Virus record (IMG/VR): IMGVR_UViG_3300025137_000014
Coordinates: 123,123 to 187,122 of that record
Length of the DNA: 64,000 nt
DNA from: a virus
Reading direction: 5' to 3' (one strand)
The notes below the pieces were generated by a model. That model saw only the letters and a list, made by a program, of their open reading frames with translations. It ran no database searches and had not been told where the DNA came from. Position 1 is the stretch's first letter; each line of letters begins with the position of its first letter. This document shows positions 1-64,000 of the stretch, one piece after another. Position numbers and translations under genes: made by a program.

Positions 1-2
1 AT

Positions 3-296
3 TTAACAACATTTATCGGCATATTTAATTCCCATGTAGATAAACAAAAAGGTGCATTAAAGTACATACCAAAAGAACAACTTTTTGTTATAGAGGATAT
101 AGATAATTTATCTGCAAAAGATATAGCATGTTACGGTGACGTAAATAGAGAAAAATTTGAAGAATACAAATCTAATTATAATATAGAAAAAATGGATTTG
201 TTAAATTATCACATGCAACGGCTTATGAAGTTTTGTGAGTTTACTAATCCAGAGATAACAAAAAAAATGAAAGACTACGTTAATTCATCAATATAA
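3..296 (+). CDS. 3' end of an unidentified gene (cut by the window edge)
   Basis: An open frame runs from the left edge to a TAA at 294-296, giving the last 97 residues of a protein whose start lies outside the window. The visible part is lysine- and asparagine-rich with no motif I recognise. Its 3' end overlaps the 3' end of the minus-strand gene at 275-1297 by 22 nt, so the two are convergent. It is probably real because it stays open for its full length and has no better competing frame in 1-274. Confidence 0.55.
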   Translation, partial: LTTFIGIFNSHVDKQKGALKYIPKEQLFVIEDIDNLSAKDIACYGDVNREKFEEYKSNYNIEKMDLLNYHMQRLMKFCEFTNPEITKKMKDYVNSSI

Positions 297-1297
297 TTAG
301 CAAGTATCTTTCTATCTACATACGGTCTTATATTGTGTGTTTGAAAATCTGAAATCTTATAGTCTATTTCTTGTATATTTAAATTATCAAATTTAAACTG
401 TTTAACATAATCAGAAAATCCAATATATTCATTATCGTACTTTCCATATAGATAATCTACTTTAATATGTGGATAAGCACCTAAGTGTCTATATGGATCT
501 AATATTTTATTCTCAATATCTAATTTTTTAAAACCCCAACATTTAATCATATGCATCATTGCTACGTTCATCATGTCTAGCTTTTGTTCTTCAAGGTGTG
601 ACGGTCTGTTAAACCATTTGAAATAAGATTTAATCCAAGGGGAATGATCCCAAGAATAAGTTGATTGTCCACCTGTAGTTAATACATTTGTTACGATATC
701 ACTTAGATGGAATGCTACACTTAATGCACTACCGGCATGTTTAGAATCTGCATATATTATTACATGTTTATATTTTTTCTTAATATATTCTCTTATCTGA
801 TTGCACATTTTTTCTTGTGTATCATTCTGTTTGCTTACACCTAATACCATTGCACTAGGGTATAAAGACTCAGGATATCTTAATGGGTCTTCATTTACAA
901 TTAACAAATCAGTATCTAAGTTTACAATTTTTTCACTTACATTTGTTAGTGAACTTGTCAGTCTACCCTCATGCCCTGCATAACTTGTAAAGTGAATTAT
1001 TAGTTTGTCAAAATCTTTATCTGTCTTTTTCCAACACATAGTATAATCTTCACTGACATTTTCAAACTTATCAGTATCATATTGATATACTATATCGGAA
1101 TAAACATCCCAACTACCTGTTTTTGTTTTTTGTGTGTAAGTATCTACAACATCTTTTTTGTAGATTTTGGTGAAGATATCGCTACTTTTTATATTGCGTA
1201 AGTCAACATACTTATTGTATACTAGCTTTTCATGTAAAAAGTATAAGTCAATTTCATCGTTTAAGTCTATATCTAAATCGAGTAGTTTAATTTTCAT
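275..1297 (-). CDS. alpha/beta-hydrolase-like protein next to an acyl carrier protein
   Basis: 340 aa. The middle carries a strand-turn-helix, YADSKHAGSALSVAF, that looks like an alpha/beta-hydrolase nucleophile elbow though not a classic GxSxG, and earlier a segment LIIHFTSYAGHEG that could form an oxyanion hole. The start ATG overlaps the stop of the acyl carrier protein gene by one base (TAATG), so the two are translationally coupled. This suggests a thioesterase or acyltransferase acting on the carrier-bound substrate, which is inference. No signal peptide. The fold assignment is weak and a family of unknown function is possible. Confidence 0.45.
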   Translation of the reverse strand: MKIKLLDLDIDLNDEIDLYFLHEKLVYNKYVDLRNIKSSDIFTKIYKKDVVDTYTQKTKTGSWDVYSDIVYQYDTDKFENVSEDYTMCWKKTDKDFDKLIIHFTSYAGHEGRLTSSLTNVSEKIVNLDTDLLIVNEDPLRYPESLYPSAMVLGVSKQNDTQEKMCNQIREYIKKKYKHVIIYADSKHAGSALSVAFHLSDIVTNVLTTGGQSTYSWDHSPWIKSYFKWFNRPSHLEEQKLDMMNVAMMHMIKCWGFKKLDIENKILDPYRHLGAYPHIKVDYLYGKYDNEYIGFSDYVKQFKFDNLNIQEIDYKISDFQTHNIRPYVDRKILANYIDELT

Positions 1298-1533
1298 TAA
1301 TCGTACTCCGCTAGATACTCCACTAAATCTTTAACGTTTTTAATTTCGTCTAGTCTTTGGTTGTCTAATTCGATATCTAAATCATCTTCTAGTGAAACTA
1401 GAATTTCAATACTATCTAAAGAATCTACACCAATGTCTGTAAATGGTTTACCCGATTCAATAAATGCATCAGTTAGTTCAACCTCTGCCCTATCAAGTGT
1501 AATTGCCTTTAGTGCTTCTAATGTTCTACTCAT
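1297..1533 (-). CDS. acpP: acyl carrier protein
   Basis: 78 aa, the usual ACP length. Residues 33-40 read DIGVDSLD, with Ser38 as the 4'-phosphopantetheine attachment site, followed by an acidic helix typical of ACPs. I chose the ATG at 1533: it follows the radical SAM stop by one base, has AAGGCGG upstream, and gives an N-terminus in register with ACPs; an upstream in-frame ATG at 1644 would add 37 unrelated residues. An ACP carries acyl or peptidyl intermediates as a thioester and needs host phosphopantetheinyl transferase. Lying between a radical SAM enzyme and a hydrolase-like protein, it may serve a dedicated modification rather than bulk fatty-acid synthesis. Confidence 0.88.
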   Translation of the reverse strand: MSRTLEALKAITLDRAEVELTDAFIESGKPFTDIGVDSLDSIEILVSLEDDLDIELDNQRLDEIKNVKDLVEYLAEYD

Positions 1534-1534
1534 T

Positions 1535-2473
1535 TTAATAGCCGCCTTCGTTCTCTTTTGTGTGTTCATAAAATGGTGCAAGTTTGAAGTTTTCTGTAAT
1601 ACGTCCTCTTCTTTTGCTACCTGGGTCTGGAATACCACCATCATTGTCAGTATCCCAATTAGTTATTTTTACCCATCTTCCTCTATTTAGAAGTTTGTTT
1701 CCTTCCTTCAGTGGGAATAGAATAGTGTTCTTTTCATTAAACTTATTGTAGTAAGGTACACCGTGAAAGCTCCAAATATAGTCCTCTGAGACATTAAACT
1801 GGTCTGCACATAGTTTCACTAGTCCTTGTAGTTTAATGTTACCGTCTGTGTCTTTCTGATATCTACCTAGTTGGCCAACGTTTTTAATTCTCATCATTAC
1901 GTTGTTTATTTTTTCTTTTTCTATAAGTTCTTTTAGTCTTGCTGGTGCTTCATAGTTAATCTCTGGAATAATAATAGTACCAGTATTTAAATTCATTTTT
2001 CTATCTACAATATTACGAAGTGCTTTTAGTTTTTTCTTTGAACAACGCATTTCGTCTATTTGTTCATACCAATCATCGTTGTCTACGCCATTCATACTTA
2101 AAGTTACACTACGTAAGCCTGCTTCAATTAAAGTATTTAAATATTTGGCATGTGACAATCTTAAACCATTTGTTACTAAAGTACAACTATGTTTTCTTCC
2201 GTTGGTACGTCCACGCTCATAGACTGCACGAATAAAATTTGCACAGTTAGGAGACATTGTAGGCTCTGCACCAATAATACGGACAAATGCACGACCACCA
2301 AGCCTATCCATGAAATCTTTGAATTTATCTAAATCCATATCAGGTGGTTCTCTGTTAGGTATATAACAGTTTTTACAGGTCATATTGCATTTATGTGTAA
2401 TATCTGCACATATGTCTACAAACGTATTATCTTCTGGTTCTGAAATATCATAATTAAAGAGTTTATGAAGCAT
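1535..2473 (-). CDS. radical SAM enzyme
   Basis: 312 aa from the ATG at 2473. Cys29, Cys33 and Cys36 form the CxxxCxxC motif that binds the 4Fe-4S cluster cleaving S-adenosylmethionine; IIGAEPT matches the GGEP-like SAM-binding strand and LVTNG the next conserved strand. There is no clear SPASM cysteine cluster at the C-terminus, so this is a short core enzyme. The longer frame up to 2509 would begin at or before the expected RNA start of the minus-strand late-type promoter at 2511-2518, so 2473 is preferred. It heads a minus operon with the ACP and the hydrolase-like gene. Substrate unknown. Confidence 0.85.
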   Translation of the reverse strand: MLHKLFNYDISEPEDNTFVDICADITHKCNMTCKNCYIPNREPPDMDLDKFKDFMDRLGGRAFVRIIGAEPTMSPNCANFIRAVYERGRTNGRKHSCTLVTNGLRLSHAKYLNTLIEAGLRSVTLSMNGVDNDDWYEQIDEMRCSKKKLKALRNIVDRKMNLNTGTIIIPEINYEAPARLKELIEKEKINNVMMRIKNVGQLGRYQKDTDGNIKLQGLVKLCADQFNVSEDYIWSFHGVPYYNKFNEKNTILFPLKEGNKLLNRGRWVKITNWDTDNDGGIPDPGSKRRGRITENFKLAPFYEHTKENEGGY

Positions 2474-2510
2474 ATAGTTTTGTACCTTAATAAATATGTT
2501 TATGTACATC

Positions 2511-2518
2511 TATTTATC
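2511..2518 (-). promoter_or_regulatory. late-type promoter octamer GATAAATA (minus)
   Basis: GATAAATA on the minus strand, 37 nt upstream of the radical SAM start. It matches the motif seen before many late genes here and resembles the T4 late promoter TATAAATA. Confidence 0.55.
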
Positions 2519-2536
2519 GTCTCAGGAAACACAACA

Positions 2537-3145
2537 ATGTTAAATCATTTATACAAGTTTAACTATAAAATTGATAAAGACCAACTCAGAAAAGAACACA
2601 AACTAATGCAAGAAAGTGAAGAAACTTCCTTACATACAGTTAATACTGAGTTATTAGAGACAGTTAATGCAGGTAGAAATACTGGCGAAGATATATTCCC
2701 TACGTATCATGATTTAAAAGATAAGGACCAATGGGATGATATGGATACTTTAAAAATAAGAGCATTTAAGGAGTATCAATACCAAGATAATTATCCAGAA
2801 ATGAAAAGATTGACTAATGACTTTGCTAATATATTAGATAGTAAAGACATAACACCATTCTTTGTATTACAAGAGCAAGACTCAGACTTTCCAATGCATA
2901 TTGATATGGGGTTTCAATGTGCAATAAACTTAATTATAGATGGTGGGGATACACCAATTATGTTCAGAGAAGACGATGGATCTATACATAAATACAACTA
3001 CGATAATGCATTACTTAACATCTGTAACGTCTTTCACGGTGTACCTAAACAACAGGATATGAAAAGAATGCTACTTAAATTTAGAATAAAAGATGTATCA
3101 TATGATGATGCATGTAAACGTATGATGGAACATTTTAGTGAATAA
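2537..3145 (+). CDS. 2OG-Fe(II) oxygenase-like protein (first of a tandem pair)
   Basis: 202 aa from ATG 2537, chosen for the CAGGAAA upstream and because it matches where the conserved part begins. His121-x-Asp123 (MHIDMG), a distal His167 in FHGVPK and arginines in RMLLKFR fit the iron-binding HxD...H triad and the 2-oxoglutarate-binding Arg of a double-stranded beta-helix dioxygenase. The next gene is a paralogue with the same signature. This superfamily is common in marine T4-like phages, with mostly unknown substrates. It lies beside ACP, radical SAM and desaturase genes. The family call rests on the motif spacing only. Confidence 0.6.
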   Translation: MLNHLYKFNYKIDKDQLRKEHKLMQESEETSLHTVNTELLETVNAGRNTGEDIFPTYHDLKDKDQWDDMDTLKIRAFKEYQYQDNYPEMKRLTNDFANILDSKDITPFFVLQEQDSDFPMHIDMGFQCAINLIIDGGDTPIMFREDDGSIHKYNYDNALLNICNVFHGVPKQQDMKRMLLKFRIKDVSYDDACKRMMEHFSE

Positions 3146-3701
3146 TTCTATACATAATATATATTTTGTAATAAACAGAGAAATGCTTATTAAAGAAAGT
3201 GAGATTTGTCAATTTGTGCCAATCAATCGTGTTACATTGAAACGTGTTCAGTTAGGTAGCTATGATGCAAAGGGTAAAAAGTTTTCTGACTATCTTAATA
3301 AAGAAGATAAAGATTGGTGGATGAGGCAAGATACATGGCAATCAAGCATGAATGCTGATGCAGAAATGTTATCTAAGATGCCAGAGACTACTAGAATACT
3401 TTCTATATTTAAAAAAATTATAGGCACAAATGATATCGAGGCTAACTTTTTTACACAAAAAGTAGGCACTAACGTTAAGATGCATGTTGATGTTGGTACC
3501 GCTTGTGCTATCAATTTTATACTCAAAGGAAAAGAAACTCCAATAGTATTTGAAGAAGATGGGACATTTCATTATAAAGATGCATTGATAAACGTTAGTA
3601 AGAAGCATATGGTACCAAAGCAAACATCTACAGATAGAATGCTTTTTAAGTTAAGAATTTTAAACATGCCTTTTGAAGAAGTAAGAGAAAAACTAAGATG
3701 A
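3138..3701 (+). CDS. 2OG-Fe(II) oxygenase-like protein (second of a tandem pair)
   Basis: 187 aa from GTG 3138, which overlaps the upstream gene by 8 nt; an ATG at 3183 is an alternative start. It parallels the preceding protein in MHVDVG (HxD), KHMVPK (distal His) and RMLFKLR (candidate 2OG-binding Arg), and the blocks ACAINF / CAINLI and TPIVFEEDG / TPIMFREDDG align directly, so the pair arose by tandem duplication. The two N-terminal halves differ much more than the cores, suggesting different substrates. Confidence 0.6.
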   Translation: MNNSIHNIYFVINREMLIKESEICQFVPINRVTLKRVQLGSYDAKGKKFSDYLNKEDKDWWMRQDTWQSSMNADAEMLSKMPETTRILSIFKKIIGTNDIEANFFTQKVGTNVKMHVDVGTACAINFILKGKETPIVFEEDGTFHYKDALINVSKKHMVPKQTSTDRMLFKLRILNMPFEEVREKLR

Positions 3702-4330
3702 ACAAGAGCCAAATATTTATATTATTACATCATATATCGTTAGCAGTAGGTATAGCAATGTATGGGTTTGAATGGCCATGGGCCATTGTATCATTTTTCT
3801 TTGGAATGTTTTGGGCTTGGGTAGTTGGACATAATATTATTCATTACTATTTTGCTCATGGCAAATATAAAGATAATCTGAAAAGTTATTTTTACACATT
3901 ATTGTCATTAACGTCTGGACTAGGGTCACCGATATCATTTAGTGCATCACATCGACAACATCATAGATTCACAGATACAGAAAAGGATCCGCATTCGCCA
4001 CATCATATAGGCTGGAAACGTGTATACTTTTTAAATTGGGAACCACAGAATATTAATCCTAGGCTTCTTGCTGATTTTGCCAGAAGTAAATTTCAGAAAT
4101 GGGTTCACAAACATTGGTATTATTTACATATTGCAATAGTGCTAGTGATTGCTGTTATAGATTTGAGATTATTATTTTTTGCGTTATCACCTGGTGTTTT
4201 ATATAGTTTCCATAGTGCTAGTTTGACAAATACATTATCTCATATTGGTGGTGTACAGAGAAATGTACAGTTACTAAGACCTCTTGCATGGTGGGGCTGG
4301 AACCACGCTGACCATCATGACTACAAATAA
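3698..4330 (+). CDS. membrane fatty-acid desaturase
   Basis: 210 aa. Three histidine clusters of the acyl-lipid/acyl-CoA desaturase family are present: HNIIHYYFAH near residue 45, HRQHH near residue 87 and HADHH close to the C-terminus, separated by hydrophobic membrane segments. These bind the di-iron centre that inserts a double bond into an acyl chain. It is shorter than cellular delta-9 desaturases (usually 260 aa or more) but keeps all boxes. The start overlaps the previous gene (ATGA). The enzyme needs reduced ferredoxin or cytochrome b5; a ferredoxin gene lies at 36.8 kb. The acyl substrate could be a membrane lipid or the phage ACP. Confidence 0.85.
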   Translation: MNKSQIFILLHHISLAVGIAMYGFEWPWAIVSFFFGMFWAWVVGHNIIHYYFAHGKYKDNLKSYFYTLLSLTSGLGSPISFSASHRQHHRFTDTEKDPHSPHHIGWKRVYFLNWEPQNINPRLLADFARSKFQKWVHKHWYYLHIAIVLVIAVIDLRLLFFALSPGVLYSFHSASLTNTLSHIGGVQRNVQLLRPLAWWGWNHADHHDYK

Positions 4331-4334
4331 GCTA

Positions 4335-4363
4335 TTGACTAATCGTATATAATCGTATATAAT
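4335..4363 (+). promoter_or_regulatory. sigma70-type promoter with tandem 10-mers
   Basis: TTGACT (4335-4340), 17-nt spacer, TATAAT (4358-4363). The spacer and -10 are built of three 10-bp units: aatcgtatat twice, then aatcagatat. It lies upstream of the small gene at 4384. Confidence 0.65.
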
Positions 4364-4383
4364 CAGATATATATCTAGGAGAA

Positions 4384-4704
4384 ATGCCTATGGCAGAATA
4401 TGGCGAACTTATGCGACATTCTAATGTCAAGAAACGACTTGAAAGACTTAGAAAATTGCAGAATAAAGTAAAGAACTTAAGAAGGTTCCATAGTGATTTT
4501 GAAAACAAAGAGTTTTTAGAATGGACCTGTATGTCACATGAAGATATTAATTATGAAAAGCTATTAGTTGAAGGTGCTGGATATGTAACACAGTTAGTAG
4601 ACTGGTGTAATGGTCATTGTAATGATTTTTATGTTGCTTATCAAGGAAAATTGTATTTTAAAAATGATACTGATGCGGCGTACTTTACAATGGTGTGGAA
4701 ATAG
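4384..4704 (+). CDS. small phage protein of unknown function
   Basis: 106 aa, start ATG 4384 after GGAG. Residues 15-45 are a very basic helical stretch rich in Lys, Arg and Leu (RLERLRKLQNKVKNLRR), followed by an alpha/beta-like C-terminus with three cysteines. Not recognised. It has its own sigma70-type promoter and its last codons contain the -35 of the next promoter, so it is likely early. Confidence 0.6.
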   Translation: MPMAEYGELMRHSNVKKRLERLRKLQNKVKNLRRFHSDFENKEFLEWTCMSHEDINYEKLLVEGAGYVTQLVDWCNGHCNDFYVAYQGKLYFKNDTDAAYFTMVWK

Positions 4705-4712
4705 TGTATACT
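4684..4712 (+). promoter_or_regulatory. sigma70-type promoter giving a leaderless mRNA
   Basis: TTTACA (4684-4689), 17-nt spacer, TATACT (4707-4712), then six bases (ATTAAT) and the ATG at 4719. The expected transcription start falls on or next to the A of ATG. Confidence 0.65.
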
Positions 4713-4718
4713 ATTAAT

Positions 4719-5309
4719 ATGAATAAAGTAGAAACAGATATCGATATTGATGTTATTGACCGTGACACAGTCCTTACACATTTTCGACACATAATAGCCA
4801 GCATTAAAAAAGGTGATAACTGGACAAAACATAACAGTGGTGTGTATCTACAACCTATTCCATTTGATCCAATATCTGGATTATCTTCTATTGAATACAA
4901 AGAAGCAGAAAAACGAGGATATTTTAAATTAGACTTTCTTAATAATAGTTTATATGAAGGTGTGCGTGATGAAACGCACCTTGATGATTTAATTAAAAAA
5001 GAACCTTTGTGGGATCTACTTCAACATGCAGATATTGTAAAAAATCTTGCACATGTTCATAATCATTTAGATGTTTTAAAAGTAATGAAGCCGAAAAGTA
5101 TAGTAGAACTTGCAGAAGTACTAGCGGTAATTAGACCGGCAAAGAGGCACTTACTCAATGAGAGTAAAAGTAAAATTTCAGAATTAGTTTGGCAAAAACC
5201 AGAAGACGGTACTTACTATTTTAAAAAAGCACATGCGATTGCATATGCAGTAAGTATTGTGGTACAGCTTAATCTATTTTGCGAACAAGTTGAACAGAAC
5301 GCCTCTTAA
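4719..5309 (+). CDS. DnaE-like (DNA polymerase III alpha) fragment protein
   Basis: 196 aa. Two segments resemble the polymerase/thumb part of bacterial DnaE: VELAEVLAVIRPAKRHL, like the DnaE block before its catalytic Arg-Pro, and FKKAHAIAYAVSIVV, like the conserved F-x-KSHAAAYA block. The PHP domain and catalytic aspartates are absent, so it is not a polymerase by itself. The start at 4719 is favoured over the upstream GTG 4695 because the promoter at 4684-4712 puts the RNA start at about 4719. It may be a replication accessory or a DnaE mimic. Its 3' end overlaps the convergent gene at 5269-5658. Confidence 0.6.
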   Translation: MNKVETDIDIDVIDRDTVLTHFRHIIASIKKGDNWTKHNSGVYLQPIPFDPISGLSSIEYKEAEKRGYFKLDFLNNSLYEGVRDETHLDDLIKKEPLWDLLQHADIVKNLAHVHNHLDVLKVMKPKSIVELAEVLAVIRPAKRHLLNESKSKISELVWQKPEDGTYYFKKAHAIAYAVSIVVQLNLFCEQVEQNAS

Positions 5310-5658
5310 TACGTTTCTGTATAATATTTGATAGACTAGTCTCTGGTCCCCATAGAACCTCAACATCTTTTGAATTCATATTTAATATCCAATTCCTATA
5401 CTTGCTAATCTGTGAGCCTAAAAATAAATTAATTGGCATAAGTCTATTTGACTCCCACCACCACTGTTCTCCTAATTCTACGAACTTTTTCCTCAATTCA
5501 GGTGTTGGTATAGCCTCAAAATTATACATCGATGTTATAACCTGGTCTGAATTTATAATTATACCTAAATGCTCAGTAAATTCTTTTTTATTTCCGTATC
5601 TCACGTATGAGAAAAACGGATAATTCTCTTGCATCCATTGTTGTTTTTCATTGTCCAT
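5269..5658 (-). CDS. phage protein of unknown function
   Basis: 129 aa, minus strand, overlapping the end of the DnaE-like gene by 41 nt. Rich in Trp and other aromatics (EQWWWESN), no membrane segment, no motif I know. It is the better coding frame: the plus-strand alternative over 5402-5623 has no start context. Possibly a small regulatory or virion protein. Confidence 0.55.
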   Translation of the reverse strand: MDNEKQQWMQENYPFFSYVRYGNKKEFTEHLGIIINSDQVITSMYNFEAIPTPELRKKFVELGEQWWWESNRLMPINLFLGSQISKYRNWILNMNSKDVEVLWGPETSLSNIIQKRIKRRSVQLVRKID

Positions 5659-5696
5659 CGTTATATTTAGCTAAGTTAGAAAAAGGGTCTCTGGGA

Positions 5697-5704
5697 GATA
5701 AATA
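5697..5704 (+). promoter_or_regulatory. late-type promoter GATAAATA, leaderless arrangement
   Basis: GATAAATA followed by five bases (CATAT) and ATG at 5710. The same octamer-5 nt-ATG layout recurs at 26335 and 41900. Confidence 0.65.
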
Positions 5705-5709
5705 CATAT

Positions 5710-6507
5710 ATGAATTTAAACATGTTTCAATATGACAAAACTATTGAGATTACTTGTGCAGATGGTGACAACACAAGTAGTATGACAACTTACCTGAGGA
5801 ATATGCCAATGTATGACGGACAACACAAACTTCATAAGGGTATTGATAATACTCTTAGATTTAATTTAAGGGACACCGATAGAAAACCTATCGATTTGAC
5901 TACTAAAACTATTATATGGAAAATGTACGATAGAGAAACGAGAGAGAACGTACTATTCAAATACCTTACTGTCACCAACGCAACCAAAGGTATGGCTTCA
6001 TTAACTATATTCACAACAGATACGATAATGCTACCTCAGGGCTTTTATCAATTTGCTATGTACACTGTAGAAAATGGCGTAGAACAAATCATATATACTG
6101 ACACATATGACAATGCTAAAGGTGTAATTGAAGTCATAGATGATGTATACCCAGAATTTGTAGACTCACAAGAAAGCGGGACATTTTTTGATGATGGCTC
6201 TTACTTTATTTCAACTGCTTTCGATGGGTCTTCTTCAACTTCAAAATCAAAGTCTATACACACGATTGCATTATACTTTGATAATTTTTCTGGAACAGTA
6301 TCCATACAAGGTGATTTGAGTGAACAACCAAGTTCGCAACACTCAGATTGGTTTGATATAAATCCAAAGTTATTTTCAAATCCAAATATAACAGTAAACA
6401 ATGAGACTGGTGTTCAAGCATATGTAATCGAAGCAAATGTAAACTGGATCAGAGTAAGATATACTAATACTAGTGGGTCTATCAAAAAAGTTTTACTAAG
6501 AAACTAA
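5710..6507 (+). CDS. probable virion structural protein
   Basis: 265 aa, threonine-, serine- and beta-strand-rich, no membrane segments. Residues 1-150 look like a baseplate or fibre adaptor domain (TLRFNLRDTDRKPIDLTTKT, then a regular strand pattern), followed by a Ser-rich linker and a second beta domain. The late-type promoter directly ahead places it in the virion class. No Shine-Dalgarno lies before the ATG, consistent with a leaderless late message. The fibre or adaptor role is inferred from composition only. Confidence 0.6.
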   Translation: MNLNMFQYDKTIEITCADGDNTSSMTTYLRNMPMYDGQHKLHKGIDNTLRFNLRDTDRKPIDLTTKTIIWKMYDRETRENVLFKYLTVTNATKGMASLTIFTTDTIMLPQGFYQFAMYTVENGVEQIIYTDTYDNAKGVIEVIDDVYPEFVDSQESGTFFDDGSYFISTAFDGSSSTSKSKSIHTIALYFDNFSGTVSIQGDLSEQPSSQHSDWFDINPKLFSNPNITVNNETGVQAYVIEANVNWIRVRYTNTSGSIKKVLLRN

Positions 6508-6515
6508 TATAACGC

Positions 6516-6544
6516 TTGACTTTTAGGTCTATTTTTGCTATATT
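6516..6544 (+). promoter_or_regulatory. sigma70-type promoter giving a leaderless mRNA
   Basis: TTGACT (6516-6521), 17-nt spacer, TATATT (6539-6544), then six bases (ACTAGT) and ATG 6551 of the primase gene. Confidence 0.75.
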
Positions 6545-6550
6545 ACTAGT

Positions 6551-7552
6551 ATGGACCTTCAACAAGTAATATTCACACATATCCCTGGAAAGAACAGACA
6601 ATCTAGTGGTGGCTGGACAAGTTTCAACTGCCCATGTTGTATCGAGGAAGGCGAGCCTCGATTGGATACTAGAATGCGTGGGGGTGTTCGTAGCGACGGT
6701 GATTCCATATCATACCACTGTTTTAACTGTGGGTTCACTGCAAGCCACCGTCACGGAAGAATACTCAATAAGAAATTTTTAAAACTCATGCGAAATATGA
6801 ATGTTTCTGAAAGCGAGATTAAGCGTTTACAGTTAGAAGCAATCCGTCAGAAAGAATTGTCTGAAGGTCCATACCTATTTACATCTAAGACACAAGTGAC
6901 ACGTGTTCCAAGTTTTCCTGATACCGAACTACCTGAAGGTTCGGAAGATTTAGAAGTTTTACTAGCAAAAGATAATCCTCCAGAAGGAGCCATCTATGCA
7001 GTTAAATATTTGATTGATAGAGGAGTACATGACAATATAGAAGATTGTTATTGGTCTCCAGATAAGTTTTTTAAAAACAGAGTTATATTTCCATTCTATC
7101 AAGGAGATAGAATAGTGGGGTATACTGCACGTGATATAACTGGTAAGTCTTCATCTAAATACATGACAAAGGCACCGAAGAAATTTTTACATAATGTTGA
7201 TAAGGTAAAATCTAATAATAAATACTTAATCGTATGTGAAGGTATAATCGATGCACTTGCATTAGATTGTATTGCGATTACAAGTAATGAGGCTTCACAA
7301 GACCAAATTGATTATATTAATCAGTTTAAAGGAGAGGTTATTGTTTGTCCCGACAGAGATAAAGCTGGCGAGAAATTAATCAAACAGGCTCAAGAAAATG
7401 GTTGGAGTGTATCTTTCCCTATGTGGGAGGACGATATTAAAGATGCCGCAGATGCAATTCAACGATATGGTAAACTATATACCTTACAAAGTATTATAGA
7501 TGCAAGTATAAGTAACAACACTAAGATAAGTGTGAAAATGAGAATAGGATAA
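6551..7552 (+). CDS. DNA primase (zinc finger + TOPRIM, T4 gp61-like)
   Basis: 333 aa. The N-terminus has a zinc-binding module (cysteines at 27, 29 and 30, then YHCFNCG near residue 56) for template recognition. The C-terminal half has a TOPRIM catalytic core: LIVCEGIIDALAL supplies the metal-binding Glu and VCPDRDKAG the second acidic motif. It makes RNA primers for lagging-strand synthesis with the DnaB-type helicase encoded at 10.2 kb. Length and layout fit the T4 gp61 group. The gene is predicted to be read from a leaderless early message. ClpP follows after 3 nt. Confidence 0.88.
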   Translation: MDLQQVIFTHIPGKNRQSSGGWTSFNCPCCIEEGEPRLDTRMRGGVRSDGDSISYHCFNCGFTASHRHGRILNKKFLKLMRNMNVSESEIKRLQLEAIRQKELSEGPYLFTSKTQVTRVPSFPDTELPEGSEDLEVLLAKDNPPEGAIYAVKYLIDRGVHDNIEDCYWSPDKFFKNRVIFPFYQGDRIVGYTARDITGKSSSKYMTKAPKKFLHNVDKVKSNNKYLIVCEGIIDALALDCIAITSNEASQDQIDYINQFKGEVIVCPDRDKAGEKLIKQAQENGWSVSFPMWEDDIKDAADAIQRYGKLYTLQSIIDASISNNTKISVKMRIG

Positions 7553-7555
7553 ACT

Positions 7556-8206
7556 ATGAAAAAAGTTAAAAAAATAATGAGTACAATTATACCAGAACCC
7601 AAAGAACAACCGGCACCGACGCCTCCACCTCCGATGCCAACTCCACCAGTTCCGCCAAAGCCGGCAGGTGAGTTCTTAAGAGAAAATGGTGTATTGTTTA
7701 TGGATAAAGAATTTAATCAAGATAACTGTATGCCTCTTGTAAAAATGATTGTTGAATATAATTTGATGCCAAAAGATAAAGCACCAGAAGTTATTCACTT
7801 GTATATCAATTCACCAGGTGGGTATGTAGATAGTTGTATGCATCTAATTGATACTATCAAGCAATCACGTATACCAGTATATACGTATGGAATGGGGTCT
7901 ATTGCAAGTTGTGGTGTCATGTTAATGATGAGTGGTGCTAAAGGACATCGTTATGTTACACAAAATACCGCAGTCATGTCACATGAATTTTCAGGTGGTA
8001 CAAAAGGTCAATATCACGATATGGTAGAAAGTCGTAAACATATGGACTGGACTAACGAGAAATTAATGGAACACTATATGAAATGTACAGGCAAGACACA
8101 AGCATACATTCGTAAACATATGTTAGCACCTAAGACAGACCATTGGCTTACACCAGAAGAAGCAGTCAAGCATGGTATCGCAGACGAATTAATTACTACT
8201 TACTAA
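7556..8206 (+). CDS. clpP: ClpP-type serine protease
   Basis: 216 aa. The S14 catalytic triad is intact: Ser118 in GSIASCG, His143 in VMSHEF and Asp195 in KTDHWLT, with the YINSPGG strand at 83-89 and the C-terminal EEAVKHGIAD helix. ClpP forms a barrel that degrades proteins fed by a Clp ATPase. The first 37 residues are an unusual proline-rich tail (PTPPPPMPTPPVPPKP) in place of the normal axial loop and propeptide, which could change ATPase docking or be processed. Together with ClpX (45.1 kb) and ClpS (49.4 kb) the phage carries most of a Clp machine. It is 3 nt behind the primase and probably co-transcribed. Confidence 0.92.
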   Translation: MKKVKKIMSTIIPEPKEQPAPTPPPPMPTPPVPPKPAGEFLRENGVLFMDKEFNQDNCMPLVKMIVEYNLMPKDKAPEVIHLYINSPGGYVDSCMHLIDTIKQSRIPVYTYGMGSIASCGVMLMMSGAKGHRYVTQNTAVMSHEFSGGTKGQYHDMVESRKHMDWTNEKLMEHYMKCTGKTQAYIRKHMLAPKTDHWLTPEEAVKHGIADELITTY

Positions 8207-8216
8207 CAGATTTCTA

Positions 8217-8245
8217 TTGACTCTTGAGACAAAATCTGTTATTCT
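8217..8245 (+). promoter_or_regulatory. sigma70-type promoter of the PRPP synthetase gene
   Basis: TTGACT (8217-8222), 17-nt spacer, TATTCT (8240-8245), giving a ~27-nt leader with AAAGGTGG before ATG 8279. Confidence 0.7.
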
Positions 8246-8278
8246 AACAGTAAGAATTTTGTAACAAAGGTGGGTCTT

Positions 8279-9229
8279 ATGAAGATTATATCAGGCAATA
8301 GTAATATTGAACTGGCGGCTAAAGTAGCTGAACATTGTTTCACAGATATTGTTCCAGCAGAAATAAAGACATTCGCAGACGGTGAATGTTCAGTAGAATT
8401 TCATGAAAATATTCGAGGAGAGGATGTGTTTATTATTCAAAGCACAAGTACTCCTGTAAATGATAACTTAATGGAATTATTGGTTATGATTGATGCGGCA
8501 AAACGTAGTAGTGCTAGTCGTATCACTGCCGTAATTCCTTATTTTGGTTATGCAAGACAAGATAGAAAGAGTGCATCACGTACTCCTATCACTGCAAAGC
8601 TAGTTGCGAATCTGCTTACAAAAGCAGGCGCAAATAGAGTACTAACAATGGACTTACATGCTGGACAAATTCAAGGCTTCTTTGATATACCTGTAGATGA
8701 TTTAACAAGCAGGTTAGTTTTTGCAAAAGATATTCAAAGACAGATTAGAGTAACAGAAGAACCAATTGTATTTGTTTCACCAGATGCTGGTGGTACAGTA
8801 AGAGCAAGAAAGTTTGCTGATATGTATCATGCCAATTATGCAATAGTTGATAAACGTAGACCCAAAGCAGGCAAGGCAGAAGTAATGAACTTGATTGGTG
8901 AAGTCAAAGGCAAACATGCAATACTAGTAGACGATATTGTAGATAGTGGTGGTACACTATGTAATGCGGCTGAGGCACTATTGGATGCAGGTGCATTATC
9001 TGTTAGAGCATATATTACTCATGGAGTACTAAGTGATAATGCATGTAGTAAAATTGAAAAAAGTAAATTAGATGAACTTGTTATTACTGATAGTATCCCA
9101 TCAATTAATGAGGGTGCTTGGAAAAAGACACGGGCAGTTAGTGTTTGTGGATTATTAGGAGAAGCAATCAGACGAGTCAATAACGAAGAAAGTGTAAGTA
9201 GTTTATTTAAGGTTAAGATACATTCATGA
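8279..9229 (+). CDS. prs: ribose-phosphate pyrophosphokinase (PRPP synthetase)
   Basis: 316 aa, near full bacterial length. Recognisable blocks: [37 protein letters not shown] (ATP/ribose-5-phosphate loop), [18 protein letters not shown] and the PRPP loop [11 protein letters not shown]. It makes PRPP from ribose-5-phosphate and ATP for nucleotide and NAD synthesis. Start ATG 8279 is chosen over GTG 8270 because AAAGGTGG sits six bases before it. Phage prs genes are known from marine T4-like phages and are thought to boost nucleotide supply. It overlaps the psiE-like gene by 4 nt. Confidence 0.95.
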
Positions 9230-9651
9230 GAATTAAATTAGATTTAAATAAGATTAATAGTAGGTTACACTGGACAACACTTTATAGTGAAAAATTATTA
9301 TTAGCAATAATTGGATTGCTAACAATGGTTGCGGCTTTTACAGACATTTATGAAATGCTAATCTATTTGAAAGTAGAACTAGGCGACTTGTTCTTGCTTT
9401 TCATTTATGCAGAGATTATAGGAATGGTGGGAGCATTTTATATTAGTAATAGAATACCTGTTACTCTACCTATCATTATTGCTATGACGGCACTTTGTAG
9501 ATTAATTGTTCTACATTCAAAAGAAGCAGACCCATGGATGCTTGTTGCAGAAGCAAGTGCTATTGCAGTATTGGCAGGGGCGGCTTATCTTATGAGTGCT
9601 AAAGAAAAACTGAGTTTAGAAAAAGATAAAATACGTGAGAAAAATAAATAA
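9226..9651 (+). CDS. PsiE-like phosphate-starvation membrane protein
   Basis: 141 aa with four hydrophobic helices. The block beginning [18 protein letters not shown], then [19 protein letters not shown], matches the PsiE family (phosphate-starvation-inducible E), whose biochemical role is unknown. A charged C-terminal tail is cytoplasmic. Coupled by overlap to the PRPP synthetase gene, and in the same phage as a PiT-like phosphate permease (40.8 kb), it supports an adjustment to phosphate limitation. Confidence 0.75.
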
Positions 9652-9664
9652 GAAAGGTAATTAA

Positions 9665-10177
9665 ATGTATAAGGTAACGGCATACTTTAGAGACCATAAA
9701 GTTGTTGAAAAGTTTTATAACTTATATGATGCAATAGATTTTAGAGATAGTGCAGATGCTAATTATCCTGAAAACGTAAAATTTGAAAAGGTAATATCAA
9801 TGAGAGAATGGGTAGTAGAATGTTGGAATAGTGTAATGGATATGGAGCATAATCCACTAAAGAATATTCCAGACTTTAGCACACGACATATGATTATGCA
9901 AGTATTAGCATGGATGTGGTGTATTGCGTTTGCATTCATCGTAAGTAGTATGTGGGCAGGAGTAATTAGTATGTTTGTTCATACAGTATTACTAGGAGCC
10001 ATTGCAATCACAGTTGCTACATTTGAAACAGCAAAACGCAAGCCAACTGCATTTAACTTCATAAACGGATATAACTCACATGGTAGAGCAAGGACTTATA
10101 CTATCTGGAGAGATAAAAAAGGTAATGCACATAAAGTACAGTTAGATGCCAATGATCCAGGCGGAGAACACGAATAA
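9665..10177 (+). CDS. membrane protein of unknown function
   Basis: 170 aa. A soluble N-terminal ~70 residues (YKVTAYFRDHKVVEKFYNLYDAIDFRD) is followed by two close membrane helices around residues 77-122 and a basic, glycine-rich tail. AAGGTAA precedes the ATG. It follows the psiE-like gene by 13 nt and probably shares its transcript. No known family recognised. Confidence 0.65.
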   Translation: MYKVTAYFRDHKVVEKFYNLYDAIDFRDSADANYPENVKFEKVISMREWVVECWNSVMDMEHNPLKNIPDFSTRHMIMQVLAWMWCIAFAFIVSSMWAGVISMFVHTVLLGAIAITVATFETAKRKPTAFNFINGYNSHGRARTYTIWRDKKGNAHKVQLDANDPGGEHE

Positions 10178-10182
10178 ATCAT

Positions 10183-10211
10183 TTGACAATCATCGTTGAA
10201 CAGAGTAGAAT
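10183..10211 (+). promoter_or_regulatory. sigma70-type promoter giving a leaderless mRNA
   Basis: TTGACA (10183-10188), 17-nt spacer, TAGAAT (10206-10211), six bases (AGAAGT), then ATG 10218 of the helicase gene. Confidence 0.75.
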
Positions 10212-10217
10212 AGAAGT

Positions 10218-11621
10218 ATGGCAGAAGAAGTAAAAGATTACAATTTAGATTTACAGAAATTGTTTGTTCAGTTCATGTTAACTGATCCTGAACTTTATAC
10301 AAGAGTTAGGGCAATAGTAGAGCCTAAGTATTTTGATAGAAATCTAAGAAAAGTAGTTGAACTCTTAGTCAATCATACTGAGGAATACTCTACGATTCCA
10401 ACTACTGAAATTATTAAAGCACAAACTGGACAAGAGATAGAAAAATTAGATGATATCGGTCAACATGCAGATTGGTTTATTGATGAGTTTGAAACATTCT
10501 GTAGGCATAAGGCAATAGAAAGAGCAATCATTGATAGTGCAGACTTACTAGAGACAGGCAAATATGGTGAAGTAGAACTTAGAATTAAAGAGGCAGTACA
10601 AACTGGACTAGCCCGTTCATTAGGTACAGACTATTTTGCAGATCCTAGAGCAAGACTTGAAAAGCTAAAAGATAACAATGGTCAAATTACGACTGGTTGG
10701 AAATCATTAGACGATAAATTATATGGTGGCATCAATCGTGGTGAGATAACTATTTTTTGTGGTGGGTCTGGTGCAGGTAAATCTTTGTTTATGCAAAACA
10801 TGAGTTTGAATTGGGCAGAAGCAGGTTTAAATTGTGTATACTTTACACTTGAACTTTCAGAAGAACTATCAAGTATGCGTATGGATGCGATGCTAACAGA
10901 TAGAAGTACAAAAAGAATTTTTAAAGAATTAGATGATGTAGAATTACAAGTTAGAACTAAAGGCAAATCGTCTGGAATGTTACGTGTTAAGTATCTTCCT
11001 TCTGGTTCCACAGTTAATGATATACGTTCTTATATTAAAGAATTGCAAATACAAACTGGCAAACGAGTTGATTGTATGTGTGTAGATTACTTAGATTTAT
11101 TAATGCCAGCAACAAAGAAAGTATCAGCAAGTGATTTGTTCATTAAAGACAAATATGTAGCAGAAGAAATTCGTAATTTTGCAATGGAAACTGAGACAGT
11201 TTTAGTAACTGCATCACAATTAAATAGAAGTGCAGTAGAAGAAATTGAATTTGACCATTCTCATATCGCAGGTGGTATATCTAAAATTCAAACTGCGGAT
11301 AATGTTATTGGTATCTTTACAAGCCAAGCAATGAGAGAACGTGGACAATATCAGTTACAGCTATTAAAAACACGTTCATCAAGTGGTGTAGGTAGTAAAA
11401 TTAATCTAGTATTTGATAGAGATAGTCTTAAAATCTCAGATGATACAGAAGGGTTAACTGACGACCAAACAACGTCAAATACGATGAGTGTGGTTGATAC
11501 ATTACGACAAAAAACTACAGTAAACGCACCAGAAACTAACACAGAAGCAAAAACTGATGTTGCAATGAACTTGAGAGCAATGTTGAAGACCAAGACACGT
11601 TCTCCTTTTGATGAAAACTGA
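10218..11621 (+). CDS. replicative DNA helicase (DnaB family, T4 gp41-like)
   Basis: 467 aa. An all-helical N-terminal domain (to about 150) is followed by a RecA-type motor: Walker A GGSGAGKS at 182-189, Walker B region VDCMCVDYLDLL, a sensor block TASQLNRSAVE and LLKTRSSSGVG. It unwinds DNA as a hexamer at the phage fork and works with the primase at 6.6 kb. The start is fixed by the leaderless promoter six bases upstream. The last ~60 residues are polar and Thr-rich and may bind partners. Confidence 0.92.
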   Translation: MAEEVKDYNLDLQKLFVQFMLTDPELYTRVRAIVEPKYFDRNLRKVVELLVNHTEEYSTIPTTEIIKAQTGQEIEKLDDIGQHADWFIDEFETFCRHKAIERAIIDSADLLETGKYGEVELRIKEAVQTGLARSLGTDYFADPRARLEKLKDNNGQITTGWKSLDDKLYGGINRGEITIFCGGSGAGKSLFMQNMSLNWAEAGLNCVYFTLELSEELSSMRMDAMLTDRSTKRIFKELDDVELQVRTKGKSSGMLRVKYLPSGSTVNDIRSYIKELQIQTGKRVDCMCVDYLDLLMPATKKVSASDLFIKDKYVAEEIRNFAMETETVLVTASQLNRSAVEEIEFDHSHIAGGISKIQTADNVIGIFTSQAMRERGQYQLQLLKTRSSSGVGSKINLVFDRDSLKISDDTEGLTDDQTTSNTMSVVDTLRQKTTVNAPETNTEAKTDVAMNLRAMLKTKTRSPFDEN

Positions 11622-11627
11622 TAAATA
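11620..11627 (+). promoter_or_regulatory. late-type promoter GATAAATA
   Basis: The octamer overlaps the helicase stop codon and lies 21 nt before ATG 11649, marking the switch from replication to late genes. Confidence 0.6.
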
Positions 11628-11648
11628 CAGTTAGAACGGAGAAATATC

Positions 11649-11897
11649 ATGGATAAACCTCGTAAGAGCCTATTTGAAGAACTAAATTCTTTAGCTTTTG
11701 ATAAAGAAAAAGAACGTTTAGTGGAGCAAAAAGGTGAACATATCATATCAGGAGCGATAAATCTTATAGAATTTATCAATCGTGAGTTTGATGGCGAGAC
11801 TGCAAATGACTTAACTAAGAGATTAGTTAATAGCATTAGGTCTCAAGATCCGAGAAAGTTTAAACGTGGTATAAAAAGTGTCAAGGCTAAAACATAA
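11649..11897 (+). CDS. small phage protein of unknown function
   Basis: 82 aa, charged, helical, with a basic C-terminus (RKFKRGIKSVKAK). Good ribosome site (CGGAG). The stop overlaps the next start (TAATG), so it is coupled to the 73-aa protein. Likely a late virion or assembly protein from its promoter. Confidence 0.6.
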   Translation: MDKPRKSLFEELNSLAFDKEKERLVEQKGEHIISGAINLIEFINREFDGETANDLTKRLVNSIRSQDPRKFKRGIKSVKAKT

Positions 11898-12118
11898 TGA
11901 CTTTAGAGCAACAGTTAAACAGATTAAAAGTATTATCAGGTATATATAAACCATATCTACCAGAAGAAACTCAACAAGAGAACATATCTTATACTGGTAC
12001 TGAAAAATCTAAACTTCAAAAGAAGCATAATATACAGCCAGGCACAGATGAATGGTTTAAATTATGGTTTGCAAAGCCTCACTTAACTGGCGAAAGACCT
12101 TTTGGGGATAAACAATGA
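11897..12118 (+). CDS. small phage protein of unknown function
   Basis: 73 aa, polar, with EQQLNRLKVLSGIYKPYLP at the N-terminus and an aromatic segment DEWFKLWFAKPHLTG near the end. Overlaps both neighbours (TAATG upstream, ATGA downstream), a tight late operon with the ligase-like gene. The N-terminal helix may be a head-targeting tag. No family recognised. Confidence 0.55.
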   Translation: MTLEQQLNRLKVLSGIYKPYLPEETQQENISYTGTEKSKLQKKHNIQPGTDEWFKLWFAKPHLTGERPFGDKQ

Positions 12119-13461
12119 AGATAAAAGATATATTACAAAAAGGTAGAGAACGTAGGTTTAGAGGACCACGTAAACCTCGTCTTAAGCAAGTAGGATTTCA
12201 TAAGAAATTAAAAGGTTTGTTAGATGGAAAATTACGAGAAGATAAGAATACACACTTAGACCATGCAGAAGAACTAGTATTCATGCATGGCACAGAAGGG
12301 CTGAAACGTGTTGTAAACACTTTCAGTAAACTACTAAACACACTTGATGGACAAGGTGGCGGCGATGCTATCACTACGAAATGGGATGGTTCTCCAGCAG
12401 TATTTTGCGGAACAGACCCATCTGATGGACAATTCTTTGTAGGCACAAAAGGCGTATTCGCAAAAACACCAAAATTAAATAAATCACAAGCTGACATTGA
12501 AAACAATCACCAAGATACTACTAAGAATGGTGAAGAAGTAAGTAAAGCAGGCTTAAGAAATAAGTTATCAGCATCATTAGAGTATCTAAAAGATTTAGGT
12601 ATTGAGGGTGTTATACAAGGTGATTTATTATTCACTAAAGGTGACTTGAAAACTGTTAATATAGATGGCAAATCTCATATTGCATTTAAACCAAATACAA
12701 TCTCATATGTTGTACCAGCAGATAGCAAAACAGCAAAAGAAATGCAGTCGGCTGAAATAGGTATTGTGTTTCATACAAGTTACACAGGCGATAGTTTAGC
12801 AGATATGAAAGCATCATTTGGTTATGATTCAAGTAAACTTAAGTCTTCATCTAAAGTTTGGTTTACTGATGCACGTATTAAAGATGTATCAGGACAGGTA
12901 CAACTAAAGCAAGAAAATGTTGCAAAGATTAAACAAGCAATTAAAGAATTAGCTTCAATGAAAATTGATGCAGATACTTTCAAAGCAATTAATCAAAAGA
13001 TAGGCGCTATTGACTTAGTACAAGCTATTAAGGCACATGCAAACTTGCCGATACGTACTGGTCAAGCATTAGAACCAGATGTAACTAAATTTGTTAAAGA
13101 GTTTTTACAGGGTTTAAATAATAAATTAGATAAAGAAATCAGCGGTTTAGCTACAGGACCTGAAGGTAAAGCAGGACAGGCTAGATTACAAACAAAGGAT
13201 GCATTATCTAATGTCATAAATACATATGAGACACAAATTGCAGAAATGTATCGTGCATATCTTAAAGTTGAAGCAGTAAAAATGATGTTTCAGCAAAAGA
13301 TGAAGAACATTAAAGCAATAGACAGTTTCATTGAACAACCAGACGGTTCATTTAAAGTTACAGATCCAGAAGGATTTGTTATTGTTGACCATGTGGGTAG
13401 AGCAATGAAGATTGTAGATAGATTAGAGTTTAGTGCGGCAAACTTCGCACCAAGGGATTAG
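12115..13461 (+). CDS. nucleotidyltransferase/ligase-like phage protein (KxDG motif)
   Basis: 448 aa. Residues around 95-102 read TKWDGSPAVF, which matches motif I (KxDG, the AMP-accepting lysine) of the covalent nucleotidyltransferases: DNA/RNA ligases and capping enzymes. Downstream blocks EGVIQGDLLF and SHIAFKPNTISYVV could be motifs III/IIIa, and EGFVIVD lies close to the C-terminus. The N-terminus (MKIKDILQKGRER, then a very basic stretch) is like a T4 capsid-targeting tag, so the protein may be packaged and injected. Late operon. I believe related proteins of unknown function exist in marine T4-like phages. Ligase activity is unproven. Confidence 0.6.
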   Translation: MKIKDILQKGRERRFRGPRKPRLKQVGFHKKLKGLLDGKLREDKNTHLDHAEELVFMHGTEGLKRVVNTFSKLLNTLDGQGGGDAITTKWDGSPAVFCGTDPSDGQFFVGTKGVFAKTPKLNKSQADIENNHQDTTKNGEEVSKAGLRNKLSASLEYLKDLGIEGVIQGDLLFTKGDLKTVNIDGKSHIAFKPNTISYVVPADSKTAKEMQSAEIGIVFHTSYTGDSLADMKASFGYDSSKLKSSSKVWFTDARIKDVSGQVQLKQENVAKIKQAIKELASMKIDADTFKAINQKIGAIDLVQAIKAHANLPIRTGQALEPDVTKFVKEFLQGLNNKLDKEISGLATGPEGKAGQARLQTKDALSNVINTYETQIAEMYRAYLKVEAVKMMFQQKMKNIKAIDSFIEQPDGSFKVTDPEGFVIVDHVGRAMKIVDRLEFSAANFAPRD

Positions 13462-13465
13462 TTAG

Positions 13466-13663
13466 ATGTTAAGTAAGAAATGCAAGTTGCACCTAGAAGA
13501 AGTAGGAGAGACACGTTGGCAACATTTTGCACATGCAATGTGGGTCTCTTGGCAATTAGAAAAAGCCGCTTACGCATGTTTTGTACATGCAGTGGCACCA
13601 CGTTGGTTCACTACATACGCTAGTGATAAATGCAATGAAGTATTGCAATCGAGGAAAAAATAA
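13466..13663 (+). CDS. DUF6356-like small protein
   Basis: 65 aa. HLEEVGETRWQHFAHAMWVS, then HAVAPRWFTTYASDKC, follow the pattern of a small family (DUF6356) with a His-containing helix, a hydrophobic helix and a His-Ala-x-x-P turn. A second relative is at 60289. Possibly membrane-associated. Its stop overlaps the next start (TAATG). Confidence 0.5.
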   Translation: MLSKKCKLHLEEVGETRWQHFAHAMWVSWQLEKAAYACFVHAVAPRWFTTYASDKCNEVLQSRKK

Positions 13664-14436
13664 TGGAACAGTATAAAGGCAAGTTACAGTTAGTTAATAC
13701 GTTTACAGAGAGTAGGCTGTTTAGAACAAAACAAAATCAAAATAAAACAAATGTAGATGATGCGGCAGAATTAGCATTTTCATACATGATGATTTTGAAT
13801 ATGTTTAATAAAGACTATGAATTTGCTCCGTTGGCAGGCGAGTACGCAGGTAGAACAATGGCGTTTCGTAACTTTGATTATTTTAGAACAAGTGCAACAG
13901 ATTTATATGTAATGATTAATAGATTAATCGGCAAAGAAGTCAATGACGATGATCCAAGAGATAAGATTGCATTAAATCGTATTAGTCTAAAAAGACAAGA
14001 AGCGATACGATATTTAGACCATATAAAATCAAATAAGTCTGAATCAGGATTTGAACAAAGAATGTTACTAAGATTTCAAAGAGATTTAAACATACAAGAT
14101 GGAATGCTTAAATCTATGAGAAGATTAATAGGTGATTGGGATAATTTAAGTCAAAATCAAAAAGCCCTAGTTACTACTAGAATGATGCAATATCTACGTA
14201 GAAAAGCAATGCGTAGTGAGTTGATGCCAGCGTTACAGAAGTTCCAAAAGCGTGGAAACTATGTAGTTAATGATAAAAAAGATACTAAAAAGAACATTTG
14301 GGACAGCCCAATTACTAAAGCAGGCGCGGCTATCGGTGCAATTTATGGTGCAGGTAAGCTAGGAAAGGCTTTAGGCAAGACTTCTTATCAAGATGGTCGT
14401 AATATTGGTGGAAAATTTCAATCCCGAGGCAAGTAA
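13663..14436 (+). CDS. late phage protein of unknown function
   Basis: 257 aa, helical and basic. The last ~60 residues hold a glycine/alanine-rich hydrophobic helix (KAGAAIGAIYGAGKLGKALG) that could insert in a membrane, followed by a basic tail. It ends the late operon begun at 11649. Possibly an internal head or ejection protein, but that is inference from composition and position. Confidence 0.55.
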   Translation: MEQYKGKLQLVNTFTESRLFRTKQNQNKTNVDDAAELAFSYMMILNMFNKDYEFAPLAGEYAGRTMAFRNFDYFRTSATDLYVMINRLIGKEVNDDDPRDKIALNRISLKRQEAIRYLDHIKSNKSESGFEQRMLLRFQRDLNIQDGMLKSMRRLIGDWDNLSQNQKALVTTRMMQYLRRKAMRSELMPALQKFQKRGNYVVNDKKDTKKNIWDSPITKAGAAIGAIYGAGKLGKALGKTSYQDGRNIGGKFQSRGK

Positions 14437-14459
14437 ACGCCCCATTTTTTGCAAAAAAT

Positions 14460-14467
14460 GATAAATA
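14460..14467 (+). promoter_or_regulatory. late-type promoter GATAAATA
   Basis: Octamer 60 nt before ATG 14528; just upstream is a 14-bp palindrome of A/T runs, TTTTTTGCAAAAAA (14445-14458). The leader ends in AGGAG. Confidence 0.65.
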
Positions 14468-14527
14468 AAAGCATAGAGCAATACAATTTTATAATGCTCA
14501 GGATAATATCTATTTAGGAGAACTAAA

Positions 14528-14791
14528 ATGGCAAAAGTACATGAAACATATTCAGCAGGTCAATTCCTTACTGGTAACTTAAATCACTTCACAGTGACAA
14601 AGACTGGTATGGCGGCAGGCGACATGAAAGCAGTAATCGAAGGTGCAGGAACACGTGCTACAGTAGTACTAGTTGGTGCAATCGATGGTAACGATGTAAG
14701 AATCGCAGTAGAAAACAATGGCGCATGGGATGCCGCTGGTTTAGACGCGGCTCTAGGCTCAGACTTTACAGTAGCCGACTTCGCATACTAA
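14528..14791 (+). CDS. small structural protein, candidate head decoration or tail protein
   Basis: 87 aa, beta-rich, acidic, alanine- and glycine-rich. It is monocistronic: its own late promoter, strong AGGAG, and a 3' UTR with three hairpins ending in a terminator, the layout of an abundantly made protein. The N-terminus MAKVHETYSAGQFLTGNLNH aligns with that of the next gene (MARIHGAASAGENLSGNIN), so the two share an assembly module. Its exact virion role cannot be told from sequence. Confidence 0.65.
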   Translation: MAKVHETYSAGQFLTGNLNHFTVTKTGMAAGDMKAVIEGAGTRATVVLVGAIDGNDVRIAVENNGAWDAAGLDAALGSDFTVADFAY

Positions 14792-14803
14792 TTTTTACCC
14801 CCC

Positions 14804-14870
14804 TGGACTTAACAGTCCAACCCACACTTTGCGTGTATTTAAAAAGACCCTCTATGAGGGTCTTTTTTTA
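14804..14870 (+). terminator. triple-hairpin 3' UTR ending in a Rho-independent terminator
   Basis: Hairpins at 14804-14819 (TGGACT/AGTCCA) and 14823-14836 (ACAC/GTGT) precede a 10-bp stem AAAGACCCTC/GAGGGTCTTT at 14843-14865 and a T run. The extra hairpins may protect the message from 3' exonucleases. Confidence 0.85.
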
Positions 14871-14892
14871 CCTCTAAATTACCTACAGTTTT

Positions 14893-14900
14893 GATAAATA
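14893..14900 (+). promoter_or_regulatory. late-type promoter GATAAATA
   Basis: Octamer 39 nt before ATG 14940, directly after the terminator at 14870. Confidence 0.65.
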
Positions 14901-14939
14901 CATATAACAGAAATATAAATTTTATATTTGGAGAAAAAT

Positions 14940-15332
14940 ATGGCAAGAATACACGGAGCCGCTAGTGCTGGTGAAAACTTATCAGGTAATATAAACTTTT
15001 ACACTTTATATGTAAAAGGTTTAGACATTACGTCAACTGAAAGCGTAGCAGACCAGACACAACAAAACTTTGATGATGTTATTAACTTAATTTCATTGGT
15101 TGCTCAACCAATCATCATGAATAATCCAATCGCAGTTACACTTGATGGGCTAGCACCGTCGTTAACAGGTTCAGGATTTTTATTTAAATTTGCAGTAGAG
15201 CATGGTAGAGTATTTGAAAGAAACGGAGATACAACTTCCGTTCTTAAAGAATTATTTGAAGGCGTAACTATTGATGGTGTCACATTAGCAGACACTAGTA
15301 ATATTGAATACGTCATGTCAGACATACTATAA
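14940..15332 (+). CDS. small structural protein, paralogue of the 14528 protein at its N-terminus
   Basis: 130 aa from ATG 14940 (GGAGAAAA precedes it; a TTG at 14928 overlaps that ribosome site and is rejected). The first ~20 residues repeat the pattern of the previous protein, while the rest is unrelated and beta-rich, with a segment AVTLDGLAPSLTGSGFLFKF. It is probably a virion protein using the same docking module. Confidence 0.6.
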   Translation: MARIHGAASAGENLSGNINFYTLYVKGLDITSTESVADQTQQNFDDVINLISLVAQPIIMNNPIAVTLDGLAPSLTGSGFLFKFAVEHGRVFERNGDTTSVLKELFEGVTIDGVTLADTSNIEYVMSDIL

Positions 15333-15347
15333 TACTAGGAGTTTGTT

Positions 15348-16019
15348 TTGGATTGGATTGACTTAATAGAATCCAGAGTACAAACCACTACTTGGGATTT
15401 AGAAAAAGAAATTACAAAAGAGACAGTTGAAACTATTATGGATGAAGTCCATAAACGTTCAGCATCCAAACAAAATTTAGTAAGATACGAAATTCAAATA
15501 TTCGATTGGTCAGATACAGATTTTAGAAATCATTTTAATGAACTTTGTATCAGAGAACCATATAAAACACCAGTAGAATATAATACTCAGGTCTTAGCAC
15601 CTTGGTTAATCATATTAAAACGTAGAGAAGGAATACATTGGAATAGAGCAGGTGACCTTACTTCTGACTATCCTGATATAGATTATTCAACACAACTTTA
15701 TAATAGGTTCGTACCAAGTGCTATGGAAACTGGCATAGCATCAGCTAACATAATACTATCAGCTAAAGCAAAGGGATTGGATACTGGGTATTGTCAGTGT
15801 TTTAATTGGAATTACGAACATTCAAATGTTATAAAAGAGAAGTTGGGTATAACTGACCCAAATGACGTATATGTATCTATAGGCTTAGGGCACGGTTCTT
15901 CACTAAAAAGAACACTCAATCTACATACAAATCAATGGCATAATACTTTTGCACATGTTGGAAGCATGTGGGAAAAAGAACCTAAGCCAAATAAAGAAGA
16001 TTATATTAAATTCGCATAA
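15348..16019 (+). CDS. nitroreductase-fold protein
   Basis: 223 aa, TTG start at 15348 behind AGGAG. The segment AMETGIASANIILSAKAKGL, then DTGYCQCF, matches the nitroreductase helix where FMN binds between A/G-rich turns; APWLIILKRR earlier fits a core strand. Such proteins use FMN to reduce nitro compounds or flavins. A nitroreductase-like protein in a late region suggests either a virion component or a scavenging enzyme; several flavin-contacting Arg/Ser residues of classic enzymes are not obvious, so activity is uncertain. Confidence 0.6.
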   Translation: MDWIDLIESRVQTTTWDLEKEITKETVETIMDEVHKRSASKQNLVRYEIQIFDWSDTDFRNHFNELCIREPYKTPVEYNTQVLAPWLIILKRREGIHWNRAGDLTSDYPDIDYSTQLYNRFVPSAMETGIASANIILSAKAKGLDTGYCQCFNWNYEHSNVIKEKLGITDPNDVYVSIGLGHGSSLKRTLNLHTNQWHNTFAHVGSMWEKEPKPNKEDYIKFA

Positions 16020-16038
16020 AAACTTTCTGAATTAAAAT

Positions 16039-16046
16039 GATAAATA
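16039..16046 (+). promoter_or_regulatory. late-type promoter GATAAATA
   Basis: Octamer 43 nt before ATG 16090; the leader ends in TTGGAGTTAATATT. Confidence 0.6.
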
Positions 16047-16089
16047 CAATCAATGGGATTATAGTTTCCCTAGTTTTGGAGTTAATATT

Positions 16090-16347
16090 ATGGCAGGAAT
16101 TGATAGTAAATTAGCACAGTTAGAGACAGAGAGTTTAGAAACTCATGTTGCTGTTGCACATGAACGATTTAAAAATCTGGATACAAGTATTGTCAGACTA
16201 GAAGGCATAGTTGAAAAAAATGCCGCTGAAACTAAAGAAGGTCTTTCCGAACTTAAGAAAATTATTATCTGGGCAAGTTCTACATTATTTGCTACAATGT
16301 TACTAGCATTACTTACTTCTGTTTTTGGTAAAGGAATGGGATTATAA
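16090..16347 (+). CDS. coiled-coil plus one membrane helix, XhlA-like (candidate lysis protein)
   Basis: 85 aa. A heptad-like region to residue ~60 (ESLETHVAVAHERFKNLDTS...) leads into a single hydrophobic helix WASSTLFATMLLALLTSVF and a short tail. This is the layout of haemolysin XhlA-type lysis accessory proteins. It overlaps the next gene by 1 nt. A structural anchor is the alternative. Confidence 0.5.
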   Translation: MAGIDSKLAQLETESLETHVAVAHERFKNLDTSIVRLEGIVEKNAAETKEGLSELKKIIIWASSTLFATMLLALLTSVFGKGMGL

Positions 16348-16625
16348 TGCAAGTATTTGAAGTTCTACAGCCAATAGAAGAAGCTAAACTAGTTTATGCT
16401 AGAAAAGGTAGACAGATTGTACGTAAGTATAGATGTTCATCTGGCAGATTAAAAGGTAAAACTGTATCAAGTCCGACATCTTGTTTTAAGCCGGTTGATA
16501 TTAAAAAGAGATTTACTCTTGCAAGAACTAAGGCCAAATTAGGATCAAGACTAAAAAGAAAATCAGCAATGACAAGAAGAATGAACCCAGCAAGTAGACG
16601 TTTAAAAACGTTGAATAAAAGGTAA
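16347..16625 (+). CDS. small basic phage protein with a head-targeting-like N-terminus
   Basis: 92 aa, strongly basic. After MQVFEVLQPIEEAK, which resembles a cleaved capsid-targeting tag (PIEE then A), comes IVRKYRCSSGRLKGKTVSSP and a second cysteine, then a Lys/Arg-rich tail. Looks like a nucleic-acid-binding internal head protein. Function not established. Confidence 0.55.
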   Translation: MQVFEVLQPIEEAKLVYARKGRQIVRKYRCSSGRLKGKTVSSPTSCFKPVDIKKRFTLARTKAKLGSRLKRKSAMTRRMNPASRRLKTLNKR

Positions 16626-16637
16626 GAGGAGGCTATT

Positions 16638-17528
16638 ATGGATTTAAAAAATAAGATTGAAAGGTCTATGAAAACAGAAAGTATAAATGATAAGATTGCC
16701 GACATTGCAGATTTAGTTGGTGAGAAAGAAGAAATTGTACGTGATAGATTAAAGACTTTAGATTTCAGACAGTACATTGAACTTGTTAAAGCAGTTAGAG
16801 AAACAGAAATGGAAACTGCTAGAAGTATATTAGGTCTTGGTATTGAAGAAGCAGAAGAATACTCAGACCAACAAATTAAGATGGCATTTGGAATTTTAAA
16901 TGATCCAAGATACAAACAAGGCAATTACTCAGGTGCACATGCGGCTATTGAAAAAGTTGCAAAAGGATTAGCAAGTCACCCAAGTGTAGCAAATGCACTT
17001 AGACGAGCAAACGAATCAGAAGAACAAATTGCAGAAGCAGAATATGAGTATGATGGCAAAGTTGCACATATATCTCAAGATGAATTTAAAAAAGTACATA
17101 GTGATTTTAAAAATGATACACCAGGCGAAGAACGTATGGTTATTTTAGATCCAGAAACAGGCGGAACAATTTCAGTACTAGTACAATTTACTGATGTAAA
17201 TGAATACAATCAAGGCGGAACAATGTCTCCGGGCGAAATGCGAGGAGCTCAAGCTCAATCACAAGCTCAATCAGGGCAAGATGCGTCCCCACAAAATAAA
17301 ACTAAAAAAGCACAAGCAATGCAACGATTAGGTAAAAAGAATCTAGGTGGTGCAACTGCACAACAGGCGGCAGATGCATTAGATAAAGCAGGACAAGGCA
17401 AAACGCTTACACCAATTCAACGTAAAGCAATGGCCCAACAAGCGGCCTCAGTTGACCAGTTAGCGGCAGACCCAAAAACTGCAACACAGTTTAGAAATTT
17501 ATTAAATAAACTGAACCAAGGGAAATAG
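16638..17528 (+). CDS. late phage protein, candidate scaffold or internal protein
   Basis: 296 aa. Helical N-terminal half; segment YSGAHAAIEKVAKGLASHPS mid-protein; a C-terminal third very rich in Gln, Ala and Lys (AQAQSQAQSGQDASPQ...), low complexity. No catalytic motif. AGAGGAGG precedes the ATG. Composition and place in a late operon suggest a prohead core or internal head role. Confidence 0.55.
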   Translation: MDLKNKIERSMKTESINDKIADIADLVGEKEEIVRDRLKTLDFRQYIELVKAVRETEMETARSILGLGIEEAEEYSDQQIKMAFGILNDPRYKQGNYSGAHAAIEKVAKGLASHPSVANALRRANESEEQIAEAEYEYDGKVAHISQDEFKKVHSDFKNDTPGEERMVILDPETGGTISVLVQFTDVNEYNQGGTMSPGEMRGAQAQSQAQSGQDASPQNKTKKAQAMQRLGKKNLGGATAQQAADALDKAGQGKTLTPIQRKAMAQQAASVDQLAADPKTATQFRNLLNKLNQGK

Positions 17529-17532
17529 TTTT

Positions 17533-17727
17533 ATGAGATTACAAGAAGTTTTAGGCGGAATTTACGTAATGATAACTGAGGAAGAAAGCGATTTAGTGCT
17601 TAAATATTTCTCAGAAAATTCATACGTACATGAAACGCAATTATCTGACAGAGAACAGGTAGTTGCAGAAAGACTATCACACAAAGGCGTGATTGTACCT
17701 TCATTAAGAGGGTACAGGGCTGTATAA
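17533..17727 (+). CDS. small protein with winged-helix-like region
   Basis: 64 aa. The N-terminus MRLQEVLGG is of the tag type seen in other late proteins here. Residues 35-60 (LSDREQVVAERLSHKGVIVP) read like the recognition part of a small winged helix. Four nt behind the preceding gene. Weak ribosome site. Confidence 0.5.
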   Translation: MRLQEVLGGIYVMITEEESDLVLKYFSENSYVHETQLSDREQVVAERLSHKGVIVPSLRGYRAV

Positions 17728-17738
17728 CGGAGGACAAA

Positions 17739-18380
17739 ATGACTGGACCAAGTAGAGCAGATGTAGGTGCAATGGCAAATCTTCTTAAAGCTATGAATGG
17801 CGATAAGAGTGGATTAAAAGCACAGGCAGAAGCAAGACAATCTCAGGGTGGGAACGAGACTGTAGATGTAAGTCCCGGTGTAAAAACTGCGGATATTAAA
17901 GCGATGGAAAACATTATGAGAAATTTCCAGAGTGCTACATCAAACGTTGCGGCAAAAGTTGCAACTACAATTAATGAATCAAAAAAAACCGAAAAAGGAG
18001 TACAGGTAGGTATATATTCTGTAGAAAAAACTCCCGACACATCATTTAATATTTTAGATAGCAGAACAAATGATACTCTATTTGAAGATTTGAGAGCATA
18101 TGAAACAGCATATGTGATTGTACATCATTTAAATGAAGGTAAAAAGATTAATTCACAAGAGGTAACAAACGTTATTTCAACTAATGCAGTATTCGAAAAA
18201 TTCTATTTCGATGCTTTACAGCATAAGAATACTTATAAACAAGCAAAGAAGCGTGGTGATTTCGGCAAAATGGATATTGCAGAAGCTAGATTTAGTAGAG
18301 CAAAAGCAGAAGCCTGGAACGCAAAAAAGCAAGTAAATGAGATATTTGAGGCTGTGTCTAATCAAAAACCACTAATTTAA
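17739..18380 (+). CDS. late phage protein of unknown function
   Basis: 213 aa with a polar, probably disordered first 75 residues, and a helical C-terminal domain (FYFDALQHKNTYKQAKKRGD; RFSRAKAEAWNAKKQVNEIF). GGAGG precedes ATG. It sits between the scaffold-like genes. Not recognised by motif. Confidence 0.55.
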   Translation: MTGPSRADVGAMANLLKAMNGDKSGLKAQAEARQSQGGNETVDVSPGVKTADIKAMENIMRNFQSATSNVAAKVATTINESKKTEKGVQVGIYSVEKTPDTSFNILDSRTNDTLFEDLRAYETAYVIVHHLNEGKKINSQEVTNVISTNAVFEKFYFDALQHKNTYKQAKKRGDFGKMDIAEARFSRAKAEAWNAKKQVNEIFEAVSNQKPLI

Positions 18381-18388
18381 TTTAAAAA

Positions 18389-18396
18389 GATAAATA
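18389..18396 (+). promoter_or_regulatory. late-type promoter GATAAATA
   Basis: Octamer 38 nt before ATG 18435. Confidence 0.6.
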
Positions 18397-18434
18397 CATA
18401 ATATAAACACATATTATGTAATGGGGCAATTACC

Positions 18435-19271
18435 ATGAGAAGTACAAACTTTTTTAAGACAGATACAATAATGATATCGTCAAAACTAAATGAGTATCTT
18501 AAGTCAAACTTTAACTATTCAGTTGAAGGAGATTTAAAATCATTAAGCGAGGCTAAAGATAAGCTGGAAGCGGCTAAAAAAGCAATGCGTTCAGACTATC
18601 AAAACCGTGAGTATGTAGAAACTATGATGATGCTAGAAACAGTAAAATCATTGTTAAAAGCACACAAAGAGCAATCACTAGACGAAGGTGGAAAACACAA
18701 GTATGTCAGTGATGCACAACGTAAAGCAGTTCACGCCAAGAAGGCCGAAGAAAACACTAAAACAAAGGAACCAAAAATGGAAAATACAGATAAAAAATCT
18801 GCCGAGGTTTCTAATGAAAATTTAGAAGACAGTCTTTTAGCACAGTTGAATAAACTACTAGAAGGTGATGCGGCTGAGGCTGAAATTACAATGGCGGCAC
18901 GTGGTATCGTAGATGAACTACAAGACGTTATCGAAAAATTAGGCAAAATTCAAAACGACCAGATAGGACCACTATCTGATGAAATGGCTTACACACATGG
19001 ACCAGAACAATCAGAGACATTTAAATCTTCTGTTGATTCAGCAATCTCTAGTTTACTAGATACGGCTCGTTCAACTAAAGATGCAGTAAATAATGCGGCT
19101 CTAGTTCTTTCAGGTGAAGCACCGGCAGGAGATATGGCACCAGCAGACAATGAACTTGGTGGCGATATGCAAGATGATATGGAAGATGATATCACGGCAG
19201 ACCTAGCAGGTGGTGATGAGTCAGCATCAGGTGAAATTGATGAACCATTAGGCCGTGCAAAAAGAGACTAA
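18435..19271 (+). CDS. acidic scaffold-like late protein
   Basis: 278 aa. Helical first part; a Lys/Glu-rich linker near 95-120; a helical block ITMAARGIVDELQDVIEKLG; a very acidic tail (DMEDDITADLAGGDE). High charge, no cysteine, coiled-coil-like: typical of prohead scaffolding or core proteins, but there is no direct motif. An internal ATG at 18471 is an alternative start. Confidence 0.55.
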   Translation: MRSTNFFKTDTIMISSKLNEYLKSNFNYSVEGDLKSLSEAKDKLEAAKKAMRSDYQNREYVETMMMLETVKSLLKAHKEQSLDEGGKHKYVSDAQRKAVHAKKAEENTKTKEPKMENTDKKSAEVSNENLEDSLLAQLNKLLEGDAAEAEITMAARGIVDELQDVIEKLGKIQNDQIGPLSDEMAYTHGPEQSETFKSSVDSAISSLLDTARSTKDAVNNAALVLSGEAPAGDMAPADNELGGDMQDDMEDDITADLAGGDESASGEIDEPLGRAKRD

Positions 19272-19273
19272 TA

Positions 19274-19597
19274 ATGAAACTTTCAAGTCTGTTAAGTGAA
19301 GATGCAAACTACAATGCACAGATGCGTAATGATATAAATGCGTATCTAGTGAGATTAAAAGCAAATGATATTGGTACCGTTGGTACTGATATGATGGTTG
19401 ACGAATTGACAGATATGGGGTACAGTGTTACTCCAGAAAGTTTAGTTGATATGTTAGCTAATAGCAAATATGTTAGCAAAGTAACAGTTGATACTATTGA
19501 TTTAGCTGGAGCCCCATCCGGTAAAACTGATAGTGATGAAGACGGTGAGAAAGTTAAAAAACTTGCTATTAAAACAGCGAAGAAGAGGATAAAATAA
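19274..19597 (+). CDS. small late protein with head-targeting-like N-terminus
   Basis: 107 aa. MKLSSLLSED at the start fits the tag pattern M-[KR]-x-x-x-[LI]-[LI]-x-E with a possible cleavage after L-S-E. The body is a small alpha/beta domain (TDMMVDELTDMGYSVTPESL), then an acidic and a basic tail. Three nt after the scaffold-like gene. Confidence 0.5.
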   Translation: MKLSSLLSEDANYNAQMRNDINAYLVRLKANDIGTVGTDMMVDELTDMGYSVTPESLVDMLANSKYVSKVTVDTIDLAGAPSGKTDSDEDGEKVKKLAIKTAKKRIK

Positions 19598-20040
19598 TGG
19601 GCTTAATTATTAAAGGCGAACACAAAATTATTTCTAAAAAAGAAATGCAAGATAAGGTTGCTCAGGAAATAGAAAATAACGTTCAAGATGGAACTGAAAA
19701 ACTGTCTGATTCTCAAAAAGAAATTCGTAAAGAAATCGCTAGTGCAAAAAGACATCGTGAATTTATGCAAAGAGTTGCAGATAAGAAAGCGGTATCTACT
19801 AGAGAAGAACGTAAGATTGTTGAGAAAGAAGTTATCGAAACACCTGAGATTATTGTAGAAGCAAGAGCAGAAAAAGAAGCAGTATTGGCTTCTAAATCTG
19901 TATCACTTGCACAAAGACCAGATTTTGATTCAATGACTAAAAAAGAAATAGATATGTGGGCTGATGAAAATCTAGGTTTAACACTAGACCGTAGAAAAAC
20001 AAAAGCTGATTTAATCAAACAAATCAACGAAAATCTATAA
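19597..20040 (+). CDS. coiled-coil late protein with C-terminal SAP/HeH-like motif
   Basis: 147 aa. A highly charged helical body is followed by MTKKEIDMWADENLGLTLD and KTKADLIKQI, a helix-extension-helix pattern similar to SAP/Rho-N-type nucleic-acid-binding modules. Overlaps the previous gene (TAATG). Possibly a head-associated DNA-binding protein. Confidence 0.5.
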   Translation: MGLIIKGEHKIISKKEMQDKVAQEIENNVQDGTEKLSDSQKEIRKEIASAKRHREFMQRVADKKAVSTREERKIVEKEVIETPEIIVEARAEKEAVLASKSVSLAQRPDFDSMTKKEIDMWADENLGLTLDRRKTKADLIKQINENL

Positions 20041-20047
20041 ATAATAC

Positions 20048-20076
20048 TTGCATTGTTTGAATTTTTGTAGTATACT
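20048..20076 (+). promoter_or_regulatory. sigma70-type promoter giving a leaderless mRNA
   Basis: TTGCAT (20048-20053), 17-nt spacer, TATACT (20071-20076), six bases (ATAAGT), then ATG 20083. Confidence 0.7.
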
Positions 20077-20082
20077 ATAAGT

Positions 20083-20772
20083 ATGCTAAATGAAAAATTC
20101 AAATATGAACCAATGGAGCGTGTTAATGTAGATGGCTCACGCCATTATCAAACACCTGGAGGCAAGCCATTGCCAAGTGTAACTACAGTACTAGATGCAC
20201 TTAAAGATAAAACAGCAATATATGAGTGGCGTAAAAGAGTAGGCGATGAAGAAGCAAATCGTATTATGAAACTTGCCACAGGCATAGGTACTCAAGTTCA
20301 CTTACATGTCGAAAAATTTATACTTGATGAAGATAGACCAAATGGTACAAATCTTATTCATCAAATGTCAAAAGAATTATCAAACATTATTATTGAAAAG
20401 GGACTCTCAAACGTAGATGAAGTTTGGGGCACAGAAGTTCCTTTATACTATCCCGGATTATATGCAGGTACTACGGATTGTGTTGGCGTATGGAAAGGCA
20501 AACCTGCTATCATTGATTTTAAGACTACTCGTAAACCAAAAAAGCGTGAATGGATTGATGATTATTTTTTACAAGGTGCCGCATATTCAGCCGCACATAA
20601 TGAAATACATGGAACAGATATCAAAACTATCGTAATCATGATGATTGGTTGGGATGAAGAAGCAGACAATAAAGGCAATTATCAAGAATTTGTTGTAGAA
20701 GAAAACGAATTTAGCAAGTATTCACTGCAATGGGCCAACAAGGTTCAAGAGTATTTTGATAAATACATGTAG
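20083..20772 (+). CDS. PD-(D/E)XK nuclease (RecB-like)
   Basis: 229 aa. The RecB-type nuclease signature is present: GTTDCVGVWKGKPAIIDFKT supplies the metal-binding Asp and the D-x-K pair, and DDYFLQGAAYSAAH the Q-x3-Y motif. An N-terminal block PSVTTVLDALKDK is common in phage exonucleases of this type. It probably trims DNA ends in recombination, repair or host-DNA breakdown. It is an early-type leaderless gene embedded in a late region. Confidence 0.82.
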   Translation: MLNEKFKYEPMERVNVDGSRHYQTPGGKPLPSVTTVLDALKDKTAIYEWRKRVGDEEANRIMKLATGIGTQVHLHVEKFILDEDRPNGTNLIHQMSKELSNIIIEKGLSNVDEVWGTEVPLYYPGLYAGTTDCVGVWKGKPAIIDFKTTRKPKKREWIDDYFLQGAAYSAAHNEIHGTDIKTIVIMMIGWDEEADNKGNYQEFVVEENEFSKYSLQWANKVQEYFDKYM

Positions 20773-20788
20773 TAACTAGGAGTTTTAG

Positions 20789-21574
20789 ATGGCTACAACT
20801 AATGTTAAAATTTTACTAAGACGTGGACTAAGAGAAGAAATTAGTGCAGACACCCTTGAAACGGGAGAAATGGGATTTGCTTATGATACCAATCAATTAT
20901 ATGTTGGTATTGACTCAGCAATAAATGAACTTATATTTGACCCATTTGCAAATGCACAAGCAGTCGTACAGTCTTGGTTAGATAGTGCGGATAACCCAGA
21001 ACCGGGACTAAAAATTGATGAAGATTTAGTTATTCGTCAAGTACAGGATGTGGATGCACTTATAGTCGCAATGGAAGGTTCAAGTACACCTTTTAATGTG
21101 CATGAGTATGCACGTGCAAGACGTAACGTTGAAGTCGTAACAGAAAACTCTTTCAATCAAATGTTCGCAGACCAGCATTTACAATCGCTAGATGCATCAA
21201 CTGGTAGGCGTTCTAGTCTATTTAAAAAAGAATTAACAACAACAGCAGGTACATTTCTACGATACCTTAAAACCGATTGCACATCTTTCTTTGTTGATTA
21301 CTCACTCAAACAAACAAACAATGTTAACACATATGTAAGAGTGGGACAAATAAAAGTAATTAATGGTGTCCCTCAAGGTATCAACCAAGTAAAACTTAGT
21401 GATGATAACACAGAAATCTGGCAAGATGATGGTGATAGTATCGCAGACGCAGATGAATTTTCAAATATTAATTTTACTGCGGAAATCGATGGTGATGATA
21501 TAAAGTTCAATTATACACAACTTTCAGGATATCAGACAGAGATAAGTTTTACAGTTAAACGATGGACAATGTAA
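20789..21574 (+). CDS. virion protein with Mtd-type N-terminal module
   Basis: 261 aa. The start VKILLRRGLREEISADTLE and GEMGFAYDTNQLYVG match the short N-terminal domain shared by phage fibre and tropism-determinant proteins (an RRG...GE.G...DT..L..G pattern). The remainder is beta-rich with a polar C-terminus. Role: fibre or neck/baseplate adaptor. AGGAG precedes ATG. Confidence 0.7.
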   Translation: MATTNVKILLRRGLREEISADTLETGEMGFAYDTNQLYVGIDSAINELIFDPFANAQAVVQSWLDSADNPEPGLKIDEDLVIRQVQDVDALIVAMEGSSTPFNVHEYARARRNVEVVTENSFNQMFADQHLQSLDASTGRRSSLFKKELTTTAGTFLRYLKTDCTSFFVDYSLKQTNNVNTYVRVGQIKVINGVPQGINQVKLSDDNTEIWQDDGDSIADADEFSNINFTAEIDGDDIKFNYTQLSGYQTEISFTVKRWTM

Positions 21575-21575
21575 T

Positions 21576-22016
21576 ATGCAAGATAAAGCTACTTTGCTTT
21601 ATGAGTGGCGACAAATTAGACTAAAACTACAAGAAAACTTCTCAGAAAAGCAATTACAAGAAACTATGGATTGGTTCGCTAGTCTAAAACCAGCAGTCCA
21701 TGGATTTAATTATGACGATATGTACACTTGGCCAGATATATGGGAATATATCAATGAAGGTTGGTATACACTAAGTGGAAATGGACTAGCATCTTACTAT
21801 ACTTTAGATTTTGCTTACCCAGATAAAGATACTCAACTTTGGTTAGTACATGATATATTATATGGAGATATGTATTTGGTTACATATATCGATGGATACA
21901 TAGTCAATAGGTCAGGTGGAAAACTATGTAAGTATGAAGAAAACAAAAAAGACTTGCATATCATGAAAAAATTTGATAAAATAGAGATTATTTCGACACT
22001 TAAGGATCGGAAATAA
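21576..22016 (+). CDS. phage protein of unknown function
   Basis: 146 aa, rich in Tyr and Trp, acidic, soluble. Starts 1 nt after the preceding stop, so likely co-translated with the fibre-like gene. Not recognised; it could be a chaperone or tail accessory protein. Confidence 0.5.
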   Translation: MQDKATLLYEWRQIRLKLQENFSEKQLQETMDWFASLKPAVHGFNYDDMYTWPDIWEYINEGWYTLSGNGLASYYTLDFAYPDKDTQLWLVHDILYGDMYLVTYIDGYIVNRSGGKLCKYEENKKDLHIMKKFDKIEIISTLKDRK

Positions 22017-22043
22017 ATACATATATAATTAACTACATAAATA
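22012..22043 (+). promoter_or_regulatory. two weak late-type octamers
   Basis: AATAAATA (22012-22019) and CATAAATA (22036-22043), one base off the common form, before ATG 22055. They may serve the PAAR operon. Confidence 0.4.
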
Positions 22044-22054
22044 CGAGAAAGCAA

Positions 22055-22360
22055 ATGTTAAAAACAAAACAATATAAAGAAGGCGATATAGTTACAATAG
22101 TAATGACTGGTGGACAGGAATTACTAGGGAAGTTTGTTAGCGAAAGCGGTACAGATTTTATCGTTAAAAAACCATTGACTTTGGTCTTTGGTAAACAGAT
22201 TTCGTTTCAACCATTCACTGTTACAGGTGATAGTGAAGGCGAAGTTGTTCTACGTGACGATAAAATAGTTTCAGTTTTGAGAACAAACAAAGAAACAACA
22301 AAGGCATACCAGTCTGCAACAAGTGGATTAGTAACGCCGGACAAAGGATTAATTACGTAA
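22055..22360 (+). CDS. small beta protein, Sm-like pattern
   Basis: 101 aa. EGDIVTIVMTGGQELLGKFV, then DFIVKKPLTLVFG, resembles the strand order of Sm/LSm folds (bent strand, glycine turn, Gly-Lys). T4-like marine phages carry similar small proteins near the PAAR gene. RNA binding is not shown. Overlaps the PAAR gene by one base. Confidence 0.5.
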   Translation: MLKTKQYKEGDIVTIVMTGGQELLGKFVSESGTDFIVKKPLTLVFGKQISFQPFTVTGDSEGEVVLRDDKIVSVLRTNKETTKAYQSATSGLVTPDKGLIT

Positions 22361-22665
22361 TGCCAGGAGCCGCAAGAACAACAGATGCAACAACTAACCA
22401 CCCACCATGTGGGCCTGGTAAGTGTGATATGGGGTCTGATAATGTTATTATCAATGGACTAAATGCATTTAGAGTTACAGACAAAGATACACCGCATGGT
22501 AAACCTTTAGGTGATCCTCTAGTCTGTGTACCACATGTAACACCTCTTGTCTCAGGATCTCCAAATGTAATTGTTAATGGTAGACAATTAGGTAGAATTG
22601 GTGACCCATTTTCATGTGGTATCGTAGTAGCATCAGGTTCGGGCAATGTCATTATAAATGGTTAG
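22360..22665 (+). CDS. PAAR-repeat baseplate spike tip (T4 gp5.4-like)
   Basis: 101 aa. Repeated segments of the PAAR type: NVIINGLNAFRVTDKDTPHG, and near the end NVIVNGRQLGRIGDPFSCG, with His and Cys residues that would bind the zinc/iron ion at the needle tip. PAAR proteins cap the contractile tail spike and pierce the outer membrane. It lies between two other baseplate-type genes and shows that the phage has a contractile tail. Confidence 0.88.
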   Translation: MPGAARTTDATTNHPPCGPGKCDMGSDNVIINGLNAFRVTDKDTPHGKPLGDPLVCVPHVTPLVSGSPNVIVNGRQLGRIGDPFSCGIVVASGSGNVIING

Positions 22666-22675
22666 GATTTAAATT

Positions 22676-24406
22676 ATGGCTAGTGAAGCAGAAATCGAAA
22701 GACTATATCAAGAGTTTGTAAATAGAGGTGGAGGACAATTTACGTTCTCTAACGTAAACACTACGCCTGCTCAGTATTATAGTGCAACATCTTCTGCATC
22801 ATTGACACCAGGACAACAAGCGGCTCTATTAGCAAAACAAGAACAATTTAACAGGCAATCTGCATTGTCAACTATTGCTAGTGAGTTAGCAGGAAACAAT
22901 TTTTCTAATCCTTATATAGCAAGAGCCGATAATAGTACAGGTATTATTCAGAACTTTGCTTTAAATCCAACATTAGCAAACGTAACTGCATTAGCAGGTG
23001 CATTCGGTTCATTCAACGCAGTTGAACAGACAGCTATATTTGCCGGTATATTAGAACTTACTGGTGTTGATATGGGTAATGTAATTAAAATATTAGGTAT
23101 AGGTGCATTAGGACTTGCATTATTTTCTTCTTTAAAAAATCACACAGCAGGACAAATGACAGACTTGCCAAAAACTTTATCAGATGCAAGTGCATTGGCA
23201 GGAATGAATTCACAGTTTGGTGAGCAAAAAGATAGTTGCTCATTTTTTAATGAGATACTAGGAGTATTAAGTGGAGCATTCGATGGTTCAATGGATTTCA
23301 TTGATACTGCTTTCGAAAAGTTAAATGGATTTTTACAACAAACAGGTATATCAGGAATTATAGACCAAATCACAAGTGCTATTAGTGGTGCAGGTGGAAT
23401 TATAGGTGATGTAATTAATGCAGTATCAGGTATTATAAATTCAGCAACATCAGTAATCAGTGGTGTATTGGGACAGATAGGAAGTCTAGTAGGAAAAGTT
23501 ACAAATGCAATAGCAGACGTAGTAAATCAAATCGCAAAAGAGGCAGAAAAACTTTTAAATTTAGCAACAGAATTAGCTTCAAAGGCATTAGCTTTAGCAA
23601 TGGCGGCCGCTTCATTAGACCCATGTCAAATGGCAGTCATACTTAATACAGGAAGTAATGATATGAAAGGCGCAGTAGATAAACTGACACAGCCTATGGA
23701 TACACTTTCTTCTATTCCGACAACAATAGATAGTAGAGCCGATGCAGGTACAGTTATGAAAACTATGGACCAAGCAAAGCAAGAGGCATCACAGGCACCA
23801 GGCGTCCCACAGTCTCCATTTACTGATACTGCTAAACTACATCAACCATTAGATGCATATTTGCATAATCTGTTTAATGAAGTTACCGGTATATTTGGTG
23901 ACACGTTTGATACGATTAAGAATGCAGTAGGTGGTTCTGTAGTTTCAACTGCATCTAGTACTGGATCACTTGCCTCATCTTCTAATGCAAAACCTAATAA
24001 ACAAACAACGACTATATCAAGCGATGCGTGGAGACAATGGCAGGGAACTTTTTCAAATACATTATTAGGATTAAAAAGAGATATCAAACATCTTAAGATG
24101 TTTATACAACAGGCTATTAATACTAAAACATTCTCTACAGAAGAATTGAAGAAACAAGCAATCATACTTTCAGAAACATTAGCAGAAAATGAAACTGCGG
24201 TATCTGCCGAGTTAAAAAGTGCAAATAGTCAACTAGTATATGAATCAGATGGTAATAAGTTTAGAATTGATAGTTTAGAACAAAACAAACTAGCACTTTT
24301 AAATTCTAAAGTTGCACCACATACACAAAGATTAATAAATCGTGTACAAAGAAGTTACGCAGATTCAGTAACACAGTGGAATTCAATAGACCAGAATGTT
24401 AGATAA
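22676..24406 (+). CDS. large baseplate-associated virion protein
   Basis: 576 aa. Polar N-terminus, then long Gly/Ala/Ile/Val-rich helices (residues about 130-320) that contain pseudo-repeats such as AVSGIINSATSVISGVLGQIG, then Ser/Thr-rich and helical C-terminal parts. No enzyme motif. Lying 10 nt after PAAR it is probably a hub, tape-measure-like or DNA-channel protein. Its stop overlaps the next start. Confidence 0.6.
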   Translation: MASEAEIERLYQEFVNRGGGQFTFSNVNTTPAQYYSATSSASLTPGQQAALLAKQEQFNRQSALSTIASELAGNNFSNPYIARADNSTGIIQNFALNPTLANVTALAGAFGSFNAVEQTAIFAGILELTGVDMGNVIKILGIGALGLALFSSLKNHTAGQMTDLPKTLSDASALAGMNSQFGEQKDSCSFFNEILGVLSGAFDGSMDFIDTAFEKLNGFLQQTGISGIIDQITSAISGAGGIIGDVINAVSGIINSATSVISGVLGQIGSLVGKVTNAIADVVNQIAKEAEKLLNLATELASKALALAMAAASLDPCQMAVILNTGSNDMKGAVDKLTQPMDTLSSIPTTIDSRADAGTVMKTMDQAKQEASQAPGVPQSPFTDTAKLHQPLDAYLHNLFNEVTGIFGDTFDTIKNAVGGSVVSTASSTGSLASSSNAKPNKQTTTISSDAWRQWQGTFSNTLLGLKRDIKHLKMFIQQAINTKTFSTEELKKQAIILSETLAENETAVSAELKSANSQLVYESDGNKFRIDSLEQNKLALLNSKVAPHTQRLINRVQRSYADSVTQWNSIDQNVR

Positions 24407-25104
24407 TGATAGGCATTTTTGGTGATAGTTTCGCCCACGAATTTAATAATAAAGTAGCACCGGGTTGGCCAACCCATTTATCCAGACTATATAACGAGAA
24501 AGTTGAAAATCATAGTTGGTATGGTACCTCTTTATCTTATTCATATAGAAAATATTTAGAAACTGATGTATTGAAATATTCTAAATTAATTTTTATATGT
24601 ACTGAGCCTGGACGTCAGCATCTTATCGATACAAACGGTAAAGAATTATTATATAATAATCAGACATGGAAAACATCTTATGATTTAAATTATCATCCTG
24701 AAATGCAAGAAAAGTTTGATATAAACGAAGACGATAGTACAAACAAACAAGTGTTAAAAGCGGCAGAATTAATGAATGCATGGTTTCCTGAAACTTGGAA
24801 CTTTTTAGAAGAAGTTATAAAACGTGACGTAACAAGAACACACTCTAATTCTTTAGTTATGAATATAATGGATTTATCTAATATTACAAATTTAGATGTT
24901 AATGGAAATTTAATGATTGATTACATAGAATCAAAGGAACTAGGCAGAACATGTCATTTGAGTAAGAAACAAAACGTAGAACTAGCTGGATACATTAAAA
25001 GATATTTTGATAACAGATTTGATATACATAATACTTTTAATAATGTAGAAAGATATTACACAAAAGCAAACACATTGAATGAAGCAGGATTAATAAGAAT
25101 ATGA
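24406..25104 (+). CDS. SGNH/GDSL-type hydrolase-like protein
   Basis: 232 aa. GIFGDSFA at residues 3-10 is block I with the nucleophilic Ser; CHLSKKQNVELAGYI near the C-terminus can supply the catalytic His. SGNH enzymes remove acyl groups from carbohydrates or lipids. A second SGNH-like gene is at 33832. In this place it may modify or cleave surface glycans. The Asp of the usual D-x-x-H is not clear, so activity is uncertain. Confidence 0.6.
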   Translation: MIGIFGDSFAHEFNNKVAPGWPTHLSRLYNEKVENHSWYGTSLSYSYRKYLETDVLKYSKLIFICTEPGRQHLIDTNGKELLYNNQTWKTSYDLNYHPEMQEKFDINEDDSTNKQVLKAAELMNAWFPETWNFLEEVIKRDVTRTHSNSLVMNIMDLSNITNLDVNGNLMIDYIESKELGRTCHLSKKQNVELAGYIKRYFDNRFDIHNTFNNVERYYTKANTLNEAGLIRI

Positions 25105-25727
25105 ATACAACTTGGGTATTTGGAGAATCATCTGAATTTTCTAAAAAATTGATAGAAGAAGCAAACAAAAAAGATGATACTGTTTGTACATTTGGTAGAA
25201 GATGTACAGACTATAAAGATATAGCATTATTTCTTAAAAAGTATTATAAAGACCAACCAACAAAAATTATTATAAATGCTAAAACTGATTTTGAATTAGA
25301 AGATACTAGGCATGCAACAGATATTACCTTTAAATATATTACACCAATACAAACTATAAGTTTTCTTGCAGACATTCTTAATTTTATAGGGGAAAAGGCA
25401 TCAGCTAATAGACTGCCTGTGACAGTTGTGTATATTACAAGTTCAGCTACAACAAACAGCAATCAAAGCCGTAAGACACTATGGCGATTAAGAGAATATA
25501 TAGGGTTAAGACATATACAACAGGCGGCTATGTCAGCATGTGATACAAGATATATGCAAGTATTAGGGGTTAGTCCATCATATATGGACAACTCAAATAT
25601 TGATTTATATTCGAAACAAGTAATAGATATATTATACAATCCACCAGAAGTAAGAAGAGGATTAGCTGATTTGCATTTCCTTGATAAAGGATGGATAAGT
25701 TTATACGGATTAAAATTTCATGAGTAA
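25101..25727 (+). CDS. degenerate short-chain dehydrogenase-like protein (tandem copy 1)
   Basis: 208 aa. TWVFGESSEFSKKLIEEA at the N-terminus is a Rossmann-like beta-turn-helix but lacks the usual GxxxGxG. VVYITSSATT and REYIGLRHIQQAA fit the SDR strand with catalytic Ser and the Tyr helix, but the catalytic Lys of YxxxK is replaced (YIGLR). The next gene is a divergent copy. It may have lost dehydrogenase activity. Overlaps both neighbours by a few bases. Confidence 0.5.
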   Translation: MNTTWVFGESSEFSKKLIEEANKKDDTVCTFGRRCTDYKDIALFLKKYYKDQPTKIIINAKTDFELEDTRHATDITFKYITPIQTISFLADILNFIGEKASANRLPVTVVYITSSATTNSNQSRKTLWRLREYIGLRHIQQAAMSACDTRYMQVLGVSPSYMDNSNIDLYSKQVIDILYNPPEVRRGLADLHFLDKGWISLYGLKFHE

Positions 25728-26343
25728 AGTTTGGTTATTTGGAGAAACATCTGAGTTTTCACAATCAATATTAAAAGAATTAAAAAATAAATCAGATGAT
25801 ATTCAAACATTTGGTAGAAGTAATATATCTTATAATGATCCTGTTATAGAACAGATTAATCTAAGTAAATTCCCACCCGATAAAATTATTATAAATGTGA
25901 ATTTAGATTGGAATAAGGGTGAAATAAAATACAGTGATAGATGGGAAAAACCTTTAACAATTATAAGTTCTATTTCAGAATTATTGAGATATTGTTATAT
26001 AGAAACATCTAAAAATATAACAGTAGTATATGTAACAAGTTCAGTAACAATTCAACCATTAAATGATAAAGATTTTATTAACTGGAAAGATTATATTTCT
26101 ATACGACATACTCAGCAAGCCATGTGGTCTGCATATGATTCAAAAAAACTTAAAGTATTAGCAGTTAGTCCTGCTAATTTAGATGATAATAATAGAAAAA
26201 AGTATGCAGAAAGATTAGTAGAAATTGCTTATAATCCACCAATAGATAGAAAATCTATAATAGATTTAAGTTGGTACGGTGGATGGAAAAACAATGGTTA
26301 CGAAAAAAATGAATGGCGTAATCTTTACGAAATTGATAAATAG
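25720..26343 (+). CDS. degenerate short-chain dehydrogenase-like protein (tandem copy 2)
   Basis: 207 aa. It parallels the preceding protein: VWLFGETSEFSQSILKEL, VVYVTSSVTI and DYISIRHTQQAMWSA align with its three blocks, again with Arg where SDRs have Lys. Similarity is patchy between these, so the duplication is old. Overlaps the preceding gene by 8 nt. It ends just inside the late promoter at 26335. Confidence 0.5.
   Translation: MSKVWLFGETSEFSQSILKELKNKSDDIQTFGRSNISYNDPVIEQINLSKFPPDKIIINVNLDWNKGEIKYSDRWEKPLTIISSISELLRYCYIETSKNITVVYVTSSVTIQPLNDKDFINWKDYISIRHTQQAMWSAYDSKKLKVLAVSPANLDDNNRKKYAERLVEIAYNPPIDRKSIIDLSWYGGWKNNGYEKNEWRNLYEIDK
26335..26342 (+). promoter_or_regulatory. late-type promoter GATAAATA, leaderless arrangement
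   Basis: Octamer, five bases (GATAT), then ATG 26348. Same geometry as at 5697 and 41900. Confidence 0.65.
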
Positions 26344-26347
26344 ATAT

Positions 26348-27037
26348 ATGCGTATAGAAGAAATCATAAAATCTGTAGAAGAAGGTATTAATGACCCTCA
26401 TATATTTAAAGCAGTATTCATGGCTGGCGGCCCTGGTTCAGGAAAGTCATTTGTTGCTAAAAAGTTCCTTACAGGAACAGGTTTAAAGATGGTTAATTCA
26501 GACGAAATATTTGAACACCTAATGAATAAAAACAATTTACCATTAGAACCAGATACTATTGTTTCGCCACAAGGTAGAGAACAAAGAGATAGAGCCAAAG
26601 TACTAACACAGAAACGTAAAAATACTTATATTGATGGACGTTTGGGTTTAATTATTGACGGTACTGGCAAAGACGTAATGAAGATTGGTAAAATTAAAGA
26701 AGAACTAGCAAAAATCGGTTATGATAATATGATGCTATTTGTTAACACAAGCGAAGAAGTAGCACAGGATCGTAATACTCAACGTGCAAGAAGTATCCCA
26801 ACAGAACTAGTAACAAAAATGTGGAAACAAGTACAAGATAACATTATGAAGTTTCAACAAATGTTTAGTGCAGGACGTTTCTTTGTTGTTGATAACTCTG
26901 GCGGATTAGAAGATCCAGAAAGAGCAGAAAATTTTACAAAAGTTAATAAGTCTATTGATAAATTTCTTATTCAACCACCAACTAAGCGTCAAGCTAAACA
27001 GTGGATTGAAGACCAAAAAGCCAAACGTTCAAGTTAA
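26348..27037 (+). CDS. P-loop kinase, zeta-toxin-like
   Basis: 229 aa. AGGPGSGKS is a Walker A motif; VNSDEIFEHLM and LIIDGTGKDVMKI fit the substrate-binding and Walker B-like strands of the zeta-toxin/AAA-33 small kinase family; RNTQRARSIP is a lid-like arginine region. It may phosphorylate a nucleotide sugar, polynucleotide end or other small substrate. Start set at 26348: the promoter fixes it, and the N-terminus MRIEEIIKSVEEG is a tag-like helix seen on other late proteins, which suggests packaging in the head. Upstream in-frame ATGs lie within the previous gene. Confidence 0.75.
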   Translation: MRIEEIIKSVEEGINDPHIFKAVFMAGGPGSGKSFVAKKFLTGTGLKMVNSDEIFEHLMNKNNLPLEPDTIVSPQGREQRDRAKVLTQKRKNTYIDGRLGLIIDGTGKDVMKIGKIKEELAKIGYDNMMLFVNTSEEVAQDRNTQRARSIPTELVTKMWKQVQDNIMKFQQMFSAGRFFVVDNSGGLEDPERAENFTKVNKSIDKFLIQPPTKRQAKQWIEDQKAKRSS

Positions 27038-27040
27038 GGC

Positions 27041-27069
27041 TTGACATTTCCCAACAAATATAGTATTAT
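27041..27069 (+). promoter_or_regulatory. sigma70-type promoter of the glycosyltransferase gene
   Basis: TTGACA (27041-27046), 17-nt spacer, TATTAT (27064-27069); AAAGGTG precedes ATG 27094. Confidence 0.7.
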
Positions 27070-27093
27070 AGTATATAACTTTAAAGGTGAATA

Positions 27094-27948
27094 ATGGCTA
27101 ATAGTGTAATCGAAAACTTTCAAAACTATCGTAAAGATATTGACATGGAGTTTATACAAAAAACTCATGTACATTACTGTACACCTTGTTATGGTGGACA
27201 AGTGACAGAACCTTACTTCCGTAGTTGGACTAGGGCACATATGATGTTTACAAAATATCAAATACCTTATTCAGTTACAACAAGTGCAAACGAATCTTTA
27301 ATATCAAGAGCAAGATGTCATATGGTAGCTTACTTTATGGCAAACCCAAAAGCAACACACATGATGTTTATTGATGCTGATATTAACTTTGATTCATTAG
27401 ATATATTACATATGTTGCAACATGATAAAGACATTGTTGTAGGTGCATATCCAAAGAAAGATTTAGATTGGCGAGGAATAGAACGTAAAGTTTTAGGAGG
27501 TCGTGCAGATACTTTGGAACAGATACAACGAGCAGGTGCCAATTATGCATTAAACTTTGATTGGGAATTACAAGAAGATAATACACGTAAAATAAAAGCT
27601 AAAGATGGTTTAGTAAAGTTGCGTGATGCGGCAACTGGATTTATGTTGATTAAACGAGAAGTAATTGAAAAGATGATTGCCTCATATCCAGAGTTGTATT
27701 TTGAAAATGATTTAAATTTAGATGAAGAATTTGCTAAGTGGACTTATCTGTTTTTTGATTGTATGCATGAACAAGATACTAAAAGATATCTATCAGAAGA
27801 TTATGCGTTTTGTCGTAGATGGCAAGCATTAGGTGGAGAAGTTTGGTTAGACCCACTAATCAATTTAGACCATATAGGACATTTTACTTTTTCTGGAAAT
27901 GTCGGTAAAATATTTCAACACGATTCTTCAATCGAGGATGATACATAA
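27094..27948 (+). CDS. GT-A type glycosyltransferase
   Basis: 284 aa. MMFIDADINF contains the DxD that binds the metal and nucleotide sugar; TSANESLISRARCHMVAYFM before it and GAYPKKD after it fit a GT-A fold, and YLSEDYAFCRRWQALGGEVW provides the typical ED and Trp region near the acceptor site. Similar glycosyltransferases occur in marine T4-like phages and may modify phage DNA or surface glycans. It is monocistronic with its own promoter and a terminator after it. Confidence 0.8.
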   Translation: MANSVIENFQNYRKDIDMEFIQKTHVHYCTPCYGGQVTEPYFRSWTRAHMMFTKYQIPYSVTTSANESLISRARCHMVAYFMANPKATHMMFIDADINFDSLDILHMLQHDKDIVVGAYPKKDLDWRGIERKVLGGRADTLEQIQRAGANYALNFDWELQEDNTRKIKAKDGLVKLRDAATGFMLIKREVIEKMIASYPELYFENDLNLDEEFAKWTYLFFDCMHEQDTKRYLSEDYAFCRRWQALGGEVWLDPLINLDHIGHFTFSGNVGKIFQHDSSIEDDT

Positions 27949-27953
27949 GAAAT

Positions 27954-27978
27954 AAAGAGGGCCTAAGCCCCCTTTAAG
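27954..27978. terminator. bidirectional terminator hairpin
   Basis: Stem AAAGAGGGC/GCCCCCTTT (one mismatch) with loop CTAA, A run on one side and T run on the other. It separates the glycosyltransferase from the convergent minus-strand microprotein island. Confidence 0.6.
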
Positions 27979-27980
27979 TT

Positions 27981-28028
27981 TTACTCACCGTTAATGAATT
28001 TTAGTTCTTCATCTGTATAAGGCCACAT
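27981..28028 (-). CDS. possible 15-aa peptide at the end of the microprotein island
   Basis: ATG at 28028 is preceded by AAGAGGAAAATACT, a good ribosome site, and reads MWPYTDEELKFINGE then TAA. The frame stays open upstream to about 28140 with only non-ATG starts, so a longer form (adding a hydrophobic ITLLISTIFLS stretch and a basic linker) is possible. Very short, so low confidence. Confidence 0.35.
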   Translation of the reverse strand: MWPYTDEELKFINGE

Positions 28029-28146
28029 AGTATTTTCCTCTTGTTGTTTAGTTCGTTTAGATTTTTTATCTAATATTCCTCTACCAGAGTCATCAGATAA
28101 AAATATTGTTGATATCAATAAAGTAATGACAGCCGTTTTAATGAAC

Positions 28147-28272
28147 TTAGGCTATCTCCTGGTCATCACACATCAAACTTTTTGCTTGTTTGTGATAACC
28201 TTGTCTTGCTAATTCACTTGCCGCTCTCATACGACCAATATGTTCAAACCATATCATAAATCTTTTAAACAT
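28147..28272 (-). CDS. 41-aa basic microprotein
   Basis: Starts at ATG 28272, overlapping the stop of the upstream 50-aa gene, with AAAGGGTGGG as ribosome site. The sequence has FKRFMIWFEHIGRMRAASEL, then ARQGYHKQAKSLM: an amphipathic, arginine-rich helix pair that recalls the DUF1127-type small proteins of alphaproteobacteria, though not closely enough to name. Confidence 0.5.
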   Translation of the reverse strand: MFKRFMIWFEHIGRMRAASELARQGYHKQAKSLMCDDQEIA

Positions 28273-28424
28273 TACACCCACCCTTTTAAATTCTTATTCA
28301 TTAAAACTCTTTGTCTGCGTTCTAAATCTTGCAAATCATGTGAGTTTGCAAGGTAATCATACTCTATTTGTGCCTGTGTTCTAGGTCTTATTACATTCCA
28401 TACTTTTTTTACTAACTTAATCAT
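28272..28424 (-). CDS. DUF3563-like 50-aa microprotein
   Basis: Start ATG 28424 overlaps the stop of the 65-aa gene (TAATG). The segment DYLANSHDLQDLERRQRVL matches the signature of small proteobacterial DUF3563 proteins (YL..A.DL.DLE.R.R). Function unknown in bacteria, and I know of no characterised phage copy. Part of a four-gene overlapping minus operon. Confidence 0.6.
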   Translation of the reverse strand: MIKLVKKVWNVIRPRTQAQIEYDYLANSHDLQDLERRQRVLMNKNLKGWV

Positions 28425-28621
28425 TAATTTCTTTTCGCCTTTACATTATTGTGCACCGCACCGATATTCTTTGGTCCAACACCTGTTTGGATCATTGTGT
28501 CATAGGCATATTGCCAATCTTTTTTGTACTCTGTTTTAGCCCATGTTTCGAATTCTGCTTCTCTACGACCTGGTCGGGCCGCAAAAACACTCATAAGGCC
28601 ATTGAAAAAATTCAACGTCAT
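28424..28621 (-). CDS. 65-aa small protein heading the microprotein island
   Basis: Start ATG 28621 after CGGAGAACGTAAA. N-terminus is moderately hydrophobic (LNFFNGLMSVFAARPG), then acidic/aromatic (EFETWAKTEYKKDWQYAYD). Not recognised. The genes behind it overlap in TAATG style, so they are translated together. Confidence 0.6.
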   Translation of the reverse strand: MTLNFFNGLMSVFAARPGRREAEFETWAKTEYKKDWQYAYDTMIQTGVGPKNIGAVHNNVKAKRN

Positions 28622-28740
28622 TTTACGTTCTCCGTATTAAATAAATTTTTGTTATGCTTGAGGACAGCAATACCCTGAGTCTTTTCTCAGTGTCAACGGT
28701 CTTTCCCAGTCGCCAATACAAAATAGAACTTTTGTATCAC

Positions 28741-28760
28741 TTATATTTATATAAATATAA
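28741..28760. promoter_or_regulatory. 20-bp perfect palindrome carrying TATAAATA on both strands
   Basis: TTATATTTATATAAATATAA equals its own reverse complement and puts TATAAATA at 28750-28757 (+) and 28751-28744 (-). It lies between the minus-strand island and the plus-strand YggX gene, so it could be a bidirectional late promoter. The rest of 28622-28925 has no gene; on the minus strand TTGACA (28699-28694) with a weak -10 could drive the island. Confidence 0.5.
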
Positions 28761-28866
28761 CAGAAAAAACAAGGGAAATACAGTGTTTTTTAGACATTCC
28801 CGGTATGTCTAAAATGCAGGGCTTGTATATAAGTTGCATAACTTCACAACATAGTCAAAATAGCTA

Positions 28867-28895
28867 TTGATTTATTGTATTAAATGTGTTATCAT
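28867..28895 (+). promoter_or_regulatory. sigma70-type promoter of the YggX gene
   Basis: TTGATT (28867-28872), 17-nt spacer, TATCAT (28890-28895), AAAAAGGAG before ATG 28926. Confidence 0.65.
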
Positions 28896-28925
28896 TGTTA
28901 TGTAATATTACAAAAAGGAGATATA

Positions 28926-29210
28926 ATGCCAAAAGTTTTGTGTGCAAAATATAATGAAGAATTACCCGGATTAGAAAAGGCACCTTTTCCTGGAGAAGCA
29001 GGAAAACGGGTACTAGAAAATGTTTCAGAAAAAGCATGGAATGAATGGTTAAATTTTCAAACTATTCTTATTAATGAAAATAGATTAAACCTAATGGACG
29101 AAGGCGCTAGAAAGTTCTTATCAGATAATAGAGATAAATTCTTATATGAGCCTGGTGAACTTGCAATGCCTGAGGCTTATAGAGATCCTAATATTCCTGA
29201 TTTGAGATAG
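28926..29210 (+). CDS. yggX: YggX-type Fe(II)-trafficking / oxidative protection protein
   Basis: 94 aa, the normal YggX length. Conserved features: Cys6 (KVLCAKY), the PFPGEAGKRVLENVSEKAW block, WLNFQTILINENRLNLMD, and FLYEPGE. In bacteria YggX protects iron-sulphur proteins from oxidative damage and may move iron. A phage copy would fit a virus that encodes several Fe-S or Fe(II) enzymes (radical SAM, ferredoxin, 2OG oxygenases). ATG 28926 is chosen for its ribosome site; an upstream ATG at 28884 overlaps the promoter. Confidence 0.88.
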   Translation: MPKVLCAKYNEELPGLEKAPFPGEAGKRVLENVSEKAWNEWLNFQTILINENRLNLMDEGARKFLSDNRDKFLYEPGELAMPEAYRDPNIPDLR

Positions 29211-29222
29211 AAAGAAAGTAAA

Positions 29223-29834
29223 ATGCATTTAAGTATTATTAATAAAGATTATCCTGTATGGGAATTAACTGAATTTGATTTGCCAGAATTAGCGACAGAC
29301 AGTCTATTAGATACTAGTGTAGCAAATGTGTTACAAAATAATAGTAAACGTGAACCTAATCATTTAGATTGGGATAATCCAACTCACTTTCATTTTAAAG
29401 AACGTTGGTTTACACATACTAATAAAATACAGAAGTATTTAAAGTCTGAACGTGCATATGAAGAATGTACTGAACTATTACATATGTGGCCTAATAGATT
29501 TGAAAGGTTTGAATGGGGACAGGGTGAAAAGTCAATACAAATAATTCATGATAGGTCTGGATTTAAAATGACACCTCACATAGATAATAGAATGGTTATT
29601 GGAGTAGTAATTATTAATTTGCAAGATAACCCAAAAGATTCGGGAACTACATTTCATAAAGAACCAATAGTTTCTAGTCCATGGTATAACGGACCAACAA
29701 AAAAGGGAACAGGTGTATTCTTTTTAAATAATTGGAATTCGTGGCACAGTATTGAAAACAACGGTGATGATAGACTTATTGCTTATGATGTAATGCCTTT
29801 AAGTAATATGTTTTCTGGACCATTCTCAGGATGA
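29223..29834 (+). CDS. 2OG-Fe(II) oxygenase-like protein
   Basis: 203 aa. TPHIDNRMVIGVVIINLQDN has the HxD, GVFFLNNWNSWHSIENN the distal His, and DDRLIAYDV the 2OG-binding Arg. The FFLNNWNSWHS block is typical of phage and bacterial prolyl-hydroxylase-like oxygenases. Twelve nt after YggX, in the same transcript. Substrate unknown. Confidence 0.72.
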   Translation: MHLSIINKDYPVWELTEFDLPELATDSLLDTSVANVLQNNSKREPNHLDWDNPTHFHFKERWFTHTNKIQKYLKSERAYEECTELLHMWPNRFERFEWGQGEKSIQIIHDRSGFKMTPHIDNRMVIGVVIINLQDNPKDSGTTFHKEPIVSSPWYNGPTKKGTGVFFLNNWNSWHSIENNGDDRLIAYDVMPLSNMFSGPFSG

Positions 29835-30232
29835 AGAAATTAGTTTGGAAAGTACATCTAACAGCATCAGATGTTAATGCTGGTGGGACAGTTAGTGGTG
29901 GTAGATTATTTGATATGGCAGATGTTTCTGCTTATACAATGATTAATGAAACGTTTACTAGTATTAGACCAGATTTGTCAGTTGTAACAAATGGTGCAAA
30001 TGTAAAATTTATTGCGCCTGCACATGCTTATGGATTTGTAGAATCTTTTGCAGAAATAGTTGAAGTTACTCCCGCAAAGATAAATGTACTTATTACTATG
30101 AATTATAGACAAAATAAAAATTTAGATTGGTATAAATGTTTTGAGGGCATATTCAGTTTCACTTGTTTAAATGCTGATACTCGTAAAGTTTATAAAATGA
30201 CAAAAGAGGATATGAATGAAATTCAAAGCTAA
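29831..30232 (+). CDS. hotdog-fold thioesterase (YciA-like)
   Basis: 133 aa. ASDVNAGGTVSGGRLFDMAD contains the catalytic Asp/Asn turn and the GG-x-L helix of acyl-CoA thioesterases of the YciA/BFIT group; VVTNGANVKFIAPAHAYGFV is the second core part. It would hydrolyse acyl-CoA or acyl-ACP thioesters. Overlaps its neighbours (ATGA upstream, 17 nt downstream). An acyl carrier protein is encoded at 1.3-1.5 kb, a possible substrate source. Confidence 0.82.
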   Translation: MKKLVWKVHLTASDVNAGGTVSGGRLFDMADVSAYTMINETFTSIRPDLSVVTNGANVKFIAPAHAYGFVESFAEIVEVTPAKINVLITMNYRQNKNLDWYKCFEGIFSFTCLNADTRKVYKMTKEDMNEIQS

Positions 30233-31136
30233 AGTATTAGTAACAGGTGGCGCAGGTTATATAGGCACAGAATTGGTTAAACAATTACTTGACAATGGAT
30301 ATGATGTAACAATATTAGATAAAAAAGAAAAGCCTGAATTAACTAGTAGAGTAAAATATATTCAAGGAGATTTACAGAATGCCGCACGTTGCGTTATGGC
30401 ATGTGCAGGTCAAGAATTTGTTATACACCTAGCGGCTAAACCTCGTATACCAGAGAGTTTTATAAACCCTGATGAATATTTTGATAATAATGTTACTGGT
30501 ACACGTAACATACTAACAGCCGCAAGTGCAGTTGGTGTAAGAAAGTTTGTATTTGCTAGTAGTAGTTCTATCTATGGTAATAATCAAACACCTCACAAAC
30601 CGTATCATAAACCTGATCCACTAAACTATTATGCAATGACAAAAATATTTGGTGAGCATTTGTGTAAACAATATAAAAACATGTTTGGATTGACATATAA
30701 CATATTACGTTTCTTTACAGTGTATTCAGAAAATCAACCAAACTCTAATACTGGTGGATTAATGATAGGTAAATTTGGTAGACTTGCTAAAGAAGGAAGT
30801 CCGCTAACAATACACGGAGACGGAGAATATAAAAGAGATTACATACATGTTTCTGATGTAGCAAAAGCATGTATTTCAAGTATTGAGTCAAAAGTAAAAA
30901 ATGAAATATTTAACGTTGGAACAGGAACTAATATTTCAGTTAATAAAGTAGTAGACATTATAAGAGAGTTTAAAGATGTTAATGTAACACATGAAGAAAA
31001 TCCAAGAGGTTATGCAAAAGATACATTAGCTGATGTAAGTAAAGCAAAGAAATTATTAGGGTGGGAAGCTAAAATCAATCAAGTAGAAGGAATAAGACAA
31101 ACGTATAAGGAGATATTTAATGAACAAACCGATTGA
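30216..31136 (+). CDS. NAD-dependent sugar epimerase/dehydratase (extended SDR)
   Basis: 306 aa. VLVTGGAGYIGTELVKQLL is the NAD-binding GxxGxxG; FASSSSIYG and YYAMTKIFGEHL give the Ser and YxxxK of the active site; RFFTVYSENQPNSNTGGL and RDYIHVSDVAKA match sugar-nucleotide binding parts. Likely UDP-glucose 4-epimerase or similar nucleotide-sugar enzyme, feeding surface glycan change together with the glycosyltransferase at 27.1 kb. Confidence 0.88.
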   Translation: MKFKAKVLVTGGAGYIGTELVKQLLDNGYDVTILDKKEKPELTSRVKYIQGDLQNAARCVMACAGQEFVIHLAAKPRIPESFINPDEYFDNNVTGTRNILTAASAVGVRKFVFASSSSIYGNNQTPHKPYHKPDPLNYYAMTKIFGEHLCKQYKNMFGLTYNILRFFTVYSENQPNSNTGGLMIGKFGRLAKEGSPLTIHGDGEYKRDYIHVSDVAKACISSIESKVKNEIFNVGTGTNISVNKVVDIIREFKDVNVTHEENPRGYAKDTLADVSKAKKLLGWEAKINQVEGIRQTYKEIFNEQTD

Positions 31137-31443
31137 ACCTATTAGAGAAAAATTAGATGAAAAGATTAAACAACTTAACTCTAGTAGAGTATTTAAAAAG
31201 GTTACACCTAAATATGATTTATCTTGGTACGTAAAATGGGTTGCATCTGTATTAATATTGATTGCAACTTGTGCCAGAGCAACAGGCACTATCCCACAAG
31301 TAGATTTGTGGTTTGGATTATTTGGGACAATGGGTTGGTTTTGGGTAGGAATGTTATGGCATGATAGAGCATTGATAATGCTTAATGGTGTTCTTATTAC
31401 CTTAATTTTTTCAGGTCTTTTAAATTTCTATTTTGGTGTTTAA
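31120..31443 (+). CDS. small membrane protein (paralogue of the 56398 gene)
   Basis: 107 aa. A charged cytoplasmic N-terminal 40 residues, then three hydrophobic helices. WYVKWVASVLILIATCARAT, then MGWFWVGMLWHDRALIMLN, aligns with YIKYASAITILIAMSLHVAG and AGWCYVGYKWKEKAILLN in the 74-aa protein at 56398. The pair may be of the DUF6552 type; function unknown. Overlaps the epimerase gene by 17 nt. Confidence 0.65.
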   Translation: MNKPIEPIREKLDEKIKQLNSSRVFKKVTPKYDLSWYVKWVASVLILIATCARATGTIPQVDLWFGLFGTMGWFWVGMLWHDRALIMLNGVLITLIFSGLLNFYFGV

Positions 31444-31445
31444 AT

Positions 31446-31559
31446 ATGTATTGGGTATGGTATAGAAAATTAAGAAAAGAAGGATATTCTTGGTGGAACT
31501 GTTTGCTATGGGCTAGATATAATAATAAATACTACGACCAAGATGGAAATTATAAATGA
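31446..31559 (+). CDS. 37-aa tryptophan/tyrosine-rich microprotein
   Basis: ATG 31446 to TGA 31559, overlapping the next start as ATGA. The peptide is unusually aromatic (MYWVWYRKLRKEGYSWWNCL). It fills the only gap between two coupled genes, so it is likely real. Function unknown. Confidence 0.5.
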   Translation: MYWVWYRKLRKEGYSWWNCLLWARYNNKYYDQDGNYK

Positions 31560-32407
31560 GAAATGTAACAGAATTGTATTGCCTATCTGATGATATTAAT
31601 AATTTCATTGCACATATGGTATTATATAATGAGACAACTAATAGTCTAATCTTATCTCAAGGCAAATGCTTGAAAGAAAAGTCTTCATTTATTTTCATTA
31701 AAGATAAGCAAGAAAGAAAGATAAAATTACATTCTGATATCGGACTTAGAGCCGATGATTGTTGGAACTGCGGAGTTGAGTTAGTTAATTCTTATAGACG
31801 CCTAGGGTATTCAGGCAATAAGTGGTATTTAGATAAATTAAGACATGATTATCCTCGGGCTTGGGGAATGTCTCAGGCTTTCCTAGCAGGCAAGCATTTA
31901 TGGGTTTGTGAATTTGTTGAAAAGTATAAACTTAAACCGGGACATAAAAGTAGACTTGCAGTAGTAAATGACTTATGGGAAAATATAGGGCTATATGACA
32001 TATCAAAGTATTTGTATACATTTATGGGCTTTGAAGAAGAAATGGATAAATGGATTACTAACTGTATCAAGTTACGATATATGCTTATTATGAATGCAGG
32101 TATAGATCCAATTAGTATAACATATTATCATCCATTGGTTCATTTTAAAAATCTTAAAATTCCAGCTGGAATAAATTTTAAAACATTGACAATTAATACA
32201 AATAAAGAAAAAGATACAGAATTGTATGCTGATACATCTATAGATTATAAAGATTTATTTATTGAACCAAAATCAGAAGCTATTAGAGAATTATACAAAC
32301 ATTTAAGAAATGAAGAAACATTTGATGCTAAACCTAATTACATAGTTAGTAAGTTTAAATCTTATCATCTTATAAGTTTAGGATTATTAGAAGATGCCAA
32401 AAAGTGA
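31556..32407 (+). CDS. phage protein of unknown function
   Basis: 283 aa, soluble, basic and aromatic. A few Cys (DDCWNCGVE) but no full zinc motif. N-terminal beta-rich part, helical C-terminal part. It overlaps both neighbours and is part of a long plus operon that runs to the deformylase and SGNH hydrolase genes. No family recognised. Confidence 0.6.
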   Translation: MRNVTELYCLSDDINNFIAHMVLYNETTNSLILSQGKCLKEKSSFIFIKDKQERKIKLHSDIGLRADDCWNCGVELVNSYRRLGYSGNKWYLDKLRHDYPRAWGMSQAFLAGKHLWVCEFVEKYKLKPGHKSRLAVVNDLWENIGLYDISKYLYTFMGFEEEMDKWITNCIKLRYMLIMNAGIDPISITYYHPLVHFKNLKIPAGINFKTLTINTNKEKDTELYADTSIDYKDLFIEPKSEAIRELYKHLRNEETFDAKPNYIVSKFKSYHLISLGLLEDAKK

Positions 32408-33320
32408 TAAACTAAAATTACTCATAATAGGACCTGGCGCGGCCAGTAATTTTATTAGTTCAAGAATAATAAGTGCAGATACAATACAAATCGATTCAGA
32501 TACTAATGAATATTATAATGTGAGAGACTACAGTGAAATGACTGATTCAGCATTATTAGATTATATCAATAAAAATACAGTTAAGAAACCACACACTATT
32601 CATAGTTTAGAACGTGTTGCTAAATTATTAGATTCATTTGATTGGGAAACAGGAGAGCATAATTCTACTGTGCAAGGACATGAATATACTATCGCAGTAG
32701 AGAAAATTAAAGAATCGTGGGAAACATGTGAGCATAACAGAATGGCAGTTTTTTGGCTTGAATCACTCTACAAAGGCATGTATCAGTTTAAAAATATTAG
32801 TAAGCATATTGATATTTTAAATAATGCTGATTGGTGGAAAGAAGCAGAGAGATTCATATTTGATTGGCAAATTGCAGGATGGTCAATGCACTATAAAGAA
32901 GATAGTAAGTTGCATTCTATCGAACATTATTTAAGTAAAAATGAAAAAATAAATGATAAAATGGCAGAAATAGTCAACATAGGGGTGTTACATGTAGACG
33001 GAACTACTACGTCCTTTATCACAGATATACTAAATATGAAACATATGTCTGAGAATATTAAAAATAATTTACCGCCGGTATCTACATCATTGCGTCCAAA
33101 TACATATGAAATGGGCTGGGCTGATATAATATTTGATTATAAGAAGTTGTTCTTTTATAATGATCCTAAAGAACTATATAATTTATTTAACTTTTTTGAT
33201 AAGGGTAAATACTTTAAAGATAATGAGAAAAAAGAAATAAACGCATTTCGTGATTACCATATAAGAAACGTAAACTATTATGTTGATAATTGGGAACAAA
33301 TGAGCGAGGAGGCTAAATGA
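32394..33320 (+). CDS. phage protein with Rossmann-like start, unknown function
   Basis: 308 aa. The start LKLLIIGPGAASNFISSRII looks like a nucleotide-binding beta-loop-helix (GPGAAS) but no further motif supports kinase or dehydrogenase function. The protein is rich in Trp, His and Asn. It overlaps the gene before by 14 nt and the deformylase by 4. Confidence 0.6.
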   Translation: MPKSDKLKLLIIGPGAASNFISSRIISADTIQIDSDTNEYYNVRDYSEMTDSALLDYINKNTVKKPHTIHSLERVAKLLDSFDWETGEHNSTVQGHEYTIAVEKIKESWETCEHNRMAVFWLESLYKGMYQFKNISKHIDILNNADWWKEAERFIFDWQIAGWSMHYKEDSKLHSIEHYLSKNEKINDKMAEIVNIGVLHVDGTTTSFITDILNMKHMSENIKNNLPPVSTSLRPNTYEMGWADIIFDYKKLFFYNDPKELYNLFNFFDKGKYFKDNEKKEINAFRDYHIRNVNYYVDNWEQMSEEAK

Positions 33321-33832
33321 CAGTTTTAACACTGATTGATGAAACAGACAAAAGACTAAGACAAGTATGTACTAAACACAAGATAGATGATGCTACAGAA
33401 AAGCTAGTATATGATATGATTGTAACTATGCAAGATAATGATGGTATTGGTCTGGCGGCACCACAGTTAGGTGTTATGGAACAGATATTTGTCATAGGCC
33501 ATAAAGATGCAGGGTTTGTTGTTTGTATAAACCCAAGTTGGACTCCAACTACAGATGCCAAGTTAGAAAAGTTTGTAGAAGGCTGTTTAAGTTTTCCGCA
33601 TTTAGCATTGAATATAGAAAGATATAATCAAGTACATTGTACATTTACTAATTTGCAAGGTGAAATACAAACTCGTTTATTTAATGGAGTATGGGCTCAA
33701 GCAGTACAGCATGAACATGACCATTTAATGGGTATAACATTTGATAAAAGAGCAAAGACAAGTCAACTAAGCAGAGCATTAGCAAAACGTAGAGAGAAAT
33801 TAAAAAGAATTCAAAAGAGAAGCAATGATTAA
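33317..33832 (+). CDS. def: peptide deformylase
   Basis: 171 aa, standard length. All three motifs are intact: GIGLAAPQ (43-50), EGCLS (88-92) with metal ligand Cys90, and QHEHDH (131-136) with ligands His132 and His136 and catalytic Glu133. It removes the formyl group from new proteins. Marine phages are known to carry short deformylases; this one keeps a fairly full C-terminal region. With ClpS it could expose N-terminal residues to N-degron recognition. Overlaps its neighbours by 4 and 1 nt. Confidence 0.93.
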   Translation: MTVLTLIDETDKRLRQVCTKHKIDDATEKLVYDMIVTMQDNDGIGLAAPQLGVMEQIFVIGHKDAGFVVCINPSWTPTTDAKLEKFVEGCLSFPHLALNIERYNQVHCTFTNLQGEIQTRLFNGVWAQAVQHEHDHLMGITFDKRAKTSQLSRALAKRREKLKRIQKRSND

Positions 33833-34743
33833 TGGACTATTCTAACTATACATTATTAAGTGTAGGATGTAGTTTTACATTTGGGCAGGGCACTATTGCT
33901 GATTATAAAGGTGGACCCAACGAAAGAAAAGTTTGGCATAAAGCATGTAATGAACTTTCTTATACTTCACATGTTGGTAAACGTTTAAAGTTTAAAAAGG
34001 TTGTTAACTTAGGTACGCCTGCAGGTAGTAATGAACTTGCATTACTTAATATGAATACTTGGTTAGACAGAAATAAAGGCGAGAATGTTTTTATATTATT
34101 CAGTTTAGCTGATCCACAAAGAGAAATATTCTTTCCTAAAGTAATAGGTTTAGGTGATACTACTACTCCTAACAGTAATGGACTAGAAGTATTCAATTCA
34201 TCACATCCGCTTGGCATTTCAAAAAAGGCACTGGAAGTGTTTTATACAGAAATTAATACTGAGGTTACTATGACATTTAAAAACTGGTTATTTAGAAAGC
34301 AACTAAGTTCAGTATTGAAGTATAGAAACTTACCACACTTAGTATTTCATTCATTTGATCCTATGGATATCAGAATTACTAAACTAAGAAAGCAATTTAG
34401 AATGGCCCAAGGATCAACACATTGGCATGATTTAGATATTATACCAAACTTTGTAGAGTGGATGAAAACAATAGAAGATGAACCTACTTTTGATAACTAT
34501 CTAAGTATTAATCGAATTAATGCTCTTAGTAAAGATGTATTTGGAAAAGCAATCAATAAAGATATATACAAAATAGAAGACTACTTACATACTGTATGTA
34601 AGACACATAAAGAAGCGTTTTTTAAAGACCGTGATAGATATGCAGTAAAGCACCATATGTCATGGCATGACGGTAGTCATTACAATGCAACCGCTCAGAG
34701 GATACTGGGACAGCTATTGGTATCACAAATAGCACAAAAATAA
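33832..34743 (+). CDS. SGNH hydrolase-like protein
   Basis: 303 aa. LLSVGCSFTFGQGT is block I with the Ser nucleophile (GCSF); VNLGTPAGSNELALLNM carries blocks II/III Gly and Asn; WHDGSHYNATAQRILGQLL near the end carries block V with Asp and His. All four SGNH positions appear present. Likely an esterase or acetyltransfer-type enzyme on glycans. Overlaps the deformylase stop. Confidence 0.75.
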   Translation: MDYSNYTLLSVGCSFTFGQGTIADYKGGPNERKVWHKACNELSYTSHVGKRLKFKKVVNLGTPAGSNELALLNMNTWLDRNKGENVFILFSLADPQREIFFPKVIGLGDTTTPNSNGLEVFNSSHPLGISKKALEVFYTEINTEVTMTFKNWLFRKQLSSVLKYRNLPHLVFHSFDPMDIRITKLRKQFRMAQGSTHWHDLDIIPNFVEWMKTIEDEPTFDNYLSINRINALSKDVFGKAINKDIYKIEDYLHTVCKTHKEAFFKDRDRYAVKHHMSWHDGSHYNATAQRILGQLLVSQIAQK

Positions 34744-34807
34744 CTAAAGAATCAACTAAATACAATAGGGTATGGTATTATATTATACCCTAAATAAGGA
34801 GATTAAT

Positions 34808-34969
34808 ATGATGAAATGGATAAAAGATAGAACCAAAGAAAGAACATCATGGGATGGTGCAGTTTGTATTGCACTAGGACTTATGATTTTATTCATGGCT
34901 CCATTGGCAAAAATAGCGGCAGGCCTTGCCGTTGCTTGGGGAGTTTGGACAATCTGGAAATCAGAGTAA
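34808..34969 (+). CDS. 53-aa membrane protein
   Basis: ATG 34808 follows TAAGGAGATTAAT; upstream frames lack a ribosome site. Charged N-terminus (MMKWIKDRTKERTSWDG), then two helices AVCIALGLMILFMAPLA and IAAGLAVAWGVWTIW. It could be a small holin-like or host-membrane protein. A hairpin AGGGTA/TACCCT at 34768-34792 lies in its leader. Confidence 0.6.
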   Translation: MMKWIKDRTKERTSWDGAVCIALGLMILFMAPLAKIAAGLAVAWGVWTIWKSE

Positions 34970-35014
34970 GATTGTGAAATTTTCTGTATGACACCTTAGT
35001 TAATCTTTGGTGTC

Positions 35015-35116
35015 ATGCACAGAAACATACCTAGAGATAGTAACTGTATTCGATGGTTACTTCAAAACTATAGTAAATCATATGAGGCATTAATTGGAAA
35101 ATACTATACCACCTAG
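35015..35116 (+). CDS. possible 33-aa peptide
   Basis: ATG 35015 to TAG 35116, overlapping the next gene. Composition is protein-like (NCIRWLLQNYSKSYEALIGK), but no clear ribosome site; a hairpin TGACACC/GGTGTCA (34990-35014) ends just before the ATG. Uncertain. Confidence 0.3.
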   Translation: MHRNIPRDSNCIRWLLQNYSKSYEALIGKYYTT

Positions 35117-35345
35117 ACTAATACTCTTGTCTGAATTTTTAGACCAGGGCAAACGAAAAGAACAAGAAATAAGCTACTACGAAAAGGAACTAGCAAAGAT
35201 TACAGAAAAACTATATTGGCTACGTAGAGAAAAAGATTTAACAGAAACAATTATCAATATAATCACCCAAGAAAAAGTTGTCGATATTAAAGAAGAAATG
35301 GAAAAAAGATATATAGCAGAAAAAGAAAGTAAAGAAGAAAGCTAG
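35094..35345 (+). CDS. coiled-coil small protein
   Basis: 83 aa, TTG start at 35094 behind GAGG. A long charged helix (EQEISYYEKELAKITEKLYW) with heptad-like hydrophobics. Unknown function; followed closely by two more small genes. Confidence 0.5.
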   Translation: MENTIPPRLILLSEFLDQGKRKEQEISYYEKELAKITEKLYWLRREKDLTETIINIITQEKVVDIKEEMEKRYIAEKESKEES

Positions 35346-35361
35346 AATATAGGGGAATCAT

Positions 35362-35643
35362 TTGAGTACAATAAATAACATAGTCAATTTGCAAGGCATA
35401 AGTCAAAATATGCCTTTCAATACTATCACATTTCCCAACAGTGAGAATATTAATCCTCCTGTTAAGAAAGAGGCGAGAAGGGTCGTAGAACCTTCTACGA
35501 GAAACGATGTAAGTATGGAACTACTTAGACAATGGCATGAAAAGAGGTATGTCTTTCAAATGATTTTACATGATGAAAGACTTAGAGCATATGTTAATGA
35601 TGAAATTGAGCAAGGCAGAATTGTGGATATTGAGGTAAAGTAA
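35362..35643 (+). CDS. small phage protein of unknown function
   Basis: 93 aa, TTG start at 35362 behind AGGGGAATCA. Polar first half, helical second half (MELLRQWHEKRYVFQMILHD). Overlaps the membrane protein gene (TAATG). Confidence 0.5.
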   Translation: MSTINNIVNLQGISQNMPFNTITFPNSENINPPVKKEARRVVEPSTRNDVSMELLRQWHEKRYVFQMILHDERLRAYVNDEIEQGRIVDIEVK

Positions 35644-36017
35644 TGTTATTTTTATTCTATCTTACAGTTAGCTTAATCGTTACCTCAGGATTAATTATAT
35701 ATTTCAGAGAACATTTAAGAAAACAGATTGGCTGGTATTTACTAGGAATGATAACGTTTATGGTCGTTACAAATTTTAGTGAATACTGGTGGATGATGTT
35801 TATAAGTTTGGTAGTTTTTCTTCAAGTTCCACCATTTAGTGTTGAAGAAAAACTACTCAATAAGGCCGCTAATTCGGACAATAGGTTCAAGAGGTGGCAA
35901 CGGAAGAAAGGTAAATTAGTGCAATTTCTAGTATATATTTTAGGATTAATACTAGCGAGTGCATTTGTTACTTGGCTTGCGGGAGATGGAAATATCCATT
36001 TCATTTTAGTAGGATAG
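35643..36017 (+). CDS. membrane protein of unknown function
   Basis: 124 aa with about four hydrophobic helices (FLFYLTVSLIVTSGLIIYF; YLLGMITFMVVTNF; MMFISLVVFLQV; FLVYILGLILASAFVTWL) and a basic loop between the third and fourth. Translationally coupled to the gene before. No family recognised. Confidence 0.6.
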   Translation: MLFLFYLTVSLIVTSGLIIYFREHLRKQIGWYLLGMITFMVVTNFSEYWWMMFISLVVFLQVPPFSVEEKLLNKAANSDNRFKRWQRKKGKLVQFLVYILGLILASAFVTWLAGDGNIHFILVG

Positions 36018-36020
36018 CTA

Positions 36021-36050
36021 TTGACATGTCAATACAACCTATGTTATAAT
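36021..36050 (+). promoter_or_regulatory. sigma70-type promoter of the exported protein gene
   Basis: TTGACA (36021-36026), 18-nt spacer, TATAAT (36045-36050); leader of about 50 nt ending AAGGAGGATGTA before ATG 36109. Confidence 0.75.
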
Positions 36051-36108
36051 ACAGAATATGATGCACAATTCGTGTGTTTTATTGTTTAATAAACTTAAGG
36101 AGGATGTA

Positions 36109-36462
36109 ATGAAAACATCAATTATTGGACTGCTAGTCGCAGTCTTTTTTTCTGCAAACGCAATGGCAGAAGAATCAAATGTAACAACAAATATCGATTG
36201 GTCTTTAAAACTTGAAAGACAAGTAGAAGCACAAGCCAACACAGGCGAACTAATGGGTACTATGGCTGTTTTTGGACTAGACGTATCAGCAGGCGGTCTA
36301 TGGAATATTGACAAAACAGGTGAAGACTTTATTGACATGAATAAAATTATGTTGAATGCAAGTCGTTCATTGTCTGACAATGCAAGTGTCTATATAAAGA
36401 ATGATTTTGATACTGATTGGGATAGAACTGAGTCAACTATTGGTCTACAGCTTACATTTTAA
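36109..36462 (+). CDS. exported small beta protein, outer-membrane-like
   Basis: 117 aa. MKTSIIGLLVAVFFSANAMA is a Sec signal peptide with cleavage before EES. The mature ~97 residues alternate polar and hydrophobic positions in strands (WSLKLERQVEAQ; ASVYIKNDF) and end in IGLQLTF: a C-terminal Phe after a beta strand is the BAM recognition signal of outer-membrane proteins. It is far shorter than a porin, so it may be a fragment-like barrel, an oligomeric barrel or a periplasmic protein. It could block superinfection or alter permeability; both are inference. Confidence 0.65.
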   Translation: MKTSIIGLLVAVFFSANAMAEESNVTTNIDWSLKLERQVEAQANTGELMGTMAVFGLDVSAGGLWNIDKTGEDFIDMNKIMLNASRSLSDNASVYIKNDFDTDWDRTESTIGLQLTF

Positions 36463-36466
36463 TTTG

Positions 36467-36497
36467 TTGACAAAAACACCACTATAGTGTATAAATA
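36467..36497 (+). promoter_or_regulatory. promoter of the tmRNA: sigma70 boxes overlapping a late-type octamer
   Basis: TTGACA (36467-36472), 17-nt spacer, TATAAA (36490-36495), and the -10 is itself part of the late octamer TATAAATA (36490-36497). Transcription would start near 36502 from either sigma factor. Confidence 0.75.
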
Positions 36498-36501
36498 TAG
36501 A

Positions 36502-36790
36502 TGTTAACGTTGAAGCAACGTAGACACATACTGGACTGGGGGGCAGTACCCCACAGCTCCACCATAATTACTTTGTAGCGTAAAAACTACAAATTTACGG
36601 CATAGAGTAATTATGATGGGGCTGATATAGGATCGACAGGTGTGAAAGTGAAGTGGAGTTGACCGAGTGACTTCGTTATTGGTCAAAAACTATAATTGCA
36701 AACGCAAATTATCAGCCAGAAATGGCAATGGCGGCCTAATTTAGGCACGTAGGGGTTGGTGACTTACCTGGCAACAGAAAAGTCATGTTT
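36502..36790 (+). ncRNA. ssrA: tmRNA, circularly permuted two-piece form
   Basis: Acceptor piece first: T-arm stem TGGGG/CCCCA (36537-36541/36549-36553), acceptor strand CAGCTCC (36554-36560), then ACCA (36561-36564). A ~53-nt intervening segment closed by TAATTAC/GTAATTA follows, then the coding piece starting GGGGCTG (36618-36624), which pairs with CAGCTCC through a G3-U70-type wobble, the alanine identity element. GGATCGACAGG (36631-36640) matches the conserved tmRNA 5' region; GACC/GGTC (36661/36681) can form pseudoknot 1. The tag frame starts at GCA 36698 and reads ANANYQPEMAMAA then TAA (36737-36739), like alphaproteobacterial tags. It rescues stalled ribosomes and marks products for ClpX. 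The 3' end is approximate. The T-loop (GGCAGTA) lacks TTC, which is odd. Confidence 0.92.
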
Positions 36791-36816
36791 TATTTAGGAG
36801 TGGGTATTAATATCAT

Positions 36817-37155
36817 ATGGCATATGTAGTTACAGAGGATTGTATCAAATGTAAATACACAGATTGTGTAGAAGTTTGTCCAGTTGATTGTTTTTATGAA
36901 GGTGAAAATATGCTTGTTATTAATCCAGATGAGTGTATTGACTGCGGAGTATGTGAACCGGAATGCCCGGCAGAAGCTATAATACCCGATACGTCCCCAA
37001 AATTTACACAACGACTATATGATATCAATGATAAATGGTCAAGAGAATGGCCAGTCATTACAGAACAAAAAGACCCCTTACCGGATGCTGATAAACTAAA
37101 TCCAGCTATGGGATACACAGAAGATAAAGTAAAGTTGTTAGACGAATATGACTGA
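36817..37155 (+). CDS. fdxA: 7Fe ferredoxin (FdxA type)
   Basis: 112 aa. [21 protein letters not shown] and [18 protein letters not shown] carry the cysteine pattern that binds one 3Fe-4S and one 4Fe-4S cluster, as in Azotobacter ferredoxin I and alphaproteobacterial FdxA, and the C-terminal [13 protein letters not shown] also matches. It is a low-potential electron carrier. The phage's desaturase and radical SAM enzymes need such electrons. High motif identity to cellular proteins suggests recent capture from a host. It starts 26 nt after the tmRNA region. Confidence 0.95.
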
Positions 37156-38098
37156 TGAGACTGACCATCTATGGCGTGAAGCGCCTCACTGGTATCACTA
37201 TAATTTAAAATCTTTTGAACATTATCTTAAGATAACAAAACTTGCAGATGCAGATGCAAATCAAAAGACTTGGGCATATTGCGGAACATTAAAAGATGTA
37301 TGGCATAATCTTTTTGGATTTGATGAAGATGGTATTCGTGCTAACATACATGGTAGTATTGTAGAAATTATAAATGAATTATTTTCTAAAAGTAATAAAG
37401 TTTGGAGTAATGAAGATTGGCTTACTACTGAACATTCACGTGATGATTTATTAACTAAGCCAAATGCTTTTTATCACATATTAGAAGAATTAAGAAGTGG
37501 AAAAAAGATATATGACCCTATAAATTTAGTATGGTTTCCTGATTGGTTTATGCCTGGTATAGTAGAGCATCAACAACCTATAAAACCTGTAACTAAATTT
37601 CAACCTAAATTTAAAACAGGCGTTGCACATACAAGATGGTTAGCTGAGTTAAGTGATATGCGGTACATATGTTTTAATGATGATATAAGTGCAGGAAGAT
37701 GGCAATTACATCCCGGTAATACAAGAATGCAGTTAGCAAATGTATACGACGGTGTAGTAAATTGTATTATAACAGATTACTCAAATGGTTATATAAAACA
37801 ATTTTACCCAATGATTGATGAACTACACTTACATGATTTTAATGTAACAAATAGAAGTTTATCATTAGGTTGGACAGGAAAAAACGGATATTGTCCACGT
37901 TCAATCAATAGCACAATATCTCCTAAAAATGTAATAGCTAAATATAGAGAAGTACAAGGATCTGCTATAACAGTAAACTTAGCGAAACCTACTACTTATA
38001 TGCCTCCTCGTTGTTTTGAGAAGATAGGCAATGAAGTAAAAGTAAATGGTAGCACAGTACTCAGAAATAATAATGGACTTTGGGAGTTAGTATTATGA
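37148..38098 (+). CDS. phage protein of unknown function (ParB-like motif)
   Basis: 316 aa. A segment [19 protein letters not shown] resembles the HPG..R...A...G nucleotide-binding box of ParB/Srx-like proteins, but the rest is not ParB. Rich in aromatics and His. Overlaps the ferredoxin gene by 8 nt, and the oxygenase gene by ATGA. Function open. Confidence 0.5.
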
Positions 38099-38646
38099 TA
38101 ATGACTAAAAAAGATTATGGTTATCCTGTTTGGATAGTAGATGATGTGTTTGTATCAGGGCTTGAAGATAAAGTATTGGCACAAGCTAATGATTTACCAT
38201 TTGTACCAATGGTAGGCAAAAGAACAGACAAGACAGGTAAAAGAAATTGGATGAATCAATATACAGGCAAAGATTGGCAAGCATTTGAAGAAGTGTGTCA
38301 ATATTTTGATAGTACATATATGAAAGAAAAGTTTAGTAAGGTATGTGAAAAAGACTTTACTAAATTAGGTACAAGAATAGAACTATGCAAAGATGCAAAA
38401 GGAAGTTGGTTACATAATCACTTTGATGATAAAGCAAAGCTATTTACTTTACAAATCTATTTAACAGACACAGACACAAGTACGAGTTTTATGAAGAAGG
38501 ATACACCTGCTAGAAAAAATTCAGGTTGGTTTTTTGCAAACACAGGAACTGAACTACACGGATTAAGTGCATTGACACAAGATAGAATAAGCATTATTGT
38601 AAACTATTGTGATGAGTCATGGATAGATAGGTCTGTAATTGTATGA
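38095..38646 (+). CDS. 2OG-Fe(II) oxygenase-like protein
   Basis: 183 aa from ATG 38095 (overlapping stop of the gene before; ATG 38101 is also possible). SWLHNHFDDKAKLFTLQIYL contains the HxD-like pair, FANTGTELHGLSALTQDRIS the distal His and the Arg that would bind 2-oxoglutarate. Fits the phage prolyl-4-hydroxylase-like group. Substrate unknown; neighbours are a ferredoxin and a methyltransferase. Confidence 0.68.
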   Translation: MIMTKKDYGYPVWIVDDVFVSGLEDKVLAQANDLPFVPMVGKRTDKTGKRNWMNQYTGKDWQAFEEVCQYFDSTYMKEKFSKVCEKDFTKLGTRIELCKDAKGSWLHNHFDDKAKLFTLQIYLTDTDTSTSFMKKDTPARKNSGWFFANTGTELHGLSALTQDRISIIVNYCDESWIDRSVIV

Positions 38647-39365
38647 AATATAAAAACAGTAACCAGAGGACTAAAGACTATCTAGCTAGGTTTGATAAAA
38701 ATAAAGTTTTACAAAATTTGGTTGGTACTGATACTCCTATAATTATAGATATCGGTGCTAATATTGGACAAACTGTAGAAAAGTTAAAGACTATATGGGA
38801 AAAATCAGTAATACATTCTATAGAGCCTTTGCCGGACGCATATGAAGAACTATACTTGACAAAAGGTAAATTACCCGGTGTTTATGTATATAATACCGCT
38901 ATTGGTTCAATAAATGGTTGGCAAGAATTTAATGTTAACAAACATCAACCTATGCTCAGTGGATTTTATAAATTGAATTCAGATAGTAAAGATAGTATTG
39001 CTATCAACAAACCAGAGAAAGCACATAAGAATTTCTTACAATCTGAATCTATGCAATTTCCAGTGACAACGCTAGATAGATTTACAAGTGAAAATAATAT
39101 AGATAACATAGATATACTTAAAATGGATGCTCAAGGAGCCGAACCAGAGATATTAGAAAATGGAATTGAAACACTAAAGAATACCCGAATCGTTCTTACT
39201 GAATTGTCATTTTATGACTTATATGAAAAGCAGTGTAGTTTCTACGATATTGAGAAAACGTTGATTCCCTTGGGATTCGAACTATTTGATATCGCACATA
39301 TCAGCAAAAACCCAATGAATGGTCGTACAGATTGGGCAGATTTAATTTATATCAAAAAAAATTAA
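38643..39365 (+). CDS. FkbM-family methyltransferase
   Basis: 240 aa. IIIDIGANIGQTVEKL is the SAM-binding motif I, IEPLPDAYEEL motif II, VTTLDRF and ILKMDAQGAEPEIL the FkbM-specific blocks. FkbM enzymes O-methylate sugars or small molecules. Overlaps the oxygenase gene (ATGA). It ends just before the promoter of the structured RNA. Confidence 0.85.
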   Translation: MKYKNSNQRTKDYLARFDKNKVLQNLVGTDTPIIIDIGANIGQTVEKLKTIWEKSVIHSIEPLPDAYEELYLTKGKLPGVYVYNTAIGSINGWQEFNVNKHQPMLSGFYKLNSDSKDSIAINKPEKAHKNFLQSESMQFPVTTLDRFTSENNIDNIDILKMDAQGAEPEILENGIETLKNTRIVLTELSFYDLYEKQCSFYDIEKTLIPLGFELFDIAHISKNPMNGRTDWADLIYIKKN

Positions 39366-39373
39366 AAAAAGAC

Positions 39374-39402
39374 TTGACAATACCGAATCATTATGCTATA
39401 TT
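39374..39402 (+). promoter_or_regulatory. strong sigma70-type promoter of a non-coding RNA
   Basis: TTGACA (39374-39379), 17-nt spacer, TATATT (39397-39402); RNA start expected near 39409. Confidence 0.8.
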
Positions 39403-39408
39403 AATAAC

Positions 39409-39719
39409 ATAAGCATCAGAGAGTTTAGCGACTTAATGATTGTAGTGCAAGGAAGAGGCCTTTACCAGAGGGTCGAACTTGACTAGCTAGGGGTGGTACC
39501 CAGGTTCAAAGCTGAGAGGCCAAGAGTCACATCGCTCTACCGAGCGGAACTAGGTTCCCTTATTTCAGATGGTATCTGTGTTATGGGGTTGTAGGTATAA
39601 CCGAATCCTACCTACTTTGCTTATATTTTATGATTGCAATACCAAGCAATCAAAAATTAAGAGACGGTTGGCAAACCATATTTTTACTCACTTTCATTCA
39701 GCCAACTGTCTCTTTTTTT
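39409..39719 (+). ncRNA. unclassified structured RNA, about 310 nt
   Basis: A consensus promoter and a strong terminator bound 310 nt without a credible protein gene. It folds into a chain of near-perfect hairpins: GGGT/ACCC (39491-39501) inside GAAC/GTTC and GGCC/GGCC, then CGCTC/GAGCG (39533-39546), GGAAC/GTTCC (39546-39558), CAGAT/ATCTG (39566-39578), GTAGG/CCTAC (39591-39611) and GATTGC/GCAATC (39632-39651). I checked it by eye against RNase P, SRP RNA, 6S, T-box, tRNA and tmRNA and found no fit. A 16-codon frame (39437-39487) lies in its 5' part. Could be a regulatory or decoy RNA. Confidence 0.7.
39659..39719. terminator. Rho-independent terminator (bidirectional)
   Basis: Stem AAGAGACGGTTGGC (39659-39672) with GCCAACTGTCTCTT (39701-39714), 28-nt loop, T run after it on plus. 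On minus it follows the synthetase-like gene. Confidence 0.85.
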
Positions 39720-40545
39720 ATTTCCCTAACTTATCTAATGCTGAAATCATTCTAGTCATACCGATTCCGCCACCTACTCTTGGGAAGAAATCAAACTCTA
39801 AGAATTTTTCTAGTTCTGCTTCTACTCTTTCTTTAGAGAATAGTTTGTATAGTAATTCTGAATATTCACCATTTGCTATTGTGTGAAAAGTATCTCTCAT
39901 CATTGCTACATCACATGAACGTTCTGCGGATCCAATAGTTTCCATTCCACCTAATATTACATCTATTTTCTTACTTGTAGCTCCACCTTCATTTCTACTC
40001 ATATTCCAGAACGGAGATGTCATTTCAGGAAAATCTGTAATCATCGTTGAACCGAATTCTTCAAACATTTTAGTTTCGTGTTCTGCTTCCATTTCTATTG
40101 TTGGTTCTAAGTTATAGTGCTTTTGCCAATCAGCATATGTTCTTTCTTCTGGTTTAGAAAACATTAGATATTCACATAATTCATATTCCATCTTTTTCAA
40201 ATCATCAATGTCACCTGGCATTTCAAATTCAAACATTGGGAAGATTATATCATGTCTACCCGGAATAGCATTTGGTTCTTGTCTATAGGACGTGGAGACA
40301 CAAAAAAAGCCCTTACTATCGGGCTTAGAGAGTAATTCGTGTTCTAGCCACATTTGGCCTGTTTGGGGAAGTGGCCAGACCTGGTCTGCATAGTTATATG
40401 TTGCTACATTGAACGGGTCTTCACATGCCGCTAATATAGATAATCTGTTTTGGGTATGGACTTCTAAAAATCCTTTATCCAAAAAAAATGACCTTAAAAG
40501 GCCAACTGTTCTTGTAAATTTATCCGGAGATATTAATTGTGTCAT
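39718..40545 (-). CDS. class II aminoacyl-tRNA-synthetase-like catalytic core (AsnA/AsnRS type)
   Basis: 275 aa from ATG 40545 (AGGAAAAGAAA before it; an upstream in-frame ATG at 40644 precedes the late promoter and is rejected). YRQEPNAIPGRHDIIFPMFE is class II motif 2 (Arg and Glu that bind ATP) and VGGGIGMTRM is motif 3. There is no anticodon-binding domain, as in AsnA and in archaeal asparagine synthetases related to AspRS/AsnRS, and EpmA. So it may make asparagine or modify a protein lysine rather than charge tRNA. The gene contains a perfect terminator-like hairpin at 40302-40326. Confidence 0.7.
   Translation of the reverse strand: MTQLISPDKFTRTVGLLRSFFLDKGFLEVHTQNRLSILAACEDPFNVATYNYADQVWPLPQTGQMWLEHELLSKPDSKGFFCVSTSYRQEPNAIPGRHDIIFPMFEFEMPGDIDDLKKMEYELCEYLMFSKPEERTYADWQKHYNLEPTIEMEAEHETKMFEEFGSTMITDFPEMTSPFWNMSRNEGGATSKKIDVILGGMETIGSAERSCDVAMMRDTFHTIANGEYSELLYKLFSKERVEAELEKFLEFDFFPRVGGGIGMTRMISALDKLGK
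40302..40326 (-). terminator. terminator-like hairpin inside the synthetase-like gene
   Basis: On the minus strand AAGCCC, 8-nt loop, GGGCTT, then seven T. It lies about 73 codons into the gene, in codons for KPDSKGFF. It could stop part of the transcripts. Confidence 0.6.
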
Positions 40546-40619
40546 TTTCTTTTCCTTTTTGTTATCCAAAAAAAAATATAGCCAAAAAAAATTCTGGTAT
40601 TCGTTTTTTGTATTGCTTT

Positions 40620-40627
40620 TATTTATC
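40620..40627 (-). promoter_or_regulatory. late-type promoter GATAAATA (minus)
   Basis: Octamer 74 nt before the synthetase-like start at 40545. Confidence 0.6.
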
Positions 40628-40658
40628 AAAGTTATCAACAACACAATTAAAAATTGTA

Positions 40659-40687
40659 TTGATTTATGTTTAATTATATGTTATCTT
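40659..40687 (+). promoter_or_regulatory. sigma70-type promoter and structured leader of the permease gene
   Basis: TTGATT (40659-40664), 17-nt spacer, TATCTT (40682-40687). An inverted repeat ACAATT-AAA-AATTGT (about 40643-40657) abuts the -35 and could be an operator. The leader 40695-40789 forms hairpins GTAAC/GTTAC, CCAGGC/GCCTGG and AACGT/ACGTT. Confidence 0.55.
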
Positions 40688-40789
40688 AATAAATATGAAC
40701 GTAACAATGGTGTTACTCCCAGGCAATAGTCGAGCCTGGTTCATTATGTGAGCAACGTGGTAAAGACGTTAAGCAGAAAGAGATAAAAA

Positions 40790-41752
40790 ATGGACGCATT
40801 AACTTTATGGATGGCAATAGGATTTCTATTTGCCGCATATTCAGTAATCGCAAACGATTCAGTACAAACTCTTGGTACTTGGATTGCATCAAATAACGAA
40901 AAATTTAATTGGAAGATAATGTGGGGAGCCGCAAGTTCGGTACTGCTTTATACTTTGTGGTATGGTTGGTATACTAATGGCGGAGATATTAGTTACGGAC
41001 GATTAAACAAAATTCCATTTCAAGAAATACAATGGTATCATGCCGCCGCACCAGGCTTACTATTGATATTAACAAGAATAGGTGTACCAGTGAGTACAAG
41101 TTTCTTAGTGCTAAGTGCATTTGCTAGTACATTTGTATTAGAAAAGATGCTAGTCAAATCAATGATGGGTTATGCAGTTGCGGCTGTGGCGGCTTATATT
41201 ATTTGGATAGGAGTTACTAAGATACTAAACGAAGCAAAGCCTGTTAAAGAAGAACACAAGAAAGCATGGCGTGTAGCACAATGGGTAACAACAGGCTTTT
41301 TATGGTTCACTTGGCTATCACATGACATGGCAAATATTGCAGTATTCTTGCCAAGAGAAATACCTTGGGACTTAATGGTGCTAGTAAGTGCAGTGTTTGT
41401 AATAGGACTAGGATATATGTTCCGTGAAGGCGGAGGTAAGATACAAAACATTGTAATTGAAAAGCACAACACAAGATATGTACGTTCAGCAACTATTATT
41501 GATTGTGTATACTTTCTAATACTATTGTTCTTTAAAGAAATAAACGATATACCTATGTCAACAACATGGGTGTTTGTAGGTTTACTTTGTGGACGTGAAC
41601 TAGCTATGGCAACTATGACAGGCAAAGAAAAGTTTAAAACAGTATTTCCTTTGATTACTAAAGACTTTATCAAAATGATGATAGGTTTGGGTGCATCAGT
41701 AGGTGTAGTTTTAGCAATTCATTATGTAATTGTACCAAATGGGTTACACTAG
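40790..41752 (+). CDS. PiT-like inorganic phosphate permease
   Basis: 320 aa, about eight to nine membrane helices. The two signature repeats of PiT carriers are visible: IANDSVQTLGTWIASN near the N-terminus and IPMSTTWVFVGLLCGREL near the C-terminus; GVPVSTSFLVLSAFAS adds the central P-S-T turn. It would import phosphate (as ion symport) into the infected cell. Its promoter region has a possible operator. Phage phosphate-acquisition genes are known in cyanophages (pstS, phoA); a PiT permease is less usual. Confidence 0.82.
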   Translation: MDALTLWMAIGFLFAAYSVIANDSVQTLGTWIASNNEKFNWKIMWGAASSVLLYTLWYGWYTNGGDISYGRLNKIPFQEIQWYHAAAPGLLLILTRIGVPVSTSFLVLSAFASTFVLEKMLVKSMMGYAVAAVAAYIIWIGVTKILNEAKPVKEEHKKAWRVAQWVTTGFLWFTWLSHDMANIAVFLPREIPWDLMVLVSAVFVIGLGYMFREGGGKIQNIVIEKHNTRYVRSATIIDCVYFLILLFFKEINDIPMSTTWVFVGLLCGRELAMATMTGKEKFKTVFPLITKDFIKMMIGLGASVGVVLAIHYVIVPNGLH

Positions 41753-41759
41753 ATAAATA
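41752..41759 (+). promoter_or_regulatory. late-type promoter GATAAATA
   Basis: Octamer at the end of the permease gene; the next element downstream is a terminator 95 nt away, not a gene. Confidence 0.5.
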
Positions 41760-41765
41760 ACTTTA

Positions 41766-41877
41766 TAGAACACAACTAATAAGTACGACCAAATTTATAA
41801 GTATGTCGGACACTGCGTAACACATTCTGACATTCCACATAACAATTTTTGGAGCCCATTCTTCGGAGTGGGTTTTC
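41766..41877 (+). ncRNA. candidate small RNA of about 110 nt
   Basis: Between the octamer at 41752 and the terminator at 41855 is no open frame of use. An 8-bp stem ATGTCGGA/TCTGACAT (41803-41810/41826-41833) precedes the terminator. Alternatively this is just the 3' UTR of the permease message. Confidence 0.4.
41855..41876 (+). terminator. Rho-independent terminator with UUCG tetraloop
   Basis: Stem CCCATTC/GAGTGGG... closed by C(TTCG)G, then TTTT. UUCG loops are very stable. Confidence 0.8.
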
Positions 41878-41899
41878 CATTTGTATCTGTGACATAAAT

Positions 41900-41907
41900 G
41901 ATAAATA
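41900..41907 (+). promoter_or_regulatory. late-type promoter GATAAATA, leaderless arrangement
   Basis: Octamer, five bases (CATAT), then ATG 41913; third instance of this layout. Confidence 0.65.
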
Positions 41908-41912
41908 CATAT

Positions 41913-42848
41913 ATGCGTTATTCAGATATCATAGAAGGCAAACTTACAGGAGGGGATCTTTTAAAGGATCGTCAAAGGTTAGCCAACTTTATTAAAAAAT
42001 ACGAAACAGGTCAACCATTCGTAGCAGTGGGTGGTGACACTCCTACAATTAAATTAAAAAAAGATGATGAAGTTTTAAAAGATTTAAAACAAGGTATTTT
42101 TCCTGCATCATTTGAAACAGTAGATGGCAAAATAATAAGACTTTCAGGCTTAGAAAAAACAAGTGAGTTTGGAGGCAGAGGCGCTGGATTTTCAACACGT
42201 GATGAAGATGCCGCACTTGGTAGTATTAATCAAATGTTTGCAAAATTAAAAGGTAATGAATCAGAAATACCTTTGGTTATAGGTAACAGAACAGTTAATG
42301 TTGCTAAGTTTGTTACAACACGTGGAACACCTAAATCTGATTTTCATGCAGTGGATGCCTCAGGCAATGAAGTTGCTTGGGTATCTCATAAAAAAGGTTC
42401 TAAAGCAAAAGATTTTGGACAATGGGGTGGGGTATCGGATAGAGAACTTGCTATTGTTTATAAACATGCACCAGAAATTAAAGATGAAGTAGATTCATTT
42501 GTACAAGCACTTAGAAAAATATCTCCAAATGAAGAATTCCCTAAAGGATCAACCTTTGCCAGAAAACTAAAAGATGGTAGACTACGTGGTATTGCTATTT
42601 ATGGTGTTGGTTGGGGCGGAAAAACAGGACCTCAGAACGTAGATTTAGTACTACAAGGTGACCCACAGTTTGACGGTAATCGTTTAGTTGCTACAGGGTC
42701 TGCACATGCAAACAAAGAAAGACTTGAAGGCGATTTTGAACCAGTATTAATGGCTAGATATTCAAGCGATAGAAACAATTTTGGTATTAAAGGCGCACGT
42801 GTAGGAGTTTATCCTGCAGGCGGCAGAAAAGTAACAAAATATATCTAA
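41913..42848 (+). CDS. late protein, possibly nuclease-like, with head-targeting-like N-terminus
   Basis: 311 aa from ATG 41913, set by the promoter; an upstream ATG at 41898 overlaps it. MRYSDIIEGK fits a capsid-targeting tag cut after I-I-E. The middle, TPKSDFHAVDASGNEVAWVS then HKKGSKAKDFGQWGGVS, resembles a PD-(D/E)XK-type core (D...xxK...Q) of restriction-like enzymes. A packaged nuclease would act on host DNA at injection. The nuclease idea is tentative. Confidence 0.5.
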   Translation: MRYSDIIEGKLTGGDLLKDRQRLANFIKKYETGQPFVAVGGDTPTIKLKKDDEVLKDLKQGIFPASFETVDGKIIRLSGLEKTSEFGGRGAGFSTRDEDAALGSINQMFAKLKGNESEIPLVIGNRTVNVAKFVTTRGTPKSDFHAVDASGNEVAWVSHKKGSKAKDFGQWGGVSDRELAIVYKHAPEIKDEVDSFVQALRKISPNEEFPKGSTFARKLKDGRLRGIAIYGVGWGGKTGPQNVDLVLQGDPQFDGNRLVATGSAHANKERLEGDFEPVLMARYSSDRNNFGIKGARVGVYPAGGRKVTKYI

Positions 42849-42887
42849 AAATCCCTATATTATCTCACTTTTTTATCTATTAAAAAC

Positions 42888-42916
42888 TTGACAGAACCAC
42901 CTTTATCCTGTATACT
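42888..42916 (+). promoter_or_regulatory. sigma70-type promoter
   Basis: TTGACA (42888-42893), 17-nt spacer, TATACT (42911-42916); GAGAGG before ATG 42950. Confidence 0.75.
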
Positions 42917-42949
42917 ATGAGTATATTAATCAAAAGAGAGGTTTATAAA

Positions 42950-43465
42950 ATGAGAAAATATATTATTGCGTTGATTGGTTCTGTTATGTTGTTATCTACA
43001 ACTGCAAATGCCAATACAACTAGAGTACAAGTTGAAACTATCTCAAGTAATGCTATTACGCAACAAGTAGTTCAAAAAACACCTTCACAACAATGTAACA
43101 TAGTTGATGTACCTATTTACAGTACACAAAACAATGCTAGTTCAGGTGATGTATTATTTGGTGCTATTATTGGTGGTGTAATAGGTAATCAGTTTGGTAA
43201 AGGTAAAGGCAACGATGCGGCTACGGCTTTAGGTGCTATTATTGGTGCAGATGCGGCTAATAAGAAAAAATCTTCACAGACTATTGTAGGTTACAAGCAA
43301 GTACAACAATGTAACGTAATCTATATTGAAACAGTTACAGATAAGGTTGTAGGATATAATACTACATTCAGAGATAATAACGGACAAACATATGTGTATC
43401 AGACTGGTTCACAATGGAAAGTCGGTACTATTGCATTCTTAAACGTTACAACAACACTAAATTAA
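42950..43465 (+). CDS. exported glycine-zipper protein (17-kDa surface antigen-like)
   Basis: 171 aa. MRKYIIALIGSVMLLSTTAN is a signal peptide. Mid-protein FGAIIGGVIGNQFGKGKGND, then ALGAIIGA, is a glycine-zipper 2TM domain as in Rickettsia 17-kDa antigen-type proteins. Two Cys flank it (QQCNIVD and QQCNVIY) in repeated contexts. It may insert in the envelope. ATG 42950 is used because an earlier ATG at 42917 lies at the RNA start. Possible role in superinfection control or envelope stress, by inference. Confidence 0.72.
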   Translation: MRKYIIALIGSVMLLSTTANANTTRVQVETISSNAITQQVVQKTPSQQCNIVDVPIYSTQNNASSGDVLFGAIIGGVIGNQFGKGKGNDAATALGAIIGADAANKKKSSQTIVGYKQVQQCNVIYIETVTDKVVGYNTTFRDNNGQTYVYQTGSQWKVGTIAFLNVTTTLN

Positions 43466-43529
43466 ATACTAAATCAGTACTAAGCTATACGAAAGTATAA
43501 CGTAGAAGTTAAATTCTCCTTCCTATTTA

Positions 43530-43537
43530 GATAAATA
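43530..43537 (+). promoter_or_regulatory. late-type promoter GATAAATA
   Basis: Octamer 30 nt before ATG 43568. Confidence 0.65.
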
Positions 43538-43567
43538 CAGATGAGGTCTACTAAGAAGGAGAATATT

Positions 43568-45118
43568 ATGTTATTTCCAATTATCACCTTTGCTACGGCT
43601 ATTGCGATAGCTTTTATAGCCGCGTGGTTTTCAATCGTCGGACTTATGGCGATTTTTGCCGCCTCAGCAATACCAGTAGCATTAATGGCAGGTTCACTTG
43701 AAGTCGGCAAACTTATTGCCGCCTCATGGGTGTACCGTAATTGGAAGAGGGCTCCATTTCTATTAAAATTTTATTTGACAATAGCAGTTGTCGTATTGAT
43801 GTTCATCACTAGCATGGGTATTTTCGGTTTCTTATCGAAAGCACACCTAGAACAAGCCGCTCAGGGAACGGCTAACATTGCCAAGGTTGAACGTATTGAT
43901 AACGATATTATCAGGTTTAATTCAATAATAGAACGTACTGAAATCAAGATAGCTAAACTTGAGAATGAAACTAGTGATGATTCATCAGATGTCAATGCAC
44001 AGATTGATGCAGAGCAAAAACGTATGGATAATGCGTATGCTCGTATTCAGCCTGCGATTGATGAACAGTTAAACATCATTAAACAAGAACAGAAAGGTTC
44101 TGAGGACCAAGTAAAGTCGTATACTGACCAGATTAATCGTATTGACGATACTTTAGCTAAGATACAATCTTATGCTGAAAATGTCGATAATCCAGATAAT
44201 GTGAAAAAGATACAGGCTATGATTGGTACGAAAGTAGATGGAAAGTACGGATATATTACTGCTGGCAAAGTTACTAAGTATATTGAGAAATCAAATGCTG
44301 ATAAAGAAAAACTAATTGCTATTGTAGAAGATATTCGTAATTCAGTAAACACAGATATTATCGACCAGGCACGTGAAGAAATAAAACGTTTACGTGGTAT
44401 GGCAGACAGAGAAATTCAAAATGCACAAGATAATATTAATCGTCTACGAAATGTGTTAACACAAGTAGGAGAAATTGACAATACAGATGAGATAGATACT
44501 TTAGTTTTAAAGGTGTCAAATACGGAGCAGGAAATCGAAGTTCTTTATGATGAGAAATTCGAATTAGAAAGTGAAGTTAGACAACTTGAAGCAGAAGTAG
44601 GACCAATCAAGTATATTGCAGAATTAATATATGGAGAAACTAATCCCACTATTATTGATTCGGCTGTACGTTGGTTAATTATCGTCTTTATTTTTGTATT
44701 TGACCCATTGGCTGTTATTCTGTTGATTGCGGCAAACTATAGTTTTGCTAATAGAAACAATAATGAAGGCAGACAACAAGAAATGTTTGAAGGACTTTTT
44801 CACAAAAATGAAAAGAAAACGCTTGACAAAACGACCTCAATGAGCGATAATAAAGATATTGATTTAAATACAGAAACGAATGAAACTGTTGATGAAATCA
44901 AAGATGAAATTAAAGATGAAGAAGTTATAGAAAATATGGAAGAAGTTAAATCAGAAGATAAAAAGACTGGCGGTGTATATTTAGACCCAGCCGAAATTGA
45001 TTTAAAGAACATTGATGAGAAATCATTAAAAGAAATTAAATCAAAAGTAGAAAGGGAAATAAATACTAAAGCAGAGAAAAGGTCTGGCTGGTTAGATGAT
45101 TTAAGTAATGGTAAATAA
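43568..45118 (+). CDS. large membrane coiled-coil protein
   Basis: 516 aa from ATG 43568 (AAGGAG before it). Three or so membrane helices in the first 100 residues (LFPIITFATAIAIAFIAAWF; LMAIFAASAIPVALMAG; FYLTIAVVVLMFITSMG), a long coiled coil to about 355, another membrane helix (WLIIVFIFVFDPLAVILLIA), and an acidic low-complexity tail. The type recurs in large phages with unknown function. It starts the run that contains ClpX, IF-3 and bS21; there are only 17 nt to clpX. Confidence 0.65.
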   Translation: MLFPIITFATAIAIAFIAAWFSIVGLMAIFAASAIPVALMAGSLEVGKLIAASWVYRNWKRAPFLLKFYLTIAVVVLMFITSMGIFGFLSKAHLEQAAQGTANIAKVERIDNDIIRFNSIIERTEIKIAKLENETSDDSSDVNAQIDAEQKRMDNAYARIQPAIDEQLNIIKQEQKGSEDQVKSYTDQINRIDDTLAKIQSYAENVDNPDNVKKIQAMIGTKVDGKYGYITAGKVTKYIEKSNADKEKLIAIVEDIRNSVNTDIIDQAREEIKRLRGMADREIQNAQDNINRLRNVLTQVGEIDNTDEIDTLVLKVSNTEQEIEVLYDEKFELESEVRQLEAEVGPIKYIAELIYGETNPTIIDSAVRWLIIVFIFVFDPLAVILLIAANYSFANRNNNEGRQQEMFEGLFHKNEKKTLDKTTSMSDNKDIDLNTETNETVDEIKDEIKDEEVIENMEEVKSEDKKTGGVYLDPAEIDLKNIDEKSLKEIKSKVEREINTKAEKRSGWLDDLSNGK

Positions 45119-45135
45119 TAAAGAAAGCATAAACA

Positions 45136-46407
45136 TTGTCAGATAAAAAAGATTATCATTGTTCATTTTGTGGAAAGCACAAGAATGAAATTAGTACATT
45201 AATTGCAGGTCCGGCAACGTATATCTGTAATGAGTGTATTGACCTATGTCATTCTATTGTACATGAACGCAAGGATGTAACTAAAAAATCTAAAACTGTA
45301 AACAGTGACACTCCGACACCTGATGAAATTAATGAGTTTTTGAATGCTCATGTAATTGGTCAGGAAGAAGCTAAAGAAGTCTTGAGTGTGGCTGTTTACA
45401 ATCATTATAAAAGAATTTCACAACCAGAAGACGATGATGTAGAATTAGAGAAATCTAATGTAATGATGCTTGGTCCTTCTGGTACAGGTAAAACACTCTT
45501 AGCGAAAACAATCGCAAAGTTTTTAGATGTTCCTTTCGCACAAGTTGATGCGACCACATTAACAGAAAGTGGCTATGTAGGTGAAGATGTTGAGAATGTA
45601 ATTCAACGTTTACTTATGTCCTCTGATTTTGAGATTAAGAAAGCAGAACAAGGTATTATCTATATCGATGAAATAGATAAGAAAGCTAAAAAGGGTGAAA
45701 GTATTTCTATCACTAAAGATGTTAGTGGTGAAGGTGTTCAACAAGCCTTACTAAAAATTGTTGAAGGTACGGTTGTTCGTGTTCCGCCAGGTGGTGGAAG
45801 AAAACATCCCGGTGCAGAAATGCTTGAAGTTGATACAAGCAAAATATTATTCATTGTTGGTGGTGCATTTGTAGGACTTGATAAAGTAATTAAACGAAGA
45901 TTGAATGCTAATGGTTCAATTGGTTTTGGTGCTAGAGTTATGTCACAAGACAACAATGATATGAAAGTATCCCAAGAAGTATTGCCAGAAGATGTAATTA
46001 AATATGGTATTATTCCAGAATTTATGGGACGTTTTCCAATACTAGTAGGTATTAATGACTTAACAGAAATTGAGTTAAGCCGAATACTAACAGAGCCAAA
46101 GAATAATTTAACTGCACAATTTAAAAAGATTTTTAAACTAGACGGTGTAGATTTGAATTTTACTGAGGACGCAATAACAGAAATCTCTAAAATGGCAAAA
46201 ACAAATAAGACAGGAGCAAGAGGTCTTAGAAGTGTTTTAGAAAAGTCATTATTAAAACTACAATTCAAATTACCTAAGCTATCAAAGAATGCTGGCTTAA
46301 CGTCTGTTGAAATTACTGGTGACTTTATCAAAAACAAATCAGATCCAATTTTGGTATTTAAGGATGTTGTAGAGGAAACAAAAAATATAAATGAAAAGAA
46401 ACTTTAA
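45136..46407 (+). CDS. clpX: ClpX, ATPase of the ClpXP protease
   Basis: 423 aa, full length. Zinc domain cysteines 9, 12, 31, 34; Walker A GPSGTGKT (113-120); pore loop GYVG (146-149); Walker [12 protein letters not shown] loop (222-224) and the ClpP-docking loop IGF (262-264) all present. It unfolds proteins with C-terminal tags, including the tmRNA tag, and feeds them to ClpP. TTG start at 45136. The intact IGF loop means that it can dock to a ClpP, whether host or phage (7.6 kb). Complete phage-encoded ClpX is uncommon. It overlaps infC by 17 nt, forming a clpX-infC-rpsU operon. Confidence 0.96.
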
Positions 46408-46933
46408 GGAAGAAGGGCGAAAGCCTTTCGTCATTGCCAATCAACGTATTCGTGCAGACGAGTTACGTGTGGTAACAGACCAAGGTGAACAACTTGGTGT
46501 CATGCAAAAAGATGAAGCACAACAAAAGGCTGATGCCGAAGGACTAGATTTAGTTCTGATTGTTCCTAATGCAAATCCTCCAGTAGCAAAGATTATTAGT
46601 ATTAATAAATACAACTACGAAATTAAAAAACGTGACAAAGAGAAGGCAAAATTAGCCAGACAAAGTTTAGTTGAAGTTAAAGAAGTTAAGTTTAGACCAG
46701 CTATAGGTGAGAACGACCTAAAGATGAAACTTATGCAGGTTCAAAAGTTTATTGACAAAGGCAATAAAGTAAAAGTGACAATACAAATGAGAGGCAGAGA
46801 GAATTCTAAATCAAGTGAAGTTTTAGATTTCTTCAATTCCCAAATCTCTGAGTACTTAAGTAGTTTTAAGTATGACCTCCCTCTAAAAACTAATGGGAAT
46901 AGAATAATAGGTATAGTAATAAAAAATGACTAG
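46391..46933 (+). CDS. infC: translation initiation factor IF-3
   Basis: 180 aa, complete two-domain IF-3: N-terminal [18 protein letters not shown], linker [14 protein letters not shown]-terminal [20 protein letters not shown] and [11 protein letters not shown]-3 keeps the 30S subunit free and checks start codon and leader; it is known to act against leaderless mRNAs. A phage IF-3 could bias initiation to phage late messages. Overlaps clpX before and rpsU after. Confidence 0.95.
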
Positions 46934-47201
46934 TTACAATAATAGTTATAAAAGCAGAAATAACAGAAATGACAGGAACGATTTTACACAAACAGGAAAA
47001 TCAGGCCTAACAGTACATGTAAGAGACGGACAATTCGAAAGAGCATTAAGAAAGTTCAAAAAGAAAGTCCAAGAACACGGCATTATACAAGAGGTGCGTG
47101 ACAGAAAGGCTTATGTTAAACCAAGTGAAATTAAACGTAAAGCTAAGGACGCCGGCAAAAAGCGTTGGTACAGAAAAAGAAAAGAGAGTGAATTCCAATA
47201 A
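46926..47201 (+). CDS. rpsU: ribosomal protein bS21
   Basis: 91 aa. GLTVHVRDGQFERALRKFKK is the bS21 core and EIKRKAKDAGKKRWYRKRKE its basic tail; the first 25 residues are an Asn/Arg-rich extension not usual in cells. bS21 sits by the anti-Shine-Dalgarno at the 30S platform. Phage bS21 copies are known in pelagiphages and large phages and may replace the host protein. Last gene of the operon; a terminator follows at once. Confidence 0.94.
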   Translation: MTSYNNSYKSRNNRNDRNDFTQTGKSGLTVHVRDGQFERALRKFKKKVQEHGIIQEVRDRKAYVKPSEIKRKAKDAGKKRWYRKRKESEFQ

Positions 47202-47226
47202 AAAAGGGGAACCTAAGTCCCCCTTT
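47201..47226 (+). terminator. terminator of the clpX-infC-rpsU operon
   Basis: Stem GGGGA/TCCCC flanked by A and T runs (loop ACCTAAG). The loop sequence CCTAAG is shared with the terminator at 27954. Confidence 0.75.
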
Positions 47227-47248
47227 AAATATTAATGATTAGTTTTTA

Positions 47249-47566
47249 TTAGAACAAATGATTATCAGAGAATTCTTCAAAAATTGGTTGACTATCTGTA
47301 AATGCAGACATTTGAGAACCGATATCGGTTTCAATCGCAGTCATAGTTTCGTTATTTGGGTAAACAACGGTAACCATGCCTTCAAATTTATCAGTAGTCA
47401 ATTCTTCTTTATATTTTGTAGCATCGTTCAAGTCTATGCCGTTATCAGAAAGAATTGTTCTCATAAGGGTATAGTATGAATCGTAGTTATTCTCAGAAAT
47501 CAGTTGTGCATTATCATCATATTGTTTTACAATATGTGGATAAAATACTTTAGTTTCTTTAATCAT
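47249..47566 (-). CDS. phage protein of unknown function
   Basis: 105 aa, acidic, minus strand with AGGAGG ribosome site and a late-type octamer 40 nt upstream. Segment YYTLMRTILSDNGIDLNDAT is helical; no motif recognised. An isolated minus gene among plus genes, with both promoter and good ribosome site, so real. Confidence 0.6.
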   Translation of the reverse strand: MIKETKVFYPHIVKQYDDNAQLISENNYDSYYTLMRTILSDNGIDLNDATKYKEELTTDKFEGMVTVVYPNNETMTAIETDIGSQMSAFTDSQPIFEEFSDNHLF

Positions 47567-47605
47567 AATAGGTGGCCTCCTAAAAATACTGTTTGATTAT
47601 ATACT

Positions 47606-47613
47606 TATTTATC
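47606..47613 (-). promoter_or_regulatory. late-type promoter GATAAATA (minus)
   Basis: Octamer upstream of the minus gene starting at 47566. Confidence 0.6.
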
Positions 47614-47636
47614 AAAAAACATAGAAGGATATTAAA

Positions 47637-47882
47637 TTGACCATAGATTTAGACAAATTATCATTAAGAGAACTGCAACAAGAAAGCACTAGAGCATTGC
47701 TTACGCAGGACGGTACTAGTGGTGGTATATCAAAATATAACAAAAAAGCTAATCATAATAGTCAACTTTGGTACAAAGCAGTCCTAGAAGACTATATTGA
47801 GAAATATGGCGGTCTTCCTTGTGATGCAGGACCTTCGAAGGGAATTGTACTTTTTTCAGAAAAACTTGAGAAAAAGACTTGA
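47637..47882 (+). CDS. small phage protein of unknown function
   Basis: 81 aa, TTG start at 47637 after AAGGATATTAAA. Helical and polar (LSLRELQQESTRALLTQDG). Its last bases contain the -35 of the Hsp20 promoter. Not recognised. Confidence 0.5.
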   Translation: MTIDLDKLSLRELQQESTRALLTQDGTSGGISKYNKKANHNSQLWYKAVLEDYIEKYGGLPCDAGPSKGIVLFSEKLEKKT

Positions 47883-47936
47883 CATTTCTACCATTAATGA
47901 TTATATTATAATATGTACATATATTATGTATAAATA
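47879..47936 (+). promoter_or_regulatory. dual promoter of the Hsp20 gene
   Basis: Sigma70-type TTGACA (47879-47884), 17-nt spacer, TATATT (47902-47907), and 22 nt further the late octamer TATAAATA (47929-47936), so the gene can be made both early and late. AAAGGAG precedes ATG 48001. Confidence 0.65.
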
Positions 47937-48000
47937 ACTATGTAGATTGCTTTAGATAGGATCTACATTTAAATCAACTTGCTTAACAAAGGAGTAAACA

Positions 48001-48438
48001 ATGACAAACGGACTATCTATTTTTAACCAGTTACGACCTGTAACTGTAGGCTTTGACAACATGTTTGACCATTTCGAATCAATGTTCGATGGAAACGGCC
48101 CAACATTTCAAACACAAGTAAACTTCCCACCTTACAACATAGTAAAAACAGGTGATTTCACTTATGATGTAGAACTGGCACTTGCTGGTTTCTCAAAAGA
48201 TGATATTACAGTTGACTATGCTGATAACATCTTATCTGTTAAATCAATCAAAAAAGATGAGAAGAAAGAAGAAGGCGTTCTTCATAGAGGTATCTCTAAG
48301 AGAATGTTTTCTAAATCTTTCACTATCGCAGATGATGTTGAAGTAAAAGGTGCTGAGTTGAAGGACGGGTTACTAAAAGTATCTTTAGAACGTATCGTTC
48401 CAGAAGGTAAAAAGCCTCGTAATATTGAAATCTCATAG
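48001..48438 (+). CDS. Hsp20-family small heat shock protein
   Basis: 145 aa. Alpha-crystallin domain: FPPYNIVKTGDFTYDVELAL, FSKDDITVDYADNILSVKS, and LKDGLLKVSLERIVPE with the G-x-L motif, then the short basic tail. It holds unfolded proteins, forming large oligomers. Common in marine T4-like phages, where it may aid virion assembly. Confidence 0.93.
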   Translation: MTNGLSIFNQLRPVTVGFDNMFDHFESMFDGNGPTFQTQVNFPPYNIVKTGDFTYDVELALAGFSKDDITVDYADNILSVKSIKKDEKKEEGVLHRGISKRMFSKSFTIADDVEVKGAELKDGLLKVSLERIVPEGKKPRNIEIS

Positions 48439-48453
48439 TAGAAAATATTACTT

Positions 48454-48461
48454 CATAAATA
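48454..48461 (+). promoter_or_regulatory. late-type octamer variant CATAAATA
   Basis: 43 nt before ATG 48505; followed by a GCGAGG...CCTCGC hairpin (about 48465-48486) in the leader that may also end the Hsp20 message. Confidence 0.45.
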
Positions 48462-48504
48462 GAAGCGAGGGCTAGTTCCTCGCTTCCTCATGGAGTAATA
48501 TAAA

Positions 48505-49362
48505 ATGAATAAACATACATCTGTATGGTGTCAACCCAGGTCAGGGTCGTCTGCATACTGTAATCATCTAAAAAAAACTAGAAAAGTATTTTCTGACTCT
48601 GCACAAGAGTTTATGTCTGCCTCTCAATTTTGGCCTATGTTGCAAGAACCAGGAACAGACTCAGCAGACAATTTTAAAATGTCAATAGAAAGTTTTCCAT
48701 ACGATAACGAATTAAGAATTAAACTTAAACATGACGCATATAAGATTTATGATAATATAAAAAATACACATAATCCAAAGTGGTTATGGACAGATTGGAA
48801 ACTGACTGATAAAGGTATTAAGCCTTATTATACTAGAAGTATACCAAGACATTATTTAGAAGACACATTCCCTTCAAGACCATGGGCACAAGAACTACTC
48901 ACACAATCAAAAGTACCAGAAGTAATAAAGTTATATAATTATGATAATTTTCAATTTGAAGATATTGCATATGATACAAATCATCATTTATTAATTAGAG
49001 AGCCGTTAGATAACGCATTAAGTCAGATTGTTGCATATATAACTATGGTATGGCATCAAGAAAGTAATGATGAAAATAAAGTAAGAATTAAAGAAACAAT
49101 TAGTTTTAAGCCTATAAAAAATGACCCTCATAAGAAAACACCATATCAAATAGCAGAGTATTGTTTTAAATCTAATATTGATATGTTGGAACAGTTGGGG
49201 GACAAAGTAGATGTTATAGCAAAGTATGAGGATATGGAATTTAAAAATAATCGTTATAAGAAAATGCATACATTACGAGAGAAATTAGCAGTGTGTTCAG
49301 ATTTACATTTCTTAGACGATATGAGAAATAACTATAATAAAAGACTTGATTCATTACTCTAA
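48505..49362 (+). CDS. sulfotransferase-like protein
   Basis: 285 aa. SVWCQPRSGSSAYCNHL at the N-terminus is the PAPS-binding loop (PRSGSS); HLLIREPLDNALSQIVAY is the R-x(n)-S 3'-phosphate binding motif. It would move sulfate from PAPS onto a sugar or protein. An APS kinase at 55.5 kb could supply PAPS. Late-type promoter, so it may act on virions or late envelope. Confidence 0.75.
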   Translation: MNKHTSVWCQPRSGSSAYCNHLKKTRKVFSDSAQEFMSASQFWPMLQEPGTDSADNFKMSIESFPYDNELRIKLKHDAYKIYDNIKNTHNPKWLWTDWKLTDKGIKPYYTRSIPRHYLEDTFPSRPWAQELLTQSKVPEVIKLYNYDNFQFEDIAYDTNHHLLIREPLDNALSQIVAYITMVWHQESNDENKVRIKETISFKPIKNDPHKKTPYQIAEYCFKSNIDMLEQLGDKVDVIAKYEDMEFKNNRYKKMHTLREKLAVCSDLHFLDDMRNNYNKRLDSLL

Positions 49363-49377
49363 AAATGATATAATTCA

Positions 49378-49385
49378 GATAAATA
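49378..49385 (+). promoter_or_regulatory. late-type promoter GATAAATA
   Basis: Octamer 21 nt before ATG 49407 of clpS. Confidence 0.65.
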
Positions 49386-49406
49386 GTTTAGACAGTGAGA
49401 AAATAA

Positions 49407-49721
49407 ATGCAAACACAAAACGATAGCGAAACAATAGTTGATTCATCTTCTAGGACTTCAATAGAACCCCCTAAAAGATACTATGTTGTTATGCATAATG
49501 ATGATGGTACGCCTATCGAATTTGTAGTAAAAATATTAATGGACCTGTACAAACACGAAGAACAAACGGCGACTGACTTAGCAAATAAAATTCACGTAGA
49601 TGAAAAAGCTATTGTCGGTATGTTCAATTTAGAAATAGCAGAACAGAAGGTGGAAGAGACTCACGGAGCAAGTAGGGCGCATGGTTACCCATTAACGGTG
49701 ACATTAGAACAAGCAGATTAA
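49407..49721 (+). CDS. clpS: ClpS, N-degron adaptor
   Basis: 104 aa. YYVVMHNDDGTPIEFVVKIL carries the NDD-x-T-P motif that binds N-terminal residues; the His in KIHVDEKAIVG is the second ligand, and IAEQKVEETHGASRAHGYPL completes the domain. ClpS delivers N-degron proteins to ClpA and at the same time slows ClpA work on tmRNA-tagged proteins. No ClpA is seen here, so it must use host ClpA or a new partner. A flexible, Ser/Thr-rich N-terminal extension is kept, as needed for the ClpA effect. Confidence 0.94.
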   Translation: MQTQNDSETIVDSSSRTSIEPPKRYYVVMHNDDGTPIEFVVKILMDLYKHEEQTATDLANKIHVDEKAIVGMFNLEIAEQKVEETHGASRAHGYPLTVTLEQAD

Positions 49722-49734
49722 CCAGAGACTCGAC

Positions 49735-50478
49735 ATGACCACATATAGAATATTACAATATAACACGGACGACCTCCGCCTCGGATGGGACGTGTTTGAA
49801 ACGTCTAGTAATAAAGCTGACATAATGCTATTACAACGTTTTCCAAAGAAAGAATACAAAGAACTATGCAACGTAGCAAATAGAGCCTTTCTCACAGATA
49901 GTGTAGGACCTAATCAATTAAGTTTAGCAATATGCAGAAGTGATAGAGTAACCTCTATGGGAGGGGTAGAAACTATTACACTACCAAGCCATCAATTAAT
50001 AACAGCAATAGGTAATCCATTTCAAGGATCAACTGCATTAAAGATAGTATTAGGACAAGTATCGATAGTATCAGTACTCCCATGTTATCCAGAACCCATA
50101 GGTGAATATCCAGTATCAGAGGCAGACTTAGAAAAAGACATAAAATTTTTACTAGAAATGTTTAAAGATACACCAACGATAATAGCAGGTGATTTTCATA
50201 CAAGTCCAAGACATGAAAGTATCAATGAGTTAATTAAAGATAACGGATTTAAAAGTTATTTGGATGGTCATAACACATTTAAGACCTCGGATGGTCAAAT
50301 GATTAATTTAGATAGATTATTATGTAACTTTAGTGTTGACATTTCAGATATAATAGTGCATAATACAGATACAGATATACAACAAGGGCATTTTCCTATA
50401 ACATATACATTAAGTTGGGAGCCCAATAAAAAAGACGAATCGAATGAGGACATAAATGAATTTAAAAATCTTACATGA
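49735..50478 (+). CDS. endonuclease/exonuclease/phosphatase (EEP) family protein
   Basis: 247 aa. RILQYNTDDL (first Asn), IIAGDFHTSP (catalytic D-x-N variant, with His for Asn), INLDRLLCN and QGHFPITYTL (terminal His) follow the DNase I-like order. The GDFH instead of GDFN may lower or change activity. Could degrade host DNA/RNA or be a phosphatase. Overlaps the methyltransferase gene by 23 nt. Confidence 0.7.
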   Translation: MTTYRILQYNTDDLRLGWDVFETSSNKADIMLLQRFPKKEYKELCNVANRAFLTDSVGPNQLSLAICRSDRVTSMGGVETITLPSHQLITAIGNPFQGSTALKIVLGQVSIVSVLPCYPEPIGEYPVSEADLEKDIKFLLEMFKDTPTIIAGDFHTSPRHESINELIKDNGFKSYLDGHNTFKTSDGQMINLDRLLCNFSVDISDIIVHNTDTDIQQGHFPITYTLSWEPNKKDESNEDINEFKNLT

Positions 50479-51133
50479 ACTGGATAGAATACTAAAAAAC
50501 AATCCTAGTTTGCAATCAGACAAACATACCTTTTGTCAAGTTGTCAATGGTGTGTTTGATATAGAATTAAATCAAATTGATGATATAGAAATTCATGCAT
50601 TAGCAGAACAAATTGATAGAGCGGTATTGTCAAACTATTTTAGTAAAGTTTGGCAACCCGAAACAAAGAAATACAAGTATAGTGGACTAGCTATTATTGA
50701 TGAGGTCAATAGTATGAACCCAGACAATGTAATTGATATTGGTTGTGGGTATAACGAGTTCAAAGGTAAGATTAAAAATCTAATTGGCATTGATCCATAT
50801 AATGACAGAGCGGATGTAGGTGTACACACATTAGATTATAAACCAGATATTGAATTTGATGTTGCTATATGTTTAGGTAGTATCAATTTCGGTAGCAGTG
50901 ATAAGATACTTAATGAACTTGAAAATGTAGTAAACATGGTCAAGTCGGGCGGTTTCTTATACTTTAGAGTTAATCCTGGTATTCAACATGATAAACCAGC
51001 GGCTAAATGGATTAACTTTTATGATTGGGATCCAATCTTCATTTCAAATGCCGCAGAACATCTTAAATGTAATGTACTAACACTACGACAAGATGAAGGT
51101 GACCGTTTTTATTTTGTTTTACGAAAAAAATAG
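50456..51133 (+). CDS. class I SAM-dependent methyltransferase
   Basis: 225 aa. VIDIGCGYNEFKGKI is motif I, LIGIDPY the acidic end of strand two, FDVAICLGSINFG motif post-I, and SGGFLYFRVNPG the later strand. An N-terminal helical ~75 residues may bind the target. Substrate unknown. Confidence 0.8.
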   Translation: MNLKILHELDRILKNNPSLQSDKHTFCQVVNGVFDIELNQIDDIEIHALAEQIDRAVLSNYFSKVWQPETKKYKYSGLAIIDEVNSMNPDNVIDIGCGYNEFKGKIKNLIGIDPYNDRADVGVHTLDYKPDIEFDVAICLGSINFGSSDKILNELENVVNMVKSGGFLYFRVNPGIQHDKPAAKWINFYDWDPIFISNAAEHLKCNVLTLRQDEGDRFYFVLRKK

Positions 51134-51172
51134 AAAAAAACAGCCTTTAGAATTATATTAGCATATAATTAT

Positions 51173-51340
51173 GATAAATAAAAGTAATACGGAACCGTAT
51201 TTCAACATGTATTGCAGAGTTGTAGAACATGTCTAACCCTCAAAAAACTTTAACTTTTGAAGAAAGGTGTATGGGCATTACTTTGTAATATCTACTCATA
51301 TACTATTCTTTAAAAAACTAAACTCACAAAGGAGAAATAT
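51173..51340 (+). promoter_or_regulatory. late-type promoter and long leader of the tctC-tctA operon
   Basis: GATAAATA (51173-51180) begins a ~150-nt leader. It holds a perfect hairpin AATACGG-AA-CCGTATT (about 51187-51202), a pair of ACATGT sites 16 nt apart, and AAAGGAG before ATG 51341. No protein frame of note. The leader may be regulatory. Confidence 0.5.
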
Positions 51341-52396
51341 ATGTTTAGAAAACTACTAATGACAGTTGCATTGACATTTGGTCTCGCAACATCGGCATTG
51401 GCTGATTATACATTGATTGTCCCACAGGAACCTGGTAAAGGTACTTCTGTATGGGGAGAAATCATTGCTAAGAACTTAGAAAAGTTCATCGGTGAACCAG
51501 TCGTGGTTCGTCATATTCCAGGCGCAAGAGATATTCCTGGTTTCAATAAATTCCACAACAGTCTTCGTTTTGATGACAAAACAATCATGGTTGCACATGG
51601 TGGTAACGGTGTATCATACTTACTAGATAAAGTTGATTACAATTATTTCGATTATGAACTAATTGGTTCAATGAACAACGATATCGTTCTTGGTAAGCAT
51701 GAAGGCGCAAGTGAAAAAGAAGACAATTGGACAATCGCAGGCGGATCAGGTTTCGAACCAGATGCGGCGGCAGTTGCAATGTTAATCTGTGGTCCAACAG
51801 GTAATAACTCAGTTGACGATTATCTAGCATGTTGGAGAGAACGTGTAACATGGGTAAACGGCGTATCAGGCGGTGAAAAGCGTCTTGGTTTTAAAAACGG
51901 CGAATTCGATGTAGCACGTGAATCACCAGCGGCATGGAAACGTTTCTACGAAGGTATTGAAGGTAATGAATTGTGGTTCACACACGGTATCCTAGACTTA
52001 GAAAATAATGTACAAATGGCAGATCCAAACTTCCCTAACACACAGTTTGAGGATGTATACGAGTCACTATGGGGCGAAAGACCATCAGGTGATTTATATC
52101 AAGCATATAAACTAACTCGTAACTGGCGTGATGCTATTCAAAAGTCACTTTGGATGAACAAAGGTAACCCAAATGCGGCAAAAGTTAAAGCGGCTGTGAC
52201 TGAAATGATTAATGATCCAGTTGCAAGTGCAGAGATTTATGCTAAGACTGGTGTTTACCCTTGGATTCAAGATGGACCAGCTTTATTGGCGGCTCTGAAA
52301 TCTTTGATTACAGAAAAAGCACTTAAAGATGCGGTTCGTTGGAATCAAGAAGCATACGGCTTCCCATCAATCTATAAGCCTGAACTTTTAGACTAA
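51341..52396 (+). CDS. tctC: TctC-type periplasmic solute-binding protein
   Basis: 351 aa. A 21-residue signal peptide (MFRKLLMTVALTFGLATSAL, then A) leads to YTLIVPQEPGKGTSVWGEII and EPVVVRHIPGARDIPGFNKF, matching the start of tripartite tricarboxylate transporter binding proteins (BUG fold), which catch carboxylates such as citrate in the periplasm. It directly precedes tctA. Late-type promoter, high-quality ribosome site. A secreted binding protein from a phage is unusual and should act in the host periplasm. Confidence 0.85.
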   Translation: MFRKLLMTVALTFGLATSALADYTLIVPQEPGKGTSVWGEIIAKNLEKFIGEPVVVRHIPGARDIPGFNKFHNSLRFDDKTIMVAHGGNGVSYLLDKVDYNYFDYELIGSMNNDIVLGKHEGASEKEDNWTIAGGSGFEPDAAAVAMLICGPTGNNSVDDYLACWRERVTWVNGVSGGEKRLGFKNGEFDVARESPAAWKRFYEGIEGNELWFTHGILDLENNVQMADPNFPNTQFEDVYESLWGERPSGDLYQAYKLTRNWRDAIQKSLWMNKGNPNAAKVKAAVTEMINDPVASAEIYAKTGVYPWIQDGPALLAALKSLITEKALKDAVRWNQEAYGFPSIYKPELLD

Positions 52397-52406
52397 GGAT
52401 ATAGCT

Positions 52407-53915
52407 ATGGAATATGTTATCTGGGCTTTGATTGGCACCTGTTATGGAATGCTAGTTGGTATTATACCTATCGCAGGTGTAACTACCGCCCTGATAACTG
52501 TCTTTAGCATGGGAGCATACTTTATGGCCGACCCCTATTTGGGGTTGGTCTTTTTAACGGCTATCGTGGCAAGTTGTGCCAGTGCAGATAGTTACACAAG
52601 TATTCTTACTGGTATTCCAGGCGCAAGTACAACTGCGGCATGTGTTATTGATGGTTATCCTATGGCGAAGAAAGGTCAATCGGCCAGGGCAATGGGAATT
52701 GCTATTACAGATTCAACATTTAATGGTGTAGTATTTGCGGCTCTAACCTTTTTCTTACTTCCTTATTATGGGAAAGTAATTGTATTATTTGGTCGTCCAG
52801 AATTTCTGGGCTTCATGTTAATGGCACTTGCATGTGTAGGTTTCGTTGCAAGTAAGAATGTTTTCTTAAGTATCTGTGCAATCATATTTGGTTTAGCAGT
52901 AGGTATGGTAGGTGAAGATGTTGTAAGTAATCCTAGATTAACATTTGGTTGGGAATATTTACAAAATGGAATTGGCATGGTTGTTTTACTATCAGGCTTA
53001 TTCGGTGTACCAGAATTATTAGATGGATTTAGAAGAAAATTAAAATCAGCGGCACCACCAATGGAAGGAAATTACTTTGATGGACTGAAACAAGGCTTTG
53101 GTGATTGCAGAAGACATTGGAGAGATATGATAAGAGGTGGACTGATTGGTTTCGTTACTGGTTTATTACCAGGTGTAGGAGGAGCAGTAGGTGACTTCTT
53201 AGCATACGGTGCCACAAAAGCCGCACATAAAGACAAAGACCAAGAAGTACCTTTTGGATCAGGAAATCCAGTAGGGTTATTAGGCTGTGAAGGAGCCAAC
53301 AATGCACAGAAAGTATCTAGTATGATACCTGCTTGTTTGTTTGGTATTCCAGCGGCACCATTTGCGGCTATGGTTATGGCAATCTGTATGTACTTTGGTA
53401 TGGAGATTGGTACTCCTAGTTTGTTAGATGATATTCAATTTACAAACAGTTTAGCATTTGGTTATATTTTTGGAACTGTCGGTGTAGCACTATTAAGTAT
53501 ATTTTTATACAAATGGATTCTTAAAATATTAGAAGTTCCTTTCTGGATTTATGCGACATTTATTTTAGCAGTAATTGTTTATGCTAATATGCAATACACA
53601 GGTGGTTGGGAAGATTTAGCCTTACTAGCTATCTTAAGTGCTATTGGCGTTGTATGTAAAACATACAATATTAGTAGACCAGCAATTCTTGTTGCATATG
53701 TTGTTGCATTTAAAATCGATGAATATTTTTGGGGTACACTACAGTTGTATGGTTACAAACAATGGAAACCAGGATTGAGTTCGATGTCAGACTTTAGATG
53801 GTTTGATTTATTCAACATTTATAATCATCCTATTTTTCTTGTATGTATTCTTATAGCTTTAGGTATATTCATAAATAGTCTTGTAAGAAAAGATAAAGGA
53901 CTCGATTATACATGA
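52407..53915 (+). CDS. tctA: TctA-type membrane subunit of a tripartite tricarboxylate transporter
   Basis: 502 aa, full TctA length, about twelve helices. Typical blocks: VGIIPIAGVTTALITVF, TSILTGIPGASTTAACVIDG and IGFVTGLLPGVGGAVGDFLA, the two glycine-rich re-entrant repeats, plus FGIPAAPFAAMVM. It moves the carboxylate with a cation gradient. The small third subunit TctB is not found next to it; the phage may use a host TctB or work without. It overlaps the next gene by 4 nt. Confidence 0.92.
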   Translation: MEYVIWALIGTCYGMLVGIIPIAGVTTALITVFSMGAYFMADPYLGLVFLTAIVASCASADSYTSILTGIPGASTTAACVIDGYPMAKKGQSARAMGIAITDSTFNGVVFAALTFFLLPYYGKVIVLFGRPEFLGFMLMALACVGFVASKNVFLSICAIIFGLAVGMVGEDVVSNPRLTFGWEYLQNGIGMVVLLSGLFGVPELLDGFRRKLKSAAPPMEGNYFDGLKQGFGDCRRHWRDMIRGGLIGFVTGLLPGVGGAVGDFLAYGATKAAHKDKDQEVPFGSGNPVGLLGCEGANNAQKVSSMIPACLFGIPAAPFAAMVMAICMYFGMEIGTPSLLDDIQFTNSLAFGYIFGTVGVALLSIFLYKWILKILEVPFWIYATFILAVIVYANMQYTGGWEDLALLAILSAIGVVCKTYNISRPAILVAYVVAFKIDEYFWGTLQLYGYKQWKPGLSSMSDFRWFDLFNIYNHPIFLVCILIALGIFINSLVRKDKGLDYT

Positions 53916-54658
53916 TACACAAAACAAATTGGTCTAAGACCTTAAAAGATCCATCTGAATTCGAATCGAATTGGGATTGGACAGTAGCACATAGCGAATA
54001 TCATTTTGATGATAACAAAGTTGATAAAGAAGGTGAATGGTTTAAGGTATTAGGCCGATTTGATAATCCAGATTTGTGGAAAGAAGATAGAGATAGATTA
54101 GTTGAGCAATCAACAAAAGCTATTAATTGGGAAACTCGTAAATTCTACGGAGATAGAGAAGACGAGTCCCCAATGTTAAAACAAGAAGAATATGATATTG
54201 CACAAGGTGGTGGGGATCCTAAAAAACTTATGCTTACAAATATGAAAGATGAGTTAGAAGATTATCCAATGCTTGTTAAAATGAAAGAACACTTTGGAGT
54301 AATAGGCGGAAAAGATGAATTAAAATATCGTGCCCATGTGCAGTTAACAGGTCAAATGTTTAATTTACATATTGATAAACTATGGGACAGATGTATCGAT
54401 GATCCAGAACAAGTATGTCGTATTACATTTTTCTTAGATGATTGGAAACCAGGACAATTTTATATGTATGGAAATTGTATCTACGAAAGATGGAAAGCTG
54501 GTGAGGCTCATATTTTTGATTGGGCTAACGCACCACATGCCACTGCAAACACAAGTAATTTCCCTAGACCATCTATTCAGATTACAGGATTAAAATCTGA
54601 AAAGACTAGAGAAATTATCGCTAATGGATCACGTGATACGATATGGACACTAGAGTAA
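53912..54658 (+). CDS. 2OG-Fe(II) oxygenase-like protein
   Basis: 248 aa. QMFNLHIDKLWDR has the HxD, AHIFDWANAPHATANTSNF the distal His, and RPSIQITGL the Arg. FFLDDWKPGQFYMYG is a strand typical of the aspartyl/asparaginyl hydroxylase-like group. Coupled to tctA and DUF2061 genes by overlaps, which may mean it oxidises an imported carboxylate or uses imported 2-oxoglutarate. That link is a guess. Confidence 0.7.
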   Translation: MIHKTNWSKTLKDPSEFESNWDWTVAHSEYHFDDNKVDKEGEWFKVLGRFDNPDLWKEDRDRLVEQSTKAINWETRKFYGDREDESPMLKQEEYDIAQGGGDPKKLMLTNMKDELEDYPMLVKMKEHFGVIGGKDELKYRAHVQLTGQMFNLHIDKLWDRCIDDPEQVCRITFFLDDWKPGQFYMYGNCIYERWKAGEAHIFDWANAPHATANTSNFPRPSIQITGLKSEKTREIIANGSRDTIWTLE

Positions 54659-54843
54659 GAAGTCTTGTTAAAACTGTATCTTGGAGATTAACAGGAACTC
54701 TTTGTACATTTTTAATCAGTTATGCAATACTACGTGATTTAACTATCAGTGGTTCTATTGCAATCATTCAATTAACAGCCAACACTATAGTATTTTATAT
54801 ACATGAACGTATATGGAATCTAGTAAAATGGGGTAAACGTTGA
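54643..54843 (+). CDS. DUF2061 small membrane protein
   Basis: 66 aa. RSLVKTVSWRLTGTLCTFLI, then NTIVFYIHERIWNLVKWG, is the DUF2061 signature with two helices. In bacteria often beside sulfate-assimilation genes (cysC/cysN), and here it precedes an APS kinase gene by two genes. Overlaps both neighbours. Confidence 0.85.
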   Translation: MDTRVRSLVKTVSWRLTGTLCTFLISYAILRDLTISGSIAIIQLTANTIVFYIHERIWNLVKWGKR

Positions 54844-55481
54844 AACCATTATTAACAATAATGACAGGGCCACAGGGAAGTGGTAATCACTTATTCAGTA
54901 AAGCACTAGGACAAAATAAAAATATATTCGTATGGCCTGCATTGCAAGAAAAGTATTGGGAAGGCCATGATTTAGAACCCTTTGCAGAGTGCTGGAAAGA
55001 TCCTTTAAAACTAAATGATTTTGACTGGAAACAAAGTCAGTATTTCATCACAAGTATCAGTTGCCCATATTTTGATGATGGAGTAGAAACTATTCCACAG
55101 TATAATGATTTCATAAATATAGCGAAGAAATTTGCTGATATCCAATTTCTAATAATAGGAAGAGATAGAAACATTATGAGATTGCAACAAGAACGTGTAA
55201 GAGGAAAACATACTACTCCTGATTTTATGTCGCAAATAGATAGTATAATTTTTAATTTTAGGACTATCTTTGCAAGCCAAGAAATGTTATACTTATACAA
55301 GTTAAATTATTTACAATGGTTAGAAAAAGAATTAGGATTATTAGATAGTGAATTAACAGAAGACAATATTAGATTACTAGAGATATTATCTAAAGACGCA
55401 AACGAAAAATATATCTCACAAACAGAATCAGAATTGGATAAAATAATAAAATTAGCAAGTAGTCGGAAAGGGGCAATATGA
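54840..55481 (+). CDS. P-loop sulfotransferase-like protein
   Basis: 213 aa. TIMTGPQGSGNHLFSKAL is a P-loop of the sulfotransferase type (GSGN rather than GK[ST]); FLIIGRDRNIMRLQQERVRG fits the 3'-phosphate region with Arg. Lies directly before APS kinase in an overlapping operon, suggesting use of PAPS. A nucleotide kinase is the alternative, though the Lys of Walker A is absent. Confidence 0.6.
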   Translation: MKPLLTIMTGPQGSGNHLFSKALGQNKNIFVWPALQEKYWEGHDLEPFAECWKDPLKLNDFDWKQSQYFITSISCPYFDDGVETIPQYNDFINIAKKFADIQFLIIGRDRNIMRLQQERVRGKHTTPDFMSQIDSIIFNFRTIFASQEMLYLYKLNYLQWLEKELGLLDSELTEDNIRLLEILSKDANEKYISQTESELDKIIKLASSRKGAI

Positions 55482-55969
55482 AAATTTTAATATTTGGTTT
55501 ACCGGGAAGTGGCAAGAGTACTCTTGCAGAACCACTAGCAAAACTTCTTGGAGGCGTTCATGTCAATGCAGATAGAGTACGAGAAAAGTATGAAGGGCAT
55601 GATATGAGTAAGTGGGACTTTAGTCCCGAAGGACGTATGAGACAAGCACAAAGAATGAAGTTGCTTAGTGATGGAGTAATTATGGCTGGCAAAATTGCGG
55701 TTGCTGACTTTGTTTGCCCCACACAAAAAGCAAGAGAAGAATTTGGTGCAGACTTTACAGTATGGATGGATACTATTGAAGAAGGTAGATACGAAGACAC
55801 AAACAAGATGTTTGAAAAACCCGGTGTATATGATAGAGATTATCATGTGTCAGAATGGTTTGATGATACTCATTTACAATTAGTTCCTATTGTAGAAAGA
55901 TATATGAAGAAAACATCAACAACACCTGTAGGATACAGTGCATGGAGATTAGATAATGACGATATTTGA
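55478..55969 (+). CDS. cysC: APS kinase-like (adenylylsulfate kinase)
   Basis: 163 aa. Walker A GLPGSGKS (7-14); VNADRVREKYEGHDMSKWDF and FSPEGRMRQAQRM hold the APS-binding D..R and R; VADFVCPTQKAREEFGADFT and DTIEEGRYEDTNKMFEKP follow CysC order. It would phosphorylate APS to PAPS. Flanked by a sulfotransferase-like gene before and an HxGH nucleotidyltransferase after, all overlapping. Confidence 0.82.
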   Translation: MKILIFGLPGSGKSTLAEPLAKLLGGVHVNADRVREKYEGHDMSKWDFSPEGRMRQAQRMKLLSDGVIMAGKIAVADFVCPTQKAREEFGADFTVWMDTIEEGRYEDTNKMFEKPGVYDRDYHVSEWFDDTHLQLVPIVERYMKKTSTTPVGYSAWRLDNDDI

Positions 55970-56366
55970 TACATTTAAACCCACAACACAAATGTTAGGC
56001 AGATGGCAACCTTGGCATGATGGACATACTGAATTATTTAAACGTGCATTAGCAGAAACAGGACAAGTTTGTATTCAAATTAGAACTGTTCCACAACAAG
56101 AAGATGCAAGTGGCGGACGTACAGTAGTACAAGATGATAATCCTTTTATTGCTACAGATGTAGAAGAAAACATTAAGAAAGAATTAGAAAAAGTAGGATA
56201 CGCATATGGGCATGAGTATATCATAATGAGAGTGCCTAATATAGTAGATATTAGCTATGGAAGAGGCGTAGGTTACACATTCACAGAACATGATTTAGGA
56301 AAAGAGATACACAATATTAGTGCTACAAAAATACGTAAAGAAATGAGAGAAAAAGGTAAGTTATAA
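55956..56366 (+). CDS. HxGH nucleotidyltransferase (cytidylyltransferase-like)
   Basis: 136 aa. GRWQPWHDGHTELFKRAL carries HxGH (His21, His24), and HNISATKIRKEM the ISxTxxR ATP site. This fold includes NMN and pantetheine adenylyltransferases and is related to ATP sulfurylase. Next to APS kinase it may activate sulfate or another anion; NAD salvage is the alternative. Overlaps cysC by 14 nt. Confidence 0.75.
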   Translation: MTIFDTFKPTTQMLGRWQPWHDGHTELFKRALAETGQVCIQIRTVPQQEDASGGRTVVQDDNPFIATDVEENIKKELEKVGYAYGHEYIIMRVPNIVDISYGRGVGYTFTEHDLGKEIHNISATKIRKEMREKGKL

Positions 56367-56367
56367 A

Positions 56368-56396
56368 TTGACTTTATAGTTTAAATTTGTTATAAT
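56368..56396 (+). promoter_or_regulatory. sigma70-type promoter
   Basis: TTGACT (56368-56373), 17-nt spacer, TATAAT (56391-56396). The next ATG (56398) is one base away and upstream of the expected RNA start, so this promoter may mainly serve the nucleosidase gene at 56632. Confidence 0.65.
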
Positions 56397-56397
56397 T

Positions 56398-56622
56398 ATG
56401 ATAGTTTATATTAAATATGCAAGTGCGATTACTATATTAATCGCAATGAGTTTACATGTTGCAGGTATAACTCCCTGGAACAGTATCTTTCAATTATGTG
56501 GAGCGGCAGGTTGGTGCTACGTTGGTTACAAATGGAAAGAAAAAGCAATATTGCTTAACTTTGTTCCACAGTTTTTAATAATCATACCAATGTTAGTATG
56601 GATATATTGGATAAGTAAGTAA
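56398..56622 (+). CDS. small membrane protein (paralogue of the 31120 gene)
   Basis: 74 aa, nearly all hydrophobic: three helices with WCYVGYKWKEKAILLN between the second and third. Aligns with the C-terminal two thirds of the 107-aa protein at 31120. Start uncertain because of the promoter position. Confidence 0.6.
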   Translation: MIVYIKYASAITILIAMSLHVAGITPWNSIFQLCGAAGWCYVGYKWKEKAILLNFVPQFLIIIPMLVWIYWISK

Positions 56623-56631
56623 GGAAATAAA

Positions 56632-57345
56632 ATGACAGTAGGTGTAATATCAGCAATCCCAGAAGAATACTCTAAACTAGAATGGGATAGCGAACCAAGA
56701 ACTGAAATGATTATCAATAAGATTTTTCAGTTTGGTAATATGAACGGTGTAAAAGTTATAGCGGCAGAATGTGGTATAGGCAAAGTTAATGCTAGTATGA
56801 CTACTGCATTGCTATTAGGACATTTTGGGTGTGACAGTATCGTATTCTCAGGAGTAGCAGGTGGGTTAAATCCAAAGTATAATATTGGTGATGTATTAGT
56901 TGCAGAACAACTTATTCAGCATGATTATGGTGCAGTGGTAAATGGGCAAGTAATTAGTGCGATACCAGGTAGTTTTCCGGGTATGGTAGATGAGAATGAA
57001 GATGTATCATATAAAATGTCAACAGACATGCGTGATGCAGTAAAACATACATTAGGTGATAGGGTAAAGTTTGGTAGAATTTTAACAGGTGATACATACC
57101 TTGCTTGTTCTAAAACAAGAGAAATGTTTCATAAACAGTTTAAAGCAGATGCAATAGAAATGGAAGGAGGAGCAATCGCTCAAGTATGCTGTAATTGGCA
57201 TAAACCATTTATTGTTGTACGTGTATTAAGCGATTTATCGGGAAATGATTCGCATTTCGATTTTAATGAATTTGTTGACGAAAGTTCAGCAAAGTCGGCA
57301 GAGATTGTAAATAGATTACTGCCTGTAATGGATGCATGGGCATGA
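56632..57345 (+). CDS. mtnN: MTA/SAH nucleosidase-like phosphorylase-fold enzyme
   Basis: 237 aa. GVISAIPEEYSKL, AECGIGKVNASMTTALLLGH, IVFSGVAGGLNPKYNIGDVL and DAIEMEGGAIAQVCCNWHKP with VVRVLSDLSGNDS match 5'-methylthioadenosine/S-adenosylhomocysteine nucleosidase: the catalytic Glu, the MEGGA/MEG base motif and the SD Asp are kept. It cleaves the by-products of SAM reactions. The phage encodes several SAM enzymes (two radical SAM, two methyltransferases) whose by-products it could clear. Confidence 0.9.
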   Translation: MTVGVISAIPEEYSKLEWDSEPRTEMIINKIFQFGNMNGVKVIAAECGIGKVNASMTTALLLGHFGCDSIVFSGVAGGLNPKYNIGDVLVAEQLIQHDYGAVVNGQVISAIPGSFPGMVDENEDVSYKMSTDMRDAVKHTLGDRVKFGRILTGDTYLACSKTREMFHKQFKADAIEMEGGAIAQVCCNWHKPFIVVRVLSDLSGNDSHFDFNEFVDESSAKSAEIVNRLLPVMDAWA

Positions 57346-57785
57346 TAGAAAAATTTGAAGATACCCCTTTTGAACAAAACAAACAAAAAGTAATAGAAGA
57401 AACACATTTTTATAAAGCATTTGAAGACAAGTGGCCAGTATGTGATGGTCATTTGCTTTTTGTTCCTAAACAAAATAGTGTTAAGTTTATCTCAGTCGCT
57501 TTACAGGCTACAGTTTTGTATGGAGAAAAACTAATTGAAGAAGGCAAGATAGACGGATATAATTTTGGGATGAATATGAGAGAAGAAGCTGGCCAATCAG
57601 TAATGTGGCCACATATACATTTTATGCCAAGACATAAAGATGATTGTGAAGGCTTTCCAGGTAGTGTTAGATTAGCACATAGAGGGGGAAAAGGTCCACT
57701 CTATTATATGGAACACCCTAAATACAAAGAAGAATTTATTGAAAAACACCAAGATGAGATAGACGAGGACGGATTTAAATTTTAA
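57336..57785 (+). CDS. HIT-family protein
   Basis: 149 aa. The C-terminal half has AGQSVMWPHIHFMPRHKDD, the H-x-H-x-x-x-R/H region of HIT hydrolases (PHIHF for HVHxH), and CDGHLLFVPKQNSVKF the first conserved block. HIT proteins split nucleotide-phosphate bonds, such as Ap4A or AMP-X. One His of the standard triad is replaced, so specificity is unclear. Overlaps the nucleosidase gene by 10 nt. Confidence 0.75.
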   Translation: MGMIEKFEDTPFEQNKQKVIEETHFYKAFEDKWPVCDGHLLFVPKQNSVKFISVALQATVLYGEKLIEEGKIDGYNFGMNMREEAGQSVMWPHIHFMPRHKDDCEGFPGSVRLAHRGGKGPLYYMEHPKYKEEFIEKHQDEIDEDGFKF

Positions 57786-59228
57786 ATGGACAGTAAAACT
57801 TTCTGCATTGCACCATGGCACGATGTTCATATTATAACAGACGGGACATTTAAAGGATGTTGCGTTATGAACCATGGCGAAGTGGGAGGTAGACTACTGA
57901 CTAACGGTGTTGTTCATACAGTATCAGACAGCGGTGTTAACGGTGCTATGAATTCTGATACAAGTAAAGAACTAAGATTAGATATGCTACAAGGCAAATG
58001 GCATACTAATTGTACAAGATGCAAAAATGAAGAATCATCTGGCATGCGTAGTATGAGACAATTATACGGCGACAGATGGCAAGACTTCACACAAGTTGAA
58101 GCAGAGAAAATTACTAATAAAGAAACTGGTGAAATACCAGCAGACCATAAACCTTTCTATTATGACATTCAGTTAGGTAATCTATGTAATCTTAAATGTA
58201 GAATATGTAATCCATTAGTTAGTTCAGCTTGGATACCTGATTATATGAAAATGATGAGATTAGGTAATAAAGCAAAGATTAAAGTAAGAGGTGGTAAAAA
58301 ACCATTCTCTATTGATATTGAACATATCAAAGGTAAAAAGTATGATATCTCACCTAACCCATTTGCATGGGCAGAATCAGATGAGTTTTGGGAACAAATG
58401 TCTTCTATCAAAGGAGAAATTGACCATCTATATTTGATTGGTGGTGAACCAATGATGATACATCGGCACTTTAAGTTTTTGGAAGAATGTGTTGAGAGTG
58501 GTGATGCAAGTCATATTACATTACAGTATGATACTAACTTAACAAATATCCCTGAAAAAGTTATGGGATATTGGTCTCATTTCAAATCTTTAATGATTGG
58601 TTTTAGTATTGACGGTATGGGCCCAGAGTTAGAATATATGAGACACCCTGTGAAGTGGCCACATATTCTTAAGAATATAAACAGAGTAGAAGAATTTGCA
58701 AAGAACAATGATAATGTCAAGCTAAATGATTCTATTACAATTAGTACATATAATGTACTGCATATACTTGACTTCATTGAATGGAAAGTAAAAGCAGGAA
58801 AAAACGATTATAATTATCTATGGCAATGGCATGATGAGAACTTTTGTGCCCATCCATTACATGGTCCTGATTTTCTATGTGTTAAAACAATGCCTCTAAG
58901 TGCTAAGAAGTATGTAACGCAGAGATATTATGAATGGCGTGATAAGATGATAGAATGGTGTGACAGTATTGACGAGTATTCAGGAAAACGTAAACCAGAA
59001 GATATCAAACAAGCTATAATCAAATTTGTTGATAGATGGGTAGAGTTCATCAATCAAGAAAATTGGTCACATAGAGTATGGAAATTTTGGGAATATACAA
59101 ACGATTTAGATACTGTTCGAGGTGAGAACTTCACAGAAATATTCCCTGAACTTGCTAAGATTATGAACGATTATCCAAAGAAACCTCATTGGTTTCATAT
59201 CCCTACAAATACATATAAAACAGAATAA
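57786..59228 (+). CDS. radical SAM protein with twitch domain
   Basis: 480 aa. Cys134, Cys138, Cys141 (CNLKCRIC) form the radical SAM cluster site; LYLIGGEPMM is the GGE motif. The N-terminal region has its own Cys set (C7, C25, C26, C76, C79), a twitch/SPASM-like arrangement placed ahead of the core, as I recall for a group found in marine T4-like phages. Substrate unknown; peptide or sugar modification is possible. One stop-base after the HIT gene, so co-translated. Confidence 0.85.
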   Translation: MDSKTFCIAPWHDVHIITDGTFKGCCVMNHGEVGGRLLTNGVVHTVSDSGVNGAMNSDTSKELRLDMLQGKWHTNCTRCKNEESSGMRSMRQLYGDRWQDFTQVEAEKITNKETGEIPADHKPFYYDIQLGNLCNLKCRICNPLVSSAWIPDYMKMMRLGNKAKIKVRGGKKPFSIDIEHIKGKKYDISPNPFAWAESDEFWEQMSSIKGEIDHLYLIGGEPMMIHRHFKFLEECVESGDASHITLQYDTNLTNIPEKVMGYWSHFKSLMIGFSIDGMGPELEYMRHPVKWPHILKNINRVEEFAKNNDNVKLNDSITISTYNVLHILDFIEWKVKAGKNDYNYLWQWHDENFCAHPLHGPDFLCVKTMPLSAKKYVTQRYYEWRDKMIEWCDSIDEYSGKRKPEDIKQAIIKFVDRWVEFINQENWSHRVWKFWEYTNDLDTVRGENFTEIFPELAKIMNDYPKKPHWFHIPTNTYKTE

Positions 59229-59238
59229 GAGAAATACT

Positions 59239-59246
59239 GATAAATA
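59239..59246 (+). promoter_or_regulatory. late-type promoter GATAAATA
   Basis: Octamer 31 nt before ATG 59278; AAGGAG in between. Starts the lysis-type cluster. Confidence 0.65.
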
Positions 59247-59277
59247 GTCGTAGTTATCTATTAAGGAGAAAACGACT

Positions 59278-60288
59278 ATGATGATTTTTTTAGTAAAATA
59301 TTTTATAAAATGGGTTATCCAAGGTTGGATCCTTGCCAGATTGGCAAAAAGAGTTAGAAAGTACCTTGTAAAAAAATACGATTTAGAAAGTAAATTCAAA
59401 GAAACTTGTGTAAACAAGAAAGAAATTGATTGGACTAAGATTAAATGGTACGCTGAACTAGCCGGTTATATTTACAAAGATAACGAAAGTATTCAGAAAA
59501 AGTACAAGAATCTCGACAAGAAAATCTACATAAACGAGATTAACGAAATCAAGTACTGCATTATTAAAGACACTCATAGACAATCATATTACGTATCAAT
59601 AAGAGGTACAAAGAATTCACATAATGCAATGCAAGATATTAACTTTTTCAAAGATAAAAGTTTTAGATTAGGTATAGATTTACATACAGGGTTTCATAGA
59701 ACTGCCGAAATGATAGCAGATGATATTATGGGTAGATTAGATAAAACTTGGGATGTAACTGTAACTGGTCACAGTTTAGGTGGTGCAGAAGCAGTAATCG
59801 TAAGTTGGTACTTAGATTATGCAGGGTTTAAAGTTTCTGAATGTATTACATACGGACAACCTAAAGTAACAGATTCACATGGGACAAGAGCAATGAGAGG
59901 TAAGATTAAACTTACCCGTGTTGTAAATGAAACTGATATAGTATCATTAGTCCCACCAACAGGTACACACAGACATAGATATGCTCATAGTGGTACCTTA
60001 ATTAAATTGCTAGACAATGGCAAGTATTGTCATTTAGAAGAACCAGATAGTTTAAACTTTGGGGTAAATAGTTTCTGGTTATTTGCGGCAAGAGAAGATT
60101 TCTCATTTTGGGAAGTAGGCAAAGAACTGCCTGACCATTACATGACAAGCTACATTGACAACATTACTAAGATAGTCAACAATGGCGAAGAGGTCCTATG
60201 GAATAAAAGATTGGATTACATTGAAGATAGTGGCATGTTAGGTGAATGGGTAAAAAGCGATAAGAAGAAAGGTAAGGGTAAAAAATAG
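59278..60288 (+). CDS. class 3 lipase
   Basis: 336 aa. VTVTGHSLGGAEAVIVSWYL has the nucleophile Ser166 in GHSLGG; NETDIVSLVPP the Asp and the following RHRYAHSG or CHLEEP the His. The first ~25 residues form a membrane anchor. It would cut membrane lipids from the inside, aiding lysis or lipid recycling. It lies three genes before the endolysin and shares the late promoter. Confidence 0.88.
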   Translation: MMIFLVKYFIKWVIQGWILARLAKRVRKYLVKKYDLESKFKETCVNKKEIDWTKIKWYAELAGYIYKDNESIQKKYKNLDKKIYINEINEIKYCIIKDTHRQSYYVSIRGTKNSHNAMQDINFFKDKSFRLGIDLHTGFHRTAEMIADDIMGRLDKTWDVTVTGHSLGGAEAVIVSWYLDYAGFKVSECITYGQPKVTDSHGTRAMRGKIKLTRVVNETDIVSLVPPTGTHRHRYAHSGTLIKLLDNGKYCHLEEPDSLNFGVNSFWLFAAREDFSFWEVGKELPDHYMTSYIDNITKIVNNGEEVLWNKRLDYIEDSGMLGEWVKSDKKKGKGKK

Positions 60289-60525
60289 ATGGAAGATAAA
60301 TTAATCGACATTGACCATTTAGACAAAGCAGAAGCAAACTGGTTCACACATTTTTATAAGGCGATGTATTTTAATGGTGTTGGTTTGTTAATGGTAATAA
60401 CAGGTATCATTCATGCTTTCTTCCCACAGTTTTTTGGATTTCTTCCATATAAATTGGCGAAGAAAATAACAGATGGGACTGAAAAAGCATTTCCCGGCTG
60501 TTTAAAAGATACCAATAAAAAGTAA
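60289..60525 (+). CDS. DUF6356-like small membrane protein
   Basis: 78 aa, starting right after the lipase stop. ANWFTHFYKAMYFNGVGLLM, then HAFFPQFFGFLPYKLAKKI, shares the pattern of the 65-aa protein at 13466: His helix, hydrophobic helix, HA-x-x-P. One membrane helix. Might be a lysis accessory given its neighbours. Confidence 0.55.
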   Translation: MEDKLIDIDHLDKAEANWFTHFYKAMYFNGVGLLMVITGIIHAFFPQFFGFLPYKLAKKITDGTEKAFPGCLKDTNKK

Positions 60526-60537
60526 TAGGAGAGGACT

Positions 60538-60978
60538 ATGTACGAATACCGATGTAAAGTACTAAGAATAGTAGACGGAGACACAGTAGACGTTGATATT
60601 GACTTAGGATTTGGTGTATGGATGCACCGAGAAAGAGTAAGGATCATGGGTATTGATACTCCTGAATCCAGAACAAGAGATTTAACTGAAAAGAAATTTG
60701 GACTTGCGGCGAAAGAGTTTGTAAGATTTCTAATGCCAGTTGGATCTAGTCAAATCATTATAACACAAAAAGACAAGACAGGTAAATTTGGTAGAATTTT
60801 AGGAGACTTTAAAATCTGGGATAAAGATAAAGATGACTACGTAACATTTACTACGGTTATGTTAGATAATCATCATGCAGTCCCATATGAAGGTCAATCA
60901 AAAGATGCCATACAAGAAGCACACTTGAAAAATAGAGAATGGCTAATAGAAGCAGGCCAAGTAAAGTTGGAGGACTAG
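60538..60978 (+). CDS. thermonuclease-like (SNase) nuclease
   Basis: 146 aa. VDGDTVDVDIDLGFGVWMHR, RVRIMGIDTPESRTRD and GKFGRILGDF contain the SNase calcium-binding Asp residues, catalytic Glu and two Arg. No signal peptide, so it works in the cytoplasm. It may degrade host nucleic acid. AGGAG precedes ATG. Confidence 0.9.
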   Translation: MYEYRCKVLRIVDGDTVDVDIDLGFGVWMHRERVRIMGIDTPESRTRDLTEKKFGLAAKEFVRFLMPVGSSQIIITQKDKTGKFGRILGDFKIWDKDKDDYVTFTTVMLDNHHAVPYEGQSKDAIQEAHLKNREWLIEAGQVKLED

Positions 60979-60983
60979 TAAAA

Positions 60984-61814
60984 ATGGCTTTTAAGTTTAA
61001 TTTCACTGTAGAACATGTAGCAGAGTTGCTACCACGTATAGATGCTAATGAATGGCATGATGCAATGACTAGGGTTTTACCTAGATGGGATATTGATACC
61101 GTTGATAGAGTAGCAGGTTTTATTGCTCAAACGGCTCATGAGTCCGCAGGTTATACTGTTCTATCTGAAAATCTAAATTATAGTGCAGACGCACTAGATA
61201 AGATTTTTCCGAAATACTTTAAACGTGCAGGAAGAAATGCACAAGAATATCATAGACAACCAGAAAAGATTGCTAACGTAATCTATGCAAGTCGTATGGA
61301 TAACGGCAACACTTCTAGTGGTGACGGTTGGAGATTTAGAGGTGGAGGTATTCTACAACTAACAGGTCGTCACAATTATACAAAGTTTGGTGAGTCAGAA
61401 AGAAGAACTGCCGAAGATTGTACAGATTTTGTTCGTACACCTATTGGTGCATTAGCAAGTGCATGTTGGTTCTGGGATACTAATAAGATTAATCGTTATT
61501 GCGATAATCAAGATATCGTTGGAATGACGAAACGTATCAATGGTGGAACTATAGGACTAGAAGACCGTAAGAAACATTATACACATGCAATAGAAGTTTT
61601 AGGTGGACACTATAATCCAAAAGAGATACTTGAAACTGTGCGTAAAGGTAGTAAAGGAAGTACTGTTGCAAAAATGCAAAAAGCCCTTGGTATCAGTGCA
61701 GATGGAGATTTCGGTCCCGGAACAGAAGCTAAACTGCAAGAATGGCAAAGAGCAAATGGCTTAGTAGCTGATGGCATTGCAGGCCCAAATACTTTAGCTA
61801 AACTGTTAGGTTAG
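60984..61814 (+). CDS. endolysin: GH19 glycosidase + peptidoglycan-binding domain
   Basis: 276 aa from ATG 60984 (TTGGAGGAC before it). GH19 domain to about 205: QTAHESAGYTVLSENLNYSA with catalytic Glu53, WRFRGGGILQLTGRHNYTKF and WFWDTNKINRYC. C-terminal PG_binding_1 domain from about 215 (GSKGSTVAKMQKALGISADG, DFGPGTEAKLQEWQ). No signal peptide, so a holin is needed. It cuts peptidoglycan glycan strands at lysis. Confidence 0.92.
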   Translation: MAFKFNFTVEHVAELLPRIDANEWHDAMTRVLPRWDIDTVDRVAGFIAQTAHESAGYTVLSENLNYSADALDKIFPKYFKRAGRNAQEYHRQPEKIANVIYASRMDNGNTSSGDGWRFRGGGILQLTGRHNYTKFGESERRTAEDCTDFVRTPIGALASACWFWDTNKINRYCDNQDIVGMTKRINGGTIGLEDRKKHYTHAIEVLGGHYNPKEILETVRKGSKGSTVAKMQKALGISADGDFGPGTEAKLQEWQRANGLVADGIAGPNTLAKLLG

Positions 61815-61912
61815 TGAACCCACAACTTATTACAGTTTACCTCATGATAGGTATTTGTATATTATTACACTTTGTTGTGATACCAATATGGATGTGGAAT
61901 TTAGGATTATAA
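61814..61912 (+). CDS. 32-aa membrane peptide after the endolysin
   Basis: GTG at 61814 overlaps the endolysin TAG; the peptide (NPQLITVYLMIGICILLHFV, then VIPIWMWNLGL) is one hydrophobic helix with Trp at the end. A terminator follows 6 nt later, so it is the last gene of the lysis cluster. Could be a pinholin-like or lysis regulator; only position and hydrophobicity support this. Confidence 0.5.
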   Translation: MNPQLITVYLMIGICILLHFVVIPIWMWNLGL

Positions 61913-61918
61913 AAGAAT

Positions 61919-61942
61919 AAAGGGAGCGTTGCTCCCTTTTTT
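61919..61942. terminator. terminator after the lysis cluster
   Basis: Stem GGGAGC/GCTCCC with loop GTT, A run before and T run after; it also works for the convergent minus genes. Confidence 0.88.
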
Positions 61943-62078
61943 ACTTACCCTGTCCTCTATATTTCTTAAAGGATCTTTTCTTGTGTTTGTTATTAGGTCG
62001 AGACCTAGTAGAATTACCTATAGATGTTCTTTTCTTAGGTCCTCTTTCATGTGCAGTAGCACTAGCATTATATCTCAT
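61941..62078 (-). CDS. 45-aa highly basic protein
   Basis: ATG 62078 behind AAAGGAACT. About half Lys/Arg/Ser/Asn: KKRTSIGNSTRSRPNNKHKK, then SFKKYRGQGK at the end, a tail pattern I associate with small conserved marine phage proteins. Probably binds nucleic acid; may be a head protein. Confidence 0.6.
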   Translation of the reverse strand: MRYNASATAHERGPKKRTSIGNSTRSRPNNKHKKRSFKKYRGQGK

Positions 62079-62100
62079 AGTTCCTTTTAGTTAAGTATGA

Positions 62101-62517
62101 TTACCACTTTCTACATGACCAATATCTTGCTTTTGTTTTTGGTCCTGGGTTATCACAATTATGTCTTGCCCTAAAAGATTTTCTTCTAGCAGGATTAGAC
62201 TTTTTAATACGCATGTTAGGATCGCCAAAGTTTACTTTAACTACGTTACCTTTATCATTCTTAACGTACACTTTAAACTTTTTAACATCACCTTGCATTG
62301 GTTTATTTAATTTTACGGTTCTTCCTTGATACTCAGCTTCAAACATATCTGTCTCATCTTCTGAGAACCCAAGATAGCCATATTCTTCATGAAAGTCTTG
62401 TTCATCTTCTAGTACAACTTCATTCGTAACAGTTTCACTATTAATAGTTTCTTCATCACGAATTGCATCAACTATAGAATCACGCAATCTTTTCATTTCA
62501 TTAGATAATTGACTCAT
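62101..62517 (-). CDS. phage protein with acidic N-terminus and basic Cys module
   Basis: 138 aa. Acidic first half (EDEQDFHEEYGYLGFSEDE), a small beta segment, then a basic end VNFGDPNMRIKKSNPARRKS and ARHNCDNPGPKTKARYWSC. The C-terminal module appears on many marine phage proteins as I recall it. The 3' neighbour overlaps by 4 nt. Possibly structural or internal head protein. Confidence 0.6.
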   Translation of the reverse strand: MSQLSNEMKRLRDSIVDAIRDEETINSETVTNEVVLEDEQDFHEEYGYLGFSEDETDMFEAEYQGRTVKLNKPMQGDVKKFKVYVKNDKGNVVKVNFGDPNMRIKKSNPARRKSFRARHNCDNPGPKTKARYWSCRKW

Positions 62518-62714
62518 TTCTTTTTTCCTTTGTTAGTGCATTCTGAACATCTACAGTGTTCGCATATTTTTACTTCTCTGTATTCACCACCGTCACACGC
62601 ATAGTCTTTAAATGTTGCGTACTTGCCTGTACCACAATGTGATGAATGTCCACAATTTTGACAATGAACTTGCGAAGTCTTTGTTGACATCGGTTCTATC
62701 ATCATTTCTGGCAT
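62514..62714 (-). CDS. zinc-ribbon-like cysteine-rich protein
   Basis: 66 aa. HCQNCGHSSHCG, a central Cys, and KICEHCRCSEC give about nine Cys and several His, enough for two zinc sites. Might bind nucleic acid or a partner. Overlaps both neighbours by 1-4 nt. Confidence 0.6.
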   Translation of the reverse strand: MPEMMIEPMSTKTSQVHCQNCGHSSHCGTGKYATFKDYACDGGEYREVKICEHCRCSECTNKGKKK

Positions 62715-62911
62715 TATTTACTTCCTATATATCCTGCTATGATACCGATTAGTCCGGTAAGTGCCATCTTCATAAGAGTGATTACACTTTCATCTACAGG
62801 TCTATTTTCTTGTAGTGCTACATAATAGTCACCAATTATTATAACTCCTAGTAATGATAATACTCCTACTACTAGCATCATAATAATTAAATCTTTTAAA
62901 TTTTTAATCAT
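62714..62911 (-). CDS. two-helix membrane protein, holin candidate
   Basis: 65 aa. Helices LIIMMLVVGVLSLLGVIIIG and MKMALTGLIGIIAGYIGSK joined by a polar loop with Asn, Glu and Asp. Size and topology suit a small holin, though it lies on the opposite strand from the endolysin. Confidence 0.5.
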   Translation of the reverse strand: MIKNLKDLIIMMLVVGVLSLLGVIIIGDYYVALQENRPVDESVITLMKMALTGLIGIIAGYIGSK

Positions 62912-63044
62912 TTGCTTTTAATCCTCTTAGATATTTGTACTCATATCTAGTATCACCTTGCATGTATCTTTGCCATGCTGGAGTGTTTAATCTTTTGTCT
63001 GCTTCTGTAACTTGCATTTTAGTAATTTTTTTATTCTTATTCAT
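62904..63044 (-). CDS. 46-aa small basic protein
   Basis: ATG 63044 to TAA 62904, overlapping the next gene by 8 nt. ITKMQVTEADKRLNTPAWQR, then YLRGLKAND. Polar, helical. It closes a gap in the minus operon; start context AAAGAAATA is weak. Confidence 0.5.
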   Translation of the reverse strand: MNKNKKITKMQVTEADKRLNTPAWQRYMQGDTRYEYKYLRGLKAND

Positions 63045-63045
63045 A

Positions 63046-63450
63046 TTATTTCTTTGGACGATTGCTTACGTTTTTTGCTTTACCCTTACGGTTTGCATTT
63101 GGATCATTTGCTTTTTTACGTTTAACTGCATTGGCTACTGCTTTCTTGCCACCACTACTTCTTAGACTTGCGGCTTTTGATTTAGATAGACATTTAGGTT
63201 TACCTTCACCTTTATCACTATCACCACATTTGCCTACACGTTCGCCTTTAGTATTGTAACGGTCCCAACCGCCACCACCTGCGCCACCTTTTTTGCCTTT
63301 ACCAAACCAAGCACGTAAATCTTCATCTAACACTGATTCAACTTTACGACAGTCCGGAACTGTTTTACCAAACATTTTCTTTGTGCCGTGCTTCTTATAG
63401 CCTTTCCAACACTTCTCAAAAAGTTTACTATCTATTTCTGCGATTTTCAT
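63046..63450 (-). CDS. DUF5872-type phage protein
   Basis: 134 aa. N-terminal KLFEKCWKGYKKHGTKKMFG then KTVPDCRK, a small module widespread in marine T4-like phages, followed by LRAWFGKGKKGGAGGGGWDR and GKPKCLSKSKAASLRSSGGK, the DUF5872 block, and a basic tail. MKIAEIDSKL may be a head-targeting tag. Probably a nucleic-acid-binding internal protein. Confidence 0.7.
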   Translation of the reverse strand: MKIAEIDSKLFEKCWKGYKKHGTKKMFGKTVPDCRKVESVLDEDLRAWFGKGKKGGAGGGGWDRYNTKGERVGKCGDSDKGEGKPKCLSKSKAASLRSSGGKKAVANAVKRKKANDPNANRKGKAKNVSNRPKK

Positions 63451-63983
63451 TTATCTGAATTGCCCCAATTTTTAGCACCGACTTTACGACACTTTACTAA
63501 GGCACCTGATGCATAAGCACTAGGCCAAACTTTATATCTGCTTTTGACTTTATGATAACAAGCATCTTTTTCACCAGCGGCTTCATCGAATTGTTGTTCG
63601 GTTAATGCTTCTAATCCTTCATTTACCTTACCAGTGTCATCGCCTACTTTTTTGCTTGGAGAATTCATTAGTTGTCCGCCTTTTTCTTTAGCAAGTCTAC
63701 GCATATTTTTCTTATTACCTTTAGCAATATACTTACCATCTACAACAACACCGTATGTTGTGTCTTTGGGAATAACTTCATCAATTTTGCCTTCGTCCAT
63801 ACTATACTGTGAGAACATTGCAAGTATATCATCTTCGTTTGCTCTTAACCATTTTCCGTGGTCATCACCATGCATACTATACAAGTGACTAAATGCATCA
63901 TTTTTAGTGTAGTCATGTCTAATAGCATCGGTGGCAGTTTGTAGCATGTTTGAATCTGGCCAATCAATACTATCAAGTGGCAT
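63447..63983 (-). CDS. phage protein with basic Cys C-terminal module (may extend past the window)
   Basis: 178 aa from ATG 63983, but the frame is open to the right edge (NEVRT precedes the Met), so the true start may lie outside. C-terminal DACYHKVKSRYKVWPSAYAS then GALVKCRKVGAKNWGNS is another short Cys/Lys/Arg module recurrent in marine phages. Overlaps the DUF5872 gene (ATGA). Confidence 0.6.
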   Translation of the reverse strand: MPLDSIDWPDSNMLQTATDAIRHDYTKNDAFSHLYSMHGDDHGKWLRANEDDILAMFSQYSMDEGKIDEVIPKDTTYGVVVDGKYIAKGNKKNMRRLAKEKGGQLMNSPSKKVGDDTGKVNEGLEALTEQQFDEAAGEKDACYHKVKSRYKVWPSAYASGALVKCRKVGAKNWGNSDK

Positions 63984-64000
63984 TGTTCTTACTTCATTTA

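Follow-up and report, generated by a model that had tools for sequence, protein, structure and literature searches.

A conserved ClpX-IF3-bS21-Hsp20-ClpS gene cassette in a marine T4-like phage and its relatives

Core cassette

The window analysed is a 64,000-nucleotide stretch of a 187-kb viral record (IMG/VR record IMGVR_UViG_3300025137_000014), and its source is a T4-like marine phage that counts PA5oct and Atu_ph07, both jumbo phages, and Rak2-like phages among its relatives. Positions 45136-49721 hold a 4.6-kb cassette of same-strand genes in the order ClpX, IF3, bS21, Hsp20 and ClpS, with ClpX first and ClpS last. The first gene (45136..46407, + strand) begins with a TTG start and encodes a ClpX unfoldase with the Pfam domains zf-C4_ClpX and AAA_2, scoring 549 bits against TIGR00382 (cut-off 371) and matching its best PDB entry with an E-value of 7.6e-143. 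The C4 zinc-binding domain (PF06689) scores 57.5 bits over a cut-off of 27, and both CxxC pairs are present in 83/83 aligned phage ClpX proteins, with the usual spacing in 81. The window ClpX features Walker A and B motifs, a GYVG pore loop, an RKH loop, sensor 2 and a ClpP-docking loop that reads IGF; Walker A, GYVG and IGF had been listed in the original prediction, made from the DNA letters alone, and all three appear in the translation and the alignment. GYVG is found in all 83 phage ClpX proteins, as is a docking loop of the form [IMVF]GF (IGF 68, MGF 13, VGF 1, FGF 1). The RKH-loop position is more variable (RKH 63, RKN 17, other 3), and in the last three proteins it is unrecognisable or altered (GGRRHP, GGKKNA and, in PA5oct, SNSMFS), so tag reading may differ among these phages, PA5oct included.

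The ClpX gene is followed by a gene for translation initiation factor IF3 (46391..46933, +) that overlaps its end by 17 nt, and the product contains both the IF3_N and IF3_C domains (TIGR00168, 144.8 bits, cut-off 60). The next gene (46926..47201, +) overlaps IF3 by 8 nt and encodes ribosomal protein bS21 with an N-terminal extension, identified by Pfam (52 bits, cut-off 27) and TIGR00030 (57 bits, cut-off 29). An Hsp20 small heat-shock protein (Pfam HSP20; PHROG 432) is encoded at 48001..48438 (+). These three genes, the nearest neighbours of ClpX, had been overlooked in the original prediction. The final gene (49407..49721, +) encodes the ClpS adaptor, with a Pfam ClpS score of 87.5 bits (cut-off 23) that lies beside scores under every NCBIfam ClpS cut-off; the NDD and His ligands attributed to it earlier are both present. 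Across 74 phage ClpS proteins, N34 is conserved in 73, T38 in 74, H66 in 72, E79 in 74 and K84 in 73, which we take to be N-degron pocket and ClpA-contact residues (E79 and K84 presumably being the ClpA contacts), and M40 and M62 are variable. Directly upstream of ClpX, a gene at 43541..45118 (+) encodes a membrane and coiled-coil protein found in 43/45 lineages. Searches of NCBIfam and PHROG gave no match for it, a Tetraspanin match was sub-threshold, and its predicted model is of low confidence (pTM 0.35) and too poor for a fold search.

Conservation of the cassette was examined in 45 ClpX lineages from viral contigs, clustered at 90% identity and each with at least 9 kb downstream of ClpX. 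ClpS lies downstream in 44/45 lineages, Hsp20 and bS21 each in 43/45, and IF3 in 31/45, a co-occurrence beyond chance, and the order of the core genes is maintained down to approximately 50% ClpX identity. IF3 adjoins ClpX in relatives, at a distance of -91 to +66 nt in representatives of 39 clusters when the first possible start codons are used. The dN/dS values range from 0.04 to 0.33 (0.08-0.10 for ClpX), showing selection against amino-acid change. ClpS was found in 47/50 records chosen for ClpX, and the two genes lie in a single cluster, which agrees with the original view that these viral genes form a coherent and conserved set for protein fate. Scanning in the opposite direction, from ClpS, gave 24 usable loci having 2.9 kb or more of upstream sequence, and no contig among them lacked ClpX; as a control this is weak, since the ClpX scan had already yielded 23 of these 24 contigs. 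Companion-gene counts rest on ClpX-selected records, most of them fragments; a TerL-chosen control set held few long contigs and was left out of the counts. Matches resembling T4 late promoters around the cassette were too weak to use, as were those of sigma-70 type (37 versus a shuffled mean of 30.6).

ClpP-type genes

Two ClpP-type genes are encoded in the 187-kb record. The gene at 7556..8206 (+) encodes a divergent ClpP-like serine protease that scores 119 bits with Pfam and falls under the NCBIfam ClpP cut-offs. Its Ser, His and Asp triad is complete, as originally claimed, but the protein is not a canonical ClpP: a Pro-rich stretch takes the place of the N-terminal axial loop, and the docking cleft is altered (F82 to Q, L114 to T). 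It was rejected as an obvious partner of ClpX on these grounds, and it is a divergent ClpP paralogue that probably does not serve ClpX. A canonical ClpP (260 bits) is encoded at 48214-48819 of the record, beyond the limits of the window, scoring 305 bits over the PRK00277 cut-off of 249 and 288 bits against TIGR00493, short of 308.6. This protein retains F82, Y62, F112 and L114 of the cleft, with Y60 changed to H, I90 to M, M92 to L and L189 to I, and the triad and axial loop are present in the canonical ClpP of all 15 records holding one. It is the likelier partner of ClpX. A role for ClpP as prohead protease was rejected, as the record encodes a head maturation protease (PHROG 207) along with the major head protein (PHROG 138).

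tmRNA, deformylase and ClpA

A two-piece (permuted) alpha-type tmRNA is located at 36454..36788 (+), matching Rfam RF01849 (alpha_tmRNA) over its full length with 122 bits against a gathering score of 50 and carrying a permuted tRNA-like domain; ARAGORN places it at 36471-36830. The called tag is ANANYQPEMAMAA, with tag codons and stop at 36698-36739, and it ends in Ala-Ala as had been read from the letters. The tag ends in A(L/M)AA in 21/21 called phage tmRNAs. The third acceptor pair of the window tmRNA is G-U, and a pattern scan for the alanine identity pair G3-U70 found G-U in 27/28 phage loci, Phosso having no pattern match. Alpha-type tmRNA is present in 28/50 ClpX-selected records (E <= 0.001). 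With the one-piece model RF00023, matches in the 51 records were many but all stayed below the gathering score. SmpB was found in 0/51 records, and ribosome rescue would therefore need host SmpB. The conserved tag ends, together with the GYVG and docking loops of ClpX, make it possible that phage ClpX reads the phage tag. The alpha-type RNA also hints at an alphaproteobacterial link, a kind of hint that can mislead, as the example of Methylophilales phage Melnitz illustrates. A ClpX scan of genome contigs returned 12 bacterial loci; because these belong to mixed phyla, with a best identity of 54%, no host is proposed.

The peptide deformylase gene (33317..33832, +) scores 126 bits with Pfam and 105.5 bits with TIGR00079 (cut-off 104), and the three motifs reported for it were recovered as GIGLAAPQ, EGCLS and HEHDHL (pattern GxGxAAPQ, EGCLS, HExDHL). 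No ClpA was found in the 187-kb record, as the original prediction stated, but a close relative of 342 kb encodes ClpA in a stretch without a match in this record. The 187-kb record is linear, often the sign of a fragment, and probably lacks ClpA through being incomplete. Among relatives, DnaJ precedes ClpA in 17/17 cases, 9 of them with deformylase directly between the two; deformylase lies directly upstream of ClpA in 9/10 records holding both, which supports its link to the ClpS/ClpA arm in these phages. IGF is present in 14/15 ClpA frames examined. The Clp_N profile alone undercounts ClpA (15/51 records, versus 17/51 by ClpA protein), missing for instance the Phosso ClpA; the record sets behind the two counts differ by one member, Melnitz in the Clp_N set and PA5oct in the ClpA-protein set. 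Aat was found in 0/51 phage records.

The genes originally listed are real and intact by family profile scores and motifs. They were described as spread over 42 kb, but ClpX and ClpS share the one 4.6-kb cassette. Co-occurrence in related phages holds for the core cassette; tmRNA (28/50 records), deformylase (21/51) and ClpP (28/50) are frequent companions of ClpX, yet not constant. The observation is accordingly partly confirmed, and the interpretation placed on it partly supported.

Comparison with known phages

Pseudomonas phage PA5oct (MK797984; Arenbergviridae) keeps the gene order seen here, as ClpX-bS21-(2 ORFs)-Hsp20-ClpS, and its TerL is the closest in the phage collection (55%). The PA5oct cassette differs in having no IF3, a statement that covers the cassette only. 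DnaJ-ClpA is at a separate place, with ClpA among genes annotated as structural; there is no deformylase match, and in its ClpX the docking loop reads MGF and no RKH can be recognised. Several neighbours in the PA5oct record have a mass-spectrometry note, and ClpX, bS21, Hsp20 and ClpS have none, so that record shows no trace of these four products.

Sinorhizobium phage Phosso (PV764938) resembles the phage described here in its ClpX-IF3 and Hsp20-TK-ClpS arrangements and its two ClpP-type genes, and it also has DnaJ-deformylase-ClpA and an alpha-type tmRNA, but its ClpX-IF3 and Hsp20-ClpS are separated by approximately 14 kb. Phosso and Sinorhizobium phage AP-J-162 are soil jumbo phages of approximately 470 kb, unlike the marine phage here. 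For AP-J-162, the available text describes ClpX beside IF-3, along with tmRNA, S21, Hsp20, DnaJ, deformylase and six Clp ORFs, and its authors regard ClpX as a replication regulator (PMC11242549). In the circular record of Agrobacterium phage Atu_ph07 (MF403008), ClpX-IF3 and bS21-Hsp20-TK-ClpS (bS21 by Pfam) occupy opposite ends, so that the two cassette parts run together across the junction. This phage shares ClpP and DnaJ-ClpA, differs in having no match for alpha-type tmRNA or deformylase, and carries variants in ClpX (FGF and RKN) and ClpS (Glu at position 66).

The marine T4-like phage Melnitz likewise has a two-piece alpha-type tmRNA, and in the text available its authors suggest that host proteins are tagged for degradation and also report a glutamine riboswitch (PMC9004378). 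Searches of Melnitz for IF3, ClpP, ClpS, Clp_N and SmpB gave no match. Huge phages are reported to encode IF1, IF3, S21, deformylase and tmRNA, as here, and also SmpB, which was found in none of the present records; in the main text of that paper 'clp' occurs 0 times (PMC7162821). Single genes of the set are already known in jumbo phages, and ClpX beside IF-3 is in print (PMC11242549). Neither ClpX-bS21-Hsp20-ClpS nor deformylase-ClpA was found described as one unit in the open-licence PMC literature; in the parts of that literature available, phage Clp genes are treated singly and assigned to replication, assembly, stress or an adaptor role for host ClpAP.

Proposed function of the module

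The same set and order in many related viruses suggests a lasting role in controlling protein making and removal, and the two fixed cassettes, the core one and DnaJ-(deformylase)-ClpA, suggest that genes for translation and for protein turnover are held together by selection. The reading to which we give about even weight is that of a long-retained module coupling translation-initiation control to protein unfolding and turnover, within which a putative tag-and-destroy route is plausible. We infer its complexes, substrates, timing and benefit, and its most likely operation would be as follows. Phage IF3 and bS21 would join ribosomes at initiation and give phage messages an advantage. The phage tmRNA, working with SmpB and alanyl-tRNA synthetase of the host, could release ribosomes that stall on broken mRNA, a rescue that would add a tag ending in -AMAA. 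Phage ClpX would use its IGF loop to dock on the canonical ClpP of the phage, encoded outside the window, or on host ClpP, and the pair may unfold and destroy tagged and other proteins. ClpS may pass proteins with destabilising N-termini to ClpA, which several relatives encode themselves (as DnaJ-deformylase-ClpA or DnaJ-ClpA) and which would elsewhere come from the host, and Hsp20 and DnaJ would hold or feed unfolded clients. Many core-bearing records are without tmRNA, ClpP or deformylase, so the full route would not be obligatory.

A possible but doubtful alternative is a chaperone or remodelling module, in which ClpX, ClpA, DnaJ and Hsp20 fold or remodel proteins of phage replication or of the virion, with ClpP playing no essential part. 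It is consistent with the 22/50 ClpX-selected records without a ClpP match, although many of these are fragments and host ClpP could stand in, and with the position of the PA5oct ClpA among structural genes. In the available texts, the authors on Atu_ph07 (PMC6102473) and AP-J-162 (PMC11242549) prefer replication or assembly roles, and translocase or assembly roles of ClpA and ClpX have been suggested (PMC7824862). Retention of the [IMVF]GF docking loop in 83/83 ClpX proteins and of IGF in 14/15 ClpA frames argues otherwise, as do the separate head maturation protease and the identity of the most constant partner, ClpS (44/45), a degradation adaptor. That same constancy of ClpS is left unexplained if the genes simply add to host proteostasis and so carry the infected cell alive through the phage translation burst, with no specific substrates and no tag-and-destroy, and so is the close association with IF3, bS21, deformylase and IF1. 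We consider this stress-buffering role unlikely, even though Hsp20 and DnaJ belong to the cassettes and the Atu_ph07 authors, in the text available, propose helping the host survive infection stress (PMC6102473).

Decidedly unlikely is a self-contained, ribosome-linked N-terminal quality-control route, which would make initiation-factor capture and protein destruction one takeover device. Deformylase and ClpA, whose genes overlap or abut downstream of DnaJ, often with IF1 nearby, would act with ClpS produced together with ClpX, IF3 and bS21; chains would be read at initiation or deformylation, and selected host or faulty proteins would go to ClpAP. If this were true, the deformylase-ClpA pair would point to ClpA as a protease sensing the N-terminal methionine state. 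The idea that the cassettes couple translation to turnover would itself bear on which bacterial protease follows N-terminal formyl-methionine status. Work on fMet proteolysis, in its available text, leaves a ClpP-containing protease open, judges ClpXP an improbable candidate and points to FtsH in the case of one substrate (PMC4745127).

The original model in unchanged form is very improbable. It held that phage ClpX and the ClpP encoded at 7556 take tmRNA-tagged proteins and that phage ClpS redirects host ClpA for want of a phage one. The genes are intact, the tag ends suit ClpX, and ClpS retains the positions taken as ClpA contacts. Phage ClpS bringing targets to host ClpAP has also been proposed in the available part of PMC7824862. 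Against the model, the 7556 protein is probably not the partner of ClpX, with its axial loop and normal cleft missing, tmRNA is not constant, and relatives, the 342-kb one among them, encode their own ClpA, which weakens the case for redirection. A chance collection of accessory genes, suggested by the varying presence and position of tmRNA, deformylase and ClpP, is hardly credible for a core cassette whose order is kept over such divergence.

The proposed coupling of translation-initiation control to protein turnover is testable because PA5oct has both ClpX-bS21-Hsp20-ClpS and DnaJ-ClpA, and the records of its near relatives name the laboratory strain PAO1 as host.

Genome and relatives

The window occupies bases 123123–187122 of a virus record totalling 187,122 bases. 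The record matches head maturation protease and major head protein PHROGs, which we take to be T4-type, and by sequence the virus is T4-like. The best matches of its terminase in the phage collection are PA5oct (55%), Phosso (Sinorhizobium phage PV764938) and Atu_ph07 (50–51%) and Rak2-like phages (~45%), which indicates kinship with these jumbo phages. A close relative, G001, is a 342,607-base record whose ClpX is 92% identical to that of the window. The fetched stretches of G001 at 160–172 and 247–302 kb match the present record at offsets of 118.6–123.0 kb. Comparison of the two records found no match to the ClpA stretch of G001 (12.5–18.5 kb), and the DnaJ/deformylase-ClpA cassette of relatives is absent from the window. 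Part of the genome may be missing from the record, and this part may be where the second (ClpA) cassette is located.

Core cassette

The original prediction proposed a phage tag-and-destroy route that operates without a phage ClpA. The genes on which it was built (ClpX, ClpS, deformylase, tmRNA and a ClpP-fold gene) were all found, open, where it had placed them. ClpX and ClpS belong to a core cassette with the order ClpX-IF3-bS21-Hsp20-ClpS (45136–49721, + strand). IF3 begins 17 nt upstream of the ClpX stop codon, and bS21 begins 8 nt upstream of that of IF3; Hsp20 and then ClpS follow downstream of bS21 on the same strand.

Relatives were chosen by ClpX alone in viral contigs, the best 80 of 142 being used, and neighbouring genes were placed by tblastn and iterated profiles. 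The resulting set of 83 ClpX sequences consists of 79 of the 80 loci (one partial was dropped) together with the window, Phosso, Atu_ph07 and PA5oct. It forms 56 clusters at 90% identity, and counts were made on the 45 clusters whose contigs extend 9 kb or more past ClpX; the three isolates fall outside these 45. Among these clusters from the best 80 of 142 relatives, ClpS is encoded within 10 kb of ClpX in 44/45, Hsp20 in 43/45, bS21 in 43/45 and IF3 in 31/45, with bS21, Hsp20 and ClpS all present in 40. Hsp20 is missing from L054/L055 and L045, and bS21 from L053 and L063. The single ClpS gap is L026, whose ClpS sits further off in its record. The window bS21 as query recovered bS21 in 63/82 loci, and profiles alone added nine loci and Atu_ph07, all ten above the Pfam cut-off. 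Taking first possible starts, IF3 begins between −91 and +66 nt from the ClpX stop in 39 cluster representatives, and the ClpX to bS21 spacing is −72 to +28 nt in 14 clusters without IF3. Upstream of ClpX, a membrane/coiled-coil gene (43541–45118, + strand) is present in 43/45 clusters from the same selection and missing from L047 and L075/L078. Its product, a membrane protein with a long coiled coil, partly matches 13 phage records, Pelagibacter phage Mosig among them.

Reverse scans from ClpS with two queries reached 32 loci. ClpX lies upstream in 24/24 loci with at least 2.9 kb. A further locus, with 2.2 kb upstream, contains a partial ClpX; the remaining seven have too little upstream sequence. 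These scans reached close relatives only, and 23 of the 24 contigs were already in the ClpX set, so they add one new contig and no counter-example.

Among the isolates, PA5oct has the order ClpX-bS21-ORF-ORF-Hsp20-ClpS, and Phosso has ClpX-IF3, a gap of ~14 kb, then Hsp20-thymidine kinase-ClpS. The circular record of Atu_ph07 carries, on one strand, ClpX-IF3 at its start and bS21-ORF-ORF-Hsp20-thymidine kinase-ClpS at its end. A tblastn search of the phage collection (50,697 records) with window queries matched ClpX in 188, IF3 in 71 and ClpS in 14 records; the last figure is an undercount, because Atu_ph07 has ClpS yet falls outside the 14.

Pairs with two close relatives gave dN/dS values of 0.04–0.33 for ClpX, IF3, bS21, Hsp20, ClpS and both ClpPs, the canonical ClpP being represented by one relative. 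The top value belongs to ClpS (0.33 against one relative, 0.10 against the other). These values indicate that the tested genes are maintained by selection.

ClpX and ClpS residues

GYVG and [IMVF]GF are present in all 83 ClpX sequences. The RKH loop reads RKH in 63, RKN in 17 (e.g. L053, L067, L088 and L090) and otherwise in three, including PA5oct, where it is not recognisable. An RKN or unrecognisable loop may mark altered substrate recognition. In 74 ClpS sequences, the residues that we take to bind the N-degron (N34 in 73, T38 in 74, H66 in 72) and to contact ClpA (E79 in 74, K84 in 73) are kept. This favours, rather than proves, ClpA of phage or host as the ClpS partner over ClpX. The pocket His is replaced by Glu in Atu_ph07 (locus L261, 4272–4649, − strand) and by Gln in L045 (12217–12528), a possible change of N-terminal specificity.

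Two ClpP-type genes

The genome encodes two ClpP-type genes. The window copy (7556) has the fold and intact catalytic triad of the predicted ClpP, but its axial loop is replaced by a proline-rich start, and the match to the ClpP model begins only at about residue 45. Where E. coli ClpP has F82 and L114 in its docking cleft, this copy has Gln and Thr. The canonical copy lies outside the window (record 48214–48819), with the start LVPMV...GERSFDI...SRLLKER, the triad and F82 kept; four further cleft residues are altered more mildly. Viral ClpPs split cleanly into 15 canonical and 15 divergent copies, some of them identical and with three more divergent matches left out. The triad is present in all 30 and the axial loop in canonical copies only. 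At position 82 the canonical copies have Phe or Tyr, the divergent ones Gln, Gly or Ser.

tmRNA

The tmRNA is a two-piece, alpha-type molecule with the tag ANANYQPEMAMAA. ARAGORN called 21 tmRNAs in 28 loci (window included), leaving seven without a call. The Ala-Ala ending of the tag is shared by the 21 called tmRNAs, whose 13 different tags all end in A(L/M)AA. In 27 of the 28 loci the acceptor stem has G-U as its third pair. Alpha-type tmRNA occurs in 29/51 records including the Methylophilales phage Melnitz (27 above the gathering score), and is therefore common, not fixed. SmpB was found in 0 of the 51 records searched. PMC9004378 describes the two-piece alpha-type tmRNA of Melnitz and already suggests host-protein tagging.

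Second cassette in relatives

Clp_N was detected in 15/51 records, and a ClpA protein query gave 17/51, with PA5oct replacing Melnitz. A J-domain gene directly precedes ClpA or deformylase-ClpA in 17/17 records with ClpA; 15 calls come from inspection of the open frames, where the HPD motif was recognised by eye (Pfam agreeing in 4/4 tested), and two from annotation. Deformylase is found in 21/51 records, ten of which also have ClpA, and it abuts or overlaps ClpA behind DnaJ in nine of these ten, the exception being G001. The G001 ClpA keeps both Walker A motifs as well as the IGF loop, which 14/15 ClpA frames inspected contain, and its best family is TIGR02639 at 902 bits, below the cut-off of 993.

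IF1 is encoded in 10/51 records, nine times at ~1.2–2.5 kb upstream of ClpA, as in L252 (660–894), L307 (1881–2102) and L308 (1746–1967), where this phage-encoded factor precedes DnaJ-ClpA. It is more frequent where the ClpX cassette lacks IF3 (8/12 vs 2/39 with IF3; Fisher p 3e-5, a figure inflated by related records and with PA5oct scored as IF3-less from its cassette alone). A further Clp/initiation-factor neighbourhood is the row divergent ClpP-MutT-like-IF1 of Phosso (115020–116365).

Interpretation

What can be said most safely is that these phages maintain fixed cassettes in which initiation genes (IF3, bS21, sometimes IF1), a gene for N-terminal processing (deformylase) and protein-handling genes (ClpX, ClpS, Hsp20, ClpA, DnaJ) are grouped. 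ClpP and tmRNA are encoded at other places in the genomes. From the known functions of these protein families, it is proposed that the phage would capture ribosomes and, in addition, tag and turn over proteins. The main competing explanation is that the proteins act as unfoldases, with no proteolysis involved. Confidence in the readings rests on the cassette's constancy and gene order, not on the reverse ClpS scan. A literature search of open-licence PMC found no published description of the ClpX-bS21-Hsp20-ClpS cassette or the deformylase-ClpA pairing. PMC11242549 already places ClpX next to IF-3, and PMC7824862 presents ClpS as a host-ClpAP adaptor. The individual genes have likewise been published, as has the idea that IF3 may act in ribosome rescue (PMC11242549, PMC6102473, PMC7824862 and PMC7162821).

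Other features of the window

A manA RNA motif (RF01745) is located at 39424–39621 (+ strand; 58.1 bits, gathering score 55.2). Genes for an acyl carrier protein and a 4Fe-4S ferredoxin are found at 1297–1644 (− strand) and 36817–37155 (+ strand), respectively. A TctA-type tricarboxylate transporter membrane subunit (TctA Pfam, 293 bits) and a preceding TctC-like gene occupy 51341–53915 (+ strand). The TctC-like secreted binding protein, directly before TctA, was assigned by eye and has no Pfam match. The pair represents nutrient uptake, which is unusual for a phage.
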